From assembly GCA_902776365.1 (NCBI GenBank), contig CACYPU010000007.1:1-64000 (forward strand): 64,000 nt of DNA. Direction: 5' to 3'. Below, piece after piece: positions 1 to 64,000 of the stretch. A program made the translations under genes and the position numbers. Source of the stretch: an uncultured Bacteroidota bacterium (lineage in GTDB: Bacteria > Bacteroidota > Bacteroidia > Bacteroidales > P3). The notes under the pieces are model-generated. The model made no database searches. It worked only from the letters and a program-made list of their open reading frames with translations, and was not told where the DNA came from. Numbering within the stretch: position 1 is the first letter of the stretch; every line of letters starts with the position of its first letter.

Positions 1-138
1 GAAGCCGTCCATCTTGACGCTGCCTTTCACGTCGGCGCTCAGGGCGACGACATTCTCGTTCTTGCGGCCAGCCTCGACAAGGCCTTCGCCCATGCCGGCG
101 CGCAACTCTTTGCTTGATTGTTTTTCGTAGTGGGTCAT
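1..138 (-). CDS. transketolase C-terminal subunit, 3' part outside window
   Basis: Reading leftward from the ATG at 136-138 gives 46 residues with no stop before the window edge. They include MTHYEKQSSKELRAGMGEGL, then NVVALSADVKGSVKMDGF. This matches the start of the split transketolase C-terminal (pyrimidine-binding plus C-terminal domain) subunit of Bacteroidetes, where 'G.GL.E.GR.N.NVVAL.AD...S' is typical. The partner N-terminal subunit would be expected beyond the edge or elsewhere. The protein would act in the non-oxidative pentose phosphate pathway in the cytoplasm. It lies 23 bp downstream of the VWA gene on the same strand, so co-transcription is possible. The family is clear, but only the N-terminus is visible. 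Confidence 0.75.
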   Translation of the reverse strand, partial: MTHYEKQSSKELRAGMGEGLVEAGRKNENVVALSADVKGSVKMDGF

Positions 139-161
139 AATTATTGCTATTTTATTTTTTT

Positions 162-1514
162 CTAGAATTGTATTTTTGTCGTTTGCGAGCTTTCTATCAC
201 GAACCTCTTAGTTTGGACTTTGTCGTATTTGGTGGCGTTCTGGGGGTGGAGGACGAGCTCGTACTGGCCGGGCTGTAATAATAACCGTTCGCCGGCGGTG
301 CTGGGGTTGAGGTCGGTGGCGAATTCCACTTGGCCGTCACGGAGGCGGAAGATGGCGCCGGTGGTGATGCCCTTGGGCTTGCTCAGCACCAGCATGCCGG
401 GCATGGGCACCGAGAGCTCGGTGGCGGCGTTGCCGCGCACCTCGACGCCACGCAAGGTGGTGACGGGCAGCGTCTGCACCTCGACGTCGTAGCGGCCGGC
501 GAGATACTGACCCACTTCGCCGACCTCTTGTGCCGCCATGCGCTCGCCCTCACGGCGGACTATGACGTCGACATTGGGCTGCGACCATTGTGGGCGTTTG
601 CCACTGTACTGCACCTTAAGGGTGCCCTCGCTGACGGTGATGTCGACATTGTTCGAGCGGTCGATGCTGAACTGCATGGCCTCGCGGCGCAGGGGCGGAT
701 GGGTGAAGACAGCCATGTCGTAGGTCACCAGCGGGTCCATCAGCAGCGTGTCGGGCTTCAGCTTGCCGTCCACACTGTAGATAGTGCTGTGGCGGATGAC
801 GCCCGTGCGGTGGTCGTAGAAGGCCACAGGGTGCTCGGCCTCATAGAGTTCACCGTCGCCGTCGAGCATCCTCAGCACTACCTTGGCTTTCTTGCCGCTG
901 AGGTGGAAGATGTCGTACATCGTCTTGGCGTATTCCTCCTCATGGGGCACCAGGAAGAGGCTGCCGGCGCAGTCGGCATGGCTGAAGGCGCCGCCGCCGA
1001 TGCCCAGCACGAAGGTCTGCACCACCACACCGCTGAGCTGCACCTGCCGCGCTACATCGCATATCTCAGCGTCGCAGTCGTCCATACCGTCGGTGATGAT
1101 AAGGATGAGGTTGCGTGAAGACCCTGTGGCCGGAAAATCGCTCAGCGCGTCGGTCAGCGCCGTCGCCGCTGTGCAGCCGCCTTGCGGCACCAGCGTTTTG
1201 ATTTTGCTCTGCAGTTGGTAGATATTATCTTCCCCGAAGGGGACCTCCAGACGTGTGGAGAATTGGTTCTTGTTCACATGGCCGAAGACGCGCAACGCCA
1301 CATCAACGTCATGTTGGCTCGAGATGCTGTCCAAGAACGACAGCAGTACCTGCTGCGTCACCTTGATTTTGGCATTGCTCTGCCAGTGGTCCCACATGGA
1401 ATTCGAGCAGTCCACTATCAGCAGCAGCCGCGTCTTCTCCGGCGTCCGCTGACCGCTGGCCACCGACCAGGGGCCACCGACCACTAACAACAATACTATG
1501 AATAGTCTGCGCAT
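162..1514 (-). CDS. secreted von Willebrand factor A (VWA) domain protein
   Basis: About 450 residues. I chose the ATG at 1514 because it opens a clean signal peptide (MRRLFIVLLLVVGGPWSVASG); the reading frame upstream of it starts only at a TTG and overlaps the promoter. The VWA domain follows at once: DCSNSMW near residue 35 is the DxSxS metal-ion (MIDAS) motif, and ITDGMDDCD about 110 residues later is the second acidic MIDAS loop. The last 200 residues look like beta-rich repeats without a recognised domain. Such proteins usually bind other proteins at the envelope. The partner cannot be read from the sequence, and the neighbours (transketolase, carboxypeptidase) do not suggest one. Confidence 0.8.
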   Translation of the reverse strand: MRRLFIVLLLVVGGPWSVASGQRTPEKTRLLLIVDCSNSMWDHWQSNAKIKVTQQVLLSFLDSISSQHDVDVALRVFGHVNKNQFSTRLEVPFGEDNIYQLQSKIKTLVPQGGCTAATALTDALSDFPATGSSRNLILIITDGMDDCDAEICDVARQVQLSGVVVQTFVLGIGGGAFSHADCAGSLFLVPHEEEYAKTMYDIFHLSGKKAKVVLRMLDGDGELYEAEHPVAFYDHRTGVIRHSTIYSVDGKLKPDTLLMDPLVTYDMAVFTHPPLRREAMQFSIDRSNNVDITVSEGTLKVQYSGKRPQWSQPNVDVIVRREGERMAAQEVGEVGQYLAGRYDVEVQTLPVTTLRGVEVRGNAATELSVPMPGMLVLSKPKGITTGAIFRLRDGQVEFATDLNPSTAGERLLLQPGQYELVLHPQNATKYDKVQTKRFVIESSQTTKIQF

Positions 1515-1538
1515 CAAGTCGTCGTTTTTATCAAACTG

Positions 1539-1546
1539 CAAAAATA
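1539..1546 (-). promoter_or_regulatory. Bacteroidetes -7 box for the VWA gene
   Basis: On the minus strand the sequence reads TATTTTTG followed by CA, matching the phylum consensus TAnnTTTG. It lies about 25 bp upstream of the chosen ATG at 1514 and supports that start. A clear -33 TTTG is not obvious. Confidence 0.6.
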
Positions 1547-1595
1547 CAAAAAAACGACGACATGGCAAAATAAAAAGACAGACTTTCTGTCAGTC

Positions 1596-2840
1596 TCACT
1601 GTATCAATATCTTGGCAGTCCCTTTGGCGGTCCGGAGTAGGTAGAGACCGGAGGGGAGATTGCTAATGATGAATGATGAATGATGAGTGATGAGAATAAG
1701 GCGGCCGGAGGCATCGTAGAGTTCGATGAGGCTGCCTTCGGGGAGGCCTGTTACTGTTACGCGGTCGGTCGCAGGATTCGGAAAAACGGCAATCCGTTCA
1801 GTTTCCAATGTGGAGATGCCGATATTGTCAGGCAGGTTGTGAATCTCGTCGATATAGTTGATAAATGACGGTGCCAGGAATTGCCAGTATTCGGGCAGAC
1901 GGTCGCTGCTGAGGGTCTTGCGCGTCGAAATCTCCATGGTCATCTCCAGACAGTTGTGGTAATAGTTCACATAGTCTTGCCGTCCGCCGTCGATGACATA
2001 CCAGTCGCCGCCGGCGATATAGCCGCTCGTCGTCACATCGCGGAAATGGCTGTTGCTATACACGCGTGCCGTGTCCACGAAGCGTTTGCACACCGCCTGC
2101 CACCAGTCTGAGGCCGGGTGGGGATTGCTGGCAGAGGTGAAGCTGTCCCACGGATAGTTCATCACCTCGGCGCCGCCGTGCAGGTTGGCGCTCAGGCGAA
2201 AACTATGTGCCGCGAAGTAGTCCATCATCGCCTGGTTCTCTTGTGGCACGTTTTTCGCTGTGACAGAAAAGGGGTTGGGATAGGTGCGGTTGAGGTCTAC
2301 TCCATTGGCATTCTCCCGCTGTGCGCCTTGCACGGTGTGGTCGCCTCGCCGATAGGTGCCGTCGGGGTTCGCCAGAGGGTTGATGCTGATGCGTGTGCGG
2401 TCCATCAGTGAGGTGAGCTCGGGGCTGGTGCCGTAGCTTGTGAGTAGGGTGTCGATGAGTCGCAGCATCATCACGTATCCCGTCACCTCGTCGCCGTGGA
2501 TGGTCGACGAATAGAAGAACTCCGGCCTGTAGAGGTCGGCATCCGTCTGCGACTCGATGTACATGCTCAGTATCAGCCTCCCCTGCACGCTTATGCCGAT
2601 GGTGTCCACATGGCACAATGTCGGGTACTCTTCGGCCCATTGATGCATCATCGCCAGGTAGGTGTCGTAAGTAGGATAGCGGTCCCAGCCGGCCATCTCC
2701 TCCACCGAGGCGGCCATGTTGAGGGCTTTCGTCTCAACGGCTTCTGGCTTCGATGGGAACGCGTCGGGACGCGGCTTCAATTGCGCTGATGCGGAGGCCG
2801 ATAGCAGCAATAGCAGAAGGATAGATAATGTGTGTCTCAT
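1596..2840 (-). CDS. secreted M14 zinc carboxypeptidase with T9SS sorting domain
   Basis: 414 residues with signal peptide MRHTLSILLLLLLSASASAQ. The peptidase M14 domain spans roughly residues 50-330. Zinc ligands are H115 and E118 (STIHGDEVTG) and H221 (SANLHGGAEV). Substrate-binding residues lie in NPLANPDGT and DLNRTYPNP, and the likely catalytic glutamate is E303 in LEMTMEIS. After the catalytic domain comes a T9SS type A sorting domain (VFPNPATDRVTV ... SGLYLLRTAKG), so the enzyme is probably exported and anchored on the cell surface. The sorting domain carries an in-frame GAATGAT-type repeat array (1665-1697) that encodes ITHHSSFIIS. The start overlaps the upstream hydrolase stop by 4 bp (ATGA), so the two are translationally coupled. 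Confidence 0.9.
   Translation of the reverse strand: MRHTLSILLLLLLSASASAQLKPRPDAFPSKPEAVETKALNMAASVEEMAGWDRYPTYDTYLAMMHQWAEEYPTLCHVDTIGISVQGRLILSMYIESQTDADLYRPEFFYSSTIHGDEVTGYVMMLRLIDTLLTSYGTSPELTSLMDRTRISINPLANPDGTYRRGDHTVQGAQRENANGVDLNRTYPNPFSVTAKNVPQENQAMMDYFAAHSFRLSANLHGGAEVMNYPWDSFTSASNPHPASDWWQAVCKRFVDTARVYSNSHFRDVTTSGYIAGGDWYVIDGGRQDYVNYYHNCLEMTMEISTRKTLSSDRLPEYWQFLAPSFINYIDEIHNLPDNIGISTLETERIAVFPNPATDRVTVTGLPEGSLIELYDASGRLILITHHSSFIISNLPSGLYLLRTAKGTAKILIQ
1665..1697. repeat. 7-bp repeat array inside the M14 gene
   Basis: Tandem, slightly degenerate GAATGAT units on the plus strand, translated in frame on the minus strand within the T9SS sorting domain. This is one of the dispersed arrays described in the findings. 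Confidence 0.8.
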
Positions 2841-4072
2841 TTCTTGTTTTTAATCATTTCAATCACCTTGTTGGCTTGGTCGGTGGGGGTGTTCAGTATC
2901 TCCATCACCTTGAAGAGGGCCCTCGTCACGAAGGTCTCCGCCGCTTTCTCATGGGCGGGAGTGTCGGCAGTACCCTCGATATCCTGAATCTGCAAATCGA
3001 TGTTGGCGGCAGGGACGTTGTTGGAAATCAGGAAGTCATACATATTCTGCGTGTTGGCCACCGGTACGGTGATGTCCTTGGTGCTGTGGAAGAGCATGAG
3101 CTTCTCGTTGCCGCGGGGGCTCCACCCCTTGCAGATATTGTCGAGGTCCAGGGCTGCCATGATGTTATGGGAAAGGTCGCTGTTGGTGTCGAGGACGGTC
3201 GCGGTGGCATACTGCGAGAGCGATAGCGAACCCACCATTGCGTCAATCTCCTGACGGGTGTAGCGCTTGCTGAAAATCCAGTCGTCGATGTGACTCAGCA
3301 CCGGCTCGGTGAACATCTCCTCTCGCGCAATACCGAGACTCTTGAATTCGTTATACGACAGCATCACACTGATGACGGTGCTCGGCATGCCGGAGATAGT
3401 AGCAGTGATAAACTGACGGTAGGTCTCCGGGAGGTCGTAGCTGCCTGCTCCAGCAAGGCTGTAGGTGATATTGATGTCGGGATACTTCTCCGCCACCAGC
3501 CTCACCACACCCATCGTCGTCTGGCCTCCCTGCGAGTATCCCGCGTTGAACAGCATGTCGCCCCAGGTATAGCCTTGGGAAGCCATAATCTCCTTGGCGG
3601 CCAGCAAGGCGTCCACACTGGCCTGTGCGTTAGTTTGCGAGAGGCAGTAGGCTTGATGGTGATGCTCCGTGGAACCGAAGCCGTAGTAGTCGGGCGAGAC
3701 AGTGATGAGACTCAACATCGCGGTGTAGCCCTGTTCCATGAGAGAGCCCTTTGACGGGCACTGGTCGGCACGATAGACCGTGAAGTGGTTGTACAGTAGC
3801 ATTCCCTTGGCATAGTGGGCATTCTTCACGCCGTCGCCAAACGAGATGGTGCCCGAGAGCATCACAGGATTGCCGTAGGGGTCCGTCGACGGGTAGGCGA
3901 AATTATACACCGTCATTGATTTGTCGGAGTAGTATGTCGAGTCGGTGATGTATGCCGCCCCCATCGGCAGGTCGCTCGCCGCCGCCTGAGGGTCGTCGTC
4001 CTTCGAACATGATGTCAATGCGTTGAAAACCAGTACTACTAGTGTCCAAAAGAAAATTCTATATCTGTTCAT
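2837..4072 (-). CDS. lipoprotein alpha/beta hydrolase (secretory-lipase-like)
   Basis: 411 residues. The N-terminus is a lipoprotein signal ending in LTSC, with the lipidated cysteine at residue 22, followed by SKDDD, which suggests surface or outer-membrane anchoring. The body has an alpha/beta-hydrolase fold. GYSQGGQTT, near residue 178, carries the nucleophile serine; an acid and a histidine would come from the C-terminal third (LFHSTKDITVPV and TPAHEKA are candidates). DYYGFGSTEH before it resembles secretory lipases and cocaine-esterase-like proteins. The substrate is unknown. It is coupled to the downstream M14 peptidase by a 4-bp overlap, so both may degrade extracellular nutrients. 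Confidence 0.75.
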   Translation of the reverse strand: MNRYRIFFWTLVVLVFNALTSCSKDDDPQAAASDLPMGAAYITDSTYYSDKSMTVYNFAYPSTDPYGNPVMLSGTISFGDGVKNAHYAKGMLLYNHFTVYRADQCPSKGSLMEQGYTAMLSLITVSPDYYGFGSTEHHHQAYCLSQTNAQASVDALLAAKEIMASQGYTWGDMLFNAGYSQGGQTTMGVVRLVAEKYPDINITYSLAGAGSYDLPETYRQFITATISGMPSTVISVMLSYNEFKSLGIAREEMFTEPVLSHIDDWIFSKRYTRQEIDAMVGSLSLSQYATATVLDTNSDLSHNIMAALDLDNICKGWSPRGNEKLMLFHSTKDITVPVANTQNMYDFLISNNVPAANIDLQIQDIEGTADTPAHEKAAETFVTRALFKVMEILNTPTDQANKVIEMIKNKK

Positions 4073-4107
4073 CTTTGATGTTTTTTTTTAAGAAAACATT
4101 AAGTTTT

Positions 4108-4656
4108 TCAGGTCTCTTCCCAGAGGCCTTTCTGGCGGTCGGGGTCCTCCTCGACGGGCACGAGGATGCTTTCCTCGATGGTGGTCACTAGGGCGAAGTC
4201 GAGACCCGAGATGCTGACGCAGAAGTTGCCCTCTTCACAGTCGCTGATGAGCATGCCCTCCATATTGACGAAAGGCCCCTCGACGATGCGCACACGGGCG
4301 CCGCGCTTGAGCTGCGAGTTGTTCCTCACATGAACCTCGGCTGCGGCCTCCATCAGGCGTTTGATAGCGTTTATCTCGCCTTCGGGGATGATGGCGGGTT
4401 GCCCATGCCATGAGACGATGCATACTACTCCGGCGCTGTTGCGTATGGGAGCCACATCCTTGGCGCGTATCTTGGCGAAGATGTAGGAATTGAATAACGG
4501 CACTTCGACACTTTTCCAGCGGTCGCTCCACTGACGCCGTATGTGCTGCAGGGGCAGGTAGACTTCATAGCCGGCGTTTTGGATCGTCTGGGCGGTTTTT
4601 TTCTCGGAGCGCGAGTTGGTGTACAGGGCCACCCATTGGTGAGTGTCGTTCAGCAT
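4108..4656 (-). CDS. NusG-family antitermination factor (UpxY-like)
   Basis: 182 residues. The N-terminal NGN domain (WVALYTNSRSEKKTAQTI, then YEVYLPL and PLFNSYIFAKI) and a KOW-type segment near residues 115-150 (LKRGARVRIVEGPFVNMEG) are those of specialised NusG paralogues (UpxY/LoaP type), which ride RNA polymerase and help it read through long operons. In Bacteroides these usually head capsule or polysaccharide loci. Here there is none: the gene follows comEC (7-bp overlap) and precedes a hydrolase/peptidase pair. Its target operon is therefore unknown and could be the downstream secreted enzymes. Confidence 0.8.
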   Translation of the reverse strand: MLNDTHQWVALYTNSRSEKKTAQTIQNAGYEVYLPLQHIRRQWSDRWKSVEVPLFNSYIFAKIRAKDVAPIRNSAGVVCIVSWHGQPAIIPEGEINAIKRLMEAAAEVHVRNNSQLKRGARVRIVEGPFVNMEGMLISDCEEGNFCVSISGLDFALVTTIEESILVPVEEDPDRQKGLWEET

Positions 4657-6089
4657 AGGGGTTCGTTCTTTCTCTGTTGGTAACGGCGAAGTACGATGTT
4701 TATTGTAATGAAGAATAAAAAAATCCCTACTGCAAGCAGTGCGGTACCCAAGGGGCTGATTTCAATGTGGTTGATGGTGGCTCCCGGCAGGCGCGAGATG
4801 GCGGCGGTGAGACGGTCGCTGCACTCGAGAATCCACCACAGTGGCGAGGCGAAGAGAGGGCAGGGGAGGAGCATGTAAAGCAACGAGAGGGCGAGGATGA
4901 GGGCGGCAAGAGGTACAATGATGATGTTGGCGATGAGGAAGTAAGGCTGGAAGGTGTGGAAGGTGGCGAGCGTCACGGGCAAGGTGGCGAGGGTGGCGGC
5001 AATGCTGACAACGGCGGTCTGCCAAAGGGGATTGTGTGAGAGTTGTATGGCGGGTCGCGCCAAGAGGATGCCTGCGACAGCGCTGAAGGAGAGCTGCCAG
5101 CCGGTATTGAAGAGTAACATTGGGTCGGCCATGAGCATGGCAATGGCGGCGAGGGACAGCAGGTTGAGGTTGTCGGTGCGGCGTCCCATCATGTGGCTCA
5201 CGACGAAGAGGCTGAACATCAAGGTGGCACGCACTGTGGCGGGTGCCAAGCCAGTGAGCAGGGCGAAGGCCCATAGCGCCAGTAATTGCAGGCTGCCGCG
5301 CAGGATGCGTCCGCGTCGCTCCTCGCCGAGCCAGAAGAACATCCATCCCACCATAACGGCCAGCAGACCTACATGCAATCCGCTGACGCAGAGCAGATGC
5401 ATGATGCCGGCCTCGCGGAACTGAGCATAGAGGTCGGGCTCTAGGTCGCCGCGCCAGCCGAGGGTCATTGCCTCCGCTACGCCGGCATGTCGGTGTTCCA
5501 GAGGACCGCGTTGTATGTGGCGCAGGAGTTTCATCCTCAGCGCTTCACAGCGGGCGCGCAGAGAGGTGCTGTCGTGACCCGTGACGAGGTAGTGGTCGGA
5601 GGTGACGTAGAGCATTCCCCGTAGGGTGTCGCTGTAGCCGTGGAGGGTCAGCGTGTCGCCATAGCGCAGGGTGGCGGCGGTGCTGTCCTTGCGGAGGTAG
5701 AGCCGCAGGGTGCCACGAGCCTCCTGATTGTCGACTGTAATCACTTCGGCATCAGTCTTCCAGCTGCGTTCACGCGGCGTCGGGGTCTCCGTGAGGCGCA
5801 GGGTGAGGAAGGAGGGTTGCTGGACGAGATGTGTCCAGTGTTGTGTGTCGCTTCGTGGGTCGTCGGGGAGGAGACGCAGGGCGCCGATAGCCACGAAGGT
5901 GAGTGCCAGCAGGAGGAAGAGCGGAGTGCGGAAGTCTTTGTTTCTGAAGAACAAAAGGCTTCCGCCGGCGAGCGCCGAAATGCCCAGCATCACCACCCAC
6001 ACCCACGCTGGCAGCACGCCGGCATGTGCAACGGCGATACCCACCATCAGGGCCATCGCCATCGGAACCAAAGGAACCTTCTTCATCAT
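4650..6089 (-). CDS. comEC: ComEC/Rec2-like membrane protein, short form
   Basis: 479 residues, strongly hydrophobic, starting MMKKVPLVPMAMALMVGIAV. An N-terminal DUF4131-type segment with two to three helices and a small soluble OB-like part (around residues 90-170) is followed by the Competence domain with its hallmark IMHLLCVSGLHVGLLA near residue 230 and many further membrane helices. In full ComEC proteins a metallo-beta-lactamase domain follows; it is absent here, as is common in Bacteroidetes. The known role of the family is the inner-membrane channel for single-stranded DNA uptake. No other competence gene is nearby. It overlaps the NusG-like gene by 7 bp. Confidence 0.85.
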   Translation of the reverse strand: MMKKVPLVPMAMALMVGIAVAHAGVLPAWVWVVMLGISALAGGSLLFFRNKDFRTPLFLLLALTFVAIGALRLLPDDPRSDTQHWTHLVQQPSFLTLRLTETPTPRERSWKTDAEVITVDNQEARGTLRLYLRKDSTAATLRYGDTLTLHGYSDTLRGMLYVTSDHYLVTGHDSTSLRARCEALRMKLLRHIQRGPLEHRHAGVAEAMTLGWRGDLEPDLYAQFREAGIMHLLCVSGLHVGLLAVMVGWMFFWLGEERRGRILRGSLQLLALWAFALLTGLAPATVRATLMFSLFVVSHMMGRRTDNLNLLSLAAIAMLMADPMLLFNTGWQLSFSAVAGILLARPAIQLSHNPLWQTAVVSIAATLATLPVTLATFHTFQPYFLIANIIIVPLAALILALSLLYMLLPCPLFASPLWWILECSDRLTAAISRLPGATINHIEISPLGTALLAVGIFLFFITINIVLRRYQQRKNEPLC

Positions 6090-6108
6090 TCGATTAATTC
6101 GCCGACGA

Positions 6109-6744
6109 TTAAATCAGCAGTTCCGCCGTCCTCACCTTCGGCACATAGTGTATGCCGTCCTTGCGGTAATAGGCGTGGCTCTCCTCTTCGCCGATGGGTG
6201 TCAGCTCGATGCGCTCGTCGCCCTTGCCGATGGCCAGCACCAGCAGGGGAGGGTATGACAGCGCGAGGGCTTCCTGCAGCTTGGTGCGGTTGAAAGCGGC
6301 AATAATCAGTCCGTTAAGTCCCATCTCTACGGCCTTCAGTAGCATGCTCTGGGCGGCGATGCCGAGGTCGATATCCACCATGGGATTCTCCTCCACAGTG
6401 GAGCAGACGACGATGAAGGCCTCGGGCTCGGTGCCGGGGAAGGGGAGGTGCAGCTCGGGGAGGGCGGCGCCCATCTTCACCAGCGGCAGCACATGGTCGG
6501 CACCGCTGTCGTAGGTTACGAGCCTCATCCTCAGCACCTGCTGGTTGCGGGCCGAAGGGACGCGGCTGCAGACAGAGGCGATGCGCTCCAGCTCAGCACG
6601 GCTCACGTGGTAGGCTTTTTTGTAGCCTCGGGTGCTGCGGTTTTTCAGCAGCAGTTCGTCGACGGTATGTCCTATCTTTTTGACCCTGATTTTTCCACTT
6701 CCTAGGGTCTCTTCATAGCGTTTTTCGAGATAATTGTCGGCCAT
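6109..6744 (-). CDS. nitroreductase-family protein
   Basis: 211 residues. RSTRGYKKAYHVSRAELERI near residue 38 and PSARNQQVLRMRLV about 30 residues later form the FMN-binding start of a nitroreductase domain. DIDLGIAAQSMLLKAVEMGL near residue 130 and LVLAIGKGDE near the end are the other signature parts. Such enzymes use FMN and NAD(P)H to reduce nitro compounds, quinones or flavins; the physiological substrate is unknown. The gene is 19 bp upstream of comEC on the same strand. A perfect 7-bp repeat array (6757-6788) sits 12 bp before the start codon, in the 5' leader. Confidence 0.8.
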   Translation of the reverse strand: MADNYLEKRYEETLGSGKIRVKKIGHTVDELLLKNRSTRGYKKAYHVSRAELERIASVCSRVPSARNQQVLRMRLVTYDSGADHVLPLVKMGAALPELHLPFPGTEPEAFIVVCSTVEENPMVDIDLGIAAQSMLLKAVEMGLNGLIIAAFNRTKLQEALALSYPPLLVLAIGKGDERIELTPIGEEESHAYYRKDGIHYVPKVRTAELLI

Positions 6745-6756
6745 GGGGAGAAAAAA

Positions 6757-6788
6757 GTTTAAAGTTTAAAGTTTAAAGTTTAAAGTTT
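6757..6788. repeat. GTTTAAA tandem array in the nitroreductase leader
   Basis: Four perfect 7-bp units GTTTAAA plus a GTTT half unit, directly before the nitroreductase start codon. It belongs to the dispersed array family. Confidence 0.85.
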
Positions 6789-6832
6789 GTTACACAATAT
6801 ATTATGTGGTAAAAACGATTGCTTTCCGAAGA

Positions 6833-6840
6833 CAAAAATA
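6833..6840 (-). promoter_or_regulatory. possible -7 box for the nitroreductase
   Basis: The minus strand reads TATTTTTG about 90 bp upstream of the start codon. No well-spaced -33 TTTG was seen, so this is weak. The following 80 bp hold the divergent tRNA promoter. Confidence 0.35.
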
Positions 6841-6859
6841 CGAAATTTTTTCAAATAAT

Positions 6860-6890
6860 TTTGCCAGTTTCAAAAATCGTCGTATCTTTG
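6860..6890 (+). promoter_or_regulatory. promoter of tRNA-Val
   Basis: TTTG at 6860-6863, a 19-bp spacer and TATCTTTG at 6883-6890 match the Bacteroidetes promoter consensus. The tRNA begins 33 bp downstream. Confidence 0.8.
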
Positions 6891-6923
6891 CACCCGATTT
6901 CGCGAGAAGAAATCAGCCTTTTT

Positions 6924-6998
6924 GATCTGCTAGCTCAGTTGGTTTAGAGCGCTTGCTTGACAGGCAAGAGGTCACAAGTTCAAATCTTGTGCAGATCA
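6924..6998 (+). tRNA. tRNA-Val (anticodon GAC)
   Basis: All four arms can be folded. The acceptor is GATCTGC / GCAGATC with discriminator A (6998). The D arm contains GCTC..GAGC. The anticodon arm is CTTGC-TTGACAG-GCAAG, giving anticodon GAC. The T arm is ACAAG-TTCAAAT-CTTGT. No CCA is encoded. The 3' end from 6983 is also the left attachment core of the integrated element; integration has kept the tRNA intact. Confidence 0.95.
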
Positions 6999-6999
6999 C
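6983..6999 (+). other. attL core, 17-bp direct repeat
   Basis: AATCTTGTGCAGATCAC covers the 3' part of the T arm, the acceptor strand and one base beyond tRNA-Val. The identical 17 bp recur at 11969-11985. Such tRNA 3'-end repeats are the standard target of tyrosine integrases, and an integrase gene begins about 200 bp inside. Confidence 0.9.
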
Positions 7000-7001
7000 T
7001 T

Positions 7002-7030
7002 AAGCCGCCTAAAATGGGCGGCTTTTTCTT
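7002..7030 (+). terminator. terminator after tRNA-Val, element-borne copy
   Basis: AAGCCGCC (7002-7009) pairs with GGCGGCTT (7017-7024), followed by a T-rich run. It lies just inside the element. A similar hairpin (11991-12016) lies just outside the right repeat, so the element replaces the tRNA terminator it displaces. Confidence 0.85.
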
Positions 7031-7113
7031 TTGTAAAACTACTGAAAATCAATGCAGTTATAAGGGTTTTCGGTGTATAATAAGAATGGCGTTTTTTGCA
7101 TAGTATTTTATCT

Positions 7114-7146
7114 TTTTTGACACATTTTTGTCACATTTTTGTCACA
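7114..7146 (+). repeat. three tandem 11-bp repeats at the left end (possible arm-type sites)
   Basis: TTTTTGACACA (7114-7124), TTTTTGTCACA (7125-7135) and TTTTTGTCACA (7136-7146) are head to tail, between attL and the integrase promoter. Two more copies lie inside the right end (11888-11909). The position and repetition suggest integrase arm-binding sites or excisionase sites. Confidence 0.65.
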
Positions 7147-7150
7147 CGAT

Positions 7151-7181
7151 TTTGCCATGTCAAAAATATTGTGTATCTTTG
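7151..7181 (+). promoter_or_regulatory. integrase promoter
   Basis: TTTG at 7151-7154, a 19-bp spacer and TATCTTTG at 7174-7181. It directly follows the 11-bp repeats and places the transcription start about 15-20 bp before the ATG at 7204. Confidence 0.8.
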
Positions 7182-7203
7182 CACCGACAAAAAAGAAAAA
7201 GAT

Positions 7204-8364
7204 ATGGCACGTAAGAAAAACACAAATGATACTGCGTTGGTGCAGTTGCATGAGAGAGTATTGCCGAGTGGTGCAGTACGTTTTTATCTTCATTACACAC
7301 GGAACGGAGAACGGACAAGAGAGCCGTTAAAGAGCATTCCGATTGTCTCCAAGTCCGACAGACAGGCCTATAAAGAATCAAAACAGATTGCCAATAGGAT
7401 TGCCGCAGAACGTATTGAGGAAATCCGCAAAGATGAGTTAGGCCTCACAAATCGCCATAGAGACCTTTTGTTGCTCGATTGGTGCGATACCTACACCGAG
7501 AGGATAAAGAGCCGTGTGCGGTCGGAAAGATACCCTTTAATGGTGGAATCAGTCAAGGATGTTATCAAAGAATATTCCGGAGAGAATACACGTCTGCAAG
7601 ATGTGGATAGAAACTATACATTGGGATTTATTGATTATGTGCGGAACGTCTACACCATAAAGGCAGGGGCGCAGCACAGGGGCGAACACCTAAAACCAAG
7701 CACGGCCAATAAGAAGTGCGTTATCTTCTCTTCGATACTGAAAGAGGCTGTCAAATGTGACCTATTGCGAAAGAACCCCTTTGACGAGGTGGGGAGAGCC
7801 GACAAGATAAGTGTTCCCGAACCCGACAACAGGGCATTGACACGGGCGGAGTTAAAACAGATGATTGAGACGGACACGAAGAGCAGCATGACAAGACGGG
7901 TGTTCCTATTCATGTGCTTTTGTGGGTTGCGTGTTTCCGATGCAAAGAAGTTGCGGTGGTCGGAAATCGGCATGGACGGGGAGCAGTACACAATGAGAAT
8001 CCGGCAAAAGAAAACGGAGAAACCATTGGTTGTTCCAATGTCGGAGAATGCAGTCGAATATTTGCCCGAGAACACGGGCGAGAGTGAGTTAGTATTCCCG
8101 AACCTACCCACGGAGCAGACAATGAACCGCAGCGTTAAAATATGGGCGAAAAACGCAGGGATTCCCGATTGGGAACACATACACCTACACACGGCTCGAC
8201 ACACATTCGGCTCGATGTTGGCAAACTTGGGCGTTGATGTCACGATAACGGCAAAGTTGATGGGTGACGAGGTGCGAACCGTCTCCAAGTATTATATCCA
8301 CATTGCAGACGATACCAAGCAGAGAGCCGTGAGGATGTTGGATGCAGCATTTAATAACCTATAA
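7204..8364 (+). CDS. int: tyrosine recombinase / integrase
   Basis: 386 residues from MARKKNTND. I chose this ATG because the upstream in-frame extension begins at a TTG and would translate the 11-bp repeats and the promoter. Three parts are visible: an N-terminal arm-binding domain (to about residue 95), a SAM-like core-binding domain (to about 190) and the catalytic domain. The catalytic arginine is in CGLRVSDAKKLRW, a lysine lies in the beta hairpin IRQKKTEKPLVV, HTARHTFGSM gives His-x-x-Arg, and the nucleophile tyrosine is in VSKYY. The usual LGH box reads LMGDEV, so the second histidine/tryptophan position is Asp. It presumably catalyses integration into and excision from tRNA-Val. Confidence 0.93.
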   Translation: MARKKNTNDTALVQLHERVLPSGAVRFYLHYTRNGERTREPLKSIPIVSKSDRQAYKESKQIANRIAAERIEEIRKDELGLTNRHRDLLLLDWCDTYTERIKSRVRSERYPLMVESVKDVIKEYSGENTRLQDVDRNYTLGFIDYVRNVYTIKAGAQHRGEHLKPSTANKKCVIFSSILKEAVKCDLLRKNPFDEVGRADKISVPEPDNRALTRAELKQMIETDTKSSMTRRVFLFMCFCGLRVSDAKKLRWSEIGMDGEQYTMRIRQKKTEKPLVVPMSENAVEYLPENTGESELVFPNLPTEQTMNRSVKIWAKNAGIPDWEHIHLHTARHTFGSMLANLGVDVTITAKLMGDEVRTVSKYYIHIADDTKQRAVRMLDAAFNNL

Positions 8365-8376
8365 TAACAATACACA

Positions 8377-8637
8377 ATGGAAAAGAAGATTCAATTTGAT
8401 ATGTCGGAATGTCCAGTAAAGCACATTTCACAGGTTGCGGCCGTTATAGATGCGGTGCGTGAAGAAATAATAACTTGTATTGCGAGAGAAGAGAATGATA
8501 GTCTTTCGGTCGGAACAAGTGAGGCAAGTGTAAATGTGCTGCGGTGGTTGAGGGATACTTTTAACGATGCGGCCGTATCAAATGGAGAGCAGCCATATTA
8601 TATGACCGACACAAAACATTCGGTGTGGAACCTGTAA
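8377..8637 (+). CDS. small protein of unknown function (element)
   Basis: 86 residues starting MEKKIQFDMSECPVKHISQV, 12 bp after the integrase stop and so probably on the same transcript. It appears soluble with mixed helices and no signal peptide; LRWLRDTFNDAAVSNGEQPY is the most distinctive part. I recognise no family. Codon use and composition match the rest of the element. Confidence 0.65.
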   Translation: MEKKIQFDMSECPVKHISQVAAVIDAVREEIITCIAREENDSLSVGTSEASVNVLRWLRDTFNDAAVSNGEQPYYMTDTKHSVWNL

Positions 8638-8661
8638 TAGGAGAATATCCTCAACCAAAAG

Positions 8662-9375
8662 TTGAATGCCATGAGTTGCGGTAATTGCCCAAACTTGGAG
8701 GAATGCAAGGAATTTGCATTGAACCTTAATCCCGATTCGGATTATAAGAAGTTGCACCCAGATTTAATTCGGGAAGTTGAACAATGCATGGAGAAATGCA
8801 AGATAGATTGTGCAGAGTGGAAAAGTGGTGGAGAAGAATATTATCGAAACAAACTAAACGAGGAAATAGACAAGTCTCTTCATGCGATGAGGGATATAAG
8901 AACGCACATTGAGAGTGTGCAAAATGAGTATATAAAGGCCAATATTAAATGGTACTGCGTATACAATGAGAGGCGAAAGATTTTCGTTTCGGAATTGGAG
9001 AGGTTGAAAGGAGAACCGCAGCTGGAGCCATTTGTTATGGATATTCGGTTACAATCGGATAGGGCGAGGGCAATATTTGAAAAGTTTGCAGATGAGGGAT
9101 ATTTAGAGATTATTGATGGAGGGCGTTATAAATGGTTGAAGAACAAGTTGGCATTGAGTGTGTTTGCAGAGCAGACAATCAGTAGATTGAGGTTGAGGGG
9201 AAAAACATGGTCGGTGTTCAGTCATTTGTTTATTGCTGATTTTGACACAGGCCAATTACAGTCATATTATAAGAATCATGCCGATATATGGGATAAGAAT
9301 ATTAAGTATAAAATATATGAGACAGATCCGGATTGCAGAAGAATAAGATTAATTTTTGCAATGAATAAATTTTAG
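8662..9375 (+). CDS. unknown protein with N-terminal cysteine cluster (element)
   Basis: 237 residues (a second ATG lies at 8671). The N-terminus has two Cys clusters, CGNCPNLEEC and CMEKCKIDC, which could bind a metal. A lysine/glutamate-rich helical middle follows, then a C-terminal part (from about residue 120) with FADEGYLEIIDGGRYKWLKN, which reads like a small winged-helix motif. No known family was recognised. It ends the first transcription unit of the element, just before a strong terminator at 9407. Confidence 0.65.
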   Translation: MNAMSCGNCPNLEECKEFALNLNPDSDYKKLHPDLIREVEQCMEKCKIDCAEWKSGGEEYYRNKLNEEIDKSLHAMRDIRTHIESVQNEYIKANIKWYCVYNERRKIFVSELERLKGEPQLEPFVMDIRLQSDRARAIFEKFADEGYLEIIDGGRYKWLKNKLALSVFAEQTISRLRLRGKTWSVFSHLFIADFDTGQLQSYYKNHADIWDKNIKYKIYETDPDCRRIRLIFAMNKF

Positions 9376-9406
9376 TCTATAACTCTAATATATAGTTGTT
9401 TAAGTT

Positions 9407-9439
9407 GGGTAAAGGTTTAGTAAATCTTTACCCTTTTTT
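9407..9439 (+). terminator. rho-independent terminator
   Basis: GGGTAAAG (9407-9414) pairs with CTTTACCC (9426-9433). The stem extends inward through GTTT/AAAT, and a run of six T follows. It ends the integrase transcription unit. Confidence 0.9.
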
Positions 9440-9488
9440 CTTTAATTTGTTTGTTTTCAAGGGCGTAACAACATTAAATTAAAGAAAT

Positions 9489-9800
9489 ATGGAAGAAAAC
9501 AACATTGAGTTAATGGCAAAGTTGGAGCGTATCGAACAATTAACCCTGTTAGGGGCAAAAGATGTGTTCAACATGGATGATGTTGCGGCCTACACTGGAT
9601 TCACGAAAGGTTATATCTATAGGCTCGTCAGCGAAAGGGCAATCCCGTTTTTCAAGGGCGGTGGGAAAATGAATTTCTTTAGGCGTGAGGATGTCAATGC
9701 ATGGTTGCTACAGAACCGAGTGAGCAGTCAGGCGGAGATTGCCGCCACCGCAGCCGCCTATGTAGTGAATAACCCTGTACGGAAAGGAGGTCGGAGATGA
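9489..9800 (+). CDS. excisionase-like helix-turn-helix protein
   Basis: 103 residues. After an N-terminal acidic helix, FNMDDVAAYTGFTKGYIYRL and the following IPFFKGGGKMNFFRREDVNAWL form the HTH_17 (MerR-like, excisionase) fold common in Bacteroidetes integrative elements. It probably binds near attL or controls the downstream replication gene. Its stop overlaps the next gene's start by 4 bp (ATGA at 9797-9800), so the two are coupled. A xis-like role is inferred from family and context. Confidence 0.8.
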   Translation: MEENNIELMAKLERIEQLTLLGAKDVFNMDDVAAYTGFTKGYIYRLVSERAIPFFKGGGKMNFFRREDVNAWLLQNRVSSQAEIAATAAAYVVNNPVRKGGRR

Positions 9801-10147
9801 TGCAGAATGACACCCAACAGCCGCAGGAACTCACGGAATACGGATATGTAGCAAGGATTGTATTGCAGATACTAATGGATGCGGAGAGACCTCTTTCATG
9901 CAGACAGATTGAACAACGGGCAGCATTGTACACAATGGAGGTGAAAACAGCCAAAGGGAAAGTGACGGTCGGAGGCCACACAATAACAGATTCCCGTGAC
10001 GTTATTCGGAGCCTAAAGAGAATGGGTTACGATATATACACGGAATATCGGTATAACCGATTCGGAAAGCGTTATGGAGTGCATTCGTTGAATGTGCAGC
10101 CAAAGGCCTCTAAACAATTGTCAATCTTCGATATTGAGGGTGTGTAA
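9797..10147 (+). CDS. small unknown protein, possibly winged-helix (element)
   Basis: 116 residues, starting at the ATG that overlaps the HTH gene by 4 bp. YVARIVLQILMDAERPLSCR followed by QIEQRAALY, then DSRDVIRSLKRMGYDIYTEY resembles a winged helix (helices, then a strand carrying GYDIYTEYRYNRFGKRYG). It could bind DNA near the replication gene, which begins 160 bp downstream. No family name can be given with confidence. Confidence 0.6.
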   Translation: MMQNDTQQPQELTEYGYVARIVLQILMDAERPLSCRQIEQRAALYTMEVKTAKGKVTVGGHTITDSRDVIRSLKRMGYDIYTEYRYNRFGKRYGVHSLNVQPKASKQLSIFDIEGV

Positions 10148-10151
10148 TGAA

Positions 10152-10172
10152 GTGTTGCAATTTTTGCAACAC
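10152..10172. repeat. perfect 9-bp inverted repeat upstream of the rep gene
   Basis: GTGTTGCAA (10152-10160), a 3-base loop, then TTGCAACAC (10164-10172). No T run follows, so it is not a typical terminator. It lies in the 161-bp gap before the replication gene and could be an operator or part of a rolling-circle origin. The remainder of the gap shows no other clear element. Confidence 0.55.
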
Positions 10173-10308
10173 CAATAATCCCTTATTGTATATTCATTCA
10201 TAGTGTTTTGAATCAGTATCGGAGACGGGAGATGTGAATGGCAATGGCATAAATCTACCCTTTAAATAACAAGTGTAGGAATTGACCCCTGTAGAATGAC
10301 AGCCGACA

Positions 10309-11223
10309 ATGTTTGATACAATCAAGATTTGGTGGGATGTGAATGGTGTACCGCAGCAGTACGATGTTGATTGCTGCGGTGAACACCCTATATTCCCAAA
10401 GAAGATTGGTTGCCTTTCGTTGCGGATAGAGCCACGGGGAAGTTATACACACTATGAGTTATTGGGGAGCGTTGCTCGTTATCTTCACGGGGATAATTCG
10501 ACAACGGCCACACCGGAGGAAGTGAGGTTGGCAATGTTGGGGATGTCGGAAATTGTCAATTTCCCTCTTCTAACGGCCAAAGTGAGTTGGGTGGACGTTG
10601 CGGTAGATGTTGCGGTAGATGTGCCGCCAAAAGCCTATTTTAAGTGGTTGCAGGGGCATAGTAGGGGTTATGACCGATTAATGCAGGGAGAAACAACGTT
10701 GCTATATAAGAAGAAATCGGGGAGACGTGTAATAGCATTCTATGATAAGGTTGAGGAAATGAGGTCGGACGGACAGGATTGTGCAGAGATTGACGATTGC
10801 AATATTATGAGGGTGGAGAACCGTCTGCGAGGTGGATTGTCCGGCTCTTTTTTCCCGTCTGCGAGGTGTAATAGCGTTGAGAATCTTCTGTTGTCAAAGA
10901 ACTGCGAGAGGTTAAAGCGGTGGATGATTCGGGAATATAGGAATGTTGAGAAACAAAGAAACATTTATACGATGAAAAAGGAACTTGTAGAACCGACAGC
11001 CGGAGACAAAAAAGACTATGCAGCAGCGTTGTTTATGACGATGTACCCCGAAGAGTATTCGGCATTCGTTGCTCAACCATTTGAGACAGCCGCCTCACGG
11101 AGTGAACGTAGCAGAATGAAGAAACAAGATAGGAGATTGCAGGAACTTGTAAAGGAGACGGAGAACGGCATGGTTGAAGAATTGGATAACAAGGTAATGG
11201 AGGCAATTGACAGGATGCAATAA
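10309..11223 (+). CDS. phage/plasmid replication protein, II/X family
   Basis: 304 residues. The order of motifs follows the filamentous-phage pII/RstA-type replication proteins: MFDTIKIWWD at the start, a strand plus YTHYELLGSVARYLHGDN near residue 45 (family pattern 'eGSpaK.LqGHN'), a V-D-V strand near residue 100, then GRRVIAFYDKVEEM and MRVENRLRGGL (family pattern 'YxK..E...LR.E..LRg'). Members nick the plus-strand origin and start rolling-circle replication. A 12-bp direct duplication (10597-10608, 10609-10620) gives VDVAVDVAVDV. The last 60 residues are charged helices. The family call rests on motif order only. Confidence 0.65.
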   Translation: MFDTIKIWWDVNGVPQQYDVDCCGEHPIFPKKIGCLSLRIEPRGSYTHYELLGSVARYLHGDNSTTATPEEVRLAMLGMSEIVNFPLLTAKVSWVDVAVDVAVDVPPKAYFKWLQGHSRGYDRLMQGETTLLYKKKSGRRVIAFYDKVEEMRSDGQDCAEIDDCNIMRVENRLRGGLSGSFFPSARCNSVENLLLSKNCERLKRWMIREYRNVEKQRNIYTMKKELVEPTAGDKKDYAAALFMTMYPEEYSAFVAQPFETAASRSERSRMKKQDRRLQELVKETENGMVEELDNKVMEAIDRMQ

Positions 11224-11334
11224 ACGATGTTGCGGTCGGCTGCGGTCGGGGTGGTTGTTTTTACCCCCCCCCTCTTTGAATCGGCAGGGGCGTGTAATAG
11301 TCTCCACGGAGGGTTTTTAAAGAATATTGGAGCC

Positions 11335-11646
11335 ATGCAGAGCAAATACACGGCATTAAACAGAGTGTTCGATATACGGGAATCCCGTAAGATGTCGGAG
11401 GTCGGGAAGATAGAGGGCAATAACAAAGAGAAACTGAAAAAGGAAATTGCCGCCAAAGTGACACCGGAGCAGTCTTATGTGTGGGCGGTGTTCGACAATA
11501 AGGGTGAATGTGTATACGGTGGAATCATGTCAGCGAGGATAACGGAGACAATCATTTGGGATAAACGATATATTAAGGGCATTGCACAACGTTTCTTTCC
11601 ACGATATACAGCAATGATAGAGGTCGGCCACGATGCGAACAAATAG
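11335..11646 (+). CDS. unknown protein at the right end of the element
   Basis: About 103 residues from the ATG at 11335, which has GGAG 5 bp upstream. An in-frame ATG at 11227, 3 bp after the rep stop, would add 36 residues, but that stretch includes a run of nine C (around 11264) and reads poorly as protein. The conserved-looking part is the C-terminal half: EQSYVWAVFDNKGECVYGGI, then TIIWDKRYIKGIAQRFFPRY. It is a small soluble alpha/beta protein. No family was recognised and no function is proposed. Confidence 0.5.
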   Translation: MQSKYTALNRVFDIRESRKMSEVGKIEGNNKEKLKKEIAAKVTPEQSYVWAVFDNKGECVYGGIMSARITETIIWDKRYIKGIAQRFFPRYTAMIEVGHDANK

Positions 11647-11839
11647 CAGAAAAAGTGACAAAAAGCAGCAAAAGATGTTATTTGTTGCGTATCTTTATGA
11701 AATTAAGTGGTTGATTTTGTAGCAAAAAATAGCCTTTTTTGTCAGAAAACATGGTGGTATTATACACTATCCATATATGCATATCCACACACGCACGGGG
11801 AAAAATGAAAAAAAAGTTATCCAATTTCGGAAAAAGTTG

Positions 11840-11847
11840 TATCTTTG
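11840..11847 (+). promoter_or_regulatory. -7 box reading into the right end of the element
   Basis: TATCTTTG followed by CA, as in the integrase and tRNA promoters. The -33 region is not a clean TTTG. No protein-coding gene follows before the attachment repeat; an inverted repeat does (11860-11928). Confidence 0.6.
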
Positions 11848-11853
11848 CAAGCA

Positions 11854-11938
11854 GAAAACACCGATTGACGATGTGCCAATTTTTTCTTTTTTGTCACACA
11901 TTTGTCACATTCCAAAATGTCAATCGGTTTTTCTTTTT
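11854..11938 (+). ncRNA. candidate small RNA with paired ends
   Basis: Starting just after the TATCTTTG box, ACCGATTGAC (11860-11869) pairs perfectly with GTCAATCGGT (11919-11928). With one bulged C the helix extends through GAAAA and TTTTC. The 3' arm runs into TTTTTCTTTTT, like a terminator. The 49-base interior holds two of the 11-bp end repeats. A promoter, base-paired ends and a T run without an open reading frame suggest a transcript of about 80 nt. Confidence 0.4.
11888..11909 (+). repeat. two 11-bp repeats at the right end
   Basis: TTTTTGTCACA (11888-11898) followed directly by CATTTGTCACA (11899-11909). These match the three copies inside the left end, as expected for integrase arm sites on both arms. 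Confidence 0.6.
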
Positions 11939-11968
11939 GAATTACAATAAGTTATAGAGATATGCGTT

Positions 11969-11985
11969 AATCTTGTGCAGATCAC
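11969..11985 (+). other. attR core, 17-bp direct repeat
   Basis: Identical to 6983-6999 and marks the right boundary of the element. The region from 11647 to here (about 320 bp) has no convincing gene; it holds the -7 box, the inverted repeat and the 11-bp repeats. Confidence 0.9.
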
Positions 11986-11990
11986 AAAAA

Positions 11991-12016
11991 AGCCGCCTCA
12001 AAAGGGCGGATTTTTG
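11991..12016 (+). terminator. original chromosomal tRNA terminator, now right of attR
   Basis: CCGCC (11993-11997) pairs with GGCGG (12005-12009), followed by a T run. It resembles the hairpin at 7002-7030 and would have followed tRNA-Val before integration. It may also serve the convergent acetyltransferase gene. Confidence 0.7.
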
Positions 12017-12030
12017 TTTTCCAAAAGGTC

Positions 12031-12564
12031 TCACAACAGACGGTTGTCTAAACGCATGATCCTCACAGGGCGGTCGCTGCCGACTTGCAGACGGCTGCAG
12101 TAGTTGATGTCGCCGGTGTCGCGGAAGCCGCATTTTTCCATCACCTTGCCGCTGGCGGGATTCTCGGGGAAGTAGTCGGCCCAGAGGGTGCTGAAGCCTT
12201 TCTCGCGGAAGCAATAGTCGATGAGCAGACGCAGCGCCTCGGTGCAGATACCCTGGTTCCAGTAGGGACGCGCCACCCAGTAGCCCACCTCGGCATCGTT
12301 CTCGCCGATGTCGATGTTGCTCTCGCCGTGGACCATGTAGCCCATGCAGCCGATGGGCTGACCGCACTCTTTGAGCTCGATGGCCCACATGTGGTCGCTG
12401 TGGAAGATGGTGCGAATAATCTCGAGGCTCTCCTCGACGCTCTTGTGCGGCGGCCAGCCGGCGCGGGGCCCCACCTCGGGGTCGGAAGCATATTTGAAAA
12501 GCGCTTCAGCGTCGTCGTCGCGCCACGGGCGCAGCAGTATTCTTGCTGTTTCCATATTAGTCAT
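12031..12564 (-). CDS. GNAT N-acetyltransferase, RimJ/RimL type
   Basis: About 177 residues from MTNMETARILLRP. The longer frame starts at a TTG and is less likely; ATG 12555 is an alternative. The pattern ARILLRPWRDDDAEALFKYA, then AEVGYWVARPYWNQGICTEA is that of the RimJ/L-like acetyltransferases acting on ribosomal-protein N-termini or small molecules; NQGICTEA is the acetyl-CoA pyrophosphate-binding loop. FSTLWADYFPENPASGKVME and KCGF complete the fold. It overlaps the upstream DUF5131 gene by 8 bp and converges on the integrated element. Confidence 0.85.
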   Translation of the reverse strand: MTNMETARILLRPWRDDDAEALFKYASDPEVGPRAGWPPHKSVEESLEIIRTIFHSDHMWAIELKECGQPIGCMGYMVHGESNIDIGENDAEVGYWVARPYWNQGICTEALRLLIDYCFREKGFSTLWADYFPENPASGKVMEKCGFRDTGDINYCSRLQVGSDRPVRIMRLDNRLL

Positions 12565-13360
12565 GATAATCACTGTCTTTCCATTCAAATTTCACTGTTT
12601 CCGGCACCAGATATTTGCCTATCTTGTAATCGATGTTGGCTTTGTGGGCCTGACTGAGTTGGTGGCAGCGGCGCACGCGGTACATCTTTCCGTCCTTGAT
12701 AAAATGGGCACCCGTCTGGTGGAAGCGGAAGGGTATGCCGTGAGCGACGCATTGGTCACGGAGCGAGAGTACCCAGTCGAAGTCGCAGGGCCGCGCGTCG
12801 ACGCCCGACTCGCCACCTACCGACACTTCCTCTATCGTTTCGTCGAGGTAGGGGGTGAGATCTATTGCCGTCAGCAACGGCGAGGCAATGATGCTCTTGT
12901 GTTGGATGGGCAGCGAGCGGAAGATGGGCAAGCGGTAGTCGGCCATTGCCTGGTTTTCCACGGTGCAGCCTACCAGGACGTTGGTGTAGCCGTCGCCCCA
13001 GTCGTCGGGCACACACTCCATGAAGCGGTCGATGCGCTTGGTGAAGAAGAAAAACCAGAGGTCGCTCCGCAACCGCATCATATCCCAGCATTCAGGCCGC
13101 CATGCATCGGCATCTTTCAGCAAGAAATCGGATGTGAAGCAGGTGAAGACTAGCTTCCCGCTCTCTATCTTCCACGACTTGTCGCGCCGCCGCTTGACAG
13201 GCAGGTTGAAGTTGGCGGTCTTGCGACACACGCTACTTGCAATCTCGCTGCCATACATCTCGTCCTGCCGGTAGACATAGCAGTACTTGCACCCAGGGCT
13301 GATCTTGGTGCACCCGTGCCAGGGGTTCCAGTCGGCGTATATCTCCCAATGTTCGGACAT
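12557..13360 (-). CDS. DUF5131 (phage Gp37/Gp68-like) protein
   Basis: 267 residues. WNPWHGCTKISPGCKYCYVY near residue 11 is the signature of DUF5131, whose CxxxxxxCxxC spacing resembles a radical-SAM iron-sulfur site. VGGESGVDARPCDFDWVLSL near residue 185 is the second conserved block, and FRFHQTGAHF the third. These proteins occur in phages and bacterial genomes; the reaction is unknown. It is coupled to the downstream acetyltransferase (8-bp overlap), so the pair may act together. Confidence 0.85.
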   Translation of the reverse strand: MSEHWEIYADWNPWHGCTKISPGCKYCYVYRQDEMYGSEIASSVCRKTANFNLPVKRRRDKSWKIESGKLVFTCFTSDFLLKDADAWRPECWDMMRLRSDLWFFFFTKRIDRFMECVPDDWGDGYTNVLVGCTVENQAMADYRLPIFRSLPIQHKSIIASPLLTAIDLTPYLDETIEEVSVGGESGVDARPCDFDWVLSLRDQCVAHGIPFRFHQTGAHFIKDGKMYRVRRCHQLSQAHKANIDYKIGKYLVPETVKFEWKDSDYHD

Positions 13361-13445
13361 GCAATATTAACGGAATGCTGATGGTTTTATTGTAGCAGTG
13401 GACGAAAGCCAAGGCAAACAGCCTTGGCTTTCAAATCTCTGCCGC

Positions 13446-14273
13446 TTACTCTATTGGTATCTGTATCACCGACAGCCACTGCTCGGGGTCTTTCTGGTTC
13501 CAGACACCGTCGATGTAGCAGGTGCGTGGCTGGCCGACAACCCGGTAGCCCTGTTCCTCGATGTAGCGGAAAGCTTCGACATACGACTCGTAGAAACGTT
13601 CGTAGGGACCGACATGTTTCATGCAGAGTGCCTTGGGAACCTCGGGCAGCCGCTTAAATTGGATGATGGCGCTGTCGGTGCCCATCTCCTCCACCTGTTC
13701 GCAGTACTCGATGTCGATGTCTGTCGGTGTGTACTCTTTGTTGTGTTCCATAGTGAAGCAGTAACCCGGCGGTGGGCATTTGCAGCCGAGACGCTGCATT
13801 TCGGGACCGATTTTCTCGTAGCACATCGGACCAATGGCGGCGAAGTTGGGGATGACCTCGCGGTGCGAGGCGACGATAATTGACGGGAGACTTTGAATGC
13901 TAAACTTTTCCATTGTTGTGATTTGTTTGCGAGAGTCCCTCCAGTTGAGCAGCCTTTCGCGGCGGGCAACCAGCAGCCGCAGCTGCCGTTCCGTTTCGCT
14001 GATTTTCTCGTCCATCTGCCGGATGCTGGGTGTGGACGAGTCGTCGTCCAGCAGGTCTTTGATTTCTTCCAGCGAGAAGCCGAGCCGCTGCAGGTCGCGG
14101 ATGTTTTGCAGTCGCTGCATCTGGTCGATGCTGTAGTAGCGGTAGCCCGTCCACTCGTCCACCTCGTCGGGCAGCAATAACCCCTTTTGTTCGTAGTGGC
14201 GCAAGGTTTTTACGGTCGTCTGCATCAACTTTGAGAACTCTCCGATTGTTAGTTTTTGTTTGTAAATCATCAT
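13446..14273 (-). CDS. MerR-family regulator with GyrI-like effector domain
   Basis: About 275 residues. The ATG at 14273 (MMIYKQKLTIGEFSKLM) is preferred; the frame upstream begins with a non-ATG codon and runs through the promoter. The HTH_MerR domain is TIGEFSKLM..TVKTLRHYEQ, then GYRYYSIDQMQRLQNIRDLQ to about residue 75. A coiled-coil linker follows, and from about residue 120 a GyrI/BltR-like small-molecule-binding domain (IVASHREVIPNFAAIGPM, KALCMKHVGPYERFYESY). Such proteins sense hydrophobic drugs and activate efflux genes. The target may be its own promoter, which carries the palindrome ATCGTACGAT at the start codon. Confidence 0.85.
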   Translation of the reverse strand: MMIYKQKLTIGEFSKLMQTTVKTLRHYEQKGLLLPDEVDEWTGYRYYSIDQMQRLQNIRDLQRLGFSLEEIKDLLDDDSSTPSIRQMDEKISETERQLRLLVARRERLLNWRDSRKQITTMEKFSIQSLPSIIVASHREVIPNFAAIGPMCYEKIGPEMQRLGCKCPPPGYCFTMEHNKEYTPTDIDIEYCEQVEEMGTDSAIIQFKRLPEVPKALCMKHVGPYERFYESYVEAFRYIEEQGYRVVGQPRTCYIDGVWNQKDPEQWLSVIQIPIE

Positions 14274-14306
14274 CGTACGATAATAATGCTTGTTTGATAT
14301 CGGCGG

Positions 14307-14314
14307 CAAAGTTA
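14307..14314 (-). promoter_or_regulatory. -7 box of the MerR gene
   Basis: The minus strand reads TAACTTTG about 34 bp before the ATG at 14273. Confidence 0.5.
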
Positions 14315-14354
14315 ATGCATGACCCAAGGGACGAGTCAAGGACTTTAACAAACT

Positions 14355-14984
14355 TTAACACAATTGTCCCGGCAGATGCAGTTTCTCTTTCTTTGGAAAG
14401 GTCGACTCATAGGCCTCGAAGGCTTCGGGGTTCTCGTCGGCGACGAAGTAGCCTTTGGGCGGAGCGTAGGTAGCTTCCTTGATGCCGTTGGCTTTGAGCC
14501 AGCCGGGGATGAGTTCCTGCGCTAGGAAGAAAGGCACCTCTTCGTCGCGCGGCATATCGTGGTAGTGGATGCCCAGCTGGCTGGCGAGGCCGAAGCCCGC
14601 GTGACGGTAGAAGTCGATATTACCCTCCATGCAGAGGAAGCCGACGCTCAGCTCGCGGGCCCGCTCCAACGCATACTGCAGCAGTTTCAGGCCGTAGCCA
14701 TTGCGCTTAAGGTCGGGGTGGATGCTGATGGGACCGAAGGTCCACGAGGGTTTTCTTGTTCCATCGTCTAAGACCAGCTCGGCTTTCGAGAACATGATGT
14801 GGCCGATGATGCGGCCGCCCTCTTCCATCACGAAGTCCAGTTCGGGAATGAAATCGGGGTTCTTTCTGTATTGATTGAGCACATAATGCTCCGTGCATCC
14901 TGGACGGTAGATGTTCCAGAACGCCTCACGTGTGAGGTTCTCCACCTCGCGCCAGTCATTGGGTTGTTCTAGTCGTATGTTCAT
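14355..14984 (-). CDS. GNAT N-acetyltransferase
   Basis: 209 residues, MNIRLEQPNDWREVENLTRE. The GNAT core is visible: VMEEGGRIIGHIMFSKAEL, FGPISIHPDLKRNGYGLKLL (the acetyl-CoA loop region) and LCMEGNIDFYRHAGFGLASQ. It matches the YhbS-like group (COG3153), which also has the 'GNP.YY.r.GF' block. The C-terminal tail (about residue 165 on) is a family extension. The substrate is unknown. It lies just upstream of the divergent-looking MerR promoter and 12 bp downstream of the methyltransferase-like gene. Confidence 0.85.
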   Translation of the reverse strand: MNIRLEQPNDWREVENLTREAFWNIYRPGCTEHYVLNQYRKNPDFIPELDFVMEEGGRIIGHIMFSKAELVLDDGTRKPSWTFGPISIHPDLKRNGYGLKLLQYALERARELSVGFLCMEGNIDFYRHAGFGLASQLGIHYHDMPRDEEVPFFLAQELIPGWLKANGIKEATYAPPKGYFVADENPEAFEAYESTFPKKEKLHLPGQLC

Positions 14985-14996
14985 AGTTGTTTTTTT

Positions 14997-15476
14997 TCAA
15001 AATCTGCGGGTGCGGCGGCGGTAGGCGTCGTATTCCTCGCCGAAGTCGCGGTGGAGGCGGCGCTCCTCGCTGACGACTTGCACCAGCATGATGGCGAGGA
15101 AGGCCACCCAGACGGCTGCCGCCTGCCAGGTCCAGAGCCACACCACCACGCCGGCGAGGTAGAGCAGCGTGCCGCTGAGCATGGGGTTGCGGTTGAGGCG
15201 GTAGGGGCCGTCGGTCATCAGGTGCTGTGTGCGCGGCGCTACCTCGTGGCCGAAGGCGTCCATGGGGTTGCCCTTGCCGCGCCGCTTCATATAGACGATG
15301 GTCCACACGCTCAGCGCCAGTCCGCCGACCATCATGAGCCCCGTGATGGAGGCTCTGAGGGCTCCGATATGCACTATCGGCGGCAGCCCCGACGCCAGCC
15401 ACATCACCGTCGGCATCAGCCCCACAAAGAGCACCCCGCCGAGCAGATATCCCAGTATTTCACGAAGTTGTTTCAT
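14997..15476 (-). CDS. isoprenylcysteine/phospholipid methyltransferase-like membrane protein
   Basis: 159 residues with about four membrane segments. DGPYRLNRNPMLSGTLLYLA near residue 90 and EERRLHRDFGEEYDAYRRRT at the end are the SAM-binding hallmarks of the ICMT/PEMT-like membrane methyltransferases (family pattern 'GPY...RHPMY.g..l' and 'EE..L...FG.eY..Y'). It would methylate a lipid or prenyl-type substrate at the inner membrane; the substrate is unknown. The start overlaps the upstream secreted protein's stop by 4 bp. Confidence 0.8.
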   Translation of the reverse strand: MKQLREILGYLLGGVLFVGLMPTVMWLASGLPPIVHIGALRASITGLMMVGGLALSVWTIVYMKRRGKGNPMDAFGHEVAPRTQHLMTDGPYRLNRNPMLSGTLLYLAGVVVWLWTWQAAAVWVAFLAIMLVQVVSEERRLHRDFGEEYDAYRRRTRRF

Positions 15477-15958
15477 TTTCTATAGAACGTCCAGGTGTCG
15501 GAGTGGCCGTCGCGGTAGGTGAAGCTCCACTGCAGTTTCTCGGCCGTCAGGGTGTCGAGGTGGAACTTGTACTCGTAGTCGATGCTGCGGCTGTACATGC
15601 TGGCAATCCGTTGCGCCAGCTCGGGTTCCGGGCAGTCGCCGACCACCTCCATGCGGAGCATGCCTTTCACTCCGGCGAAGTAGAGGTCTTCGCCCTCCAG
15701 GCGCCAGCGGCTGGGGCTGATGTAATTATACTCCCATACTACCTTCCGGCCGTCCTTCAGCGTGGCGGTATACACCTGTCTTGCGGAGTCGAGGGCCGTG
15801 CCGTCGGCATAAAAATCCATCGTGCCGGTCTCGCTCACGTCGAAATGGTTGCCCTCCATGTCGTAATTGAAGGAATGCCGGTAGGTGTAGTGTCCCTCCA
15901 CCTGTGCGCTCAGCTGCAAACTGGCCATTGCCAGCAAGATAACTATCAATTTTTTCAT
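15473..15958 (-). CDS. small secreted protein of unknown function
   Basis: 161 residues from MKKLIVILLAMASLQLSAQ, a clear signal peptide; the three codons upstream begin with a TTG and were left out. The mature part has alternating beta strands (GHYTYRHSFNYDMEGNHFDV, TMDFYADGTALDSARQVYTA, WSFTYRDGHSDTWTFYRK), suggesting a lipocalin-like or small beta-barrel fold. No family is recognised. A -7 box lies 25 bp upstream, and the gene is coupled to the methyltransferase-like gene by a 4-bp overlap. Confidence 0.75.
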   Translation of the reverse strand: MKKLIVILLAMASLQLSAQVEGHYTYRHSFNYDMEGNHFDVSETGTMDFYADGTALDSARQVYTATLKDGRKVVWEYNYISPSRWRLEGEDLYFAGVKGMLRMEVVGDCPEPELAQRIASMYSRSIDYEYKFHLDTLTAEKLQWSFTYRDGHSDTWTFYRK

Positions 15959-15982
15959 TTTCGTCAATGATTAAACGGGCTG

Positions 15983-15990
15983 CAAAAGTA
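15983..15990 (-). promoter_or_regulatory. -7 box of the small secreted protein operon
   Basis: The minus strand reads TACTTTTG followed by CA, 25 bp before the ATG at 15958. Confidence 0.65.
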
Positions 15991-16107
15991 CGACTTTTTT
16001 CCGACATCCGCAAGCTTTTGGCTCATTTGGCACACTTTTTGCTTGAATGTCAGATACAATAAAAAAAGGATTGTTGCGTTATTCGTTTTACTTGAAAACA
16101 GAACATT

Positions 16108-16947
16108 ATGGTACGCGAAGAAACCGTTTTTGGACCTATATTCAGCCGGCGACTCGGCAGTTCGCTGGGCATCAACCTACTGCCCGAGAAGGGCAAGATT
16201 TGCAACTTCGATTGCATCTACTGCGAATGCGGCTGGAACCGCGACGGCCGCCACGACACCGTCCTCCCCACCGCTGAGAAAGTGCGCACCGACCTCGAAC
16301 GAAAGCTCAGAGAATGCGTTAATGCGTTAATGTGTGAATGCGTGAGTGCTGACGCATCAAATACTAACACAATCACACAATCACACAATAACGCAATCCA
16401 AATCGACAGCATCACCTTCAGTGGCGACGGCGAACCCACGCTGAATCCCGAGTTCCCGCAGATTATCGACGACACCCTGCGCCTCCGCAACCAATACTAT
16501 CCCCAGGCCAAAGTCAGCGTCCTCAGCAATGCCACACGAGTCCATATCCCCGAGGTTTTCAATGCTTTGCGCAAGGTTGACAACCCCATCATGAAAATCG
16601 ACGCTCCCACCAACGAGCTCATCGAGAAGATTAATATGCCCGCCCCGGGCTACGACATCGCCCGCGTCATCGAGGCCCTCAAGCAGTTCGAGGGCAACTT
16701 CGTCCTCCAGACCTGCATGCTGAAGGGTAATGGATTTGACTCCGCGAGCCCCGAGGTGATAGCTCCGATGATGGATATTGTCCGGTTATTAAAGCCCCGC
16801 GAGTGGATGGTCTACACCATCGACCGTGCTACCCCCATGCAGGGTCTCCAGAAATTCACTCCACAAGAGATGAAAACCCTCGTCCAACCCATTATCGATG
16901 AAGGAATTACAAAGGTTCAAATCAAGGGTGCCGTAGAGGATTTGTAA
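16108..16947 (+). CDS. radical SAM protein (COG0731-like)
   Basis: 279 residues. KICNFDCIYCECGWNRDGRH near residue 31 is the CxxxCxxC motif that holds the 4Fe-4S cluster, preceded by FGPIFSRRLGSSLGINLLP as in COG0731 (wyosine-synthase-like) proteins. ITFSGDGEPTLNPEFPQII is the SAM-binding GGE-like block. MLKGNGFD and EWMVYTIDRATP follow. About 25 residues between the first helix and the ITFSGDGEP strand (around residues 70-97) are an insertion relative to the family and are encoded by repeat array 16312-16396. The reaction is unknown; it probably modifies a nucleic acid or protein. Confidence 0.85.
   Translation: MVREETVFGPIFSRRLGSSLGINLLPEKGKICNFDCIYCECGWNRDGRHDTVLPTAEKVRTDLERKLRECVNALMCECVSADASNTNTITQSHNNAIQIDSITFSGDGEPTLNPEFPQIIDDTLRLRNQYYPQAKVSVLSNATRVHIPEVFNALRKVDNPIMKIDAPTNELIEKINMPAPGYDIARVIEALKQFEGNFVLQTCMLKGNGFDSASPEVIAPMMDIVRLLKPREWMVYTIDRATPMQGLQKFTPQEMKTLVQPIIDEGITKVQIKGAVEDL
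16312..16396. repeat. inverted pair of arrays around GCTGACGC inside the radical SAM gene
   Basis: Left array with GCGTTAAT/GTGTGAAT units, then GCTGACGC (16348-16355), then an array of ACAATCAC units that is roughly the inverted complement of the left one. The frame stays open through all of it. Confidence 0.8.
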
Positions 16948-16971
16948 ACGCCTCACACTTAGTTATTTCGA

Positions 16972-17014
16972 CCATTGTTCTTTCATTGTTCTTTCATTGT
17001 TCTTTCATTTTAAT
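16972..17014. repeat. 11-bp tandem array TTCTTTCATTG
   Basis: Three units between the convergent radical SAM and hydrolase genes (16948-17027). Flanking CCATTG and CAATGG form a weak inverted repeat. Confidence 0.75.
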
Positions 17015-17027
17015 GGAAAAACAATGG

Positions 17028-18395
17028 TTAAATTCCTAGTATCCAATCGGCGATGGTTTCCATGACCCATGGATAGATGGTCTCTTCGATTTGAACGTAC
17101 TCGTCGGGGGAGCCTGTCTGGCAGCGCTGGAAGAGGTGGTTGAGATTCTGTAGCTGGCGGCAGACGGCCTGTGGGCAGAGTTGGTGGATGCGGTCGAGGT
17201 TGGGAGAGGGGAGTACCTGGCAATCCTTGCTGCCGTTCAGAGCCAGCACAGGACATTTCACTTTTGGGAGGTAGTCGGCGGGGTCGAGCAGGATGAAGGT
17301 GCGCATCCAGCGTGTGTCCATCTGTTGCTTGAAGGTATAGGCTGCCCCTTTCTTGAGTCCGATGCTGTCAATCTGTTCTTTGGAGAGACCCTCGGTGTGG
17401 CGGTTGATGACGGCTTGGTAGTCTTTCTGGCTGCTACCGGCGAGCAGGGCGAAGAGCTCGCGCATGCAGGCGATGCGGATGGCAACGAGTTGTGGACTGA
17501 CCCCTTCGGCGTGGAACAGGGCCTCGTTCTGCTGTAGCAGCACGTCGTGACCCGAACAGCCTTGTCCGGCAAGCATGACGACGAAGCGGACGTCTTTGTT
17601 GCGAGAGGCGACGATGGGGGCGATGGCGCCGCCTTCGCTGTGGCCGCCGATGCCGAGGTGTGAGGGGTCTACGTGGGGGTTGGTCTTCAGGGTGTTGAAG
17701 AGGGCTTCGGCGTCCTCGGCGAAGAGGTGGGTGTCGGCGGAGTCGACGGGGCCGGTGCTGGCGCCGACGCCGCGGTCGTCGTAGCGGAGGACGGCGATGC
17801 CACGCGAGGCGAGGTAGTCGGCGAGGACGAGGAAGGGGCGGTGGAAGAAGAGTTCTTCGTCGCGGTTCTGCTGGCCGCTGCCGGAGACGAGGAGGAGGGT
17901 GGGGTATTTCCCGCCCCCTTTGGGGTAGGTGAGGGTGCCTTCGAGGTGGATGAGGTTGCCCTGGGAGTCGGTGTAGTCGACGGAGACGGTCTCCTCGTCG
18001 AAACGGTAGGGAGGCTGCGGGGTTTGTGGGCGGCGCAGATGGTAGAGGGTGTCGGCGGGATGGAAGGTGATGTCTTCCTTGAGGATGCCTTGGCGCCAGT
18101 TGCCCACCCAGAGGCTATCTTGCCGCACGAGCGTCATTTTCAGGCCGATGCTGCCGCAGTTGAGCCGCAGGGTGTCGTTGCGCAGCGACCACTTGCTGAC
18201 AGGGATGGGATCGGAGGTCTGCAGCGGGCTGTAGAGTTCGTAGGTGCTGTCGGAAAGATGGATGCACAGGGCGAGGCTCGTCTGCTGGCTCCATCCCGTC
18301 CACCATTGCTGGGCGTGAGCCGAATTGAAAATTGAAAATTTAAAAATGAAAATTATGCTGACGCAGACGATTTGACGCAACCTTGCTGCTCTCAT
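17028..18395 (-). CDS. secreted alpha/beta hydrolase
   Basis: 455 residues. The signal peptide (residues 1 to about 29) contains FIFKFSIFNSAHAQ, which is encoded by a repeat array. A beta-rich N-terminal region (residues 30-150) is followed by the hydrolase domain: LLLVSGSGQQNRDEELFF (oxyanion region), VLRYDDRGVGASTG, LGIGGHSEGGAIAPIVAS with the nucleophile serine, LNGSKDCQVLPSPN for the acid and LNHLFQ for the histidine. This matches periplasmic serine-aminopeptidase or esterase-like hydrolases. The substrate is unknown. The stop lies near a repeat array and the gene converges with the radical SAM gene. Confidence 0.85.
   Translation of the reverse strand: MRAARLRQIVCVSIIFIFKFSIFNSAHAQQWWTGWSQQTSLALCIHLSDSTYELYSPLQTSDPIPVSKWSLRNDTLRLNCGSIGLKMTLVRQDSLWVGNWRQGILKEDITFHPADTLYHLRRPQTPQPPYRFDEETVSVDYTDSQGNLIHLEGTLTYPKGGGKYPTLLLVSGSGQQNRDEELFFHRPFLVLADYLASRGIAVLRYDDRGVGASTGPVDSADTHLFAEDAEALFNTLKTNPHVDPSHLGIGGHSEGGAIAPIVASRNKDVRFVVMLAGQGCSGHDVLLQQNEALFHAEGVSPQLVAIRIACMRELFALLAGSSQKDYQAVINRHTEGLSKEQIDSIGLKKGAAYTFKQQMDTRWMRTFILLDPADYLPKVKCPVLALNGSKDCQVLPSPNLDRIHQLCPQAVCRQLQNLNHLFQRCQTGSPDEYVQIEETIYPWVMETIADWILGI
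18322..18364. repeat. AATTGAA/AATTTTC array ending in GCTGACGC
   Basis: AATTGAAA-type units followed by GCTGACGC (18357-18364). It encodes the hydrophobic core of the hydrolase signal peptide. Confidence 0.8.
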
Positions 18396-18424
18396 AATTT
18401 TTAATTTTTAATTCTCAATTATTT
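18396..18424. repeat. TTTTAAT array between the hydrolase and ABC permease genes
   Basis: TAATTTT-type 7-bp units that fill the short gap between the two genes and run into the last codons of the permease. Confidence 0.6.
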
Positions 18425-19606
18425 TGAGAACATCACCTTCTCGCTGTTGAACATCTTTGTCAGGCCCCAGACGGCCACGCCGGTGTATACCACATTGGAG
18501 GCCACAGTGATGAGGACTGCAGACCACTGCAGTTTGTGGGCGAAGATGGCGGTAAAGGTTTCGATGCTGTTGTAGAAGGGGATGGCGTAGGAGGCGAGGC
18601 TCTCTGTGGCGCCGTCCTGCATCAGGGGCAGGAGACCTGCGACCATCACTACCAGCATGAAGGGGGTGATCATGGTGCCGGCATTCTTCACATCCTTGGC
18701 CAGTGCGGAGAGGAGGCTGACGGCCGAGGCCATGATGAGCACGGTGGCGAAGATGATGAACATCAGCGCCATATAGTCGTTGACGGTGTAGTCGAGTCCC
18801 AGTTCGGCGCCTTCGGTCTGTATCATGTTGGGCAACGAGAGGGCGATGCCGATGAAGCTGGAGGTGCCGCTGAGAAGTGCGATGCAGCTGAGGGATACTA
18901 TCTTGCCTAGGGCCAGCTCGTTGCGGCGCATGGGGGTGACGAGGAGTGTGGCGATGGTGCCGCGTTCCTTCTCGCCGGCAATGGCGCTGGGGGCAATGGC
19001 CATCACGCCGCTGAAGAGCAACATCACGATGAGCATGGGAAGAATCTTGCTCCAAATCATCGAATCGATGGAGTCCGTGGCCACATCGTATTTTTTTGTA
19101 GGCTGTTCGGCTCCGCTTTCGTTGATTTGATATCCGCGCTCGAAACTCATGATTTCGTCGCACAGTCTGTCGTAGACCATGTTCGACGCCATATTGGCGG
19201 AGTTGTAGTAGATTTCGATGTTGGGAATGCTCTCGCTCTCAAGGGAGTAATAATCTTCCACTTGCTGGTCGAAGTTGGCTGGGAAGCGAATGAGGAGGGT
19301 GTTTAACTCCTTGTCTTCCAATTTTTTGATATCGTCGTCGGAGAAGGCCCCCGTCACTACCTTGCACATGGGCGGCACGTTGTGCGCCAGCAGCATGGTG
19401 CTCATGCTTTCGGGCATATTCTCCACCTGGAGGGTCATCTGCTGGTTCTCGCTGTCGGAAATCATGCTGTTGATTCCCGTGCCCATAAGGCTGTAGATGA
19501 GGTAGATGAGCAGGCCCGGCATGATGACGGCGGTGAATACCAACTGGCGGTCGCCGAAGAAGCGGGCGAACTCTTTCTTGATGATTGTTAAGGTGTTGGA
19601 TTTCAT
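18419..19606 (-). CDS. ABC-2 type transporter permease (NatB-like)
   Basis: 395 residues. An N-terminal membrane helix (LVFTAVIMPGLLIYLIYSLM) precedes a long extracytoplasmic part (residues 50-180). Five to six helices follow at the C-terminus. AIAGEKERGTIATLLVTPMR near residue 210 is the conserved ABC-2 motif in which the 'EKE.GT...LL..P' pattern contacts the ATPase. It forms an exporter with the upstream ATPase, whose stop overlaps this start by 4 bp. The substrate is unknown; NatAB-type systems export sodium or drugs. Confidence 0.9.
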   Translation of the reverse strand: MKSNTLTIIKKEFARFFGDRQLVFTAVIMPGLLIYLIYSLMGTGINSMISDSENQQMTLQVENMPESMSTMLLAHNVPPMCKVVTGAFSDDDIKKLEDKELNTLLIRFPANFDQQVEDYYSLESESIPNIEIYYNSANMASNMVYDRLCDEIMSFERGYQINESGAEQPTKKYDVATDSIDSMIWSKILPMLIVMLLFSGVMAIAPSAIAGEKERGTIATLLVTPMRRNELALGKIVSLSCIALLSGTSSFIGIALSLPNMIQTEGAELGLDYTVNDYMALMFIIFATVLIMASAVSLLSALAKDVKNAGTMITPFMLVVMVAGLLPLMQDGATESLASYAIPFYNSIETFTAIFAHKLQWSAVLITVASNVVYTGVAVWGLTKMFNSEKVMFSK

Positions 19607-20379
19607 TCGTCACCTCCTTTCTGTTCTTTATAGATTTCGAAGAAGCGGTCTTCGAGAGACATGCCGTTGCAGACTTCGTCGAGGGTGCCGCAGACGATCA
19701 TGCGGCCGTCGATGATGATGCCCACGCGGTCGCAGAGACGTTCCACGAGGCTGAAGATGTGGGTGCTGAGGATGATGGTCTTGCCCTCGTCGCGCAGTTC
19801 CTGCAGGTAGTCGGTGACGGTGCGAGCTGTGAGCACGTCGAGTCCGTTGGTGGGTTCGTCGAAGATGATGATTTCGGGGTCGTGCACCAGCGAGATGACC
19901 AGCGAGAGCTTCTGCTTCATGCCGGTGGAGAGGTTGGCGACCTTCACTTCGGCGAATTTGTCGATGCCGAAGCGGCTGAACATGCGTTCTTTACGTTCGC
20001 GGGTGGTGGTCTCCTCCACGCCATGCAGGTGGCTGAAGAAGTCGAAGAGATAGTTGGGCGTGAAGAAGTCCTCGAGTTTGAGTTCCGAGGTGAGGAATCC
20101 AATCTTCGACCGCACCTCCTCGGACTGGTTCACCACGCTACAGCCGTCGAGGATGGCGTCGCCCTCGTCGGGACGGATGAGGGTGGAGAGCATGCGGAGG
20201 GTGGTGGTCTTGCCGGCGCCGTTGGGGCCCAGGAGGCCGAAAATCTCGCCCTTGTAGGCGCTGAAAGACAGGTGGTCCACGGCGGTCTTGCGCTTCTCCG
20301 CAGTGCGTTCTATCTTCTGTTGTTTGCGCGAGAGCGTGAAAGTTTTGCACAAACCCTCTGCGCGTAGAATCTCTTCCAT
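19603..20379 (-). CDS. ABC transporter ATP-binding protein (NatA-like)
   Basis: 258 residues. Walker A is [14 protein letters not shown] near residue 52. The signature reads [20 protein letters not shown], with LSTGMKQ in place of LSGGQ, which is common in this group. Walker B plus D-loop is [17 protein letters not shown], and the switch histidine is in ILSTHIFS. It powers the ABC-2 permease encoded immediately downstream (ATGA overlap). A promoter lies 50 bp upstream. Confidence 0.93.
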
Positions 20380-20428
20380 AGCGGTTTATGTGTTTAAATG
20401 GTATAAAAGGTTCGTTTCAAATCCGCTG

Positions 20429-20436
20429 CAAAGGTA
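20429..20436 (-). promoter_or_regulatory. -7 box of the ABC exporter operon
   Basis: The minus strand reads TACCTTTG followed by CA, 50 bp before the ATPase start. Confidence 0.65.
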
Positions 20437-20537
20437 CAATTTTTTTTCGAACCGACAGAAAGAAAATAAAAAAAAGGATACTAAATAATAAAAGAAGGAA
20501 ATCGTAGTTATTGAAGTTGAATAGAATAATAACCATT

Positions 20538-21221
20538 ATGTGTCTCCGCCGATTGCTTCCGTTGATGGCGTTTTTGGCTGTGATGGGAGGTGTCTCCGCC
20601 CAGAAACAAGTCAATCTAGTGTCGCCCAAGGTGAAAGGGGCCTTCTTGCGTTTTGCCCCGGCGATTCCCGAGTCAGAGGTGGAGGGGACCTTGGCGGAAA
20701 TCAGGGGCCATCATACCTTTGCCACCGTCCTCGACGGCGACACCATACCCCTCTATTATTTGAAGGATGTGAATGTGTGGGGTTCTTATTTGTTGCTCAC
20801 ACAGAAGGAGATAAACAAGAACGCCAAGCTGATACGTAATGTCAAAATCATGCTACCTTATGCCCGGGAAGCCAAGCGGCGCCTAGATGTCCTAGAAGTG
20901 GAGATTGCCCAGATGTCACCCAAAGAGCGCAAGGCCGCCCTCAAAAAAGCGGAAAAGGACATTGAAAACGAATACAAGAAAGACCTTAAGAAACGCACTT
21001 ATTCACAAGGGCTTGTGCTAATCAAACTCATCGACCGCGAGACCAGCCGCTCGGCCTACACCCTCGTCAAGGACCTCAGGGGTTCTTTCCGCGCCGGACT
21101 CTACCAGTTCTGTGCCAAGCTTTTCGGCTACAACCTCAAGGACAAATTCGACCCCGTGAACGACTCGAAAGACAACCTTATCGACAGGATTGTGAAGTCC
21201 GTTGACAGGGGACTGTTGTAA
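20538..21221 (+). CDS. DUF4294-family secreted protein
   Basis: 227 residues from the ATG at 20538 (MCLRRLLPLMAFLAVMGG). The frame upstream starts only at a TTG. After the signal peptide, TVLDGDTIPLYYLKDVNVWG and KNAKLIRNVKIMLPYAREAK match DUF4294, a Bacteroidetes family of periplasmic or envelope proteins of unknown role. A charged helical region (residues 115-160) and a C-terminal segment (RSAYTLVKDLRGSFRAGLYQ) follow. It precedes the NlpC/P60 gene by 24 bp and may share its transcript. Confidence 0.85.
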   Translation: MCLRRLLPLMAFLAVMGGVSAQKQVNLVSPKVKGAFLRFAPAIPESEVEGTLAEIRGHHTFATVLDGDTIPLYYLKDVNVWGSYLLLTQKEINKNAKLIRNVKIMLPYAREAKRRLDVLEVEIAQMSPKERKAALKKAEKDIENEYKKDLKKRTYSQGLVLIKLIDRETSRSAYTLVKDLRGSFRAGLYQFCAKLFGYNLKDKFDPVNDSKDNLIDRIVKSVDRGLL

Positions 21222-21245
21222 ATGGAATAAAAGAAAAATGAGGAT

Positions 21246-21806
21246 ATGAAAGGATATTGTTTTTTATCGGCGGTGCCCATGCGGGCCGAGGCTTCAGACA
21301 GAGCCGAGATGGTCAACCAGCTATTGTTTGGCGATACGGTGGAGGTTGTTGAGCGTCAGGAGAAATGGTCGAAAGTGCGTTGTGTGTATGATGGTTACGA
21401 AGGGTGGATTGACAACAAGCAGTATACGCCTTTCGAGAGTGCCGCCGACCTCGCCGAACGCTGTTTCCTCGGTACCCCCTATCTCTGGGGAGGACGCACG
21501 AAGGCTGGTGTCGACTGCAGCGGCCTCACGCAGGTGTGCTTCAAGGCTAACGGCATCTGGCTGCCGCGCGACGCCTCGCAGCAGGTGACCTGCGGCAACG
21601 AAGTGTGCCTTTGTGACGTGCAGCGCGACGACCTGGCTTTCTTCCAGAACGACCAAGGCCGTGTCATCCATGTGGGCATCTGCATGGGCGACGGACGTAT
21701 TATCCACTCGTCTGGTTATGTGCGGATTGACACCCTCGATTCCACAGGAATCTTCAACGGTGAGAACTACTCCCACCGGCTGCATTCCATCCGCCGAGTA
21801 AAATAA
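21246..21806 (+). CDS. NlpC/P60 cell-wall peptidase with SH3-like domain
   Basis: 186 residues from MKGYCFLSAVPMRAEASDRA; there is no signal peptide, so either the protein is cytoplasmic or this start is too late. Residues 10-65 form a bacterial SH3 domain (LFGDTVEVVERQEKWSKVRC, EGWIDNKQY). The NlpC/P60 domain follows with its catalytic Cys in GVDCSGLTQVCFKANG, His in VIHVGICMGDGRIIHSSG. It cleaves peptidoglycan stem peptides (gamma-D-Glu-diaminopimelate bonds in family members). It is encoded just after the DUF4294 gene. Confidence 0.9.
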   Translation: MKGYCFLSAVPMRAEASDRAEMVNQLLFGDTVEVVERQEKWSKVRCVYDGYEGWIDNKQYTPFESAADLAERCFLGTPYLWGGRTKAGVDCSGLTQVCFKANGIWLPRDASQQVTCGNEVCLCDVQRDDLAFFQNDQGRVIHVGICMGDGRIIHSSGYVRIDTLDSTGIFNGENYSHRLHSIRRVK

Positions 21807-21808
21807 AT

Positions 21809-21839
21809 TTTGTCATATTGCTCAACTTTCGTATTTTTG
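21809..21839 (+). promoter_or_regulatory. lysS promoter
   Basis: TTTG at 21809-21812, a 19-bp spacer and TATTTTTG at 21832-21839, 37 bp before the lysS start. Confidence 0.75.
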
Positions 21840-21876
21840 CATTTTATTTTGGAATACAAAAATACGATAAGATATT

Positions 21877-23595
21877 ATGGCAGAACTTACTGAGCAAGAA
21901 CAGATACGCCGCAATTCGCTGGCGGAGTTGAAGAATCTGGGCATCAATCCCTATCCCGCCGCCCTCTACAAGGTCGACACCGAGGCCGCTGACATTCTGG
22001 AACGTTTCCCCAAGGACAATACCCTTTTCCAGGACATCAGCATCGCCGGCCGCATCATGAGCCGTCGCATCATGGGTGCCGCTTCCTTCGTGGAGTTGCA
22101 GGACCACACGGGCCGCATCCAGCTCTATATCAAGCGTGACGAGATTTGTCCTGGTGAGGACAAGACCCTTTACAACACCGTTTTCAAACGCCTGCTGGAT
22201 ATCGGCGACATCATCGGTGTGACGGGCTATGTCTTTGTTACCCAGATGGGTGAGACCTCCATCCATGTGAAGAGCCTCACGGTGCTCAGCAAGAGCCTGC
22301 GCCCCCTGCCCATCGTCAAGGAGAAAGACGGTGTGGTGTACGACGCCTTCAGCGACCCCGAACTGCGCTACCGCCAGCGCTATGTCGACCTCATCGTCAA
22401 CCCGCAGGTGCGCGAGACCTTTGTGCAGCGCACCAAGATAATCAACACGATGCGCTCCTTCTTCAACGAGCAGGGCTACCTCGAGGTGGAGACACCGGTG
22501 CTGCAGGTAATCCCCGGCGGCGCTGCGGCGCGCCCCTTCATCACGCACCACAACGCGCTGGACATGGAGCTCTACCTGCGCATCGCCGACGAGCTGTACC
22601 TCAAGCGCCTTATCGTCGGCGGCTATGCCGGAGTGTACGAGTTCAGCCGCAACTTCCGCAACGAGGGCATCGACCGCACACACAACCCTGAGTTCACCTG
22701 CATGGAAATATACGTGGCCTACAAGGACTACAACTGGATGATGACCTTCGTCGAGACCATGCTGGGACGCATCGCCCAAGAGTTACACGGCACCACCAAA
22801 GTGAACGTGTGGGGTCACGAGATTGACTTCGGCGGTCCCTTCCGCCGCGCTCCGATGTGCGAACTCATCAAGGAACAGACTGGCTACGACGTGGAGAACA
22901 TGGACGAGCAGCAGCTGCGCGACACCTGCAAAGCCCTCAACATTGAAGTCGACGAGACGATGGGCAAAGGCAAGCTGATCGACGCCATCTTCGGCGAGAA
23001 GTGCGAGCCCACGCTGATACAGCCCACCTTCGTCACAGACTACCCCATCGACATGTCGCCCCTCTGCAAGCGCCACCGCGACAATTCCAACCTCACCGAA
23101 CGCTTCGAGCTCTTCGTCTGCGGCAAGGAACTGGCTAACGCCTACTCCGAGCTGAACGATCCCATCGACCAGCTGGAGCGCTTCCAGGAGCAGCTGCGTC
23201 TGAGCGAGAAAGGCGACGACGAGGCCATGTTTATCGACATGGACTTCGTGCGCGCCCTCGAGTACGGCATGCCACCCACTAGCGGCATGGGCATTGGCAT
23301 CGACCGCTTGGTGATGATGATGACAGACGAACAGAACATTCAGGACGTGCTCCTCTTCCCCCTGATGAAGCCCGAGAAGAAAGCCGCCGTCACCACCGAC
23401 GAGGATTTCGTCAAGCACGGCGTCCCCGCCGAATGGGTGCCGGTAATCCGCAAGGCAGGTATCAATACCATATCCCAGCTCAAAGCAGCCAACCCCAACA
23501 AGCTCTTCAACGACCTCGGCGGTCTGCGCAAGAAGATGAAACTCGAAATCCCTGCCCTCAAACGCGAGCAGTTCGACGCCTGGATTAATGATTAA
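21877..23595 (+). CDS. lysS: lysyl-tRNA synthetase, class II
   Basis: 572 residues. An OB-fold anticodon-binding domain ([20 protein letters not shown], residues 47-150) is followed by the class II core: motif 2 is [20 protein letters not shown], and motif 3 is [15 protein letters not shown] near residue 470. Family members charge tRNA-Lys. Beyond the usual end (about residue 505) lies an extension of about 65 residues ([20 protein letters not shown] ... [12 protein letters not shown]), typical of Bacteroidetes LysS. It heads an overlapping operon with the MBL hydrolase, ung and an outer-membrane protein. Confidence 0.97.
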
Positions 23596-24226
23596 GCAGT
23601 TTCAATTTAACCACTTTGAGGTCAACAGCTACCTCATCGTCGATGAGGCGGCAAAATGCTGCGCCATCGTCGACCCGGCCTGCGAAGCTTCGTTCGAGGA
23701 TGCGCAGCTGACACAGTATATCGAGCAGGAGCAACTCACAGTGACCCAAATCCTTTTGACCCACGCCCACGTGGACCACATCGCAGGCCTGCGGCAGTGC
23801 TGCGAACATTGGCATCTGCCCGTATCCATGCACACCGAAGGTCGCAAACTGCTGGGACAAGCCGAGGCCTACGGCTCGCTGATGGGCTTTGCTGTCGACA
23901 ATATGAGTGACCTGGAAGTGCAGGAAATCAACGACAACGACATACTGCATATCGGCAGCCTCGAGGTGGAGTGCCGTTACGTTCCCGGCCACTGCCCCGG
24001 AAGCCTATGCTTCGTGGTGGCTGCCGAGCAGGCAGTCATCACTGGTGACGCATTGTTCCACTTCAGCATCGGCCGTACCGACCTGCCCGGGGGCGACTAT
24101 CCCACGCTAATCGACTACCTCAAACGCCGCATCCTCACCCTCCCCGACGACTACCGCGTGCTCCCCGGTCACGGCATCGCCAGCCAAATAGGCAAAGAGA
24201 AGAAATACAACTCATTCCTGCAATAA
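23588..24226 (+). CDS. MBL-fold metallo-hydrolase (glyoxalase II-like)
   Basis: 212 residues. [20 protein letters not shown] near residue 57 is the HxHxDH zinc motif. [12 protein letters not shown] contributes the third-site histidine, [20 protein letters not shown] the bridging aspartate and VLPGHG the last histidine. This is the pattern of glyoxalase-II-like hydrolases that act on thioesters such as S-lactoylglutathione or related thiols. It overlaps lysS by 8 bp and ung by 1 bp, so expression is tightly linked. Confidence 0.9.
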
Positions 24227-24903
24227 TGGCCGTAAAGATTGACCCCACTTGGTACAAGGTGCTGCAACCGCAGTTCGAGGCGCCCTATTTCGCGCAGCTC
24301 AAGGAATTCCTCGTCGCCGAGCGGCAGCAGCACACCTGCTATCCTCCGGGAAGCCTTATCTTCAATGCCTTCGACAGCACGCCGTTCGACCAGGTGAAAG
24401 TCGTCATCCTCGGCCAGGACCCCTACCACGAGCCGGGTCAGGCTATGGGCCTCTGTTTCTCGGTGCCGCAGGGCATACAGGTGCCGCCGTCGCTGGTCAA
24501 TATTATCACCGAAATCAACGCCGACCTTGGAACCAATATTCCCAAGACCTGTGGCGACCTCAGCGGATGGGCTCAACAGGGCGTGCTGCTCCTCAACGCC
24601 ACCCTCACCGTCCGAGCCCACCAGGCCGGCAGCCATCAGCGTCACGGGTGGGAGACCTTCACCGACGCCTCTATAGCGGCCCTCAGCCAGCAGCGCACGG
24701 GCCTCGTCTTCCTCCTCTGGGGAAGTTACGCTATCGCAAAGAAATCGCTGATTGACACCTCGAAGCACCTCGTCCTCACCGCTCCGCATCCCTCGCCTCT
24801 CTCGGCCTACCGCGGCTTCTTCGGCTGCCGTCATTTCTCCCAGGCCAACAACTACCTCGCCGCCCAAGGGCAGCAACCTATCGACTGGACCCGCATACGA
24901 TGA
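24226..24903 (+). CDS. ung: uracil-DNA glycosylase, family 1
   Basis: 225 residues. VVILGQDPYHEPGQAMGLCF near residue 60 carries the catalytic aspartate (GQDPYH), GVLLLNATLTVRAHQAGSHQ the uracil-recognition block (LLLN) and APHPSPLSAYRGFFGCRHFS the HPSPLS loop with catalytic histidine. It removes uracil from DNA in base excision repair. The start shares one base with the MBL stop (TAATG), and the stop overlaps the next start by 4 bp. Confidence 0.97.
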   Translation: MAVKIDPTWYKVLQPQFEAPYFAQLKEFLVAERQQHTCYPPGSLIFNAFDSTPFDQVKVVILGQDPYHEPGQAMGLCFSVPQGIQVPPSLVNIITEINADLGTNIPKTCGDLSGWAQQGVLLLNATLTVRAHQAGSHQRHGWETFTDASIAALSQQRTGLVFLLWGSYAIAKKSLIDTSKHLVLTAPHPSPLSAYRGFFGCRHFSQANNYLAAQGQQPIDWTRIR

Positions 24904-25604
24904 AAAGAAAGTTATATATTATACTTTTCCTGTTGCTTGCTACCATGTTTGGGGCGAGAGCGCAGGATAGCGTTGTGGGCTCCTTCGAGGCTGCATTGGA
25001 GAACCACTACTTTTGGCGTGGGCAGGATTATGGGGGAAGCAACGCCCGTGTGACAGCTGATGTTGGATGGAAAGGGGTTCATTTTGAGCTTTTTGGACTT
25101 ACATTGTTGTCGGAGAACAACCCTGCCAACGAGATAAACCTTTCTTTCTATTACGAATGGGGCGATTTCTCCTTTGGTCTGACGGACTATTGGTTTGACA
25201 CTGATAATCCGAATTTCTTCGACTTTAACGTCCACAAGACGGGTCATGTAACGGAGGCTTTCGTTGAGTACGACTTTGGTATTGTGGATGTTGCATGGTA
25301 TACCAATGTGCTTGGCAATGACTTCAACGATGACGGCGACCGCGAATGGGCCTCCTATCTCGAAATCACCTCGGCCGAACTGGAGTGGGCCACTATTAGA
25401 TGGCAAGGGCAGGTAGGCATTGCACCGTGGGCTTCCGAATACTACGACAACAGTCATTTCGCCGTGACTAATCTCTCTCTTAAGGCAAGCAAAGAGATTG
25501 TCGCCACCGACCGGCTCAGCGTTCCTGTTTCCTTGACATTAAGCACTAACCCCGACCACGGTAGAACCTATTGTATCCTCGGCATAACACTAAAATATAA
25601 TTAG
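24900..25604 (+). CDS. predicted outer-membrane beta-barrel protein
   Basis: 234 residues with signal peptide MKRKLYIILFLLLATMFGARAQ. The mature part alternates short amphipathic strands rich in aromatic residues (ENHYFWRGQDYGGSNARVTA, EINLSFYYEWGDFSFGLTDY, VDVAWYTNVLGNDFND, TYCILGITLKYN at the very end), as expected of a 10- to 12-strand barrel of the TorF/Gcw_chp-like type. No function can be assigned. It overlaps ung by 4 bp and is the last gene of the lysS operon. Confidence 0.75.
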   Translation: MKRKLYIILFLLLATMFGARAQDSVVGSFEAALENHYFWRGQDYGGSNARVTADVGWKGVHFELFGLTLLSENNPANEINLSFYYEWGDFSFGLTDYWFDTDNPNFFDFNVHKTGHVTEAFVEYDFGIVDVAWYTNVLGNDFNDDGDREWASYLEITSAELEWATIRWQGQVGIAPWASEYYDNSHFAVTNLSLKASKEIVATDRLSVPVSLTLSTNPDHGRTYCILGITLKYN

Positions 25605-25613
25605 AGTAATTAG

Positions 25614-25807
25614 CTCGCAATTGGCCTGCGACAGGGTTTCTGCCTCCTGGTGGTCTCCATTCTGCTGGCCCGAGTCAGACCCTTCTCTAAAATCAAATTT
25701 TAAAATATCAACAAAAACAAGCAATATAAAATTTTTTGGTCCTCCACCAACGCAACGACGGTACCACCTACACCGCCACCTTCCAGATGGAAAAAATTGA
25801 TAATTGA
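25614..25807 (+). pseudogene. possible remnants of degraded genes
   Basis: The 305-bp gap between the outer-membrane protein and the TonB receptor holds two host-like, GC-rich coding fragments. 25614-25703 reads LAIGLRQGFCLLVVSILLAR and a few more residues, like a membrane-protein tail. 25739-25807 reads VLHQRNDGTTYTATFQMEK and ends at a stop, like a secreted-protein C-terminus. Neither has a start codon. AT-rich sequence separates them. These could be leftovers of genes lost by recombination. The rest of the gap shows nothing. Confidence 0.3.
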
Positions 25808-25909
25808 CAACCGCCAATAAATAACTGTCAACCAAATCAGGAAAAGACAGCACTACTTGGGCGCTACTGAGGCACTACTTTGCTCCAGCACTCTGCTCAT
25901 GGGGGGGCG

Positions 25910-28249
25910 CTAGAAGGTCAGTGTGGCGCCGGCGCAGACGAGGATGGGCAGCTGGTTGACGCGCTCGAAGGTGATGCGGTTGAAGTAGAAGATATTCTCG
26001 CGGCTGTAGAGGTTGGTGGCCGAGAGGTTGAGCTCCAGGATGGACCGTGCTCCCAGTGAGAATTTACGTTTCACACCGATATCGAGGCGGTGGTAGGAAG
26101 GCAGGCGGCCTTTGTAGAGGTCGGCATAGTGGATGCTGTATTCGCCATTTTCCTGAGTGTAGTCGGTGATGATGCTGCTACCGAACATCAGCTGTGAGAA
26201 GATGCCTTGGGTCTGTGTGAAGGGGAATCCGGAGCCAAAGGTCCAGCGGGCACTGAGTTCCCACTCGCGCCATTCGCCGAGGGCGTAGGTGGCAAGGAGG
26301 TTGACGGTGTGGCGGCGGTCGTAGTGAGGGTGGTAGGTCTGGATTTCGTTGCTGCGCTCCACGACGCCGAGGGAGTAGGTGGCCCAGAGGTAGAGCCGTT
26401 CGAGGTCAGCACGGAGGCTGAGGTCGAAGCCGGTGGCGTAGCCCTCCTCGATGATGTAGTCCTTGCGGAGGTATTCGGGCTGGGCATAGCGGCCGCTGTT
26501 GTAGATGGGGTCGTTGTCGTCGTAGATTTTGTTGCGGTTGGCGTTGAGGAGTTGGTCGAAGTGTTTGTAGTAGAATTCGGCGTTGAGGGTGATATGCTCG
26601 GTGAGGTCGTATTCGGCACCGATGACGAGGTGCTTGGCTTTCTGGACGCAGGTGGTGACATCGTTGCCGCGGAAGGTGGAGGGTACGTTGAGGTCGGCGG
26701 AGCCAGTGAGGAAGCCGTTGAAGAGGTTGACGATGTCGTTGTCGGAGCGAGCGTCGAGGAATATTTGGCTGTAGAGGCCTCCGGCAAACTTGAAGCGTAG
26801 GTTGTCGAGGGCATTGTATTTCACTGCTAGGCGCGGTTCGATGTTCACGCTGCCCAGCGTGGCGTAGGAGACAACACGGACGCCCGGGTCGACGAGCCAT
26901 TTGCCGGCGTTCCATTTGTAGGTGGCGAACAGGGAGAGGTTGGTGGAGGGCTCGTGCTGGGAGATGCGCTTATGGTAGCTGTTGACGAACTGATAGTCGG
27001 TGTTGTAGCCTTCGATGGATAGGCCATATTTCACCTTGTTCTGGCCGATGAAATTGGTAATCTGCATGGTGGCGTTGAAACCGCCTATTTCGCTGTATTT
27101 GGTGTCGTTGGAGCCGTCATCGAGGGTGATGTTGTATTTGGAGTAGGCCACACTGCCTTCAAGGATGGCGCTGCTGCCGGTGACGAGCATGAAGTTGGTG
27201 CCGGCGCCGAAGTTCTGCCAGTGGTAGTCGGCGATGGATTGGTAGTTGGTGACCTTGTCGTCGAAGCGGAAGCCGAAGAGGTTGAGTTTGCTGCCGGTGC
27301 CGGAATTGAAGGAGAGCTTGCCATAGAGGTCGAGGAAGTCGAACGGCAGGCCGCCGTCGATATAGGAATAGAGGGCCTCGGAGGTCTTGGAGAGGTAGGA
27401 GTTCTTGGCGGTGAGGAGGTAGGAGATGGTGGATTTGGAGGTCTCGCTCTCGCGCTTCAGCGGTCCTTCGAGTATCAGGCTGGCGCCGAAGGTGTTGATG
27501 CCTATCTTGCCGCTGTGGTGGCGCTTGTTGCCGTCGCGGGTGGTGATGTCCATGACGGAGGACATGCGGCCACCGTATTCGGCGCCGAAGCCGCCGGTGT
27601 AGATGTCGGCGTTGAGGATGACGTCGGTCTCGAAGATGGAGTAGAGGCCAATGGAGTGGAAGGGGTTGTAGACAATCATGCCGTCGAGGAGGCAGAGGTT
27701 CTGAATCATCGAGCCGCCACGGATGTAGAGCTGGCCGCCCTGGTCGCCGGTGGAACTGACGCCGGGGAGCACCTGCATGTATTGCGCGATGTCGGCGGTG
27801 CCGCCGATGGAAGGCATCTGCTGTATCTGGCTGGCACGGAGTTTTTCCACGGAGACTTGCGTCTGCATCTTGCGTTCCTCGATGCGGTTATCGGTGATTT
27901 CCACCGTTTTGAGGGTCTGCGCTGCGGGTTTCAGGTGGATGGTGAGGGTGACGGTCTTGCCTTTCTTCAGGTCCAGGTCCGATGAGTACTCCTCGTAGCC
28001 TACATACTTCACTTTCAGTGAATATTTCCCTTCCGGAACCTTGTTGATGAGGAAGAAACCGTTGATGTCGGTGGCACACCCGTGGATGGTCTGCTGGTCG
28101 CCCTGGAAGAGGACCACATTGGCAAACGGCACAGCCTCGCCGTTCTTCTCATCGAACAGCACTCCCTTCACGGTACACTGCGCTGAAGCAAATTGAAAAA
28201 TACAAATTGAAAATTGAAAAATTAGAAATATGTATAAAGCTTTCTTCAT
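25910..28249 (-). CDS. TonB-dependent receptor with carboxypeptidase-regulatory-like domain
   Basis: 779 residues. Signal peptide MKKALYIFLIFQFSICIFQF, then ASAQ; the FQFSICIFQF part is repeat-encoded. Residues 25-115 form a CarboxypepD_reg-like/CNA-B domain (CTVKGVLFDEKNGEAVPFAN). The plug (residues about 130-250) includes MPSIGGTADIAQYMQVLPGV and LYIRGGSMIQNLCLLDGMIV. The rest is a 22-strand barrel ending in an aromatic-rich tail. There is no SusD partner nearby, so this is not a glycan SusCD pair; it may import a metal complex or cofactor. It lies 12 bp downstream of holA. Confidence 0.9.
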   Translation of the reverse strand: MKKALYIFLIFQFSICIFQFASAQCTVKGVLFDEKNGEAVPFANVVLFQGDQQTIHGCATDINGFFLINKVPEGKYSLKVKYVGYEEYSSDLDLKKGKTVTLTIHLKPAAQTLKTVEITDNRIEERKMQTQVSVEKLRASQIQQMPSIGGTADIAQYMQVLPGVSSTGDQGGQLYIRGGSMIQNLCLLDGMIVYNPFHSIGLYSIFETDVILNADIYTGGFGAEYGGRMSSVMDITTRDGNKRHHSGKIGINTFGASLILEGPLKRESETSKSTISYLLTAKNSYLSKTSEALYSYIDGGLPFDFLDLYGKLSFNSGTGSKLNLFGFRFDDKVTNYQSIADYHWQNFGAGTNFMLVTGSSAILEGSVAYSKYNITLDDGSNDTKYSEIGGFNATMQITNFIGQNKVKYGLSIEGYNTDYQFVNSYHKRISQHEPSTNLSLFATYKWNAGKWLVDPGVRVVSYATLGSVNIEPRLAVKYNALDNLRFKFAGGLYSQIFLDARSDNDIVNLFNGFLTGSADLNVPSTFRGNDVTTCVQKAKHLVIGAEYDLTEHITLNAEFYYKHFDQLLNANRNKIYDDNDPIYNSGRYAQPEYLRKDYIIEEGYATGFDLSLRADLERLYLWATYSLGVVERSNEIQTYHPHYDRRHTVNLLATYALGEWREWELSARWTFGSGFPFTQTQGIFSQLMFGSSIITDYTQENGEYSIHYADLYKGRLPSYHRLDIGVKRKFSLGARSILELNLSATNLYSRENIFYFNRITFERVNQLPILVCAGATLTF
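28190..28229. repeat. AATTGAAA array in the TonB-receptor signal peptide
   Basis: Tandem AAATTGAAAA-type units that encode the core of the signal peptide on the minus strand. Confidence 0.75.
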
Positions 28250-28261
28250 TTGTCCTAATTA

Positions 28262-29269
28262 CTAATGTATAACTTTAAATATCAGCTCTTTTAGTAGTTC
28301 GCCGTCGGTGACGTTGCCACTGTTGCGGACGCCTTTGCTGCGGAGGTCGGTCTCGTAGAGGTATCCGATGCAGGTGGCCAGCTTGCCGAGTTTGTAGTTC
28401 GAGGCTGCCACAGCGTAGTCCTGCACGAAACTGGGAGCGCAGCCCAGCACCTTCGCCGCATCGCTCTTGTTCTCAAGCTGATGGTAGAACATCACCTTGA
28501 GGAAGTAGCCGTAGAGGATGGGCAGCACCATCTGGATAGGGTTCTTCTTGGGATTGGCGGCGAAGTAGTTGACGATGCGGTTGCACATCACAGGGTCGCG
28601 TCGCCCGATGGCCTTTTGCAGCTCGAAGACATTGTAGTCTTTGCTGATGCCTATCTGATCCTCGATGAGCTGCTCTGTAATAGTGCCGCCAGTGGGGAGT
28701 AGGGGATATAGTTTGGAGAGTTCGTTGGCAATCTTGCCGAGGTCGGCACCCAGCGACTCGGTGATGAGGTAGGTGGCCTTCTCGTTGATGCTGAATCCCT
28801 TGGCCTTGACTTGGTCGGTAATCCAGCGCGGCACCTGGTTGTCCCACACCTTGGGACTCTCGTAGACGCAGCCCTGCTTGTCGATGGCTTTGTAGGCCGC
28901 CGTGCGCTTGTCGAGCTTCTTGTGGCGGTAGCAGAAGACGATGACTCCCTTCTCCGAGGGGTTTTGCAGGTAGGTGGCCAGCAGCTCCCACTGCTTGGTG
29001 TCGATGTCCTGGGCCTCCTTGACGATGACCAGGTGCACGGGCGACATCATGGGGTAGCGCTTGGCGTCGCTGATGACGGCGGCCATCGACGTGTCGCGCC
29101 CATAGACCACCGTCTGGTCGAAGTCGCGCATAGACTCGTCGATGACATGGTTCTCGAAGTAGTCGGAGACCACGTCAATGTAGTAGTTCTCCTCGCCCGT
29201 GAGGAGGTAAACGGGCTTGAAAATGCCCGCCTGTAAATCCGCAATCAGTTGTTTCTCAGTTATTGCCAT
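28262..29269 (-). CDS. holA: DNA polymerase III subunit delta
   Basis: 335 residues, MAITEKQLIADLQAG. FKPVYLLTGEENYYIDVVSD near residue 18 is the typical start of the clamp-loader delta subunit, followed by VVYGRDTSMAAVISDAKRYP and HLVIVKEAQDI. The middle (residues 185-225, ESLGADLGKIANELSKL) and the C-terminal helical domain fit HolA. Delta opens the beta clamp for loading on DNA. The length is normal. A -7 box lies 27 bp upstream, and the gene is followed closely by the TonB receptor. Confidence 0.9.
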   Translation of the reverse strand: MAITEKQLIADLQAGIFKPVYLLTGEENYYIDVVSDYFENHVIDESMRDFDQTVVYGRDTSMAAVISDAKRYPMMSPVHLVIVKEAQDIDTKQWELLATYLQNPSEKGVIVFCYRHKKLDKRTAAYKAIDKQGCVYESPKVWDNQVPRWITDQVKAKGFSINEKATYLITESLGADLGKIANELSKLYPLLPTGGTITEQLIEDQIGISKDYNVFELQKAIGRRDPVMCNRIVNYFAANPKKNPIQMVLPILYGYFLKVMFYHQLENKSDAAKVLGCAPSFVQDYAVAASNYKLGKLATCIGYLYETDLRSKGVRNSGNVTDGELLKELIFKVIH

Positions 29270-29295
29270 CGCGACCCAGTTGCTGTTTAAAACAG

Positions 29296-29303
29296 CAAAG
29301 ATA
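29296..29303 (-). promoter_or_regulatory. -7 box of holA
   Basis: The minus strand reads TATCTTTG followed by C, 27 bp before the holA start. Confidence 0.65.
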
Positions 29304-29409
29304 CAAAAAAATATGGAAATTGAAACTTAAAACTCGAAACTTGTCACTTTTTTGGTTCCGTTTTTTACTCTACGAAGACCGAATCAACACCTTATCATCT
29401 CCTACTGTG

Positions 29410-29446
29410 GTAGGAGTTGGGTAGGAGTTGGTAAGGAGATGGTAGG
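29410..29446. repeat. GGAGTTGGGTA array between holA and the acyl-CoA ligase
   Basis: GTAGGAGTTGG units plus a degenerate third. The preceding CATCTCCTAC is roughly inverted to it. A second loose array (AAACTTAAAACTCGAAACTT) lies at about 29325-29343. The rest of the 29270-29557 gap holds only the two divergent promoters. Confidence 0.65.
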
Positions 29447-29496
29447 GTGTTAATATGTTGAAAGTGTGTGCGGAAGCATGAAAGGATGAATTTTTT

Positions 29497-29528
29497 TTTG
29501 GTCAGTTCGAAAAAAATGTGTAATTTTG
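29497..29528 (+). promoter_or_regulatory. promoter of the acyl-CoA ligase
   Basis: TTTG at 29497-29500, a 20-bp spacer and TAATTTTG at 29521-29528, 29 bp before the ATG. Confidence 0.75.
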
Positions 29529-29557
29529 CAAAATTAACTTAAAATAACATTTTGTCT

Positions 29558-31342
29558 ATGCAAGAGCCTACCCGATTGTTCGACCTGCTCCAATGGAGAA
29601 AGGAATTGCACCCGGAACGTCCAGTTTTCAAGTTCAAGGAAAATGGTGAGTGGAAGAGCCACTTTATCGACGAATATATTGAGAAAGTTGACCTTATCAG
29701 CTACGCCCTGATGCACCTCGGCGTGAAGAAGGGCGAGAATATCGGCCTCATCAGCGCCGGCCGTCCTGAGTGGAACTATGTGGACTTCGGCGTGCAGCAG
29801 ACGGGTGCCGTGTTGCTGCCCATCTATCCCACCATCAGCGAGGAGGATTACCATTATATTTTGAACGACGCCCATGTGCGTCTGCTGGTGGTCGAGACAC
29901 CTGCCTTGTATAAGAAAATCAGCAATATCCGCGAGAAGCTGCCGCATCTGGAAAATCTCTGCACCATCGTTCCGATGGAGGGTGTGAAGTCGATGGACGA
30001 CATCTATGAGATTGGTCGCCGCTATGTGGCCGAGCATCCCGATGCCCCGCAGCGGCTGCAGGAGATGAAGGACGCGCTGACCATCGACGACGTCTGCACG
30101 ATGATTTACACCAGCGGCACCACGGGAACCCCCAAGGGCGCTATGCTGACACATAGAGGCCTGATTATGAACGTGCAGGAAATCAAGGAAAGTCCGGGAA
30201 AGACCTGGACGAAGGCTCTCTCGTGGCTGCCCATGTGCCACATCTACGAGCGTATGATGGGCTACCTCTACCAGTGGCTCTGCTTCGAGATTGCCTATGC
30301 CGAGAGCATCGCCAAAGTGGGCGACGACTGCAAGGAAATCAGCCCCAATATGATGGCTTGCGTGCCGAGGTTCATCGAGAAGGTCTACGACAAGATTTTC
30401 CGCAAGGGTGAGAAGTTGACGGGCATCAAGAAGAAGATTTTCGACTGGGCCCTCGACCTGGCCTTCGAGTACGACCTCGACGAGAGCAAACTTTCGGGAT
30501 GGTACAAGTTGCAGAAGAAGTTGGCCGATAAGTTGGTTTATAAGGAGATACGTGAAAGTATGGGCGGCGAGTTGTACATGCTCGTCAGCGGTGGCGCCAC
30601 CATCCAGCCGCGTCTCACTCGCTTCTTCTCCTGCGTGGGCCTCGACCTCTACGAAGGCTACGGCCTCACCGAGTGCTCGCCACTCATCGCTGTGACGAAC
30701 TCGAACAAGAAGGGCCGCAAGATTGGCTCCGTGGGCTTCGCTATGAGAGCTATCGAAGTTCGTATCGACGAGAATACCAACGAGATACAGTGCCGTGGTG
30801 GCAATGTGATGAAGGGCTACTACAACCAGCCCGAGCTTACCGCCGAAGCCATCGACAGCGAGGGATGGTTCCATACCGGCGACACCGGATATTTCGACCC
30901 CGACGGCTACCTCTTTATAACGGGCCGTACGAAGAGCATGTTCAAGACTTCGATGGGCAAATACATTAATCCTGAGGTGATTGAGGAGAAGATGAAGCAG
31001 TCACCTTTCATCCTCGACATGATGGTGGTGGGTGCCGACCAAAAGTTCGCCGCTGCCTTGGTAGCCCCTGATTTCGATATGCTTAAGGACTGGTGCAAGC
31101 GTCATGGTGTCACTGCCGAGACCAAGGAAGAGATGATTGCCGACAAGAAGGTCGTGGCCCGTTTCCAGAAGGTGATGGACAAGTACAACGCCGAGTTGGG
31201 TGAGACCGAGCGCGTGAAGAAGTTCGCCCTGGTGTCCGAGGCCTGGACCGAGGCCAACAAGATGCTCACCCCCACGCAGAAGCTTATCCGCCGCAACGTC
31301 GCCGCCGCCTATCAGGAGCAGATTGATGCGCTGTTCAAATAA
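29558..31342 (+). CDS. long-chain acyl-CoA synthetase (AMP-binding)
   Basis: 594 residues from the ATG at 29558 (MQEPTRLFDLLQW); the two codons upstream begin with a TTG. The P-loop is MIYTSGTTGTPKGAML near residue 185, A5 is LYEGYGLTECSPLIA, A7 is TGDTGYFDPDGYLFITGRTK and the A10 lysine is in TSMGKYINP. It matches the FAA1/FadD group (COG1022), which activates long-chain fatty acids to acyl-CoA at the membrane. A perfect palindromic terminator separates it from the convergent rnr. Confidence 0.92.
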   Translation: MQEPTRLFDLLQWRKELHPERPVFKFKENGEWKSHFIDEYIEKVDLISYALMHLGVKKGENIGLISAGRPEWNYVDFGVQQTGAVLLPIYPTISEEDYHYILNDAHVRLLVVETPALYKKISNIREKLPHLENLCTIVPMEGVKSMDDIYEIGRRYVAEHPDAPQRLQEMKDALTIDDVCTMIYTSGTTGTPKGAMLTHRGLIMNVQEIKESPGKTWTKALSWLPMCHIYERMMGYLYQWLCFEIAYAESIAKVGDDCKEISPNMMACVPRFIEKVYDKIFRKGEKLTGIKKKIFDWALDLAFEYDLDESKLSGWYKLQKKLADKLVYKEIRESMGGELYMLVSGGATIQPRLTRFFSCVGLDLYEGYGLTECSPLIAVTNSNKKGRKIGSVGFAMRAIEVRIDENTNEIQCRGGNVMKGYYNQPELTAEAIDSEGWFHTGDTGYFDPDGYLFITGRTKSMFKTSMGKYINPEVIEEKMKQSPFILDMMVVGADQKFAAALVAPDFDMLKDWCKRHGVTAETKEEMIADKKVVARFQKVMDKYNAELGETERVKKFALVSEAWTEANKMLTPTQKLIRRNVAAAYQEQIDALFK

Positions 31343-31380
31343 AGTTTAATGTTTAAAAAATAAAGATAGCTGCAACAAAT

Positions 31381-31410
31381 ATAAGAGCCCTGAATATTCA
31401 GGGCTCTTAT
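31381..31410. terminator. bidirectional terminator, perfect 30-bp palindrome
   Basis: ATAAGAGCCCTGAAT is followed immediately by its exact complement. The arms carry flanking A- and T-rich tracts on each side, so it can end both the acyl-CoA ligase and rnr transcripts. Confidence 0.9.
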
Positions 31411-31413
31411 TGT

Positions 31414-33708
31414 TTATTTCTTACGGTGGGAATGGCTCTTCTTCTTGTTGTCTTTGGCGGAAGGGGAGCCTTTCTTGTTACGCTGGCTTTTGCCTTTTGA
31501 TTTTTGTGTAGCATGTTTCCCAACCGCTTTTCGCCCAGCGGGGGCACCCGCGATGCGGTCGTCTTCTTCGACGAGGTCGAAGTCGATTTGCTTCTTGAGG
31601 AGGTCGACTTTGCGGACGCGGATGTGGACGGGGTAGCCGAGCTTGTAGGTGCGTCCGTGGCGGCGGCCGATGACTTGGTAGTTGTCCTCGTCGAGCATGT
31701 AGTAGTCGTCCTTGAGACTGCCGATGGGTATCATGCCCTCACATTTGTTTCCCTCGATTTCGGCGTAGATGCCCCACTTACTGACGCCGCTGATGAGGGC
31801 GGGGAAGACTTGCCCGAGTTTGTCGGCCAGAAATTCGGCCTGCTTGTATTTCACGCTGGTGCGTTCAGCATCTGCGGCTTTCTTTTCCATGATGGAGCAG
31901 TGCTTGCAGTAGTCCTCGTATTCGTCGGCCTTGACAGAGTTTCCTCCCTCGAGATAACGCTCCAAAAGCCTATGCACCATCAGGTCGGGGTAGCGGCGGA
32001 TGGGGGAGGTGAAGTGGGTGTAGTAGGGGAAGGCGAGGCCGTAGTGGCCGATATTCTCGGTGCTGTAGTAGGCCTTGGACATGGTGCGGATGGCGATGGT
32101 GTCGACCATGTGCTCCTCGCCACGGCCGGCGATATTCTCGAAGAGACGGTTGTAGCTCTCGGCCAGCGCCTTGCGGCTGGAGGTCTTCATGCTGAAGCCC
32201 AGCTTGGATACGAACTCGACGAAGGTGTTGAGTTTCTCAGGGTTGGGCTCGTCGTGGACGCGGTAGACGAAGGTGCGGTTCTTCGGCTTGCCGATGTACT
32301 CGGCGACGGTCTTGTTAGCCAGCAGCATGAACTCCTCAATGAGCCAGTTGGCCTCCTTGCTTTCCTTGATGTAGACGCCGATGGGTTTGGCGTTCTCGTC
32401 GAGTTGGAATTTCACCTCCTGGGTCTCGAAGTTGATGGCGCCGCTCTTGTAGCGGGCGGTACGGAGTTTCTCTGCAATGCCATGCAGCCTCAGAATCGCG
32501 ACCGCGACCGCGTCATCACACCTTTCACCTTTCACCTTTAACCTTTCACCTTCAATTATTTCCTGCGCCTCTTCGTAGGCCATGCGGCGGTCGCTCTTAA
32601 TCACGCTTTTGCCCATCCAGGTGTTGTAGACCTTACCTTTGTTATCCATCTCCATGACGACGGAGAAGCAGAGCTTGTCCTCATCCTGCCGGAGGGAGCA
32701 GACCTCGTTGCAGAGTTTCTCGGGGAGCATGGGGATAGTGCGGTCGACGAGGTAGACGGAGGTGCCGCGCTCATAGGCCTCGCGGTCAATGGCGCTACCG
32801 GGTTTCACATAATAGCTCACGTCGGCGATATGCACGCCCACCTCGACATGTCCATTCGACAGCTCGCGATAGGAGAGAGCGTCGTCGAAGTCCTTGGCAT
32901 CGGCGGGATCGATGGTGAAGGTGGTGATGTCGCGAAAGTCTTTGCGGCCTGCGAGGTCCTTCTTGGCAGGCTTCTTGATTTTCTTGGCCTCCTCTTCGAC
33001 CTCCTTGGGGAAGTCGAGAGGGAAGTCGTATTCGGCGAGAATGGACTGCATCTCGACGTTGTTGTCGCCGGGTTTTCCAAGACGTTTGACGACCTTGCCC
33101 ACGGGGTTGTTCATGCGCTCGGGCCAGTCGGTCATCTCCACCAGCACCTTCTCGCCGTTCTCGGCGCCACCGAGGTCGTCGATATGGATGAAGATGTCCA
33201 CGGGCATGGTGCGTGAGTCGCTGACCATAAAGGCGAAGCGCTCCTGCTTCTGGATGACGCCTACGAAGCGCGTCTTCGCTCGTTTGATGATTTCTACCAC
33301 CTGTCCCTCGGGCTTGTGCATCTTACGTTGAGGGAACATCAGCACCTTCACGGTATCGCCGTGGAGGGCGTGGTTCGTGTTGTTGGGGGCAATCTGGATA
33401 TCTTCGCGACCCTCCTCCTCGGGAATCACATAGGCTTTTCCGCCTTGCTTCATGTCGATGGTGCCGGTGACGTAGTTCTGCGGCAGCAACTCGTCGTCGA
33501 TGGACTTGGGGTTGATTTTGTATTTGCCTTTGTGCGAGTCCTCGACGAGGTGTTTCTGCTCGGCGAGCTCTTGGATGGTACGTATCACCTCTTGGCGCTC
33601 AGCCTTGCTGTTGGCACCAATGCGGGAAGATATCTGCTTGTGGTTGAAGGCGTCGAAGGGATTATTGGCAAAGATTTTAAGTATCTGTTTTGCTAAATTC
33701 TCATTCAT
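31414..33708 (-). CDS. rnr: ribonuclease R
   Basis: 764 residues. The N-terminal winged helix (residues 1-70) is followed by cold-shock domains (NYVTGTIDMKQGGKAYVIPE; RAKTRFVGVIQ) and the RNB domain with TTFTIDPADAKDFDDALSYR near residue 265, whose aspartates bind the catalytic metals. An S1 domain (FPALISGVSKWGIYAEIEGN) and a lysine-rich tail complete it. It degrades structured RNA 3' to 5'. About 20 residues in the RNB domain (EGERLKVKGERCDDAVAVAI) are encoded by a repeat array that lies where family members have a variable loop. The M3 peptidase gene is 20 bp upstream. Confidence 0.95.
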   Translation of the reverse strand: MNENLAKQILKIFANNPFDAFNHKQISSRIGANSKAERQEVIRTIQELAEQKHLVEDSHKGKYKINPKSIDDELLPQNYVTGTIDMKQGGKAYVIPEEEGREDIQIAPNNTNHALHGDTVKVLMFPQRKMHKPEGQVVEIIKRAKTRFVGVIQKQERFAFMVSDSRTMPVDIFIHIDDLGGAENGEKVLVEMTDWPERMNNPVGKVVKRLGKPGDNNVEMQSILAEYDFPLDFPKEVEEEAKKIKKPAKKDLAGRKDFRDITTFTIDPADAKDFDDALSYRELSNGHVEVGVHIADVSYYVKPGSAIDREAYERGTSVYLVDRTIPMLPEKLCNEVCSLRQDEDKLCFSVVMEMDNKGKVYNTWMGKSVIKSDRRMAYEEAQEIIEGERLKVKGERCDDAVAVAILRLHGIAEKLRTARYKSGAINFETQEVKFQLDENAKPIGVYIKESKEANWLIEEFMLLANKTVAEYIGKPKNRTFVYRVHDEPNPEKLNTFVEFVSKLGFSMKTSSRKALAESYNRLFENIAGRGEEHMVDTIAIRTMSKAYYSTENIGHYGLAFPYYTHFTSPIRRYPDLMVHRLLERYLEGGNSVKADEYEDYCKHCSIMEKKAADAERTSVKYKQAEFLADKLGQVFPALISGVSKWGIYAEIEGNKCEGMIPIGSLKDDYYMLDEDNYQVIGRRHGRTYKLGYPVHIRVRKVDLLKKQIDFDLVEEDDRIAGAPAGRKAVGKHATQKSKGKSQRNKKGSPSAKDNKKKSHSHRKK
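32510..32554. repeat. CACCTTT array beginning with GCGTCATC inside rnr
   Basis: GCGTCATC (32510-32517), then CACCTTTCACCTTT-type 7-bp units. It is in frame in rnr. The boundary motif differs by one base from the GCGTCAGC seen at other arrays. Confidence 0.8.
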
Positions 33709-33711
33709 GGT

Positions 33712-33742
33712 GGTTTAAGTTTTAAGGTTTAATGTTTAAGGA
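33712..33742. repeat. GGTTTAA array between rnr and the M3 peptidase
   Basis: Degenerate GTTTAAG/GTTTAAT units fill the 20-bp gap between rnr and the M3 gene and reach into the M3 C-terminus. Confidence 0.55.
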
Positions 33743-35753
33743 GACCCATGCGGCGGAGCAGGGCTTTGTTGTCGGGCTCGCGGCCCATGAAGTTGCGGAA
33801 AAGCACGGCGGGATGCTCGGTGCCGCCACGCGAGAGTATTTCGTGGCGAAAACTAGTAGCGGTCTCTTGGTTGAAGATGCCGTCGGCTTTGAAACGGCTG
33901 AAGATGTCGGCATCCAGCACCTCGGCCCATTTGTAGCCGTAGTAGCCGCTGGCGTAGCCGCCGCCGAAGATGTGGCTGAAGTTGGTGGCCGTGCAGCAAC
34001 CTGGCACACGCGGTACGAGGTTGGTCATGGCAAAAGCCTCAATGGCTTCTGCAGTGGGTAGTGGGTAGTGGGTAGTGGATAGTGTGTGGAAGGCTATGTC
34101 GGTGAAGCCGAGGTTCAGTTGGCGCAAGCAGAGCCATCCGGCCAAGTGGTTCTGTGCGGCGCGAATCTTGTCGATAAATTCCGTTGGCAGCGACTCGCCA
34201 GTTCGGTAGTGACGGGCGAAGGTGTTGAGGAACTCGGGCTCATAGCACCAGTTCTCCATTACCTGCGAGGGCATCTCCACGAAGTCGCGTTTGACATTGG
34301 TGCCGCTCAACGACTCGTACTGCACATTGGAGAGCATGCCGTGCATGGCGTGCCCCATCTCGTGCATGAAAGTCTCCACCTCGCTGAAGCGGAGTAGGGA
34401 AGGGGTGTCGGCAGTGGGCTTGGAGAAGTTGCACACCACCTGTATCTGCGGACGGACGTTGCCATATTGCCCGCGGAACTCGGTCATCCAGGCACCACTG
34501 CGTTTGGAGGACCTCGGGTGCATGTCGAGATAGAGGATGCCTAATTCGGTGGGTAGTGGGTAGTGGATAGTGGGTAGTTGGCTGACGCGGAACACTTTGA
34601 CATCTTCGTGGTATATGGGCACTTCGGGAGCGGGCTCGAAGCGCAGTCCATAGAGACGTCCGTAGAGTGAGAAGATACCTTCGCGGACGGCGTCCAACGG
34701 GAAATAAGGCCGTAATACCTCGCTGTCGAAAGCATATCTTTGCTGCTTCAGTTTTTCAGAGAGATAGGAGATATCCCACGGCATCACACCAGAGTTTCCG
34801 GAAATTCCGGTCATCTCTGCCAAATCCTTCTCGGCTGCCGGCAGCACGGCCTCCTTCAACTCCTGCATGAATCGCCGCAGATTCGGCAGGCTCTGCACCA
34901 TGCGGTCTTCGAGCACATAGTCGCAATAGGTATCGTAGCCCAGCAGATGAGCCTGCTCGGCGCGCAGCTCCACAATACGGCGTATCACCTCGTTGTTGTC
35001 GTGATCGTTCCCTCGTCCGCCGATGGAGCCGTATGCACGATACATCTTCTCGCGCAGGTCGCGGCGGTCGCTAAAGGTCATGAAAGGCAGGTACGACGGT
35101 GCCGCCAGCGTGAAGAGACATCCCTCGAGGCCGTGGTTCGTGGCTTCCTCGCGAGCCGCAGTGCGGACAGATTCCGGCAGCCCGACCAAATCCGCTTCGT
35201 CGGTGAGGTGCAGCGTCCAGTCGTTGAGGTCGGCCAGTGCGTTTTGACTAAAACGCAACTTCAACTCGCTGAGTTCCTCTTCGTTCTTCTTGTACAGCTC
35301 ACGCTCCTCCGGCGGCAGTGCCACACCGTGTCGTCGGAAACTCTTGAGAGTGTTCTCGAGCAAAGTCTTTTGCTCGGTGGAAATACCTGCGTCAGTCGAA
35401 CTCTTAACTCTTAATTCATAGTTTTTAACTCGCTCGTAGAGCCTCTCGTCGGTCACCACCTTCATCGAAAATCGCGTCATCAGGGGTTCCAGCTTCATCA
35501 CCACCTCCTGCAGCTCCTTGCTGGTGCAGCATTCGTTGAGGTTCATCATCACGGCACTGATGCGGTCGAGTCGCCGTGAGGCCGTCTCCAGCGCCTCCAC
35601 GGTATTCTCGAAAGTAGGCGCTTCCTCCGAGGTGGCTATGGCTTCCACGTTGTGCTCAGCTTCCTCAAGGGCGGCGAGGATGGCAGGCTCGAAGTCTTCG
35701 GTTTTTATCTGGTCAAACGGGGGATACTCCCAGTCTTGTAGCAATGCATTCAT
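33729..35753 (-). CDS. dcp: M3-family metallopeptidase (peptidyl-dipeptidase Dcp-like)
   Basis: 674 residues. FMHEMGHAMHGML near residue 460 is the HExxH zinc motif, followed by the conserved DFVEMPSQVMENWCYEPEFL with the third ligand glutamate. AWMTEFRGQYG precedes it. The N-terminal half is the helical M3 scaffold. The lack of a signal peptide suggests a cytoplasmic oligopeptidase or dipeptidase that recycles peptides. Three in-frame repeat arrays are present: near residues 108-120 (YELRVKSSTDAGIS), 390-402 (SQLPTIHYPLPTELG) and 556-568 (LSTTHYPLPTAEA). All sit in loops outside the active site. Confidence 0.93.
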   Translation of the reverse strand: MNALLQDWEYPPFDQIKTEDFEPAILAALEEAEHNVEAIATSEEAPTFENTVEALETASRRLDRISAVMMNLNECCTSKELQEVVMKLEPLMTRFSMKVVTDERLYERVKNYELRVKSSTDAGISTEQKTLLENTLKSFRRHGVALPPEERELYKKNEEELSELKLRFSQNALADLNDWTLHLTDEADLVGLPESVRTAAREEATNHGLEGCLFTLAAPSYLPFMTFSDRRDLREKMYRAYGSIGGRGNDHDNNEVIRRIVELRAEQAHLLGYDTYCDYVLEDRMVQSLPNLRRFMQELKEAVLPAAEKDLAEMTGISGNSGVMPWDISYLSEKLKQQRYAFDSEVLRPYFPLDAVREGIFSLYGRLYGLRFEPAPEVPIYHEDVKVFRVSQLPTIHYPLPTELGILYLDMHPRSSKRSGAWMTEFRGQYGNVRPQIQVVCNFSKPTADTPSLLRFSEVETFMHEMGHAMHGMLSNVQYESLSGTNVKRDFVEMPSQVMENWCYEPEFLNTFARHYRTGESLPTEFIDKIRAAQNHLAGWLCLRQLNLGFTDIAFHTLSTTHYPLPTAEAIEAFAMTNLVPRVPGCCTATNFSHIFGGGYASGYYGYKWAEVLDADIFSRFKADGIFNQETATSFRHEILSRGGTEHPAVLFRNFMGREPDNKALLRRMGLLKH
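34054..34090. repeat. GTGGGTA array in the M3 peptidase gene (C-terminal)
   Basis: 7-bp GTGGGTA/GTGGATA units, in frame. Confidence 0.8.
34549..34589. repeat. GTGGGTA array ending in GCTGACGCG in the M3 gene
   Basis: GTGGGTA units, then GGCTGACGCG, with the motif at 34581-34589. Confidence 0.85.
35389..35433. repeat. AACTCTT array next to GCGTCAG in the M3 gene
   Basis: GCGTCAG (35389-35395), then AACTCTTAACTCTTAATTC-like units. It has the same polarity as the other motif-flanked arrays. Confidence 0.75.
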
Positions 35754-35786
35754 AATAAATTAATAACGCCTTTTAAGAATTTTTAT

Positions 35787-35817
35787 TTTGTCAGTTCCAT
35801 TTTATTTTGTACTTTTG
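35787..35817 (+). promoter_or_regulatory. promoter of the cobalamin riboswitch transcript
   Basis: TTTG at 35787-35790, a 19-bp spacer and TACTTTTG at 35810-35817, just ahead of the riboswitch. Confidence 0.75.
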
Positions 35818-35824
35818 CACCCGA

Positions 35825-35995
35825 TTTGGTCACCCGATAAAGGTGCCAAGAGGGAAGCCGGTGAGAGTCCGGCGCAGTCCCGCTGCTGTAAGCTCAATAA
35901 CTGAAGCTCAACAGAATACGTCACTTTACAACGCCATAGTTGTATGGGAAGACAGAGCCGAGGAGAGCAAGCCAGAAGACCTGCCAAATCTGTAA
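35825..35995 (+). promoter_or_regulatory. cobalamin (B12) riboswitch
   Basis: The conserved blocks are in order: GGTGCC at 35842, then AGAGGGAAGCCGGTGAGAG, the B12-box-type CGCAGTCCCGCTGCTGTAA and the 3' block GCCAGAAGACCTGCC at 35971-35985. The length of about 170 nt is typical. It controls the two T9SS-exported proteins that follow; no btuB or other transporter gene is in the unit. Confidence 0.93.
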
Positions 35996-36007
35996 AATCG
36001 GTATCGC

Positions 36008-36068
36008 TTTCGAGGAAAAAGCACCCGGTGACAGAAGGTTTGCATCCTGCAGGTCTTTTTCTCCGAAA
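36008..36068 (+). promoter_or_regulatory. hairpin after the riboswitch (possible expression platform)
   Basis: TTTCGAGGAAAAAG (36008-36021) pairs with CTTTTTCTCCGAAA (36055-36068) with two mismatches. A run of T does not follow the 3' arm, so it may act on translation or be an atypical terminator; the gene starts 57 bp later. Confidence 0.45.
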
Positions 36069-36124
36069 ATTTTCGTTACCGATATTGAGATTGAAAGTAT
36101 AAACAAACTAAAAACAATATCAAT

Positions 36125-37765
36125 ATGGTAAAAAAAATACTTACTTTAGCATTAGGCCTGGTGCTCTCTTTCGGCGCCATGGCACAGTACTCGAACCCCG
36201 TGGTTCCTCAGAGTGACATCCGGTTCTGGACTGGCACTGGCACAAACCGTGCTGTCATTGCCATTACTTGGAATGACGCTATTGCCGGTAATATCGGTAT
36301 TGCGTGGGGTGTGCAGTGGAATGGCACCAATGTCTCAGTTGCCGACTTGATGGATACCATCGCCACTTACGACGCCAACCTCACCATTGCGCACGGCACA
36401 AGTACTTACACGCTCATCAACAACTTGACCTATGTTAACGCTGAGCTAGGTCTGAATTTGGTCGGTCCCGCAGGCTGGTGGTGGTACAATTGGACGGCTG
36501 CCGACGGCTCCAACAAGTCGTCTCAGGGTGCAGCTGCCGACATCATGGTTAGCGGCGATTTTGTCGACTGGCTGCCCATGGATGAGACCACCTACGCGTC
36601 CTATCCCGCCGACACCATGATTATGGCCACCGACCCCAACTCCACTCCGCTGCCCGAGGATGCCACCATCGCTGCTGAGAATATCCTCTACTGGGTGGGC
36701 GAGGGCTCCAACCAGGTGATTTTCGCCGTCAACTGGGCCGACACCGCCCTCGCTTGGGGCTACCGCTTCAGCACCGACAGCGTGAGTGTTGAAAATGTGA
36801 TGATTGACATCCAGTCGGCCGATCCGCGCTTCACCTTCAGTGGTGAAGGCTGGCTCAACGACATCAACTTTGTCGAGACCGCCGGCGACACCCTGGGTGC
36901 CATTACCCCAGGCTGGTGGATGAGTACCCTCAACGGCAACAGCAATGCCTCCGCCGGCATGGCCACCATGCTCGGCAACAACGACTTCTTCAAATGGGGC
37001 GACTACACCGTGGGTGTCACCATCGACACCGTGACCTACGCCATGGTCTTCCCCATGGACATCTATCCCGTCAGCGTCCCTGTCGAGCCGCTGCCCGAGG
37101 ACGCCACCATCGCTTTCAGCGATATCCTTTATTGGGTAGGCGAAGGTTCCAAGCAGGTGGTTCTGGCCGTCAACTGGGCCGACACTGCTCTCGCTTGGGG
37201 TTACAAATTTAGCACCGATAGCGTCAGTGTGCATACCGTCATGGAATCCATCGCCGCTGCCGACCCCCGCTTCAGCTTCAGCGGTGAGGACTGGCTCAAC
37301 GACATCAACTTCGCCGTGGCCGCTGGCGACACCCTGGGCGCCGTCACTCCCGGCTGGTGGATGAGCACCCTCAACGGCAACAGCAACGCCTCCACAGGCA
37401 TGGCCACCATGCTCGGCAACAACGACTTCTTCAAATGGGGCGACTACACCGTGGGTGTCACCGTCGACACCGTGACCTACGCCATGGTTTTCCCCATGGA
37501 TATCCACCCCGTCAGCGTTCCTCAGACCCAAGGCATCGACGCCACCGAGACTCTCAGCCTCAGCGTCTATCCCAACCCTGCCGCCGACATGGTGACCCTC
37601 ACCGGCATCAATGCCAGCACCACCGCTATGCTCTATGACATGCGTGGCAGCATCGTCGCCACCTTCGTCGTCAACGGTGAGACCCGTCTCAACCTCAGCA
37701 ACCTCGCCGCCGGCGTCTACATGCTCCGTGTGGCCGACAGCGTTGTTAAGATTGTCAAAGAATAA
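36125..37765 (+). CDS. B12-regulated surface protein with three repeat domains and T9SS sorting domain
   Basis: 546 residues with signal peptide MVKKILTLALGLVLSFGAMA. Three related domains of about 150 residues follow. The first (residues 28-165) is diverged; the second and third are nearly identical, with blocks such as LYWVGEGSNQVIFAVNWADT and GWWMSTLNGNSNAS. A T9SS type A domain ends the protein (LSVYPNPAADMVTL ... GVYMLRVADSVVKIVKE). The upstream cobalamin riboswitch ties expression to B12 shortage. By analogy with BtuG-like surface proteins it may bind corrinoids, but I do not recognise the domain and this is inference. Other ligands are possible. Confidence 0.8.
   Translation: MVKKILTLALGLVLSFGAMAQYSNPVVPQSDIRFWTGTGTNRAVIAITWNDAIAGNIGIAWGVQWNGTNVSVADLMDTIATYDANLTIAHGTSTYTLINNLTYVNAELGLNLVGPAGWWWYNWTAADGSNKSSQGAAADIMVSGDFVDWLPMDETTYASYPADTMIMATDPNSTPLPEDATIAAENILYWVGEGSNQVIFAVNWADTALAWGYRFSTDSVSVENVMIDIQSADPRFTFSGEGWLNDINFVETAGDTLGAITPGWWMSTLNGNSNASAGMATMLGNNDFFKWGDYTVGVTIDTVTYAMVFPMDIYPVSVPVEPLPEDATIAFSDILYWVGEGSKQVVLAVNWADTALAWGYKFSTDSVSVHTVMESIAAADPRFSFSGEDWLNDINFAVAAGDTLGAVTPGWWMSTLNGNSNASTGMATMLGNNDFFKWGDYTVGVTVDTVTYAMVFPMDIHPVSVPQTQGIDATETLSLSVYPNPAADMVTLTGINASTTAMLYDMRGSIVATFVVNGETRLNLSNLAAGVYMLRVADSVVKIVKE
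36647..37528 (+). repeat. 441-bp tandem duplication encoding two nearly identical domains
   Basis: Units 36647-37087 and 37088-37528. Long stretches are the same at the DNA level, for example GCATGGCCACCATGCTCGGC near 36958 and again 441 bp later. This suggests recent duplication or ongoing gene conversion. Confidence 0.85.
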
Positions 37766-37768
37766 CAG

Positions 37769-38755
37769 ATGAAGAATAATGTCTTTTTCATGATGGCACT
37801 GTCCCTGGGCCTCTCCGTGAGTGCCTGGGGGCAGGGCTCTTTTTGCGGCGCCGTGGGCACTCCCGGCTGCAACGCCGTCCACTGCGACAGCAGCGCCATC
37901 ATCGGATGGGCGACGGAATGCACTGTCGTGCGTGGCCCTGTCGACATCGTTAATCCCGACGGCCCTCTTGCCCGCTACGGTCAGGAGGAGTATGGCATCG
38001 GCCCTGCCGGCACCATCACCACCACGGCCGTCAGCCTTGGCGACGGTGGCACCGCTACCCTCACCTTCGGAGCCCCCATCCACAACGTCACGGGCCCCGA
38101 CTTCGCGGTCTATGAGAACTCCTTCAACGACAGCTTCCTCGAGCTGGCCTTCGTCGAGGTGAGTTCCGACGGCGAGCGTTTCGTACGCTTCCCCTCCACC
38201 TCGCTCACCCAGACAGCGACTCAAGTGGGCACCTATGGAACCCTCGACCCCACCAATCTCAACAACCTCGCAGGCAAGTTCCGCATCGGCTATGGCACTC
38301 CCTTCGACCTTGAAGAGCTGCGCGACAGCGCTGGACTCGACATCGACAACATCACCCATGTGCGTCTCGTCGACGTCGTCGGCACCATCGACCCGCAGTA
38401 TGCCACCTACGATGCCTTCGGACATATCGTCAACGACCCCTATCCCACCAACGAATATCAGGACTACGCCAGCGGTGGTTTCGACCTCACCGGTGTCGCC
38501 GTCCTGACCTCGTTGCAGGGTATCGACGACATGGCGCTTACTCCGCAGGTGGCTGTCTACCCCAACCCCACGACCGACTACCTTTTCGTCACTCTCCTCC
38601 GTCCCGGTAGGGTCCTCCTGTTCGACGTCAAGGGGAGCTTCGTGGCCGACTACACCCTCCGTCAAGGACGCAACACTCTCAACCTCTCCGACCTCCCCTC
38701 CGGAGTCTACATGCTCCGCAGCGAGGGCCAGATGAGCAAGATAGTGAAGAAATAA
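37769..38755 (+). CDS. B12-regulated secreted protein with T9SS sorting domain
   Basis: 328 residues with signal peptide MKNNVFFMMALSLGLSVSAW. The mature part contains VTGPDFAVYENSFNDSFLEL, then AFVEVSSDGERFVRFPST and HVRLVDVVGTIDPQYATYDA, a pattern I associate with Bacteroidetes cell-surface proteins found near B12 transport loci. A T9SS type A domain ends it (VAVYPNPTTDYLFVTL ... GVYMLRSEGQMSKIVKK). It starts 4 bp after the upstream gene's stop codon and so shares the riboswitch transcript. A role in B12 capture is plausible but inferred. Confidence 0.75.
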   Translation: MKNNVFFMMALSLGLSVSAWGQGSFCGAVGTPGCNAVHCDSSAIIGWATECTVVRGPVDIVNPDGPLARYGQEEYGIGPAGTITTTAVSLGDGGTATLTFGAPIHNVTGPDFAVYENSFNDSFLELAFVEVSSDGERFVRFPSTSLTQTATQVGTYGTLDPTNLNNLAGKFRIGYGTPFDLEELRDSAGLDIDNITHVRLVDVVGTIDPQYATYDAFGHIVNDPYPTNEYQDYASGGFDLTGVAVLTSLQGIDDMALTPQVAVYPNPTTDYLFVTLLRPGRVLLFDVKGSFVADYTLRQGRNTLNLSDLPSGVYMLRSEGQMSKIVKK

Positions 38756-38776
38756 GCGTTGTTTTGATTAATATGA

Positions 38777-38810
38777 CCGTGGCGGCTCCAGAGGGTCGCT
38801 GCGGTTTTTT
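38777..38810 (+). terminator. terminator of the B12-regulated operon
   Basis: CCGTGGCG (38777-38784) pairs with CGCTGCGG (38797-38804) using two G-T pairs, followed by six T. Confidence 0.75.
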
Positions 38811-38893
38811 ATATTTTTTTAACAAGGGGCTACACAATAGAAACAGCACTTGATACGTTATGGAGGTCAAATTAATGTAAAAACAACCGAAAA

Positions 38894-39781
38894 ATGAAGA
38901 AGATCTTTTTGGCAGTAAGCCTCTTGGCCGCAACCTTCACTTTCGCCGCCTGTGGTGGTGACAATGGGAATGAGGGAACCGATAACCCCCAGCAACGGCA
39001 GATTGACTCGCTGAACAATATCATCGCCGAGCAGGCTCTCGCCATCGATGAGCGCGACAGCCTTATGTCCATGCTCAACGAGGTCGACAGCACCTTCGCC
39101 CAACTTGAATCTGAGTATGTGGCGCTGCAGAAGATTGACCGCCGTAACCCCGAGGCCAACCGCCGCAGGATTACCGACCGCATGGCAGCCCTCCAGGAGA
39201 CCATGGCTTCCAACAAGGAGAAGATTCGTCAGCTCAATGGCCGCATCAACGCCCTCAACAGCCAAAATGCAGACCTTCAGGCCTATATCACCCGTCTCGA
39301 GGAACGCAGCGCCGCACAGGAAGCCCAGATTGCCGAACTGCTCACCGAACTCGAGAACAGCAAGGTGGTCATCAAAGGTCTCAACAGAAATGTTGACGAC
39401 CTCACCGCCTCCAATCAGGAGAAAGACCAGTATATCGCCCGCCAGATTGCCGACGCCAACCGTGCTTGGTTCATCGTCGGCACTTACGATGAACTCAAGG
39501 AAGCCGGCATCGTCGCCAAGAGCGGCGGCTTCATCGGTATCGGCCGCAAGCAGGGTACTGTGGCCAACATGAATACCGACAAGTTCACTGAAATCGACCG
39601 CACCAAGGTGACCACCATCACCCTCAACCTCAAGAAACCCATGCTCGTCACCCAGCATCCTGAAGACAGCTATGAGTTCGTGCTCGACGAGGAGAACAAG
39701 AAGGTCACCGCCTACCTCCACATCCTTGACCCCGTCAAGTTCTGGCAGTACACCGACTATCTGGTGGTCTCCACTAAATAA
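38894..39781 (+). CDS. coiled-coil lipoprotein (Cbp1 adhesin-like)
   Basis: 295 residues. Lipoprotein signal MKKIFLAVSLLAATFTFAAC with lipid at Cys20. A long coiled coil (residues 35-185, heptads such as IDSLNNIIAEQALAIDERDS and LQAYITRLEERSAAQEAQIA) follows. The C-terminal domain (residues 190-295) has AWFIVGTYDELKEAGIVAKS, then GGFIGIGRK and VTQHPEDSYEF, as in Bacteroidetes lipoproteins annotated as Cbp1-family collagen-binding adhesins. The actual ligand is unproven. The stop shares one base with the uvrB start (TAATG). Confidence 0.75.
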   Translation: MKKIFLAVSLLAATFTFAACGGDNGNEGTDNPQQRQIDSLNNIIAEQALAIDERDSLMSMLNEVDSTFAQLESEYVALQKIDRRNPEANRRRITDRMAALQETMASNKEKIRQLNGRINALNSQNADLQAYITRLEERSAAQEAQIAELLTELENSKVVIKGLNRNVDDLTASNQEKDQYIARQIADANRAWFIVGTYDELKEAGIVAKSGGFIGIGRKQGTVANMNTDKFTEIDRTKVTTITLNLKKPMLVTQHPEDSYEFVLDEENKKVTAYLHILDPVKFWQYTDYLVVSTK

Positions 39782-41880
39782 TGGAGTTCCATCTCAAATC
39801 CGACTTCGCCCCCATGGGCGACCAACCCGACGCCATCCGCCAACTCGTGGATGGCGTTCGTGCCGGTCAGCGTGCCCAGGTGCTGCAGGGTGTCACCGGC
39901 TCGGGCAAGACATTTACCGTGGCCAACGTCATCCAGCAGCTCCAGCGCCCCACGCTGGTCCTCAGCCATAACAAGACCCTCGCGGCACAGCTCTACGGCG
40001 AGTTCCGCCAGTTCTTCCCCGACAATGCCGTCGAGTACTTCGTCTCCTACTACGACTACTACCAGCCCGAGGCCTACATCGCTGCCACCAACACCTACAT
40101 CGAGAAAGACCTGCAAATCAACGACGAACTCGACAAGCTGCGCCTTCGCGCCTCCAGCGCCCTCCTCTCCGGCCGTCGCGACGTCATAGTGGTCTCCTCC
40201 GTGAGTTGCATCTATGGCATCGGCAACCCCGACGAGTTCAAGAAGGGCACGGTGGAAATCCGCGTCGGCGACCGCCTCCAGCGCGACCAGCTGCTGATGC
40301 GCCTCCTCGACGGTCAGTATGTGCGCAACGAGATTGAATTCACCAACGGCCGCTTCCGCGTCAAAGGCGACACCGTCGATATCTTTCCCTCCTTTGCCGA
40401 CTTCTGCTACCGCGTCTCTTTCTGGGACGACGAGGTGGAGTCGCTCGAGAGCTTCGACCCCATCAGCGGCCAACGCCTCGACCGCTTCGACGAAGTAACC
40501 ATCTATCCCGCCTCCAACTTCCTCACCTCCAAAGACCACCTGCCCGAAATCATCCTGCAGATCCAGCGCGACATGTTCGAACGTCGCGACTACCTCGAGT
40601 CCATCGACAAGCACCTCGAAGCCAAGCGACTCGAAGAGCGTGTCAACTATGACCTCGAGATGATTCAGGAACTGGGTTATTGCTCCGGCATCGAGAACTA
40701 CTCGCGCTACTTCGATGGTCGTAAGCCCGGTACCCGCCCCTTCTGCCTCATCGACTACTTCCCTGACGATTTTCTCCTCGTGGTCGACGAGAGCCATGTC
40801 ACCGTGCCCCAAATCGGAGCCATGTACGGCGGCGACCGCTCCCGCAAGACCAGCCTGGTGGAATATGGTTTCCGCCTGCCGTCAGCACTCGACAACCGAC
40901 CGCTCACCTACGATGAATTCTATGCCCTCACCGGCCAGACTATCTACATCTCCGCCACGCCGGCCGACTACGAGCTCAACGAGGCCGAGGGCATCGTGGT
41001 GGAGCAGGTCATACGTCCCACTGGACTCCTCGACCCCGTCGTCGAGGTACGTCCCGCCGTCAGCCAGGTCGACGACCTCCTCGACGAGATTGAGAACACC
41101 GTCGACAAGAGCGAGCGCGTCCTCGTCACCACCCTCACCAAACGCATGGCAGAGGAACTGACCTCATACCTCATCAACCTGGGAATCAGGAGTAAATATA
41201 TCCATTCCGATGTTGATACCCTCGAGCGTGTGGAGATTATGCGCGACCTCCGCATGGGTGTCTTCGATGTGCTGGTGGGTGTTAACCTCCTGCGCGAAGG
41301 CCTCGACCTCCCCGAGGTCAGCCTCGTGGCCATCCTCGATGCCGACAAGGAGGGTTTCCTCCGCAGCGACCGCGCCCTCATCCAGACCATCGGCCGTGCC
41401 GCCCGCAACGTGCATAGCAAGGCCATCCTCTATGGCGACACCATCACGGGCTCCATGCAGCGCGCCATCGACATCACCAACCGCCACCGCGAGAAGCAGA
41501 TACGCTACAATATGGAGCACGGCATCGTGCCCAAACAAATCGTCAAGTCCACCGACGCCATCCTCGGCACCACCGGCATCATAGAACATGCCGCCGAGAT
41601 GCGTACCGCTAATGATAAAGACCCCGTCGCTATCTATAAGGAGGACACGATGCCGCAGGCCGCCGAACCCCGTGCCCCCTACGGCGAGGAGGAAAGCACT
41701 AAACACTTAACACTAAACACAGAACACTTCCTCTCCCTCACCAAAGACCAGCTCCGCAAAGAAATCCGCGAGCGTCAGCGCAAGATGCAGCTCGCCGCCA
41801 AGGAGCTCGACTTCCTCGCCGCCGCCAAATACCGCGACGAAATCAAAGTACTACAGACACTCCTCGACACCGCCCGATGA
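39781..41880 (+). CDS. uvrB: excinuclease ABC subunit B
   Basis: 699 residues. Walker A is LQGVTGSGKTFTVANVIQ near residue 40. The beta-hairpin region is EYFVSYYDYYQPEAYIA. LLVVDESHVTVPQIGAMYGG carries the helicase DExH motif, VGVNLLREGLDLPEVSLVAI motif V and QTIGRAARN motif VI. A C-terminal UVR motif (LRKEIRERQRKMQLAAKELD) completes it. It acts with UvrA and UvrC in nucleotide excision repair. Residues about 640-650 (STKHLTLNTEHFLSL), between helicase and UVR motif, are encoded by a repeat array. The next gene overlaps by 4 bp. Confidence 0.97.
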   Translation: MEFHLKSDFAPMGDQPDAIRQLVDGVRAGQRAQVLQGVTGSGKTFTVANVIQQLQRPTLVLSHNKTLAAQLYGEFRQFFPDNAVEYFVSYYDYYQPEAYIAATNTYIEKDLQINDELDKLRLRASSALLSGRRDVIVVSSVSCIYGIGNPDEFKKGTVEIRVGDRLQRDQLLMRLLDGQYVRNEIEFTNGRFRVKGDTVDIFPSFADFCYRVSFWDDEVESLESFDPISGQRLDRFDEVTIYPASNFLTSKDHLPEIILQIQRDMFERRDYLESIDKHLEAKRLEERVNYDLEMIQELGYCSGIENYSRYFDGRKPGTRPFCLIDYFPDDFLLVVDESHVTVPQIGAMYGGDRSRKTSLVEYGFRLPSALDNRPLTYDEFYALTGQTIYISATPADYELNEAEGIVVEQVIRPTGLLDPVVEVRPAVSQVDDLLDEIENTVDKSERVLVTTLTKRMAEELTSYLINLGIRSKYIHSDVDTLERVEIMRDLRMGVFDVLVGVNLLREGLDLPEVSLVAILDADKEGFLRSDRALIQTIGRAARNVHSKAILYGDTITGSMQRAIDITNRHREKQIRYNMEHGIVPKQIVKSTDAILGTTGIIEHAAEMRTANDKDPVAIYKEDTMPQAAEPRAPYGEEESTKHLTLNTEHFLSLTKDQLRKEIRERQRKMQLAAKELDFLAAAKYRDEIKVLQTLLDTAR
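41697..41730. repeat. ACTAAACAC array inside uvrB
   Basis: ACTAAACACTTAACACTAAA-like units, in frame between the helicase core and UVR motif. Confidence 0.75.
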
Positions 41881-43490
41881 AACAGATACAGATTGACCTT
41901 ACGCCTGAAGAGTATGCTTCCGAGACCGCCGTCCGCCGTGCGGTGGCGCAAGCCTTGGGTGTGCGTGAAGAGGAACTGCAACCATATCGCATCACGCGCC
42001 GCAGCATCGACTGCCGCCGCCGTCAGGTACTCTACCACTGTGTGGTAGAAGTGGGTAGTGGGGAGTTTGTAGTGTGTAGCACATGTGGACCAATGCTATC
42101 CACTACCCACTATCCACTATCCACTAAAAAAATCCTCATCATCGGTGCCGGTCCCGCCGGCCTCTTCGCCGCTCTCCGGGCGCTGCAGCTGGGCATGAAG
42201 CCTATCATCGTCGAGCGCGGCAAGCCTGTGGAGGAGCGCAAGAAAGACATCGTCTCCCTGGTACGCACCAAGGAGGTGAATCCCGACAGCAACTGGTGCT
42301 TCGGCGAAGGCGGTGCCGGAACCTACAGCGACGGCAAACTCTATACTCGCTCCACCAAGCGTGGCGATGTGTCACAGGTGCTGCGCCTCTTCGTCGAGCA
42401 TGGCGCCGACCCCGACATCATGGTCGATGTCCACGCACATATAGGCACCGACCGCCTGCCAGCCATCATCGCCAGCATGCGCAAGACCATCATGGACGCC
42501 GGCGGCGAATATCATTTCAATACCCGCGTCACCGACCTCATCGTCAAGGATGGCCGTGTCCGTGGCGTGATGGTACATCCCAGCACTCCCCAGCACTCCT
42601 CGGCACTCCCCAGCACTCCCAACGAAATCACTGCAGACGCAGTGATTCTCGCCACTGGTCACTCCGCCCGCGACATCTACTCCCTCTTCGCCCACCGCGG
42701 ATGGCTCCTCGAGGCCAAGCCCTTCGCCCTCGGCGTCCGCGTCGAGCACCCGCAGGAACTCATCAACGAGATACAATACCACGGCAAGAACTACTCCCCC
42801 CTGCTGCCCCCCGCCACCTACAGCCTCACCACCCAAGTCTACTCAGCCACTCAGCACGGAGTGTTCTCCTTCTGCATGTGTCCCGGCGGTGTCATTGTCC
42901 CCGCCGCCACAGCCTCCGGCCAGCAGGTGGTCAACGGCATGAGCAACGCCGCCCGCAACTCAGGCTTCGCCAACAGCGGCATCGCCGTGACGGTAGGCAT
43001 CGAGGATGTGTCACCTCTCACCTCTCACCTCTCACCTCTCACCTTGCTGGATTTCCAAAAATCTGTTGAGCAGCGCGCCTTCGAGGCTGCCGGCAACACC
43101 ATTGACGCCCCCTCCCAGTGCCTCGTCGACTTCCTCCGCCGCAAGCCCTCTTCGCGACTCAACAAAAGCAACTACATGGGACATTGTGTCTCGGCACCGC
43201 TACACGAGATTCTTCCACCCTTCGTGGTGGACTGTCTGATACAAGGCTTCAAGGATTTCGACCGCAAGATGCATGGCTTCATCACCGAGGAGGCCTCCCT
43301 GCTGGCTGTCGAGAGCCGCACCTCGTCGCCCGTACGCATCCCCCGCGACAAGGAGACCCTCCAGCATCCCCAACTCGCCGGGCTCTACCCCTGCGGCGAG
43401 GGCGCCGGCTACGCTGGCGGTATCGTCTCCTCAGCCCTCGACGGCATCCGCTGTGTCGAAGCTATCGGCAGGCAGTACTCCCGTCAATAA
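41877..43490 (+). CDS. FAD-dependent oxidoreductase (COG2509)
   Basis: 537 residues. A short N-terminal domain (residues 1-75) precedes the Rossmann FAD motif KILIIGAGPAGLFAALRAL. WCFGEGGAGTYSDGKLYTRS, ILATGHSARDIYSL and the C-terminal YPCGEGAGYAGGIVSSALDG are hallmarks of the COG2509 flavoproteins, whose reaction is unknown. Three repeat arrays are translated: between the N-terminal and FAD domains (LSTTHYPLST), near residue 238 (PSTPQHSSALPSTPNE) and near residue 380 (SPLTSHLSPLTL). It overlaps uvrB by 4 bp and its last 29 bp overlap the convergent sulfatase gene. Confidence 0.9.
   Translation: MKQIQIDLTPEEYASETAVRRAVAQALGVREEELQPYRITRRSIDCRRRQVLYHCVVEVGSGEFVVCSTCGPMLSTTHYPLSTKKILIIGAGPAGLFAALRALQLGMKPIIVERGKPVEERKKDIVSLVRTKEVNPDSNWCFGEGGAGTYSDGKLYTRSTKRGDVSQVLRLFVEHGADPDIMVDVHAHIGTDRLPAIIASMRKTIMDAGGEYHFNTRVTDLIVKDGRVRGVMVHPSTPQHSSALPSTPNEITADAVILATGHSARDIYSLFAHRGWLLEAKPFALGVRVEHPQELINEIQYHGKNYSPLLPPATYSLTTQVYSATQHGVFSFCMCPGGVIVPAATASGQQVVNGMSNAARNSGFANSGIAVTVGIEDVSPLTSHLSPLTLLDFQKSVEQRAFEAAGNTIDAPSQCLVDFLRRKPSSRLNKSNYMGHCVSAPLHEILPPFVVDCLIQGFKDFDRKMHGFITEEASLLAVESRTSSPVRIPRDKETLQHPQLAGLYPCGEGAGYAGGIVSSALDGIRCVEAIGRQYSRQ
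42051..42126. repeat. inverted pair of GTGGGTA / ATCCACT arrays
   Basis: GTGGGTAGTGGGGAG-type units (42051-42079), about 17 bp containing CACATGTG, then CTATCCACTACCCAC-type units (42097-42126) that are the inverted complement. In frame. Confidence 0.8.
42580..42620. repeat. 10-bp CAGCACTCCC array
   Basis: Four units of CAGCACTCCC with small changes, in frame in the COG2509 gene. Confidence 0.85.
43012..43045. repeat. CACCTCT array
   Basis: Four perfect 7-bp units plus a partial one, in frame in the COG2509 gene. Confidence 0.85.
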
Positions 43491-45387
43491 GCATATTCTG
43501 GCTTGTCTGCGTCATGCCCATGGCATAGCGCCGCAGCGCTTCGGCCCGCTCAGGCAGACTGTCGATGAGGTCGACAGTGGATTGCTCCTTGTAGCGGTAG
43601 AGGCTGGCATTCTGTGCTTTGGCGCGGTAGATGTATAGCAGCTCGCCATCGACACAGCCTATCTTGTCGTCGGCGCTGAAATAGGCATAGGGACGCGTCT
43701 TGCGCATCAAGTCGACACCCAGCATCGCCTCCGGCGCCTCGAGGCCCAAAAAGCCCAGCAGGGTGGGGGCGATGTCTATCTGCAGAGCCAGACGGTCGAC
43801 AAAACGGGGCTCTATCCGGCGCGGCGCATAGAAAAGGAGCGGCGCATGGTTGTGCGACAGCGCCATGTCGTACACGGGCTTGAGGAAGAGCCCGTGGTCG
43901 GCCACGAAGACAAAAAGGGTGTTGTCGAACCACGGCTTCGTCGCCGCCACCCGCATGAACTGGCCGATGGACCAGTCGGCATACTCCGTCATCTTTTCCG
44001 CCATCTCGCTGTGGTGCGGGACGAAGTCGATGTCGTCGGGCAGGTAGAAGGGGCTGTGGTCGCTGCAGGTCATGCAGCAGGCGAAGAACGGCCCGCGGCG
44101 CGAGATGCTGTCGCAGTGCTCTATCACGTGGGCGAACATCGCATGGTCGGGCAACCCCCAGGTGCTCTTCGACTCCTTCTGGGGATAGCTGTGCTCGCCC
44201 ACCACAAGGTCGAAGCCGTTCTGGTACATGAAGCCTTGCATGTTGTCGTAGTTCTCGTCGTAGCCCACGAAGAAGGCGGTGTGGTAGCCTGCCGCGCCGA
44301 GGGCCTGCGGCAGTCCGCACACGTAGGGCATGGGGGTGTTCCTCATCGTCTGGCGCGCCAGGATGGCGGGCTGCGAGTAGAGGGTGGAATAGATGCCGTT
44401 ATGCGTATGGATGCCGGAGGTATAGGCTTCGCGGAAGGTCAGCGCGCCGCGCATCAGGCTGTCGAGATGCGGCGTCAGGCTCTCCGCCTCTCCCCATAGC
44501 GAGGTCTTGGCGGCACTCATCGACTCCATGATGACCACCACCACATTCATCCCCTCACACTGATTACTGAATACTGAACACTGAACACTGTCTACTTCCC
44601 ACTCCCTCTGCTCGCGCCACACCGCCGCAGCCTCCTCGCTGTCAATGAGGTTGACGGGGCGGTTCGAGTCCTTGCCCGACTCCTGGATGCTCTTGAAGAA
44701 GGAGAACACCGGGTTGATGCCTATCTGGTTCAGGAACGGGTTGTTGCTGAAATAGGCTGTGCCTATGCGTAGGGGGAATTTCGTCAGCGTGCCCCTCATC
44801 CCGAGGAACAGCAGCCCCACCAGCAGCACCGCCACCGGGATGCTCCACCGGTATGGAAAATCTGTTATCTGTAAATTGTTAATTGTTAATTTATAAATCC
44901 ATCTCCCCAGCAGCCACCACCCCACCATCATGGCGATATAGGCCAGCAGGTAGAGCAGGTACAGCGGCTCGCCGAGGATGGAACCCGCCATAGTGCCGAA
45001 GGTGTCGAACCACCCCAGCGCCGCTACGTCGATATGGGTGAAGAAGCCGCAGAAATAGGGTATGTCGGCAGCACAGCCGAAGAAGGCCACCGTGTAGAGC
45101 ACCATCACCAGATAGTGTATCGTGGCATAATACCACCTTCGGCGGATGCGCCCCATCTCGCCGATGATGAGCAGCAGCAGCGGCAGCGCGAGGAGATAGG
45201 TGCTCACCGCTGTGTCGAAACGGAACCCGTTCCACAGCGCATGGAGGTATTGCCCTCCGAAGTCGTCGGGCCCTTCGGTCTGCGCACAGTAGGCCACCGT
45301 CTCGGCAATCCGGAACAGCGTGAAAAACACTATCCCTGACAAATAGATACAAATCAGGTAGTTGAACCTGGCATTGCGTTTTATCAT
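43462..45387 (-). CDS. LtaS-like membrane sulfatase/phosphoglycerol transferase
   Basis: 641 residues. Five membrane helices (residues 1-215) are followed by an external sulfatase domain: VVVIMESMSAAKTSLWGEAE, AYTSGIHTHNGIYSTLYSQP with the likely catalytic threonine, TCSDHSPFYLPDDID and VFVADHGLFL plus SHNHAPLLFYAP for metal binding. This is the LTA-synthase family; in Gram-negative bacteria members transfer phosphoethanolamine or phosphoglycerol to envelope glycans or lipids. Two repeat arrays are translated (LTINNLQI after helix 5 and VQCSVFSNQCEG before the catalytic domain). The promoter is so close that the mRNA may be leaderless. Confidence 0.88.
   Translation of the reverse strand: MIKRNARFNYLICIYLSGIVFFTLFRIAETVAYCAQTEGPDDFGGQYLHALWNGFRFDTAVSTYLLALPLLLLIIGEMGRIRRRWYYATIHYLVMVLYTVAFFGCAADIPYFCGFFTHIDVAALGWFDTFGTMAGSILGEPLYLLYLLAYIAMMVGWWLLGRWIYKLTINNLQITDFPYRWSIPVAVLLVGLLFLGMRGTLTKFPLRIGTAYFSNNPFLNQIGINPVFSFFKSIQESGKDSNRPVNLIDSEEAAAVWREQREWEVDSVQCSVFSNQCEGMNVVVVIMESMSAAKTSLWGEAESLTPHLDSLMRGALTFREAYTSGIHTHNGIYSTLYSQPAILARQTMRNTPMPYVCGLPQALGAAGYHTAFFVGYDENYDNMQGFMYQNGFDLVVGEHSYPQKESKSTWGLPDHAMFAHVIEHCDSISRRGPFFACCMTCSDHSPFYLPDDIDFVPHHSEMAEKMTEYADWSIGQFMRVAATKPWFDNTLFVFVADHGLFLKPVYDMALSHNHAPLLFYAPRRIEPRFVDRLALQIDIAPTLLGFLGLEAPEAMLGVDLMRKTRPYAYFSADDKIGCVDGELLYIYRAKAQNASLYRYKEQSTVDLIDSLPERAEALRRYAMGMTQTSQNMLIDGSTACR
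44558..44592. repeat. ACTGAAC array in the sulfatase gene
   Basis: ACTGATTACTGAATACTGAA-like 7- to 8-bp units at the start of the catalytic domain. Confidence 0.75.
44859..44896. repeat. ATTGTTA array in the sulfatase gene
   Basis: TCTGTTATCTGTAAATTGTT-like units after the last membrane helix. Confidence 0.7.
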
Positions 45388-45392
45388 GAGTG

Positions 45393-45400
45393 CAAAGATA
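45393..45400 (-). promoter_or_regulatory. -7 box only 5 bp from the sulfatase start codon
   Basis: The minus strand reads TATCTTTG, CACTC, then ATG. Transcription would begin at or within a few bases of the start codon. Confidence 0.6.
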
Positions 45401-45411
45401 CGAAAAAAATA

Positions 45412-46206
45412 CTAATTCCCGTCGTCACCTCCCCCTTTTCCCCCACCTCCGCCGGCTCCATTCCTCTCTGTGCCAGGATTCTCATAGCTCTCATTGTTCT
45501 CATGGTTTTCATCATACTCATCACTCTCATTTGTCCTTTCACTCCCTTTCACTCCTTTCTCACTCCTTGTCACTCCCATAAAATTGATATATACGCTCTC
45601 CGAGCACCTCCCCGCGTTGTCCTGCACGAAGCCGTAGAGGTGCACCTCCTCGCCCTCCCAGTGCGTCGGCAGCCCCAAGGTGATGCTCCCCATCCGTCGG
45701 TACACCGGCAGCGACAGTACCGCCTCGCAGTGCGCCGCATTCACCGCCGCCACGAACACCTTGTCGTTTCCGTTGCAGTTCCTATGCTCGGGATTCTTCT
45801 CGAAGGCAATCACCAATTCATCACTCGTCATTCCACATTCCACATGAGTGAACCCCACCGGCGCCACCGGCCCCTCGCTCAGCTTCAGATTCGGGTAGTC
45901 GACGACGAGGTTCTCGCCATCCCACGCCAGACAACTGTTGTTAATCATCTGGAAATAATTGTATTCCGTCTTGTGCGCCTTCTGCGCCGACTGCTTCAGG
46001 CCTATCTGCAGGATATCCCTTAGGCGGGCGGCGAAAGCCACCGACGCCTTGAAGCGCCCCCGCTGCTCCAGCTGCTTCTCGCTCTTCGCGTCGTGGAACT
46101 CCTCGGCCGCCGCCCGCACGACCCACTGCCCACGCCACTGGTACCCAACCACTTTACCGACCTTCCCTTGGTACGGCCCATTGATTCCTCCTAATTGCTT
46201 TCCCAT
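45412..46206 (-). CDS. DUF6266-family protein with repeat-derived tail
   Basis: 264 residues. MGKQLGGINGPYQGKVGKVV, then GYQWRGQWVVRA is the DUF6266 start, a Bacteroidetes family of unknown function without a signal peptide. The folded part runs to about residue 210 (ESVYINFMGV). The remaining 54 residues (SEKGVKGSERTNESDEYDEN and on, ending GGGGGKGGGDDGN) are low-complexity and encoded by a run of degenerate repeats (45478-45577) plus a glycine/proline-type stretch, so the tail seems to have been acquired through repeat growth. Confidence 0.8.
   Translation of the reverse strand: MGKQLGGINGPYQGKVGKVVGYQWRGQWVVRAAAEEFHDAKSEKQLEQRGRFKASVAFAARLRDILQIGLKQSAQKAHKTEYNYFQMINNSCLAWDGENLVVDYPNLKLSEGPVAPVGFTHVECGMTSDELVIAFEKNPEHRNCNGNDKVFVAAVNAAHCEAVLSLPVYRRMGSITLGLPTHWEGEEVHLYGFVQDNAGRCSESVYINFMGVTRSEKGVKGSERTNESDEYDENHENNESYENPGTERNGAGGGGGKGGGDDGN
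45478..45577. repeat. long CTCATTG/CACTCCC array in the DUF6266 tail
   Basis: TCTCATTGTTCTCATGG-type units grade into TTTCACTCCC-type units over 100 bp, in frame. Confidence 0.75.
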
Positions 46207-46212
46207 TTCTTG

Positions 46213-46304
46213 TAATGTTTAATGGTTAACGGTTAATGTTTAACGATTTAACATGGCTTGCGGCAGCCCCGTTAACCTTTAATCATTAAACTTTAACCTT
46301 TATC
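46213..46304. repeat. inverted pair of GGTTAA / TTTAACC arrays
   Basis: AATGTTTAATGGTTAACGG-like units (46213-46252), a GC-rich centre (TGGCTTGCGGCAGCCCCG) and AACCTTTAATCATTAAAC-like units (46271-46304). It is the leader of the DUF6266 gene. The rest of the gap to 46500 is AT-rich and holds the terminator. Confidence 0.75.
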
Positions 46305-46426
46305 ATAACGTTATTCTCTTCTTATTATTGTTTACTAAAATAAAATTTAACAAAAAAAGGATAAAAAGAAGAGTAAAAGAAGATTAGAAGAGGATATTAG
46401 AAATTAGCCAGTTAGAGATACAAAAA

Positions 46427-46460
46427 AAGCAGCCGATTTTCGTCGGCTGCTTGATTTTTT
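46427..46460. terminator. bidirectional terminator
   Basis: AAGCAGCCGA (46427-46436) pairs with TCGGCTGCTT (46443-46452). An A run precedes it and a T run follows. Confidence 0.85.
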
Positions 46461-46500
46461 TTGTCTCGCCCTTGTTGGTGGATTTGTTTTTGATGGCCTT

Positions 46501-46781
46501 CTATTCTGCTAGTGGATGGTAGGTGATATTGTTGCTACTGGTGCCGCCGTAGGTGATGGTTGTGTCCTCTGGATGGTAGGTGAACTCTATCGGTGCATCG
46601 GAAAAGTCAAAGTGCTGGTATCCGTGGAGGATGCCTTTCATTGTGGCGGTGGAGAGGATGGGACTCTTTTCGTATTGGGATAGATAATCTGCTTGATTAT
46701 AGCTATGGGGTCTGTAGGGTATCCTCTGCTGCAACGCAACAGCATATCATCGGCGAGGGATTTGATGATGTGGTGTTGCAT
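46501..46781 (-). pseudogene. frameshifted relative of the neighbouring small secreted proteins
   Basis: The ATG at 46781 opens MQHHIIKSLADDMLLRCSRG, which matches the start of the gene at 48031 (MQHHILKPLATIALGAMLL). This frame then runs to an early stop after VPSSPPPQ. A second frame from about 46746 to the stop at 46501 encodes ILHGYQHFDFSDAPIEFTYH, then PEDTTITYGGTSSNNITYHP, like the end of a small secreted beta protein, but has no ATG near its start. A short deletion inside the signal-peptide region plus a frameshift explains both. Confidence 0.5.
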
Positions 46782-46792
46782 GTTTTGTTATA

Positions 46793-47407
46793 TTACTCCG
46801 TCTCTTTGTGGTAGGCGTAAACGCCTGCCTGTAAGGGGTGGATGTACACCGGCGTGTCATCGCGCTCATTCCTCACCTTATTGGCAATCATTATGTCGCC
46901 CACGGTGCACATAAGCACAATTGCGCCAAGAAAGGTTGCAAGGAAGCAGTTAAGGCATAAGCCAACAACCAACAACACGGCAGCGAAGATGAGGTCGGGA
47001 ATAATAAGTCCGCGCACGTATTCACGCTTGGTAAGCAGCTCGCCATCAATGTGGCATTGAAACAAGAGCCCGCCGCCAGCCATGCCGAAACGCATACGGC
47101 TCATCGGCAGTCCCGACATTGCGCACCATGCGATGCCATGGAACAGTTCGAAGAGGAATATGAGAAGGAAACATGATACCAACATCCCAACAGCGAGCAC
47201 AAGCCAGAAACGGAGCGAGGTGAATTGTTCCATTATTACTTCTTTCCATAGGAGGAAGTGGCCGATGGCAGCAACGGCCATCAGCGGTAGTCCCATGAGA
47301 AGGGTGACGATGTTGAGACTTACGGCGTTCACGGTTTTCTCCACGGCCACGTACCCTTCTCTTTCCGGCAGTACAGGCTGTTGATCTTTTTCTTGAATTA
47401 TTTTCAT
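46793..47407 (-). CDS. DUF3267-family membrane protein
   Basis: 204 residues with four membrane helices. LLIFLFELFHGIAWCAMSGL near residue 85 sits where DUF3267 members have an 'E..H' zinc-peptidase-like motif (here ELFHG). LLTKREYVRGLIIPDLIFAA and the late GDIMIANKVRNERDDTPVYI are further family hallmarks. Family members are putative membrane metallopeptidases; catalysis here is unproven. It lies 11 bp upstream of the pseudogene on the same strand. Confidence 0.7.
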   Translation of the reverse strand: MKIIQEKDQQPVLPEREGYVAVEKTVNAVSLNIVTLLMGLPLMAVAAIGHFLLWKEVIMEQFTSLRFWLVLAVGMLVSCFLLIFLFELFHGIAWCAMSGLPMSRMRFGMAGGGLLFQCHIDGELLTKREYVRGLIIPDLIFAAVLLVVGLCLNCFLATFLGAIVLMCTVGDIMIANKVRNERDDTPVYIHPLQAGVYAYHKETE

Positions 47408-47536
47408 TGTTGATTGTTTTTTAGTTGTTGTACATTTCGGGTTGTTCTACTATAATAAACGCACAAAGGGGGGTAAATATTACAGATTGTTGAAAATAAC
47501 ATCCCACCCCGCCACAAGAAACTTGAAGTTGATTGT

Positions 47537-48031
47537 CTATCTGCGGTGGTAGGTGTACGTGTAGGTAAGAATTCCGGAACCTATATGGCTTTCAAAAGGC
47601 TTGTCCACAATATAGACAAGAGTGTTTCCGTCCAACTGGTCGATTCTCCAAGTCTCGCTGCCACCGGATGGCGACATGACCTTCACTGAGTCTGTCTCTG
47701 CGGAGAGAACCCATGTGAGGTCATAGCTCTTAAACTTCATTGCGCAGCTGTCGCCGTCTCTGTACACACGGCCGCTTTCAATGTCTCTGGCCATCATTGT
47801 CATGCTTCCGTCAGCGTTGATGGTCATGTCTTTGCGCTCGGACTCCTTTTCGTCCTGCGCCGAACTGTCGTGGAATGGAGCGGGGTCATCCCAATGGATG
47901 GCCACAGCCGATTTGACATACTGCCAACTGCCGACAAGTTCATGCTCTCCTTTCGGCATCGGACGGAAAGATGTCAGCAGCATCGCGCCCAAAGCGATGG
48001 TGGCGAGGGGTTTGAGGATGTGGTGTTGCAT
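47537..48031 (-). CDS. small secreted lipocalin-like protein
   Basis: 164 residues. MQHHILKPLATIALGAMLLT is the signal peptide, shared in sequence with its neighbours. HELVGSWQYVKSAVAIHWDD at the mature start, then RKDMTINADGSMTMMARDIE and LTWVLSAETDSVKVMSPSGG suggest a lipocalin-like beta-barrel. No exact family. It is in a cluster of four genes with related 5' ends. Confidence 0.7.
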   Translation of the reverse strand: MQHHILKPLATIALGAMLLTSFRPMPKGEHELVGSWQYVKSAVAIHWDDPAPFHDSSAQDEKESERKDMTINADGSMTMMARDIESGRVYRDGDSCAMKFKSYDLTWVLSAETDSVKVMSPSGGSETWRIDQLDGNTLVYIVDKPFESHIGSGILTYTYTYHRR

Positions 48032-48049
48032 ATTGGATGTTTTAAAATG

Positions 48050-49279
48050 TTATTCAAGTAGTTTCTGTAGTTGTTCCTCGATGGTGGCTTCCAGCGTCGG
48101 GTGGTAGCCGCTCTGCACCTTGGCGATTTTGCCGTCGCGGTCGATGAAGAAGAGCGTCGGGTAGCCGACTATGTGGTAGGTGCTGGAGAGTTCGAGGTCG
48201 GAGAAGAGGACGGTGTAAGTGACGCTGCGCTTGGTGAGGAAGTCGGCCATCTCGTCTTTCACTGGGTCATCGTAGGGGTCGATGCCGAGAAGTATGACCC
48301 CCCGGTCTTTGTACTTCTCGTGGATGCTCTGCAGGAACGGCATGGCGGCGCGGCAGGGACCACACGCTTTGTAGAAGAAATCGAGCAGCACCACTTTGCC
48401 CCGCAGGTCGGCGAGACGCACTGTGTCGCCTGTCAGCGTGGGCAACGACCAATCAGGTGCCATCGTCCCTTCGGCGAGGGGTTCGGGCTCAACATATGGT
48501 TCAATGTTGCTCAGATTCACTTGCTCGGGGATAGATTTCAGGGTCAGTCGCGATTCGTCGAGTGCCGTATCGAAAGCAAGCAGTTTGGACAGAGAATATT
48601 GGCATATGGTGTCCTGTCCTTGCACGATGTTGAAGACGCTGGAGTACTGTATCGGTAGATAGTCCTGTTTATCTATCCATATGAAGTCTTCGCTGCAGAT
48701 ACAGGAGATGTTGAAGGTGGTGTCTGTCTGGATGTTTTTTGAGCGCAAGTTGACAAGGTAGCAAGACTTTCCGTCCAGCGATGTCTCCGAGAGGGAGAAA
48801 GTCCGGATGCTGTCGCCCCAGTACTCCTCCTCGGGGAGCAGATAGGTGATTTGGTCTGTCAAGACGGTGTAGAATAAGGGACTACCTCGTCTGGCATAAA
48901 TTTCCTCCGCCCAGGGGTCGGACGGAATGATGTAGCCTGCGGTGTCGTCATAGCCAACGAATTCCTTGCCCGTATAGAGCTGGTATTGGAACCCGTCTGT
49001 ATCCCACTCTATTAACATGGAGAAAAACTTGCCATACACCGTATCTTCCGGGACCTTCTTGAAGTCGCAGGTATAGCGGGTCATGGAGGTGTCTTTGTCA
49101 TCCATGTATTTCATCCAATGCACCATCTCGTAATGTCCTTGCTTGATGGAATGGCATTTCTCTCTCGAGCGCCGGAGGACGTTCTTCGCCTCGTCGCTGC
49201 TTTGTGCATATGCGGTGGTGGTCATCAGCATCGCTCCCAAGGCGAGGACGGTGAAGATTTTGTTGATGATGTGTGTCAT
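48050..49279 (-). CDS. TlpA-like thiol-disulfide oxidoreductase
   Basis: 409 residues. Signal peptide MTHIINKIFTVLALGAMLMT, then TTAYAQ. Residues 26-260 form an outer-membrane-lipoprotein-like beta domain of unknown role. The C-terminal thioredoxin domain (residues 270-409) starts GTMAPDWSLPTLTGDTVRLA and has the redox centre LLDFFYKACGPCRAAMPFLQ (CGPC), then GVILLGIDPYDD and VGYPTLFFIDRDG with the cis-proline. Members reduce disulfides in the periplasm. The substrate is unknown. Confidence 0.88.
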   Translation of the reverse strand: MTHIINKIFTVLALGAMLMTTTAYAQSSDEAKNVLRRSREKCHSIKQGHYEMVHWMKYMDDKDTSMTRYTCDFKKVPEDTVYGKFFSMLIEWDTDGFQYQLYTGKEFVGYDDTAGYIIPSDPWAEEIYARRGSPLFYTVLTDQITYLLPEEEYWGDSIRTFSLSETSLDGKSCYLVNLRSKNIQTDTTFNISCICSEDFIWIDKQDYLPIQYSSVFNIVQGQDTICQYSLSKLLAFDTALDESRLTLKSIPEQVNLSNIEPYVEPEPLAEGTMAPDWSLPTLTGDTVRLADLRGKVVLLDFFYKACGPCRAAMPFLQSIHEKYKDRGVILLGIDPYDDPVKDEMADFLTKRSVTYTVLFSDLELSSTYHIVGYPTLFFIDRDGKIAKVQSGYHPTLEATIEEQLQKLLE

Positions 49280-49366
49280 ATTGGATGTGTATTTTTGATT
49301 ATGGGTATTGTTGTGCGTTGTAATGGGTATTCCCGGGGGGGTGACAAATGGCCGGTTTCGGCTCTG

Positions 49367-49867
49367 CTATTTTGCCTTCTCTAACGTGATTCTCCTCATC
49401 TCAGCATTATCGTCGAGGGCCGATACCGACAGACGCTCTTGGGTGAGCGAATCGATATGCCACGTCGGATAGAGTGAATTGTTGTCGAAGCCGAGGAAGA
49501 TTGTGTCGCTCTGCACACTCCACGACTCGATGAGGTAGAAGGTGCCGTCGTCATTTTTAATCCACTCGGCCCTGTTATGAATCATTTTCTCATCGCCAGC
49601 ATTGGACCGAATGTAGAGTGTGTCGTTCTCCATGAAGCAGTATCTCCATGGAAACTCATTGGTGACGATGTCTCCCGAATCCCTGTCAGTCACATGCCAC
49701 ATTCTGACGGGTTGCCATTCGCCGATGAGTGCCTGTTTGGTTTGTTCGTTGGCCAGCTGTGCGCTGTCGACCACGGTGTCGTTTGTCGTTGTCCCGCTCT
49801 TGCAGGCGGTCAGCATGAGGGCGCCCGTGGCGAGGATGGCGAAGATTTTGTTGATGATGTGTGTCAT
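49367..49867 (-). CDS. small lipoprotein, lipocalin-like
   Basis: 166 residues. MTHIINKIFAILATGALMLT then AC: a lipoprotein signal with the lipidated cysteine at residue 22. The mature part (ALIGEWQPVRMWHVTDRDSG, DIVTNEFPWRYCFMENDTLY, IFLGFDNNSLYPTWHIDSLT) again looks like a lipocalin-type beta fold. The 5' end is nearly identical to that of the TlpA-like gene. Three AGTATACTTT repeats at an exact 23-bp period lie upstream (49912-49967). Confidence 0.7.
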   Translation of the reverse strand: MTHIINKIFAILATGALMLTACKSGTTTNDTVVDSAQLANEQTKQALIGEWQPVRMWHVTDRDSGDIVTNEFPWRYCFMENDTLYIRSNAGDEKMIHNRAEWIKNDDGTFYLIESWSVQSDTIFLGFDNNSLYPTWHIDSLTQERLSVSALDDNAEMRRITLEKAK

Positions 49868-49911
49868 TGTTTTATCTTGTTTTAAAGGTTAATGTCAATC
49901 TCTGAAAACTT

Positions 49912-49967
49912 AGTATACTTTCTTTACTAAAGATAGTATACTTTTTTTGCCCAAGAAAGTATACTTT
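49912..49967. repeat. three AGTATACTTT copies at an exact 23-bp period
   Basis: Copies at 49912-49921, 49935-49944 and 49958-49967. Each contains the palindrome GTATAC. The spacing is about two helical turns, so proteins would bind on the same face. The repeats lie upstream of the lipoprotein gene and directly after the sigma operon. Confidence 0.7.
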
Positions 49968-49973
49968 TTTAAG

Positions 49974-50597
49974 TCATTTAGTATCAGTCTGTTTCTTGTT
50001 GCGGGCGGCATCGATGGAGTCGGTATGGTCGCAGGCAGCGTTGAAGATGGCTTCCCATTGCTGGCTACGGGTTCTCTCTTTGAGTTCCTTGCTGTTCTGA
50101 AGGTGTATCTGCGCTTCCTCTTCTACAATGCCGGTTTCGTAGATGGTGACGCAGCGCAGGTCATGGAAGATATAGACGGTGACGTCGTCGGGACGCATGT
50201 CAATCGAGGTAATATGTTGTTCGGGCGTTTCGCGGTGGGAGCGCTGTGTCGTGAAACTTGGGGCGTTGTTGAGGAGCAACTGTTTTACCTCATCGGGGAT
50301 GGTGGTGTCGTTGATGAGTATGTTCCTGTTTGCCGTGAGGCCGAAGAGGCTGTCAATGGCAGCCCAGCCCTCGTCGGTCTCGGCCTGGAGGAGGGTGACG
50401 GGGAGGCGCAGGGTGTCGTTGATTATCTTGTCCTGAATGTAGGTGACGCGCACGCCAGGGAGCCGCATGTCAGCGAAGTGGCGGTAGACGTCGCTGCACT
50501 CGTCGTAGCTCAACGTGTGCGGAAGGAACTTCCACGCCGCCGCGCCGCCCACGAGGAGCAGGGACAAGATTATGATTATGAGCGTGCGGTGTCTCAT
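49974..50597 (-). CDS. membrane-anchored protein of unknown function (sigma operon)
   Basis: 207 residues from the ATG at 50597; the open frame upstream reads as low-complexity histidine/arginine-rich protein and overlaps the next gene, so it is spurious. One N-terminal membrane helix (TLIIIILSLLLVGGAAAWKF) is followed by an extracytoplasmic domain (SYDECSDVYRHFADMRLPGV, TSIDMRPDDVTVYIFHDLRC, VTIYETGIVEEEAQ). It overlaps the 78-residue protein by 4 bp. In an ECF operon it could be a sensor or target; no family is recognised. Confidence 0.7.
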   Translation of the reverse strand: MRHRTLIIIILSLLLVGGAAAWKFLPHTLSYDECSDVYRHFADMRLPGVRVTYIQDKIINDTLRLPVTLLQAETDEGWAAIDSLFGLTANRNILINDTTIPDEVKQLLLNNAPSFTTQRSHRETPEQHITSIDMRPDDVTVYIFHDLRCVTIYETGIVEEEAQIHLQNSKELKERTRSQQWEAIFNAACDHTDSIDAARNKKQTDTK

Positions 50598-50830
50598 AGT
50601 TTGGCAAGGAGGGTTGTCTGTTCGATGGTGTTGATGGTTGCGGTGCGTGCTTGGGCGCTGCTGACATAATGTCCGTCGGGGTCGGGCGTTGCCGCAATGG
50701 CTATGACGGCCACCACCGCAGCGATACCGATGAGGGTGCGCGTAGCCCTCTGGCGGCGCTCCCGCCGGTGGCACCATTCGGCAAGGCCTTCGGTCATCGC
50801 CCGCATCTCTGTTTTATAGTCTTGTTGCAT
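50594..50830 (-). CDS. small single-helix membrane protein (possible anti-sigma factor)
   Basis: 78 residues. A charged N-terminal part (MTEGLAEWCHRRERRQRA) is followed by one membrane helix (TLIGIAAVVAVIAIAA) and a short external tail. It is encoded between the ECF sigma factor (17-bp overlap) and the membrane-anchored protein (4-bp overlap). The size and position fit a minimal anti-sigma factor, but it lacks a recognisable zinc or anti-sigma domain. Confidence 0.6.
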   Translation of the reverse strand: MQQDYKTEMRAMTEGLAEWCHRRERRQRATRTLIGIAAVVAVIAIAATPDPDGHYVSSAQARTATINTIEQTTLLAKL

Positions 50831-51311
50831 GGTTTCTTAGTTTGTTCATGATTCGGTTCACGCGTTGGTAAACGGCATTGGGGACGATGCCGAAGCTGGC
50901 AGCAATCTCCTCCGTGGAGTAGCCGTCGAGGCGCATACGCATGAGGCGTTGCTCGTCGGGGGTGAGGGCGGAGAAGAGGTCGTCGATGCGCTCGGCGACA
51001 TCGCTGCTTTCGGCGGCGACAGTCTCTTCCATCTCGGCGGTGATGGGCTCCAGGGGCGGATGCTCGCGGCGGTAGAGGTCGACGAGGACGCTGCGTGTCA
51101 CCCTCCGCACCCATTCGCGCTGCTGCCATTCCGTGCGGCTGGTCATGGTGTCGAACTTGAGCCAGAGCATGATCCACACCTCCTGCACCATGTCCTCGCA
51201 ACGCGGGATGTCGCCGTGGGCAAAGTCGTAGCAGACGCGCCACACCGTCTGCTGGTGCCGCCGCATGAAGAAATTGTAGTCCTCGTACCGCTGTCTGCTA
51301 TGTTGCTCCAT
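50814..51311 (-). CDS. ECF-family RNA polymerase sigma factor
   Basis: 165 residues from the ATG at 51311 (the five codons upstream begin with a TTG). Region 2 is HQQTVWRVCYDFAHGDIPRC, then EDMVQEVWIMLWLKFDTM, including the usual 'D..DE..Q.V' area. Region 4 is LTPDEQRLMRMRLDGYSTEE, then IAASFGIVPNAVYQRVNRIM, a helix-turn-helix for the -35-type element. It probably directs its own operon. Three AAGACGT copies lie upstream (51325-51371). Confidence 0.9.
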   Translation of the reverse strand: MEQHSRQRYEDYNFFMRRHQQTVWRVCYDFAHGDIPRCEDMVQEVWIMLWLKFDTMTSRTEWQQREWVRRVTRSVLVDLYRREHPPLEPITAEMEETVAAESSDVAERIDDLFSALTPDEQRLMRMRLDGYSTEEIAASFGIVPNAVYQRVNRIMNKLRNHATRL

Positions 51312-51324
51312 CTGTTTTTCCCGC

Positions 51325-51371
51325 AAGACGTTCCCGTCGCTTCAGAAGACGTCTTCTATAATATAAGACGT
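51325..51371. promoter_or_regulatory. AAGACGT triplet and 14-bp palindrome upstream of the sigma gene
   Basis: AAGACGT at 51325-51331, 51347-51353 and 51365-51371. The second lies in the perfect palindrome AGAAGACGTCTTCT (51344-51357). No TAnnTTTG box was seen, so the operon may use a different sigma factor or its own. Confidence 0.5.
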
Positions 51372-51492
51372 AAATTTTGGGGCAAATCTTACGTGAGGGG
51401 TGAAAAAAAATGAGCAATTTGTGTAATCTGCTCAATTTTAGGGAGAAATATTCTTGATTTTTTTGAGGGGGAAGGTAAGGGACTTAGGGTTG

Positions 51493-52302
51493 TCAGCCTT
51501 CGAAGGTGAAGCTGAGCATGAAGGTGCGGGTGGTGAGGTTGTTGAAGGAGCTGATGTAGATGTCGGGGTCGTCGACCTTGAGGTCGAGGAGGCCGAGGTT
51601 CATCTTGAACTCGATGGCGAACTTGACGTAGCGGAGGAAGACGTCGAAGCCCACGCCCATGCTGTAGCGGAGGTCGTGGGGCTGGAGGCGTATGATGCTC
51701 TGGTCGCTGCGGTTCTTGTTCTCGCGCAGCGAGGCGAAGTCGAAGCCGTAGGAGACGCCGGCGGTGAGGTAGGGGCGGAAGTTGCCGTAGCGTTTGGCGC
51801 GGAATTTGAGCTCCAGGGGGATGTCGCCGTAGACGGACTCGACGTTGCGCCAGCGTTCGGCGAGGGGGTGGGTGTTCTGGTAGGTGGGGTCCCAGGCGTA
51901 GGTGACCTGGCGGGTGACGAGGGTGACGCCCGGCAGCAGGCGGAGGTTGAACCAGTCGTTGAGGCGCAGGTCGCCGATGACAGCGATGTGGAAGCCGGCG
52001 GCATAGTAGGAGGTGACGCCCTGGAGGCTCTGGCGGATGACGGCGTCGTCGCTGTATTCGAGGTCGAACATCGACTGGGTGTAGCCCACCTGGATGCCGT
52101 AGTGCAGCAGCCGCGAGTCGAACTTGCCGAGATTGCCTACCTGGGAGTGCAAGGGAGTGCAAGGGAGTGCAAGGAGGAAAAGAAGGGGAAGGAGGAGTGC
52201 AGGGGAGTGCAGGGGAGTGCGGGGGAGTGCAGGGACAAATGTGCAAAGCGGTGCTTTTGTCCTTGAACTCCTTGAACTCCTTGAACTCCTTGAACTCCTC
52301 AT
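51493..52302 (-). CDS. porT: PorT-family outer-membrane protein of the type IX secretion system
   Basis: 269 residues from the ATG at 52302, which overlaps the asparaginase stop (ATGA). The first 60 residues are repeat-encoded: RSSRSSRSSRSSR, then the signal peptide core LPRTPLHSPALLLPLLFLLA. From GKFDSRLLHYGIQVGYTQSM on, it follows PorT: DIPLELKFRAKRYGNFRPYL, then LRYSMGVGFDVFLRYVKFAI, EFKMNLGLLDLKVDDPDIYI and the closing FMLSFTFEG. PorT is needed for T9SS assembly. Several T9SS clients are encoded in this window. Confidence 0.85.
   Translation of the reverse strand: MRSSRSSRSSRSSRTKAPLCTFVPALPRTPLHSPALLLPLLFLLALPCTPLHSQVGNLGKFDSRLLHYGIQVGYTQSMFDLEYSDDAVIRQSLQGVTSYYAAGFHIAVIGDLRLNDWFNLRLLPGVTLVTRQVTYAWDPTYQNTHPLAERWRNVESVYGDIPLELKFRAKRYGNFRPYLTAGVSYGFDFASLRENKNRSDQSIIRLQPHDLRYSMGVGFDVFLRYVKFAIEFKMNLGLLDLKVDDPDIYISSFNNLTTRTFMLSFTFEG
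52138..52236. repeat. GGGAGTGCAA arrays in porT
   Basis: Three GGGAGTGCAA units (from 52142), then a purine-rich stretch, then GGGAGTGCAGGGGAGTGCAG units to 52236. They encode the porT signal peptide region. Confidence 0.85.
52259..52299. repeat. CTTGAACTC array in porT
   Basis: Four 9-bp units CTTGAACTC plus a partial copy. They encode the RSS repeats at the PorT N-terminus. Confidence 0.85.
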
Positions 52303-53318
52303 GATTCCGTGATTTCTCCCCGCAGGGATTGGCTGAGGCGCAGTTTGACGTGTTCTTTGTCGTCGGGGTATTCGCCGAGGAGGCACATCATCTTGGCGAT
52401 GGCGGCCTCGATGGTGATGTCGCCGGCGCCGATGACGCCGATGCGGTCCATGTCGCAGCTGGCGGCATACTGGCGCATCTTGACGGAGCCGGCCTTGCAC
52501 TGGGTGACGTTGAGGATGATGATACCGCGGCGGATGGCGTCGTCGAGGGCAGAGATGAACCACTCGTCGGTGGGGGCGTTGCCGGAGCCGTAGGTCTCTA
52601 TCACCACGCCCTGCAGCTCAGGGGTGTGGAGGACGGCGTTGACGACGTCGGGGCCGATGCCGGGGAAGAGCTTGAGGATGGCCACGCGGGTGTCGAAGCG
52701 CTTGCGCACCTGCAGGGGTTCGGTGGGCATGGGCTGGAAGAGGTGCTCCTTGAAGGAGATATTGATGCCGGCCTTGGCCAGCGAGGGGTAGTTGTAGCTT
52801 TCGAAGGCGTCGAAGTTCTCAGCGTTGATTTTGGTGCTGCGGTTTCCGCGGTAGAGGTGGCTCTCGAAGAAGATGCAGACCTCGGGGATGGTGACGATGC
52901 GCGTGGAGGCAATCTCGAGGGCGCAGATGATGTTCTCGCGGCCGTCGGAGCGCAGCATGCCCAGGGGCAGCTGGCTGCCGGTGAAGATGATGGGCTTGCT
53001 GAGGTTCTTGAACATGAAGCTCAGGGCCGAGGCGGTGTAGGCCATGGTGTCGGTGCCGTGGAGGACCACGAAGCCGTCGTAGCGGTCGTACTCGCGCTCG
53101 ATGATTTCGGCGATGCTCACCCACAGGGCGGGGGTCATGCAGGAGGAGTCGATGATGCTTTCGAGCGTGATGGAGTCGATGCCGTACTGGCAGTGCTTGA
53201 GCTGCGGCACGGCGTCGTAGATGCGGTCGAGGGCGAAGGGGTGCAGCGACCCGTTCTCGTCCTGCACCATGCCGATGGTTCCGCCGGTATAAACGATAAG
53301 AACTTTGTTTTGTTTCAT
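52299..53318 (-). CDS. ansA: L-asparaginase, type I
   Basis: 339 residues. LIVYTGGTIGMVQDENGSLH at residue 7 and FVVLHGTDTMAYTASALSFM near residue 84 hold the two catalytic threonines. IIFTGSQLPLGMLRSDGREN and VVIETYGSGNAPTD are the other family blocks. It hydrolyses asparagine to aspartate and ammonia in the cytoplasm; no signal peptide is present. Its stop overlaps the porT start by 4 bp, so a T9SS component is translationally coupled to an amino-acid enzyme. Confidence 0.95.
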   Translation of the reverse strand: MKQNKVLIVYTGGTIGMVQDENGSLHPFALDRIYDAVPQLKHCQYGIDSITLESIIDSSCMTPALWVSIAEIIEREYDRYDGFVVLHGTDTMAYTASALSFMFKNLSKPIIFTGSQLPLGMLRSDGRENIICALEIASTRIVTIPEVCIFFESHLYRGNRSTKINAENFDAFESYNYPSLAKAGINISFKEHLFQPMPTEPLQVRKRFDTRVAILKLFPGIGPDVVNAVLHTPELQGVVIETYGSGNAPTDEWFISALDDAIRRGIIILNVTQCKAGSVKMRQYAASCDMDRIGVIGAGDITIEAAIAKMMCLLGEYPDDKEHVKLRLSQSLRGEITES

Positions 53319-53364
53319 ACCGTTTATAACGGCGGAAAAGTTTTTTTATTGTGTCCGGTCGCTG

Positions 53365-53398
53365 GCGTCAGCTATAATTTTCAATTTTCAATTGTCAA
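53365..53398. repeat. GCGTCAGC followed by a TTTTCAA array
   Basis: GCGTCAGC (53365-53372), then TATAATTTTCAATTTTCAAT-like units. Intergenic, reaching the end of the C10 peptidase gene. It closely matches the array at 18322-18364. Confidence 0.8.
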
Positions 53399-56300
53399 TT
53401 TAAAATCACGTGCTGCACCGCCGTGCCTTGTCGGGTGTGGATGCGCAGGAGGTAGCTGCCGGCATTCAAGGTGAAAGGTGAGAGGCGGAAGGTGAAAGGT
53501 GAGTTGTCGACTTCCGAAGAGAAGACCAGACGGCCGTTGAGGTCGAAGAGCTCCACGGAGAGGATGTCGTCGGCGTCGATGGTCAGCAGGTCTGAGGTGG
53601 GGTTAGGGTAGATTTTGATTGCTTGAATGCTTGATTGTGTGATTGCTTGAGTGGGAGTGATGGTCAGCAGAAGTGTCACGGTGCTGTCGCAGCCCTCGGC
53701 GGTGGTGCCGTTCCAAGTGTAGGTGCCGCTCTCGGTGTAGGTGGTGCCGTGCCAGCTGTAGCTGCCCTCGGCGGTGTCCGTCACCGTGGTCTCCGTACTG
53801 TAGTTAATGGTGAGGTGGAGGGTGAGGATGCTGTCGCAGCCGTTGGTGGTGACATTCCACCATTGGTGTTCGTAGTCGCCTGAGACATCATAGCCCATGT
53901 TGCCGTACCAGACGAACAGGTCGCAGGCTGTTGCCGTGGTGTCGGCGGTGGCGCTATGGTTGATGGTGAGGTGGAGCGTGAGGACGCTGTCGCAGAACTG
54001 GCTGTTTTGATTCACCGTGTCACGGTAGGTGTAGTCGCCGCTGGCGGTGTAGATGGCGCTGTTCCAGTCCCACTGGTAGCTGTCGCAGCTGACGGCCGAC
54101 ATCTCGCCGTAGGTGGTGTAGTTCACCGTGAGGTCGAGGAAGAAGATGCTGTCGCAGCCCACGGTGTTGGGGACGGTGAGGTATTGGATGCCGTAGGCCG
54201 AGGCAGTGTAGGTGGTGCCATACCAAGTGATGCTGTCGCAGACCTCCTCGTCGACTATCACGGTGTCGTTGTGGTTGATGGTGAGGTAGAGCGTGTCGTC
54301 TTGCGTGCAGCCGTTGACGTCGGTATGGGTGTAGTGGTACGTGCCGGAGGTGGTGATAACGGCCTCCTGCCAAGTGTAGCTGTCGCAGGCCGTCACAGTG
54401 GTGGCGGTGTGAACGGGGTTGTTGATGGTGAGGTTTAAGATTGCGATTGAATCGCAGCCCACACTGTTGGTAGTGGTATCGGAGTATTGACCACTGGTAT
54501 ATTGCCATTCTCCATTCCAGAAATAGGCCTCACAAGCTGTCGCCGTTTCGCTGGAGGCAGTGCTATAGTTAATGGTGAGGTGCAGCGTGTCGACCTGTGT
54601 GCAGCCATTGTCATCGTTGTGTGGGTATGTGTAGTCGCCAGACGTGGTGATTGTTGCGCCGTTCCAAGTGTAGCTGTCGCAGGCGGTCACAGTGGTGGCA
54701 GTGTGGACGGGGTTGTTGATGGTGAGATAGAGGGTCGCGATGCTGTCGCATCCGGCGATGTTGGTGAGTGTGTCGGTGTATTGGCCGCTGGCGTATAGCC
54801 ATTGTCCGCCGAAGAAGTAGCTCTCGCAAGCCGTTGCAGTTTCGTTGGCAGAGTTGCTGTGGTGGACAAAGAGATAATGCGTCACAATGCTGTCGCAACC
54901 GTCGAGGGTGCTGAGGGTGTCAATGAGCACCGCATCGGCGGTGTATGTGATGCCGTGCCACGTATAGCTGTCGCAGACGGTAATGCTGTCGTTGCCGATG
55001 GCAGGGGTGCAGGGGATGACTGCGAAAACAGGGTAGCCACCATTGAACATTGCCGTGTCCGCCGCCCAATGGCTGTATTGACCATCGTTGTTGTTGGCAT
55101 CCACCCAGGCGTTGAGGGCATCGACCAAATTGGAATAGGATGAACCGTTAATTGTTGGAGGCGCATTTAAGTTCCATACACATCCACTACCTGTGAAACT
55201 GGAAATATTGGCCGTGTCACTATTGCTACTAGTTATGGGAAGAGATGTTGAAAAATCTTTAAAATAGCAATTTGCTATACTGTCAGGAAAACCTCCTGAT
55301 CCAGTAAGGATTCCTGTATAATTGGCATTGCTATCAATTTCAGCAACGACATAGCAGTTCTTAAGGCTGCATTTTGTAAATGAACCACATATTCCGCCAG
55401 CATATCCTCCTATCGAATTAGTCCTTGTAATATCATCTCGAACTAATACTGACCCTCGGAAAAAAGAATTGGCCATGACAGTCCCACTCTCATCATTCAT
55501 ACTACCGTAATGACGGCCAGTGATGCCACCGACATTTTCGATGCCAAGCACCGCTCCCTCAGCAGCACAATTAGTAATTGTCACGGAGTTTAAAATACTT
55601 AACTGGTCTATACCAGCAGCACTGCTGGCATATCCAATCAAAGACCCAACATAGTTTTTCCCCTGTACATTAACTTGTTTTAAAATGATGTTTTTTATAG
55701 CCCCATTGACCATGAAGCCAATTAATCCCTGAAAATCTTCCAACTCGTTACAGTACAGTCCTGTAATTGTATGATTGTTACCATTAATGGTTGCTCCCTG
55801 TAAACAATGTGAAACATCTTTGCCAATGGGAGTCCATCTATATTCACTTATGTCAATATCCTCTGTTAAAATAATATTTTTGTTCATGAATCTATTTGAA
55901 GAAAATGGAACTCCATTCAATCCATTTGCTACACTCGACAACCATGCCAAACCTTCAGCAGAAGAGATGTACACATTCCCTTCAGCATCTTCGATGTATC
56001 CTTCGGGATGAGATGTCACCACTTCTGTCCAACGAAGTTTGTCTGGCATATATGAAACTTTATTACTCCATCCACTCTCATCGCCGCTGTTACATATAGC
56101 TCGAACATAGAAATCCAAGGGTTGTCCAACAGGTATTCCTGTTAGAATGCATGGATTGCTATTGACGGAAACAATCACGCCAGAATCAATGGTGTGCTCA
56201 GACGCAACATATAGAACCTCCCAATGGTTTGGTTCCCCAATCTGTGTCCAGGACAACTCGGTCTGGATAACGGTATCACCTATGAGGGTGGCATTTATAA

Positions 56301-59300
56301 CTGACAAATCTGTGGGATTGTAACAGGAAGGCTCATAATAATCACCAAAGATTGGGTATCTTGTGAGTGTATCAATAATCCATGTTTTCAATGTTGGTTC
56401 ATTAAAGTTTAAAACCCAACCATTCATTACATCCACAAGAGAGGAGAACATAGTTCCATTTATTGAAATTGGTGTTGATAACAAACAGTTTCCATTTTCT
56501 ATATAAAATCCGGAATTGTCTTGATAATCGTCACAGAAGTTTCCTATCAGTGGCATATTTGAAGATGTGGAATCATAATATCCATAAATATTGTGTATGT
56601 GTGTATTGATGTAAGGACATCCAATAACTATACCAACAAAATTCGATTGAGGAGTAAATTCAACATGTCCGGAAGAATAACAGTTGTATGCGTGGGCGTG
56701 CATAAAATTTCCAATCAAGCCGCCACGATACCAAGAATTGCCTGCTCCATATTGAAGTACATTACCTGTAGCAAAACAATTTTGTATGGTTACATTTCCA
56801 CGAACTTCACCTATCAATCCTCCGCATCCTCTTGACCCGTGAACATCTCCTGTAGCAGAACAATTTTGTATGATGGACATGGTATTGTCAGTAATATTAT
56901 TTATTGAACCCACAAGTGAACCCACGTCCATGTTGCCAAATACTTCGACAGATGAGTGGCAATTGATTATATCAACATCATTAGCGGCACAACCTAAAAC
57001 ACCTCCTATACTGGTGCAAGTTCCATTAAGTTCATCATCAGGCTCTGTCGACCAGGAACTCATTACTGTTCCACCGTCCATGATGATATTTTTAATGGTT
57101 GTTTTGCCATAATAGTACATGTATTGATTAAATGGTTGTATTATTCCAAACAAGCCTAACCCGGAATTTGTATCATTTACGTATATATTGGAAATGACAT
57201 GGTTGTTTCCGTCAAAAGTACCCCAAAAAGTAGTACGTCCGTCCCATATAAAAAATTGTCCGTAACTATAATGTTTACCAATAGGATTCCATCTGTATGC
57301 GGACAAGTCAATATCCGACATCAAGTAGACGGTCTTTCCTAAGTATGTTTGTTGCTGTTGGCCGTTTAGACCATTTACTTTGGCGGAAAACCAAGCAAGC
57401 CCTTCTGCAGAATAAATGTATGCGTTACCTAAAGAATCCTCAACATAACCTTCCGGCTGTACCTTGACAATGTCTGTCCAGTAAGGATCAATGTAAACCT
57501 GTCTTTTTATCCATGACGAAAAAACACCGGAATCGCAAATAGAACGTAAGTATATGTCATAGGTCATATATCTAGACAAATTGTTGATGGTTATTTCTGA
57601 ATCATTGGAATAGATCGATGTCCCATTGCCTAGAACGAATCCTTGGGGGCCGTATTCTATCTGCCATTGCTGGGGAATAGTGTCAGAGTACCATGTTATG
57701 TGCGCTGATGATGTGTCCCTGTCAATGATGATATTTGTTGGAGCAGGACAGTCGCTGTTTTTTCTTAAATATAGGCCGAACCCTGCATCGTTTGGAAAGC
57801 CACTATAATGTATCGTAATTGCATTATTGGTCGTATTTATGGAATGAACAAGTGTATTTTGGTTCCCAATCCATTCATTCATACCATATCCATTGTAGAA
57901 ATCAAAATATTGATTACAATAAAACAATTTGTCTACAAATATTCTTTCGGCCGTGTCATAACAATAAAACATTATTGTATTATTACAATTATTGCTATAA
58001 TGTACGCCGGTATAACTGTTATGCCCCATTAAATGATATAATTCAATCGGTTCATTCAGAACAAATGTGCTTGTACCAGACATTTGCCCGAGAATGACGT
58101 TGCCGGTGCTATCGGGAATAATGCCGATAAGAGCAGTTTGATTACTGTTAAACGAATTAACCGCACTAGTGAGGTACCATCCATCACTATAACCGTTCCA
58201 TCCAAAATTGAAATGGAAAAAACCACCTTGTTTATAACCATCGCAGACAAAAGCATGCCCCCCTTCATAACTATCCCCACAATAAAGAATCGGACGCCCC
58301 ATTTCCAAATCCTGGATAAGCATCATTTGCCAATTTGTATCGGCAAAATGACATTTTACCGCATAATTGATGTTGGGACTGAGGCGAAAGAAATTAATAA
58401 ATCCCGCGCGGGCATCATAATCATAAGCTCCGCTCTCGTTGGGCCCATAGCCCATATTGGCGGCCACGCCACAGTCGCGCATCAGGGTGGCGACGGCATT
58501 GACCTCTTGCGGGGTGCTGGTGGCGGTGAGGACGGTGGGCATGTGGGCGTAGTCGTAAGAGGCACTGTCGTAGTTGACCGAAAGGGTGCCGTAGTTGGAT
58601 TGGTAGCTGTGGGAACCTCGGCCGTGGATGGGGTAGCCCCAGTAGTTGATGATTTGGGCCATGGCGGTGGCAACACAGCCGGTAGGTACATGACCGTTGT
58701 AAGGACTGGTGGCGTCCTCGGGACAGAGGACGTTGTAGTACTGGCCTTGGCTCCAGGTGGTGGTGAGGAGGGGACCGACGGAATCGGGTAGATTAGTGGT
58801 AGTTAATAGATGAGAGTTAAGAGATAATAGTTGTTGCCATTCGGCGGAAGTTTCTTCAATTGAGAATTGAGAATTGAGAGTTGAGAATTCGGCTGACGCG
58901 GCTTCGATTTGGGTGGCGAGGTCGTCGAGATAAGAGGCCACCTGCGGTGGCAATGTTGAATGATGAGTGTTGAATGATGAATGTTTAGAGACAGAAGGTT
59001 GTTCGTCATTCATCATTCCTCGTTCATCATTAATTATGGGCCAGGGGCGGCTGAGGCTGTAGCCGAGGACGGGATGGGCGATGTCGTCGGCGGAGACGAG
59101 GACGAACATGTTGCCGATGTTGACGGCATACATGGCGGGTTGGCCGCTCTTGGGCATGGGGTGGGTGTAGACCACCGTGGCTTCCATCTGGTCGGCGCCC
59201 TTGACATACTGCGCCATGAAGTTCTTGGCCACCAGCAGGGCCTTTTGAGGCTTCACCGGCGATGCCATCACCGAAAGACCTGTCAGGGTCAGCAGCAAGA

Positions 59301-59319
59301 AGAGTAATGTTTTTTTCAT
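53395..59319 (-). CDS. giant C10 (streptopain-like) peptidase with GLUG, fibronectin-like and repeat domains, T9SS-exported
   Basis: 1974 residues. Signal peptide, residues 1-19. Inhibitory propeptide about 20-190, interrupted by two repeat-derived linkers. Peptidase C10 domain about 185-420: catalytic Cys215 in HVPTGCVATAMAQ and His355 in YEGGHAFVCDG. Fibronectin type III-like domain (NIIIDRDTSSAHITWYSDTI), GLUG-type motifs (IGGVLGCAANDVDIINCHSS) in two blocks with a second fibronectin-like domain, then nine repeats of about 50 residues with CDSYTW ... GCDSI (about 1450-1885) and a T9SS domain (IKIYPNPTSDLLTI). It is likely a surface protease or adhesin. The DNA for about residues 294-1394 is AT-rich, unlike both ends. 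Confidence 0.88.
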   Translation of the reverse strand: MKKTLLFLLLTLTGLSVMASPVKPQKALLVAKNFMAQYVKGADQMEATVVYTHPMPKSGQPAMYAVNIGNMFVLVSADDIAHPVLGYSLSRPWPIINDERGMMNDEQPSVSKHSSFNTHHSTLPPQVASYLDDLATQIEAASAEFSTLNSQFSIEETSAEWQQLLSLNSHLLTTTNLPDSVGPLLTTTWSQGQYYNVLCPEDATSPYNGHVPTGCVATAMAQIINYWGYPIHGRGSHSYQSNYGTLSVNYDSASYDYAHMPTVLTATSTPQEVNAVATLMRDCGVAANMGYGPNESGAYDYDARAGFINFFRLSPNINYAVKCHFADTNWQMMLIQDLEMGRPILYCGDSYEGGHAFVCDGYKQGGFFHFNFGWNGYSDGWYLTSAVNSFNSNQTALIGIIPDSTGNVILGQMSGTSTFVLNEPIELYHLMGHNSYTGVHYSNNCNNTIMFYCYDTAERIFVDKLFYCNQYFDFYNGYGMNEWIGNQNTLVHSINTTNNAITIHYSGFPNDAGFGLYLRKNSDCPAPTNIIIDRDTSSAHITWYSDTIPQQWQIEYGPQGFVLGNGTSIYSNDSEITINNLSRYMTYDIYLRSICDSGVFSSWIKRQVYIDPYWTDIVKVQPEGYVEDSLGNAYIYSAEGLAWFSAKVNGLNGQQQQTYLGKTVYLMSDIDLSAYRWNPIGKHYSYGQFFIWDGRTTFWGTFDGNNHVISNIYVNDTNSGLGLFGIIQPFNQYMYYYGKTTIKNIIMDGGTVMSSWSTEPDDELNGTCTSIGGVLGCAANDVDIINCHSSVEVFGNMDVGSLVGSINNITDNTMSIIQNCSATGDVHGSRGCGGLIGEVRGNVTIQNCFATGNVLQYGAGNSWYRGGLIGNFMHAHAYNCYSSGHVEFTPQSNFVGIVIGCPYINTHIHNIYGYYDSTSSNMPLIGNFCDDYQDNSGFYIENGNCLLSTPISINGTMFSSLVDVMNGWVLNFNEPTLKTWIIDTLTRYPIFGDYYEPSCYNPTDLSVINATLIGDTVIQTELSWTQIGEPNHWEVLYVASEHTIDSGVIVSVNSNPCILTGIPVGQPLDFYVRAICNSGDESGWSNKVSYMPDKLRWTEVVTSHPEGYIEDAEGNVYISSAEGLAWLSSVANGLNGVPFSSNRFMNKNIILTEDIDISEYRWTPIGKDVSHCLQGATINGNNHTITGLYCNELEDFQGLIGFMVNGAIKNIILKQVNVQGKNYVGSLIGYASSAAGIDQLSILNSVTITNCAAEGAVLGIENVGGITGRHYGSMNDESGTVMANSFFRGSVLVRDDITRTNSIGGYAGGICGSFTKCSLKNCYVVAEIDSNANYTGILTGSGGFPDSIANCYFKDFSTSLPITSSNSDTANISSFTGSGCVWNLNAPPTINGSSYSNLVDALNAWVDANNNDGQYSHWAADTAMFNGGYPVFAVIPCTPAIGNDSITVCDSYTWHGITYTADAVLIDTLSTLDGCDSIVTHYLFVHHSNSANETATACESYFFGGQWLYASGQYTDTLTNIAGCDSIATLYLTINNPVHTATTVTACDSYTWNGATITTSGDYTYPHNDDNGCTQVDTLHLTINYSTASSETATACEAYFWNGEWQYTSGQYSDTTTNSVGCDSIAILNLTINNPVHTATTVTACDSYTWQEAVITTSGTYHYTHTDVNGCTQDDTLYLTINHNDTVIVDEEVCDSITWYGTTYTASAYGIQYLTVPNTVGCDSIFFLDLTVNYTTYGEMSAVSCDSYQWDWNSAIYTASGDYTYRDTVNQNSQFCDSVLTLHLTINHSATADTTATACDLFVWYGNMGYDVSGDYEHQWWNVTTNGCDSILTLHLTINYSTETTVTDTAEGSYSWHGTTYTESGTYTWNGTTAEGCDSTVTLLLTITPTQAITQSSIQAIKIYPNPTSDLLTIDADDILSVELFDLNGRLVFSSEVDNSPFTFRLSPFTLNAGSYLLRIHTRQGTAVQHVILN
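53468..53505. repeat. AGGTGAA array in the T9SS domain of the C10 gene
   Basis: AAGGTGAAAGGTGAGAGGCG-like units, in frame (FRLSPFTL). Confidence 0.75.
53617..53655. repeat. GATTGCTT array before the T9SS domain
   Basis: TTGATTGCTTGAATGC-like units, in frame between the last repeat domain and the sorting domain. Confidence 0.75.
58858..58900. repeat. AATTGAG array ending in GCTGACGCG in the C10 propeptide
   Basis: AATTGAGAATTGAGAATT-like 7-bp units, then GGCTGACGCG (motif 58892-58900). A looser array (AGAGTTAAGAGATAATAG) lies at about 58800-58832. Confidence 0.85.
58957..59035. repeat. inverted pair of GAATGAT / ATCATTC arrays in the C10 propeptide
   Basis: TTGAATGATGAGTGTTGAAT-like units, a 25-bp centre, then CATTCATCATTCCTCGTTCA-like units. 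In frame. Confidence 0.75.
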
Positions 59320-59412
59320 ATCTGTAGGTTTTTATTATTGCTTGATTGTTTTATTAGCTAAATAAATCCGTGAAACTTTTTGTCTGAACGGAGGTTCTTG
59401 TTTTTTCAACTG

Positions 59413-59444
59413 CAAAAATACGAAAAAAAACTTATTCTGACAAA
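59413..59444 (-). promoter_or_regulatory. promoter of the C10 peptidase
   Basis: On the minus strand: TTTG (59444-59441), a 20-bp spacer, TATTTTTG (59420-59413), about 93 bp before the ATG. Confidence 0.75.
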
Positions 59445-59545
59445 AATATTTTGCGGACCCTATATATAAATATAAGGTCCGCAGGTGAGAATTTGTGTTA
59501 AAATTGGTTTTCGCCTGTGTTTTTTAACAATTTTTATGAGTAGGG

Positions 59546-62080
59546 CTATTCGGGGTCGGGCTCGTCGTAGAGGGAGTGGTAGACTTCGTAGCGTTGCATC
59601 TTGAGTTCGCCGTTGCGGATGGTGAAGAGGCTGACGGTGGTGCTTTCGGGTGCGCCGTGGATGTGGCAGAAGTCGGGGCCGTCGGGGCCTTCGAATGCCA
59701 TGATGCTGCCGGGGAAGTACTCACCGCCGTCGTCGGCATTCCAGGTGGGGCCGTAGACGTTGTCGTAGTAGCCTTCCATGGGGTAGGCATAGGTCTTGCC
59801 GTCGACAATGAAGACCTCGAGGGCAAGGGCTACCTGTGTAGTGTCGCCGTATTCGCTGATGCGGGTCTTCCAGGGACCCTTGAACTGGATGACGCCGTAG
59901 GAGTAGCGGTCGTTGTACTGCATGAGCAGGCTGCGGGTGGCCTTCATCTTGTATTGCTTCTCGAGCTGCATGACGACCTTAGCGGGGAGGGGTTGCACGG
60001 CGTCGTAGTCGCTGTTGAGGTGGATGAACTCGTGGTTGCGGAGGTAGTCGTTGGTGACGACGACCCACATGCCCCACATTTCGTCTTCCGACAGCATGTT
60101 GCCGGGGTAGGCGAAGGCGTAGTTCAGGCCCGGGGAGGGGATGGAGGGGCGGCTGTGGAGCTCGCCGGGGTAGATGTCGCGGCCTTTGGAGTCCTTGAGG
60201 GTCTCGCCGAGGTATTTGAGGATGCAGGCTTTGCCGGAGGGTGTGATGAGGTTGGTGTACTGCGCGGCGTTCTGGCGGAAGTTCTCCTGCAGCTCCCAAC
60301 GCTGGTGCTCGGCTTCGTAGTAGTCGGCGCTCTCATCGTTCAGCACAGGTTCTTTCACATCGCTCCAGTAGACCATCTGCATGTGGTCCTTGTCGAGGAT
60401 GTAGAGGAACATGGGGGGGGGCTGACTGCTTGACTGCTTGATTGTTTGAGTGCTTGAATTGGCTGACGCGGACTGTTGGTCGGGGCCGATGGCGCGGCCG
60501 GTGATGTCCATGGGGTAGGGGTTGGGGGAGAAGAGGTTCTTTTGGCCCGACTGGTCAGCCATGTTCATGGTGCCGAGGTTTTCGGTGGGGTGGTATATCT
60601 CGCAGCCCTGGAGGACGAAGGGGTAGTCGAAGTCGAAGAGTCGGGAGTCGCCGTTGTTGGCGTAGAAGCGGCAGTCGGAGAAGGAGACGCCCTTGCTTCC
60701 GCGGCTCTCGATGAGGCCGTACTCCCTGTTGTTGAGGAAGTCGCAGGAGGTGAAGGCGATGTTCTGCGAGCTGATGAGCTGCAGGATGCCGTAAGTGCAG
60801 TCGTGGACCTTGCAGTTTCGCACGTTCAAGTTGAGACTCCCAATGATGTCGAATCCATAGGTGCCGCAGCCGTAGAGGTCGCAGTCGAGGACATCGAGGC
60901 CTGTGCTTTTCTTCACGCCGATGACGCCGCCGGAGCAGTAGCCGAATTCGGTGTGGCCGATGGTGAGGTTCTCGACGTGGCAGTTGTTGCAGTTGATGAA
61001 GTAGAGACAGTAGGAATAGCGTGGGGCGACCTCGATGCTGGAGTTGCCGGCGCCACGGATGGTGAGGTTGTCGATGTTGACGAGGTCGAGCTGCCGGCCG
61101 TCGGTCTCGCTCTCGCTGATGACGAGAGGAGTCGTGCCGATGAAATCGTCACCTGACAGGGCCCAGCGGCGGCCGGGGTTGTTGGTGAAGAGACTCTCGT
61201 TCTCGAGCACACGTGAGAGGTTGAGGTGCACGTTCTTGGCGATGACAATGGTGCGGTTGGGCCCCAGGGCCTTGAGGAACTCGCGTTCGTTGGTGACGGT
61301 ATAGGTCATCACGCCGTTGATTTCTTCGGGACCGCGGCCGTCGTCGGCCAGGCCACCGGGGAACATGTCGGGCGAGAGCATGCTGTAGCGGTAATCGTCG
61401 GGTGTAGCCTCCTCGGCCTTGATGAGTTCTAGGTTGGTGCGTTCGAGGTCGCTAAGCTGGATGGTGCTGTTGTCTTTGACAGGTTTGTACCAGGCCTGCT
61501 TGGCAAAGTAGTCCTGCAGGTCTTTGGACTGGAAGCGCCAGCCATGTCGGGCGAGGATTTCGTTGCGCATGAGGCGCAGCTCCTCTTTTGGGAAGCGTGC
61601 CAAGTAGGTGGTGTTGAGCAGGTAGGTGGTGAGGACGTCGGAGGTGGGCATCTGCTCGAGGTTGCGCTCCATGAGGGTGCAACGCTGCAGGTCGGCATCG
61701 AGGTAGTATCTCAGCGTCCAGGCGGCGTCGCCCCTGTCGTTGTAGAAGACAAGGAAATGGGACACGCGGTCGATGAAGAGTTTTTTCACTCTGGCCCCTT
61801 CGTTGATTCGCAGGGCGATGGCACCGTTGTGGGAGAAGACGGTGTAATTGTTGTCTTGCTCCATCCAGATGAGGGTGATGGTGTAGTCGTCGCCATTGAT
61901 GTCTTTGCCGTTGAGTTCCACAGCGCCGCGGTCATACACCGTGGCCTTGTAGAAGATGGCACCGTCCCAGAATTTGTCACCGTTTTGGATTTGCTGGGCT
62001 TCACAAATTGAGAATTGAGAATTGAAAATTGAGAATAAGCTGGCGAAGAGGATTAGGGAGCGAAAGGACAAATGCTTCAT
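59546..62080 (-). CDS. secreted YARHG-domain and right-handed beta-helix protein
   Basis: 844 residues. The signal peptide (ILFASLFSIFNSQFSICEAQ) is partly repeat-encoded. A beta region (residues 30-150) precedes the YARHG domain (ELRLMRNEILARHGWRFQSK, then WYKP; about 160-225). Residues about 275-510 are a right-handed parallel beta-helix with NCHVENLTIGHTEFGYCSGG, LDVLDCDLYGCGTYGFDIIG and NVRNCKVHDCTYGILQL. A third region (from about 570) has no known domain. A repeat array (60421-60470) codes for the linker SANSSTQTIKQSSSQ. No T9SS tail is visible. Beta-helix proteins bind or cleave polysaccharides; none of this is shown here. Confidence 0.75.
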   Translation of the reverse strand: MKHLSFRSLILFASLFSIFNSQFSICEAQQIQNGDKFWDGAIFYKATVYDRGAVELNGKDINGDDYTITLIWMEQDNNYTVFSHNGAIALRINEGARVKKLFIDRVSHFLVFYNDRGDAAWTLRYYLDADLQRCTLMERNLEQMPTSDVLTTYLLNTTYLARFPKEELRLMRNEILARHGWRFQSKDLQDYFAKQAWYKPVKDNSTIQLSDLERTNLELIKAEEATPDDYRYSMLSPDMFPGGLADDGRGPEEINGVMTYTVTNEREFLKALGPNRTIVIAKNVHLNLSRVLENESLFTNNPGRRWALSGDDFIGTTPLVISESETDGRQLDLVNIDNLTIRGAGNSSIEVAPRYSYCLYFINCNNCHVENLTIGHTEFGYCSGGVIGVKKSTGLDVLDCDLYGCGTYGFDIIGSLNLNVRNCKVHDCTYGILQLISSQNIAFTSCDFLNNREYGLIESRGSKGVSFSDCRFYANNGDSRLFDFDYPFVLQGCEIYHPTENLGTMNMADQSGQKNLFSPNPYPMDITGRAIGPDQQSASANSSTQTIKQSSSQPPPMFLYILDKDHMQMVYWSDVKEPVLNDESADYYEAEHQRWELQENFRQNAAQYTNLITPSGKACILKYLGETLKDSKGRDIYPGELHSRPSIPSPGLNYAFAYPGNMLSEDEMWGMWVVVTNDYLRNHEFIHLNSDYDAVQPLPAKVVMQLEKQYKMKATRSLLMQYNDRYSYGVIQFKGPWKTRISEYGDTTQVALALEVFIVDGKTYAYPMEGYYDNVYGPTWNADDGGEYFPGSIMAFEGPDGPDFCHIHGAPESTTVSLFTIRNGELKMQRYEVYHSLYDEPDPE
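60421..60470. repeat. CTTGATTG/CTTGACTG array ending in GCTGACGCG
   Basis: GCTGACTGCTTGACTGCTTG-like units, then GGCTGACGCG (motif 60462-60470). In frame in the beta-helix gene. Confidence 0.85.
62005..62037. repeat. AATTGAG array in the beta-helix protein signal peptide
   Basis: AAATTGAGAATTGAGAATTG-like units, in frame. Confidence 0.8.
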
Positions 62081-62116
62081 ATTATAATTTATTTAATAAT
62101 ATTCCTTATTTTCAAT

Positions 62117-62166
62117 AACCGTTAACCGTTAACCGTTAACCATTAACCATTAACCATTAACCGTTA
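62117..62166. repeat. CCGTTAA/CCATTAA array upstream of the beta-helix gene
   Basis: Seven 7-bp units: three CCGTTAA-type, three CCATTAA-type and one CCGTTA. The array fills most of the gap to the next gene. Confidence 0.9.
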
Positions 62167-62175
62167 CATAACCAT

Positions 62176-63243
62176 TTATTCGGCGTAGCTGGAGAGGGGT
62201 TTATTGGAGTAGTCGATGGGGTGCCAGATGGGGTTGAAGGAGACGTACAGGCCGATGTCGCTCATCGCTTTCTGGTAGGTCTCCTCGTCGCACTCCTTGT
62301 CGTTGATGGAATAGCCGCCCTCGCCTTCCACGCGATCGCCGTTCATGTTGTACTGGTCCATCCATGCGGTGCGGCATACGGGACGGCTGTTTTTGATGAT
62401 GCAGAATTCGCCGCGTGCGCAGCCGGTTCCGCAGCCACCCTGTGCCGCGACGCCGTGCTCGAAGTAATCCAGCGTGGTGAAGGGGTCGGAGCAGACCAGC
62501 AGCACGGGTTTGCCGTCGGCAAGGGAGAAGACGGCATCGTAGAAGGCATCCAGGCTGTGTATCACCACCTCGTATTTGCCGTCGAGGTCGACATCGATGA
62601 GTGCATACTTTTCGAACAGGACTTCGTCGCCAACATCCAAGGAGGCAATCATGTCGTCCAGGTATTTGTTGATGTTGAAGCTCTGGGCATATTTCTTGTC
62701 AATCTTCTCGTTGGTGCAGTCGTAGATGAAGGAGAGCAGGTTGTCCTTCTCGTTGATTTCGGTGCTGGAATGGTGGGAGCGGAAGTTGTCGACATACCAG
62801 TCGCCACGCTCAAAGACGAGGTCGAGGAAGATGCGGTTTGTCTTGAAGTTCTGGATGGCCATCTCGACGGTGGCCGTCGTCTCGGTGATGTCTTTGATTT
62901 CCTTGATTTTATAGCTCCAGTTCGGGGCGATGTCCTGGGCGCTCAGCCAGTGGTCGTAGTCGCGGTAGATGTGGCCCATCTCGTGGCCGAGTTTGCTGGC
63001 CTGGGCGTCGAGCATTAGGAATTTTGCCGAGCAGAAGCGAGCGTCGTCACGGTGCTTGTAGATGGTGTCGATGCGCTGGGCGATATATTCCGGTGTATGG
63101 CAGAGGGAATCCTGCTGGGCGTCGAGCGACACGTTGGTTTTGCCGGAGTCGACAGCAGTGCCCTCTTGCGAGTTCCCGCCGCAGGAAACGAGGAATAGGG
63201 AGACAAGCAGACAGGCGGATAGGGTTGTAAGGATGTTTTTCAT
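62176..63243 (-). CDS. lipoprotein of unknown function
   Basis: 355 residues from the ATG at 63243 (MKNILTTLSACLLVSLFLVS then CGG, a lipoprotein signal). An in-frame ATG at 63273 would put ten charged residues before it. The mature part has a helical region (EYIAQRIDTIYKHRDDARFC, MLDAQASKLGHEMGHIYRDY), then a mixed domain (LIDVDLDGKYEVVIHSLDAF). GCGTGCARGEFCI is a cysteine-rich loop. HEMGH looks like half a zinc motif, but without further ligands it is not a convincing peptidase. No family assigned. Confidence 0.7.
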   Translation of the reverse strand: MKNILTTLSACLLVSLFLVSCGGNSQEGTAVDSGKTNVSLDAQQDSLCHTPEYIAQRIDTIYKHRDDARFCSAKFLMLDAQASKLGHEMGHIYRDYDHWLSAQDIAPNWSYKIKEIKDITETTATVEMAIQNFKTNRIFLDLVFERGDWYVDNFRSHHSSTEINEKDNLLSFIYDCTNEKIDKKYAQSFNINKYLDDMIASLDVGDEVLFEKYALIDVDLDGKYEVVIHSLDAFYDAVFSLADGKPVLLVCSDPFTTLDYFEHGVAAQGGCGTGCARGEFCIIKNSRPVCRTAWMDQYNMNGDRVEGEGGYSINDKECDEETYQKAMSDIGLYVSFNPIWHPIDYSNKPLSSYAE

Positions 63244-63272
63244 AACAAAGACTTTTATATTTTCACTTTTCA

Positions 63273-64000
63273 TTATTTCATTTTAAAATAGACTCCGTCA
63301 ATGCGGTGGTTCTTTCCCTGACAGGTTGTTGTCTCGGGCTCTGAGGAGGTGATGAGCACCACGAAGTTCTTGAAGAAACAGGCACTGAAACTGTAGCCGC
63401 ATTTGTTGGCTTCGGGGTAGTCGAAGGTGTTGTAGGTGTATGCTCTCAGTTCGGCGGGCCGTCCGGGGGCGTTCTTGAGGCTGCCTCCCAGCAGGTCGTT
63501 ATTGACGGAGAAGAGGAGTGAGTGCTCCCCTGCCCAGTGGAAAACGGCACGGCCCTCTTTCATTGACTTCGACGAGAGGTCCCACTGGTGGAAGACGTAC
63601 TCGCCCTCGATGGTTCCCGGGGTTCCGTAGTCCCAGGGATTGTTGGCCGACATGGAACCGCTCTCCATATTCTTCATCTCATACACCTGGCCGTTCTTGG
63701 GATTGGTCCAGGTGCCGGCAGTGAGGACGGGCTCGTTATAGGTGGTGTCGTCGATTTCCATACGCAGGCATCCTGTGACGGAACCGTCGGGCTGATATTC
63801 ATTCAGCATGTATTCGTCCCCTGTCCATACGCCGACAAGCAGAAAGCGGATGGGCTTTTTGGAATGGGTGTAGACAATCTCGCCCACGGCCACATAGTCA
63901 CCGTTGACGGCGAACTCGATGCTGACACCGATTTTGTCGCCCAAGGTGCCGTCGAAGTGAAACTCCCCAAGGACATCGGCCCGCACATTGCCCATAAGCC
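63273..64000 (-). CDS. unknown protein, 5' end outside window
   Basis: At least 240 residues. The first ATG in the window is at 63995, but the frame stays open to the window edge and no signal peptide is seen, so the true start is probably outside. The sequence is beta-rich: GEFHFDGTLGDKIGVSIEFA, EYMLNEYQPDGSVTGCLRME, TAGTWTNPKNGQVYEMKNME and FVVLITSSEPETTTCQGKNH. It looks like an envelope protein of the Bacteroidetes type that reports on or binds small ligands, but no family is recognised. It is co-directional with the lipoprotein gene and almost abuts it. Confidence 0.65.
   Translation of the reverse strand, partial: LMGNVRADVLGEFHFDGTLGDKIGVSIEFAVNGDYVAVGEIVYTHSKKPIRFLLVGVWTGDEYMLNEYQPDGSVTGCLRMEIDDTTYNEPVLTAGTWTNPKNGQVYEMKNMESGSMSANNPWDYGTPGTIEGEYVFHQWDLSSKSMKEGRAVFHWAGEHSLLFSVNNDLLGGSLKNAPGRPAELRAYTYNTFDYPEANKCGYSFSACFFKNFVVLITSSEPETTTCQGKNHRIDGVYFKMK

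What the first reader, a model, noticed from the sequence alone, without database searches (positions are those of the whole stretch)
1665..62166. Dispersed short-period repeat arrays throughout the chromosome, in genes and between them
About thirty arrays of 25-100 bp, made of degenerate 7-bp (sometimes 8-11-bp) units, lie roughly every 2 kb: for example 1665-1697, 6757-6788, 16312-16396, 18322-18364, 32518-32554, 34054-34090, 41697-41730, 42580-42620, 43012-43045, 52142-52170 and 62117-62166. Unit sequences differ from array to array (GTTTAAA, GTGGGTA, CACCTCT, CCGTTAA, AATTGAG), so this is not one repeat family spreading by copying. It looks like a process that makes local tandem repeats. 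More than half of the arrays are translated in frame. None lies in the integrated element. I have seen NSQFSI-like stretches in Bacteroidetes proteins before but know of no described element or mechanism.
Basis: partly seen in the sequence, partly recalled or inferred. Interest (0 to 1): 0.85.

Follow-up and report, generated by a model that had tools for sequence, protein, structure and literature searches.

The report
Dispersed hairpins armed with tandem repeats
A gut-type Bacteroidales genome is peppered with short hairpin-forming DNA elements whose two arms are stacks of 7-to-11-base repeats; they recur at many sites, sit in frame inside ordinary genes, and often change their repeat unit between species while keeping the hairpin.

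Summary
The arrays are real: 112 of period 7 in 464 kb (window plus 400 kb of the same genome), mean 0.0 in five local shuffles; 80 of 149 lie in called genes. Units are shared between sites (GTGGGTA: 132 matches genome-wide, 0 for the reversed pattern). Neighbouring arrays of period 7-8 and opposite orientation run G-rich, core, C-rich: 24 pairs, none reversed. The core GCTGACGC lies 3' of the G-rich array in 12 of 145 and 5' in 0. Whole-element copies (82-92% alike in one family) stand in unrelated flanks. At orthologous positions another species carries an array in 52 of 133 comparisons (random windows 84 of 4000); in 31 of the 52 the unit differs. Best reading: non-autonomous MITE/REPIN-like foldback palindromes with slippage-prone tandem-array arms, dispersed within genomes and tolerated between genes, in signal peptides and in protein loops. 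No mobilising enzyme was found and no clean empty site seen. Novelty: a new variant of known kinds (REPINs, Rickettsia palindromic elements, heptamer repeats).

The parts
1664..1694 (+). (AATGATG) array in frame in the Por-tail region of an M14 peptidase gene
   Evidence: TRF, lag 7, translation reads THHSSFII, Pfam
6753..6789 (+). (AAAGTTT) array just upstream of the start of a nitroreductase-family gene
   Evidence: identical in related genome G056
16310..16397 (.). palindromic element with 8-bp arms (AATGCGTT; inverted GATTGTGT), core GCTGACGC at 16348-16355, in frame in a radical-SAM gene; G056 has an unrelated 30-nt stretch here
   Evidence: DNA fold z -3.24
16972..17011 (-). 11-bp (AATGAAAGAAC) palindrome between convergent genes; separate terminator-like class, one of 7 copies aligned
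18322..18420 (.). palindrome AATTGAA arm, TTATGCTGACGC core (core 18357-18364), inverted AATTAAA arm, over the 5' end (signal peptide) of a hydrolase gene
   Evidence: DNA fold z -2.43
28190..28220 (+). (AAATTGA) array in the signal-peptide part of a TonB-dependent receptor gene
32518..32552 (-). (AAAGGTG) array in frame in RNase R (GERLKVKGER); other species carry other units or none in the same loop
33712..33741 (+). (GGTTTAA) array between the M3 peptidase and RNase R genes
34051..34084 (+). (GTGGGTA) array in frame in M3 peptidase (THYPLPT); G047 and G015 (L042, L046) carry a full AATTGAR palindrome here, G046 (L030) a short GGTGAAA palindrome
34549..34590 (+). (GTGGGTA) array followed by GGCTGACGCGG (34580-34590), second in-frame site in M3 peptidase; AGTGTTA in G002
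41697..41728 (+). (CACTAAA) array in frame in UvrB, in the linker before the UVR motif
42050..42127 (.). palindrome AGTGGGT arm, CACATGTGGACCAATG core, CTATCCA arm, in frame in a FAD-dependent protein gene
   Evidence: DNA fold z -3.56
42579..42620 (+). 10-bp (CCCAGCACTC) array in the same gene
43009..43045 (-). (AGGTGAG) array in frame in the same gene (SPLTSHLSPLT); no array seen in G046, G002, G056
44557..44590 (-). (ACACTGA) array in frame in a sulfatase-family gene
46213..46302 (.). intergenic palindrome TAATGGT arm, GGCTTGCGGCAGCC core, TTAACCT arm
   Evidence: DNA fold z -4.02
52142..52300 (.). large palindrome GGGAGTGCAR arm, GGACAAATGTGCAAAGCGGTGCTTTTGTCC core, TTGAACTCC arm over the likely start/signal peptide of an outer-membrane protein gene; four related species have palindromes of other units at this site
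   Evidence: DNA fold z -4.48
53365..53401 (-). AATTGAA array with GCTGACGC core (53365-53372) across the 3' end of a C10 peptidase gene
58857..58901 (+). (AATTGAG) array followed by TTCGGCTGACGCGG, in frame in the C10 peptidase gene (C-rich strand is sense)
58952..59031 (.). AATGATG array and inverted TTCATCA array in the same gene
60423..60471 (+). 8-bp (TGACTGCT) array followed by GGCTGACGCGG; interval of 57 nt against 15 nt in G002 and G056
62005..62036 (+). (AATTGAG) array in a signal peptide (FSIFNSQFSI); GGTGAAA in G056
62115..62166 (-). (TAACGGT) array between genes, 7.3 units

Best explanation
The arrays are the arms, whole or decayed, of short (about 60-160 bp) non-autonomous palindromic elements: a G-rich tandem array, a short core, and an inverted C-rich array. 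Shown here: elements of one family stand at unrelated loci with unrelated flanks, a core lies on the inner side only, element number varies from none to many among species of one genus, and one core variant is almost private to one species. Inferred: dispersal as a unit, by an enzyme acting in trans that I could not identify. After insertion the arms change length and unit by replication slippage and multi-unit duplication, and the two arms stay complementary, most simply by template switching within the hairpin. Copies survive where they do little harm: between genes, in signal peptides and in surface loops of proteins, where selection keeps the frame open.
For: Units recur: GTGGGTA 132 matches, reversed control 0; 34 classes for 112 arrays. 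Polarity of period-7/8 pairs within 60 bp: 24 '+-' (21 own, 3 other samples), 0 '-+'. Core GCTGACGC 3' in 12 of 145 arrays, 5' in 0; the same core follows different units: AATTGAA and AAAGGTG, GTGGGTA and TGACTGCT, AGTGGTC in G001, AATTTAT (L186, L187). Whole copies: five TTGTACGATAC copies, 82-92% over 92-99 bp, unrelated flanks. Orthologous sites: 52 of 133 have an array against 84 of 4000 random windows; 31 of the 52 differ in unit. Arms change together: at the 52142 site within-species pairing of the two halves averages -40.5 kcal/mol, between species -23.2, shuffled -24.7 (five species, one site). AATTGAR matches 0 to 180 among 31 genus genomes. Core variant GCTGCCGC in 8 of 9 G037 places, 0 of 80 others. 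In 17 copies open through on the G-rich strand the in-frame TGA of the third unit is gone by several different substitutions (0 of 17 keep TGA; 29 of 38 others keep it), and 15 of 17 share one phase.
Against: No transposase is tied to the elements: among the 12 Y1-transposase loci held, one (L064) has a period-7 array and a GCGTCAGC in its flanks, one more (L069) a GCGTCAGC, and three (L061, L062, L068) arrays of period 9 or 11; G037 and G051, with 9 and 12 core places, have no Y1_Tnp and no RVT_1 hit (they are 85% and 64% complete). No clean empty site: the nearest relatives are 83-86% identical over the tested genes and the loop itself differs, so target duplications could not be read. Outer ends are ragged. 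At least 127 of 145 arrays have no CTGACGC, either way round, in the 45 nt 3' (14 + 4 have). The 11-bp AATGAAAGAAC palindromes run the other way, C-rich arm first, and were not in the polarity count. In P. distasonis AATTGAR palindromes have other cores. In one search some cross-species pairs beat own pairs: G009's left half pairs better with the right halves of the own genome (-33.8) and G002 (-28.8) than with its own (-24.9), and the own left half with G002's right (-30.5) beats G002's own pair (-28.8). The reversed-pattern control for AATTGAR is not clean (own 15 against 86; G023 20 against 24; G506 17 against 15), probably because the reversed word is itself a heptamer of this kind. One search is partly circular, since 'open' excludes stops. 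The comparisons are reciprocal and not independent.
Confidence: 0.6

Rival explanations
1. Local slippage only: tandem arrays arise independently at each site by polymerase slippage with a preferred step of 7 (the reader's idea; cf. the slippage proposal for heptanucleotides cited in PMC4679880 and PMC4692102).
For: Fairly homogeneous arms, periods 7-11 and multiples, a 21-bp higher-order repeat; units differ at 31 of 52 orthologous array-bearing intervals.
Against: Unit sharing across loci, one-sided core, 24:0 polarity, whole-element copies in unrelated flanks, a core variant almost private to one species.
Confidence: 0.12
2. Fixed hot spots with ectopic gene conversion: the palindromes are old and stay in place, and their units are overwritten by other arrays of the same genome; no transposition is needed.
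For: Positions are conserved (52 of 133 against 2.1% of random windows) while units change; a species-specific core variant and unit variants that differ between species in the listing.
Against: Shared tracts are tens of bp, short for RecA-type conversion (general knowledge); match numbers of 0 to 180 within a genus need gain or loss of sites; 81 of 133 orthologous intervals lack an array.
Confidence: 0.18
3. Functional RNA or DNA hairpins (terminators, attenuators, protein-binding sites) kept by selection at their sites.
For: Hairpin kept while sequence changes; 15 of 37 11-bp arrays lie between convergent genes and 36 of 37 are intergenic.
Against: 80 of 149 period-7 arrays are in CDS and only 1 of 149 is between convergent genes; in the window no Rfam family matches them; the AATTGAR form has no match in 6 of 31 genus genomes.
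Confidence: 0.08

Closest known systems
REPINs / REP elements (PMC3116915: abstract and outline seen; PMC3733652: passages seen)
   Same: Short repeats dispersed in high copy, inverted doublets forming hairpins, mostly head-to-head, non-autonomous; PMC3733652 lists CGTC-tagged REPs also in Bacteroidetes.
   Different: REP units are single short stem-loops (stems 5-13 bp) with GTAG or CGTC tags; here each arm is a tandem array of 7-11 bp units and about half of the period-7 arrays lie in genes. No array-flanked Y1 transposase in the own genome.
Rickettsia palindromic elements (described in PMC10969869 and PMC3733652: passages seen)
   Same: Palindromes of about 150 bp inserted in frame in unrelated metabolic genes.
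   Different: The passages seen do not describe tandem-array arms or a change of unit; another phylum.
BrickBuilt MITE of Porphyromonas gingivalis (PMC4596501: abstract and passages seen)
   Same: A Bacteroidales MITE-like element that carries a tandem array whose unit number varies between strains.
   Different: 23-bp unit between leader and tail, always intergenic, 19 copies in ATCC 33277; here the arrays are the inverted arms, 7-11 bp, also in genes.
Heptamer tandem repeats of Beggiatoaceae, Cyanobacteria, Bacteroidetes (TAACTGA; PMC4679880: abstract and passages seen) and of Xanthomonas and Nostoc (GGGAATC type; PMC4692102: passages seen)
   Same: Dispersed heptamer arrays, some in Bacteroidetes, where other heptamers may stand beside them and relatives may lack the repeats; PMC4692102 notes some inverted pairs.
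   Different: Both papers follow one main unit per genome; the passages seen describe no core, no in-frame family and no exchange of unit at orthologous sites. In the BOGUAY genome TAACTGA arrays sit mostly just upstream of start codons.
Foldback-like elements such as Drosophila Galileo (PMC4168063: passages seen)
   Same: Inverted terminal repeats that can be extended by internal tandem repeats.
   Different: Eukaryotic, kilobase-long, own transposase; analogy of architecture only.
Borg tandem repeats (PMC9879509: passages seen)
   Same: Tandem repeats in and between genes under frame constraint.
   Different: Borg units are inferred to arise from local sequence and to be unique per locus; here units and cores are shared between loci.

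Membership tests
MITE | short, non-coding, many dispersed copies with unrelated flanks | tested here: met
MITE | terminal inverted repeats | tested here: met
   inverted arms
MITE | target-site duplication | tested here: inconclusive
   none seen by eye in the alignments; outer ends ragged; no clean empty site
MITE | terminal repeats match those of a resident autonomous element | not tested
   only Y1_Tnp and RVT_1 genes were sought
REP/REPIN | inverted doublet forming a hairpin with fixed polarity | tested here: met
   24 to 0 for period 7-8; folds
REP/REPIN | REP unit is one short stem-loop with an unpaired GTAG or CGTC tag | tested here: inconclusive
   arms are tandem arrays; the core GCTGACGC holds GACG (rc CGTC), and in some elements the core is itself a small stem-loop (e.g. 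TGCTGACGCAA..TTGCGCAGCA at C1:365844); not tested systematically
REP/REPIN | RAYT gene flanked by the elements | tested here: not met
   own Y1_Tnp hit lies on C3:60-80 kb, which has no period 5-12 array; of 12 Y1 loci held one (L064) has a period-7 array; weak rank correlation rho 0.58, p 0.023, n 15
Rickettsia palindromic element | palindrome inserted in frame in conserved genes | tested here: met
   RNase R, M3 peptidase, 17 open-through copies
Rickettsia palindromic element | sequence homology to a described RPE family | not tested
   no RPE sequence was fetched
BrickBuilt MITE | 23-bp unit, always intergenic | tested here: not met
   units 7-11 bp; 80 of 149 period-7 arrays in CDS
Heptamer simple repeats (LSSR/STRR) | excess of period-7 arrays over shuffled sequence | tested here: met
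   112 against 0.0
Intrinsic terminator | located downstream of genes, as between convergent genes | tested here: not met
   period 7: 1 of 149 between convergent genes; but 11-bp class 15 of 37

The most novel reading that the evidence does not exclude
A dedicated, so far unknown system in Bacteroidales both disperses these foldback elements and rewrites their arms: a polymerase primes at the core and lays down a repeat unit outwards on both sides, so that unit and hairpin change together at a fixed site (arm rewriting in place), giving species-specific repeat dialects and frame-adapted coding cassettes that supply signal peptides and loop inserts.
Probability: 0.2. Interest if true: 0.85.

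Novelty: new variant of a known kind. Interest (0 to 1): 0.62.

Why it matters
Heptamer arrays have long been noted in bacteria, with slippage as the usual explanation. Here many of them prove to be arms of dispersed palindromes with a core, a polarity and an orthologous-site history, which makes their origin testable. The elements also feed new peptides into conserved enzymes and make up parts of signal peptides, so they are a visible source of protein change in gut Bacteroidales; a kindred form occurs in the culturable Parabacteroides distasonis.

Tried and rejected
Rejected: chance; one wholly independent array per site; assembly artefact; reverse transcriptase as resident mobiliser (RVT_1 in 25 of 59 genus genomes, none in G002, G051, G037, which are rich in cores; rho -0.17, n 15). 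Not rejected but unproven: RAYT/Y1 transposase (40 of 59 genomes; the own genome has one partial hit on C3 in a stretch of GC 0.41 without arrays; rank correlation 0.58, n 15, phylogeny not corrected; flanks of 12 loci, of which L064 has a period-7 array and GCGTCAGC). Known RNA family: in the window only a cobalamin riboswitch and the tRNA. A search for other enriched palindromes in the own genome gave mainly AT-rich words and array words. The order-wide core search (198 genomes) found 12 places in the own genome (reversed control 1) and in 57 others 1 to 4 each, which looks like background, so the GAAAATT-core form is not general in the order; the named-genome scan gives it in many rumen and gut Bacteroidales records, while some of its 99 stretches are array-free chance matches, also in other phyla. 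The phylum search (198 genomes) found AATTGAR arrays in 9. Strain comparison in P. distasonis failed: each of three loci matched only its own record. Empty sites: none clean. Phages: 3 weak records; plasmids: 13 records, 12 of them Parabacteroides or Bacteroides, and the ones viewed look like chromosome pieces by genes such as carA and ribosomal proteins. Nine paper searches on heptamer repeats, in-frame palindromes, MITEs of Porphyromonas, foldback elements and P. distasonis repeats listed no title or abstract start that describes this architecture; only the open-licence library was searched.

Full report
Observation. The window carries many short tandem arrays, chiefly of period 7. At lag 7 there are 12 segments with at least 17 of 18 matches, against none in 20 local dinucleotide shuffles. 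The window is contig C7:1-64000 of a 2.23-Mb, 18-contig genome. In the window plus 400 kb of contig C1 there are 112 period-7 arrays, and a mean of 0.0 in five shuffles. With periods 6-12 merged there are 259 array loci in 764 kb.

Units are shared. The unit GTGGGTA, three copies with up to two mismatches, occurs 62 + 70 times in the genome and 0 times for the reversed pattern (overlapping positions are counted). Of the 112 arrays 46 belong to three unit classes. Of 149 period-7 arrays in 764 kb, four without a G/C bias were dropped; of the other 145, 139 have RRTK in the consensus unit in the G-rich orientation, against 80.7 (sd 5.4, maximum 99 of 500) for shuffled units; of 36 distinct units 30 do, against 18.2 (maximum 27 of 500). 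Longer periods show kindred words: AATGYGTT and GATTGYTT (8), GGAGTGCAA and GGTTTAAAA (9), GGGAGTGCAA (10), AATGAAAGAAC and TTGTACGATAC (11).

Anatomy. Arrays of period 7 or 8 (relaxed criterion) within 60 bp of each other and of opposite G/C bias always run G-rich, spacer, C-rich: 21 in the own genome and 3 in other samples; the reverse order was not seen (same-orientation neighbours: 14 own, 2 other, and one pair with a neutral partner). In some of these pairs the two units differ. The 11-bp AATGAAAGAAC palindromes run the other way. The spacer often holds a core. GCTGACGC occurs within 45 nt 3' of the G-rich array in 12 of 145 cases and 5' in 0; CTGACGC has 14, and its reverse complement 4, against 0 and 0. 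Across named genomes the form AATTGAR-AATT-nn-GCTGACGC was found in 99 stretches (80 held as loci), many of them rumen and gut Bacteroidales, some as higher-order tandems (L157, 68-nt step; L192, 58-nt step). The same core follows other units. Single-stranded DNA folds of five window elements have z-scores from -2.4 to -4.5.

Dispersal. Comparing the 259 loci with each other gave 1398 matching pairs at E 1e-4, many owed to shared units alone, but the longest run over whole elements. Five TTGTACGATAC copies (82-92% over 92-99 bp) and seven AATGAAAGAAC copies (roughly 75-95 bp) align and show no evident similarity beyond their edges. Within the genus the AATTGAR pattern has 0 matches in 6 of 31 genomes and up to 180 in others; in the family 35 of 101 genomes and 5 of 12 genera have it (overlapping positions are counted, and the reversed control is not zero in several genomes). 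In the core search of 59 genus genomes there are 89 places; the variant GCTGCCGC makes 8 of 9 places of G037 and none of the other 80 (read off the listing). This is what recent within-genome spread would give; concerted evolution would also do.

Orthologous sites. I compared the window with syntenic stretches of five relatives. In 133 comparisons with both flanks aligned at 65% identity or more, the other species has an array (2-mismatch criterion) in the interval in 52 (36 by the stricter one), against 84 of 4000 random windows; the unit is the same or one base off in 21 and different in 31 (reciprocal, not independent). RNase R holds AAAGGTG in the own genome and G046 (L030), AAAGTGG in G056 (L040), AATTGAR with core in G015 (L046), GGAAAGC in G042 (L057), and no array that I can see in most other rows. 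At 52142-52300 five species have palindromes of different units; halves pair within a species (mean -40.5 kcal/mol) better than between species (-23.2) or when shuffled (-24.7), with the exceptions given under evidence against.

Genes. With a simple codon-usage caller, 80 of 149 period-7 arrays lie in CDS: 17 in the first 40 codons, all with the C-rich strand as sense, and 63 further in, 47 of them C-rich sense. An AATTGAA array reads as one repeated heptapeptide in all three frames of the C-rich strand, but has TGA every 21 nt in each frame of the G-rich strand; hence the bias (read from the sequence). In 55 database copies with array arms and enough flank (of 85 matches), 17 are open through on the G-rich strand; 0 of 17 keep TGA in the third unit from the core, which is AATTCAA (6), AATGGAA (4), AATGGAG (3), AGTTTAA (2) or alike, and 15 of 17 share the phase N-S-A-D-A; 29 of the 38 others keep TGA. 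Openness excludes a stop by definition; the informative points are the variety of substitutions and the common phase. Upstream CTGGGC (14 of 145 against 0 downstream) and downstream TTTTTCAT (7 against 0) fit signal peptides read backwards, from AQ to MKK.

Other taxa. P. distasonis TSDC17.2-1.1 records hold AATTGAR palindromes in the same polarity but with other cores, sparsely: four period-7 arrays in 150 kb; one array-like stretch lies in the annotated carA frame. Four genomes of one family in another class also hold AATTGAG-type arrays; the few of their arrays that I fetched lack the core.

Mechanism. Shown: shared units, core, polarity, dispersed whole copies, unit change with arm complementarity at fixed sites, frame adaptation. 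Inferred: dispersal in trans as with REPINs or MITEs, arm change by slippage, arm-to-arm copying in the hairpin. Not shown: an enzyme, target duplication, or present-day activity. The Y1 transposase family correlates weakly with array number (rho 0.58, p 0.023, n 15, phylogeny not corrected), and one of the 12 Y1 loci held has a period-7 array beside it.

Comparison with the literature. REPINs share the inverted doublet (PMC3116915, abstract), RPEs the in-frame insertion (PMC10969869, passages), BrickBuilt the tandem array in a Bacteroidales MITE (PMC4596501, abstract and passages), and heptamer repeats the period (PMC4679880, abstract and passages; PMC4692102, passages). None of the texts I saw describes palindromes with tandem-array arms that change unit between species. 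I therefore call it a new variant of a known kind.

Noticed in passing
window 7096-11936: Integrated element beside tRNA-Val (6924-6999) with a tyrosine integrase; related TTTTTGTCACA repeats near both ends (7105-7165, 11879-11917) look like integrase arm sites.
   Followed up: partly
window 35810-36002: Cobalamin riboswitch ahead of a Por-tail secreted protein gene (36125-37765) that has a 441-bp tandem duplication (36647-37522).
   Followed up: no
window 53395-59319: A 1974-aa C10 peptidase gene with Spi-like inhibitor domain and Por tail; several arrays (58800-59031) lie between the inhibitor and peptidase domains.
   Followed up: no
G000 C3:53926-65027: The only RVT_1 and Y1_Tnp hits of the own genome lie within about 11 kb of each other; the fetched part (C3:60001-80000) has GC 0.41 and no array of period 5-12.
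   Followed up: partly
L031, L032, L034 (relatives G022, G002, G007): Array-free alleles of the RNase R and M3 loops share a small palindrome GACGG(n)CCGTC (peptide DGTxV); it did not appear in the own-genome palindrome list.
   Followed up: partly
own genome, 11-bp arrays (window 16972-17011 and others): 36 of 37 11-bp arrays are intergenic, 15 between convergent genes; a separate terminator-like class.
   Followed up: partly
L064 (G023:C24, Y1 transposase locus): The only one of 12 Y1 loci with a period-7 array and GCGTCAGC within its flank; a lead for the mobilising enzyme.
   Followed up: no
NZ_OY725748-NZ_OY725759: PLSDB plasmid records of P. distasonis TSDC17.2-1.1 carry ribosomal-protein and carA genes and look like chromosome pieces.
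   Followed up: no
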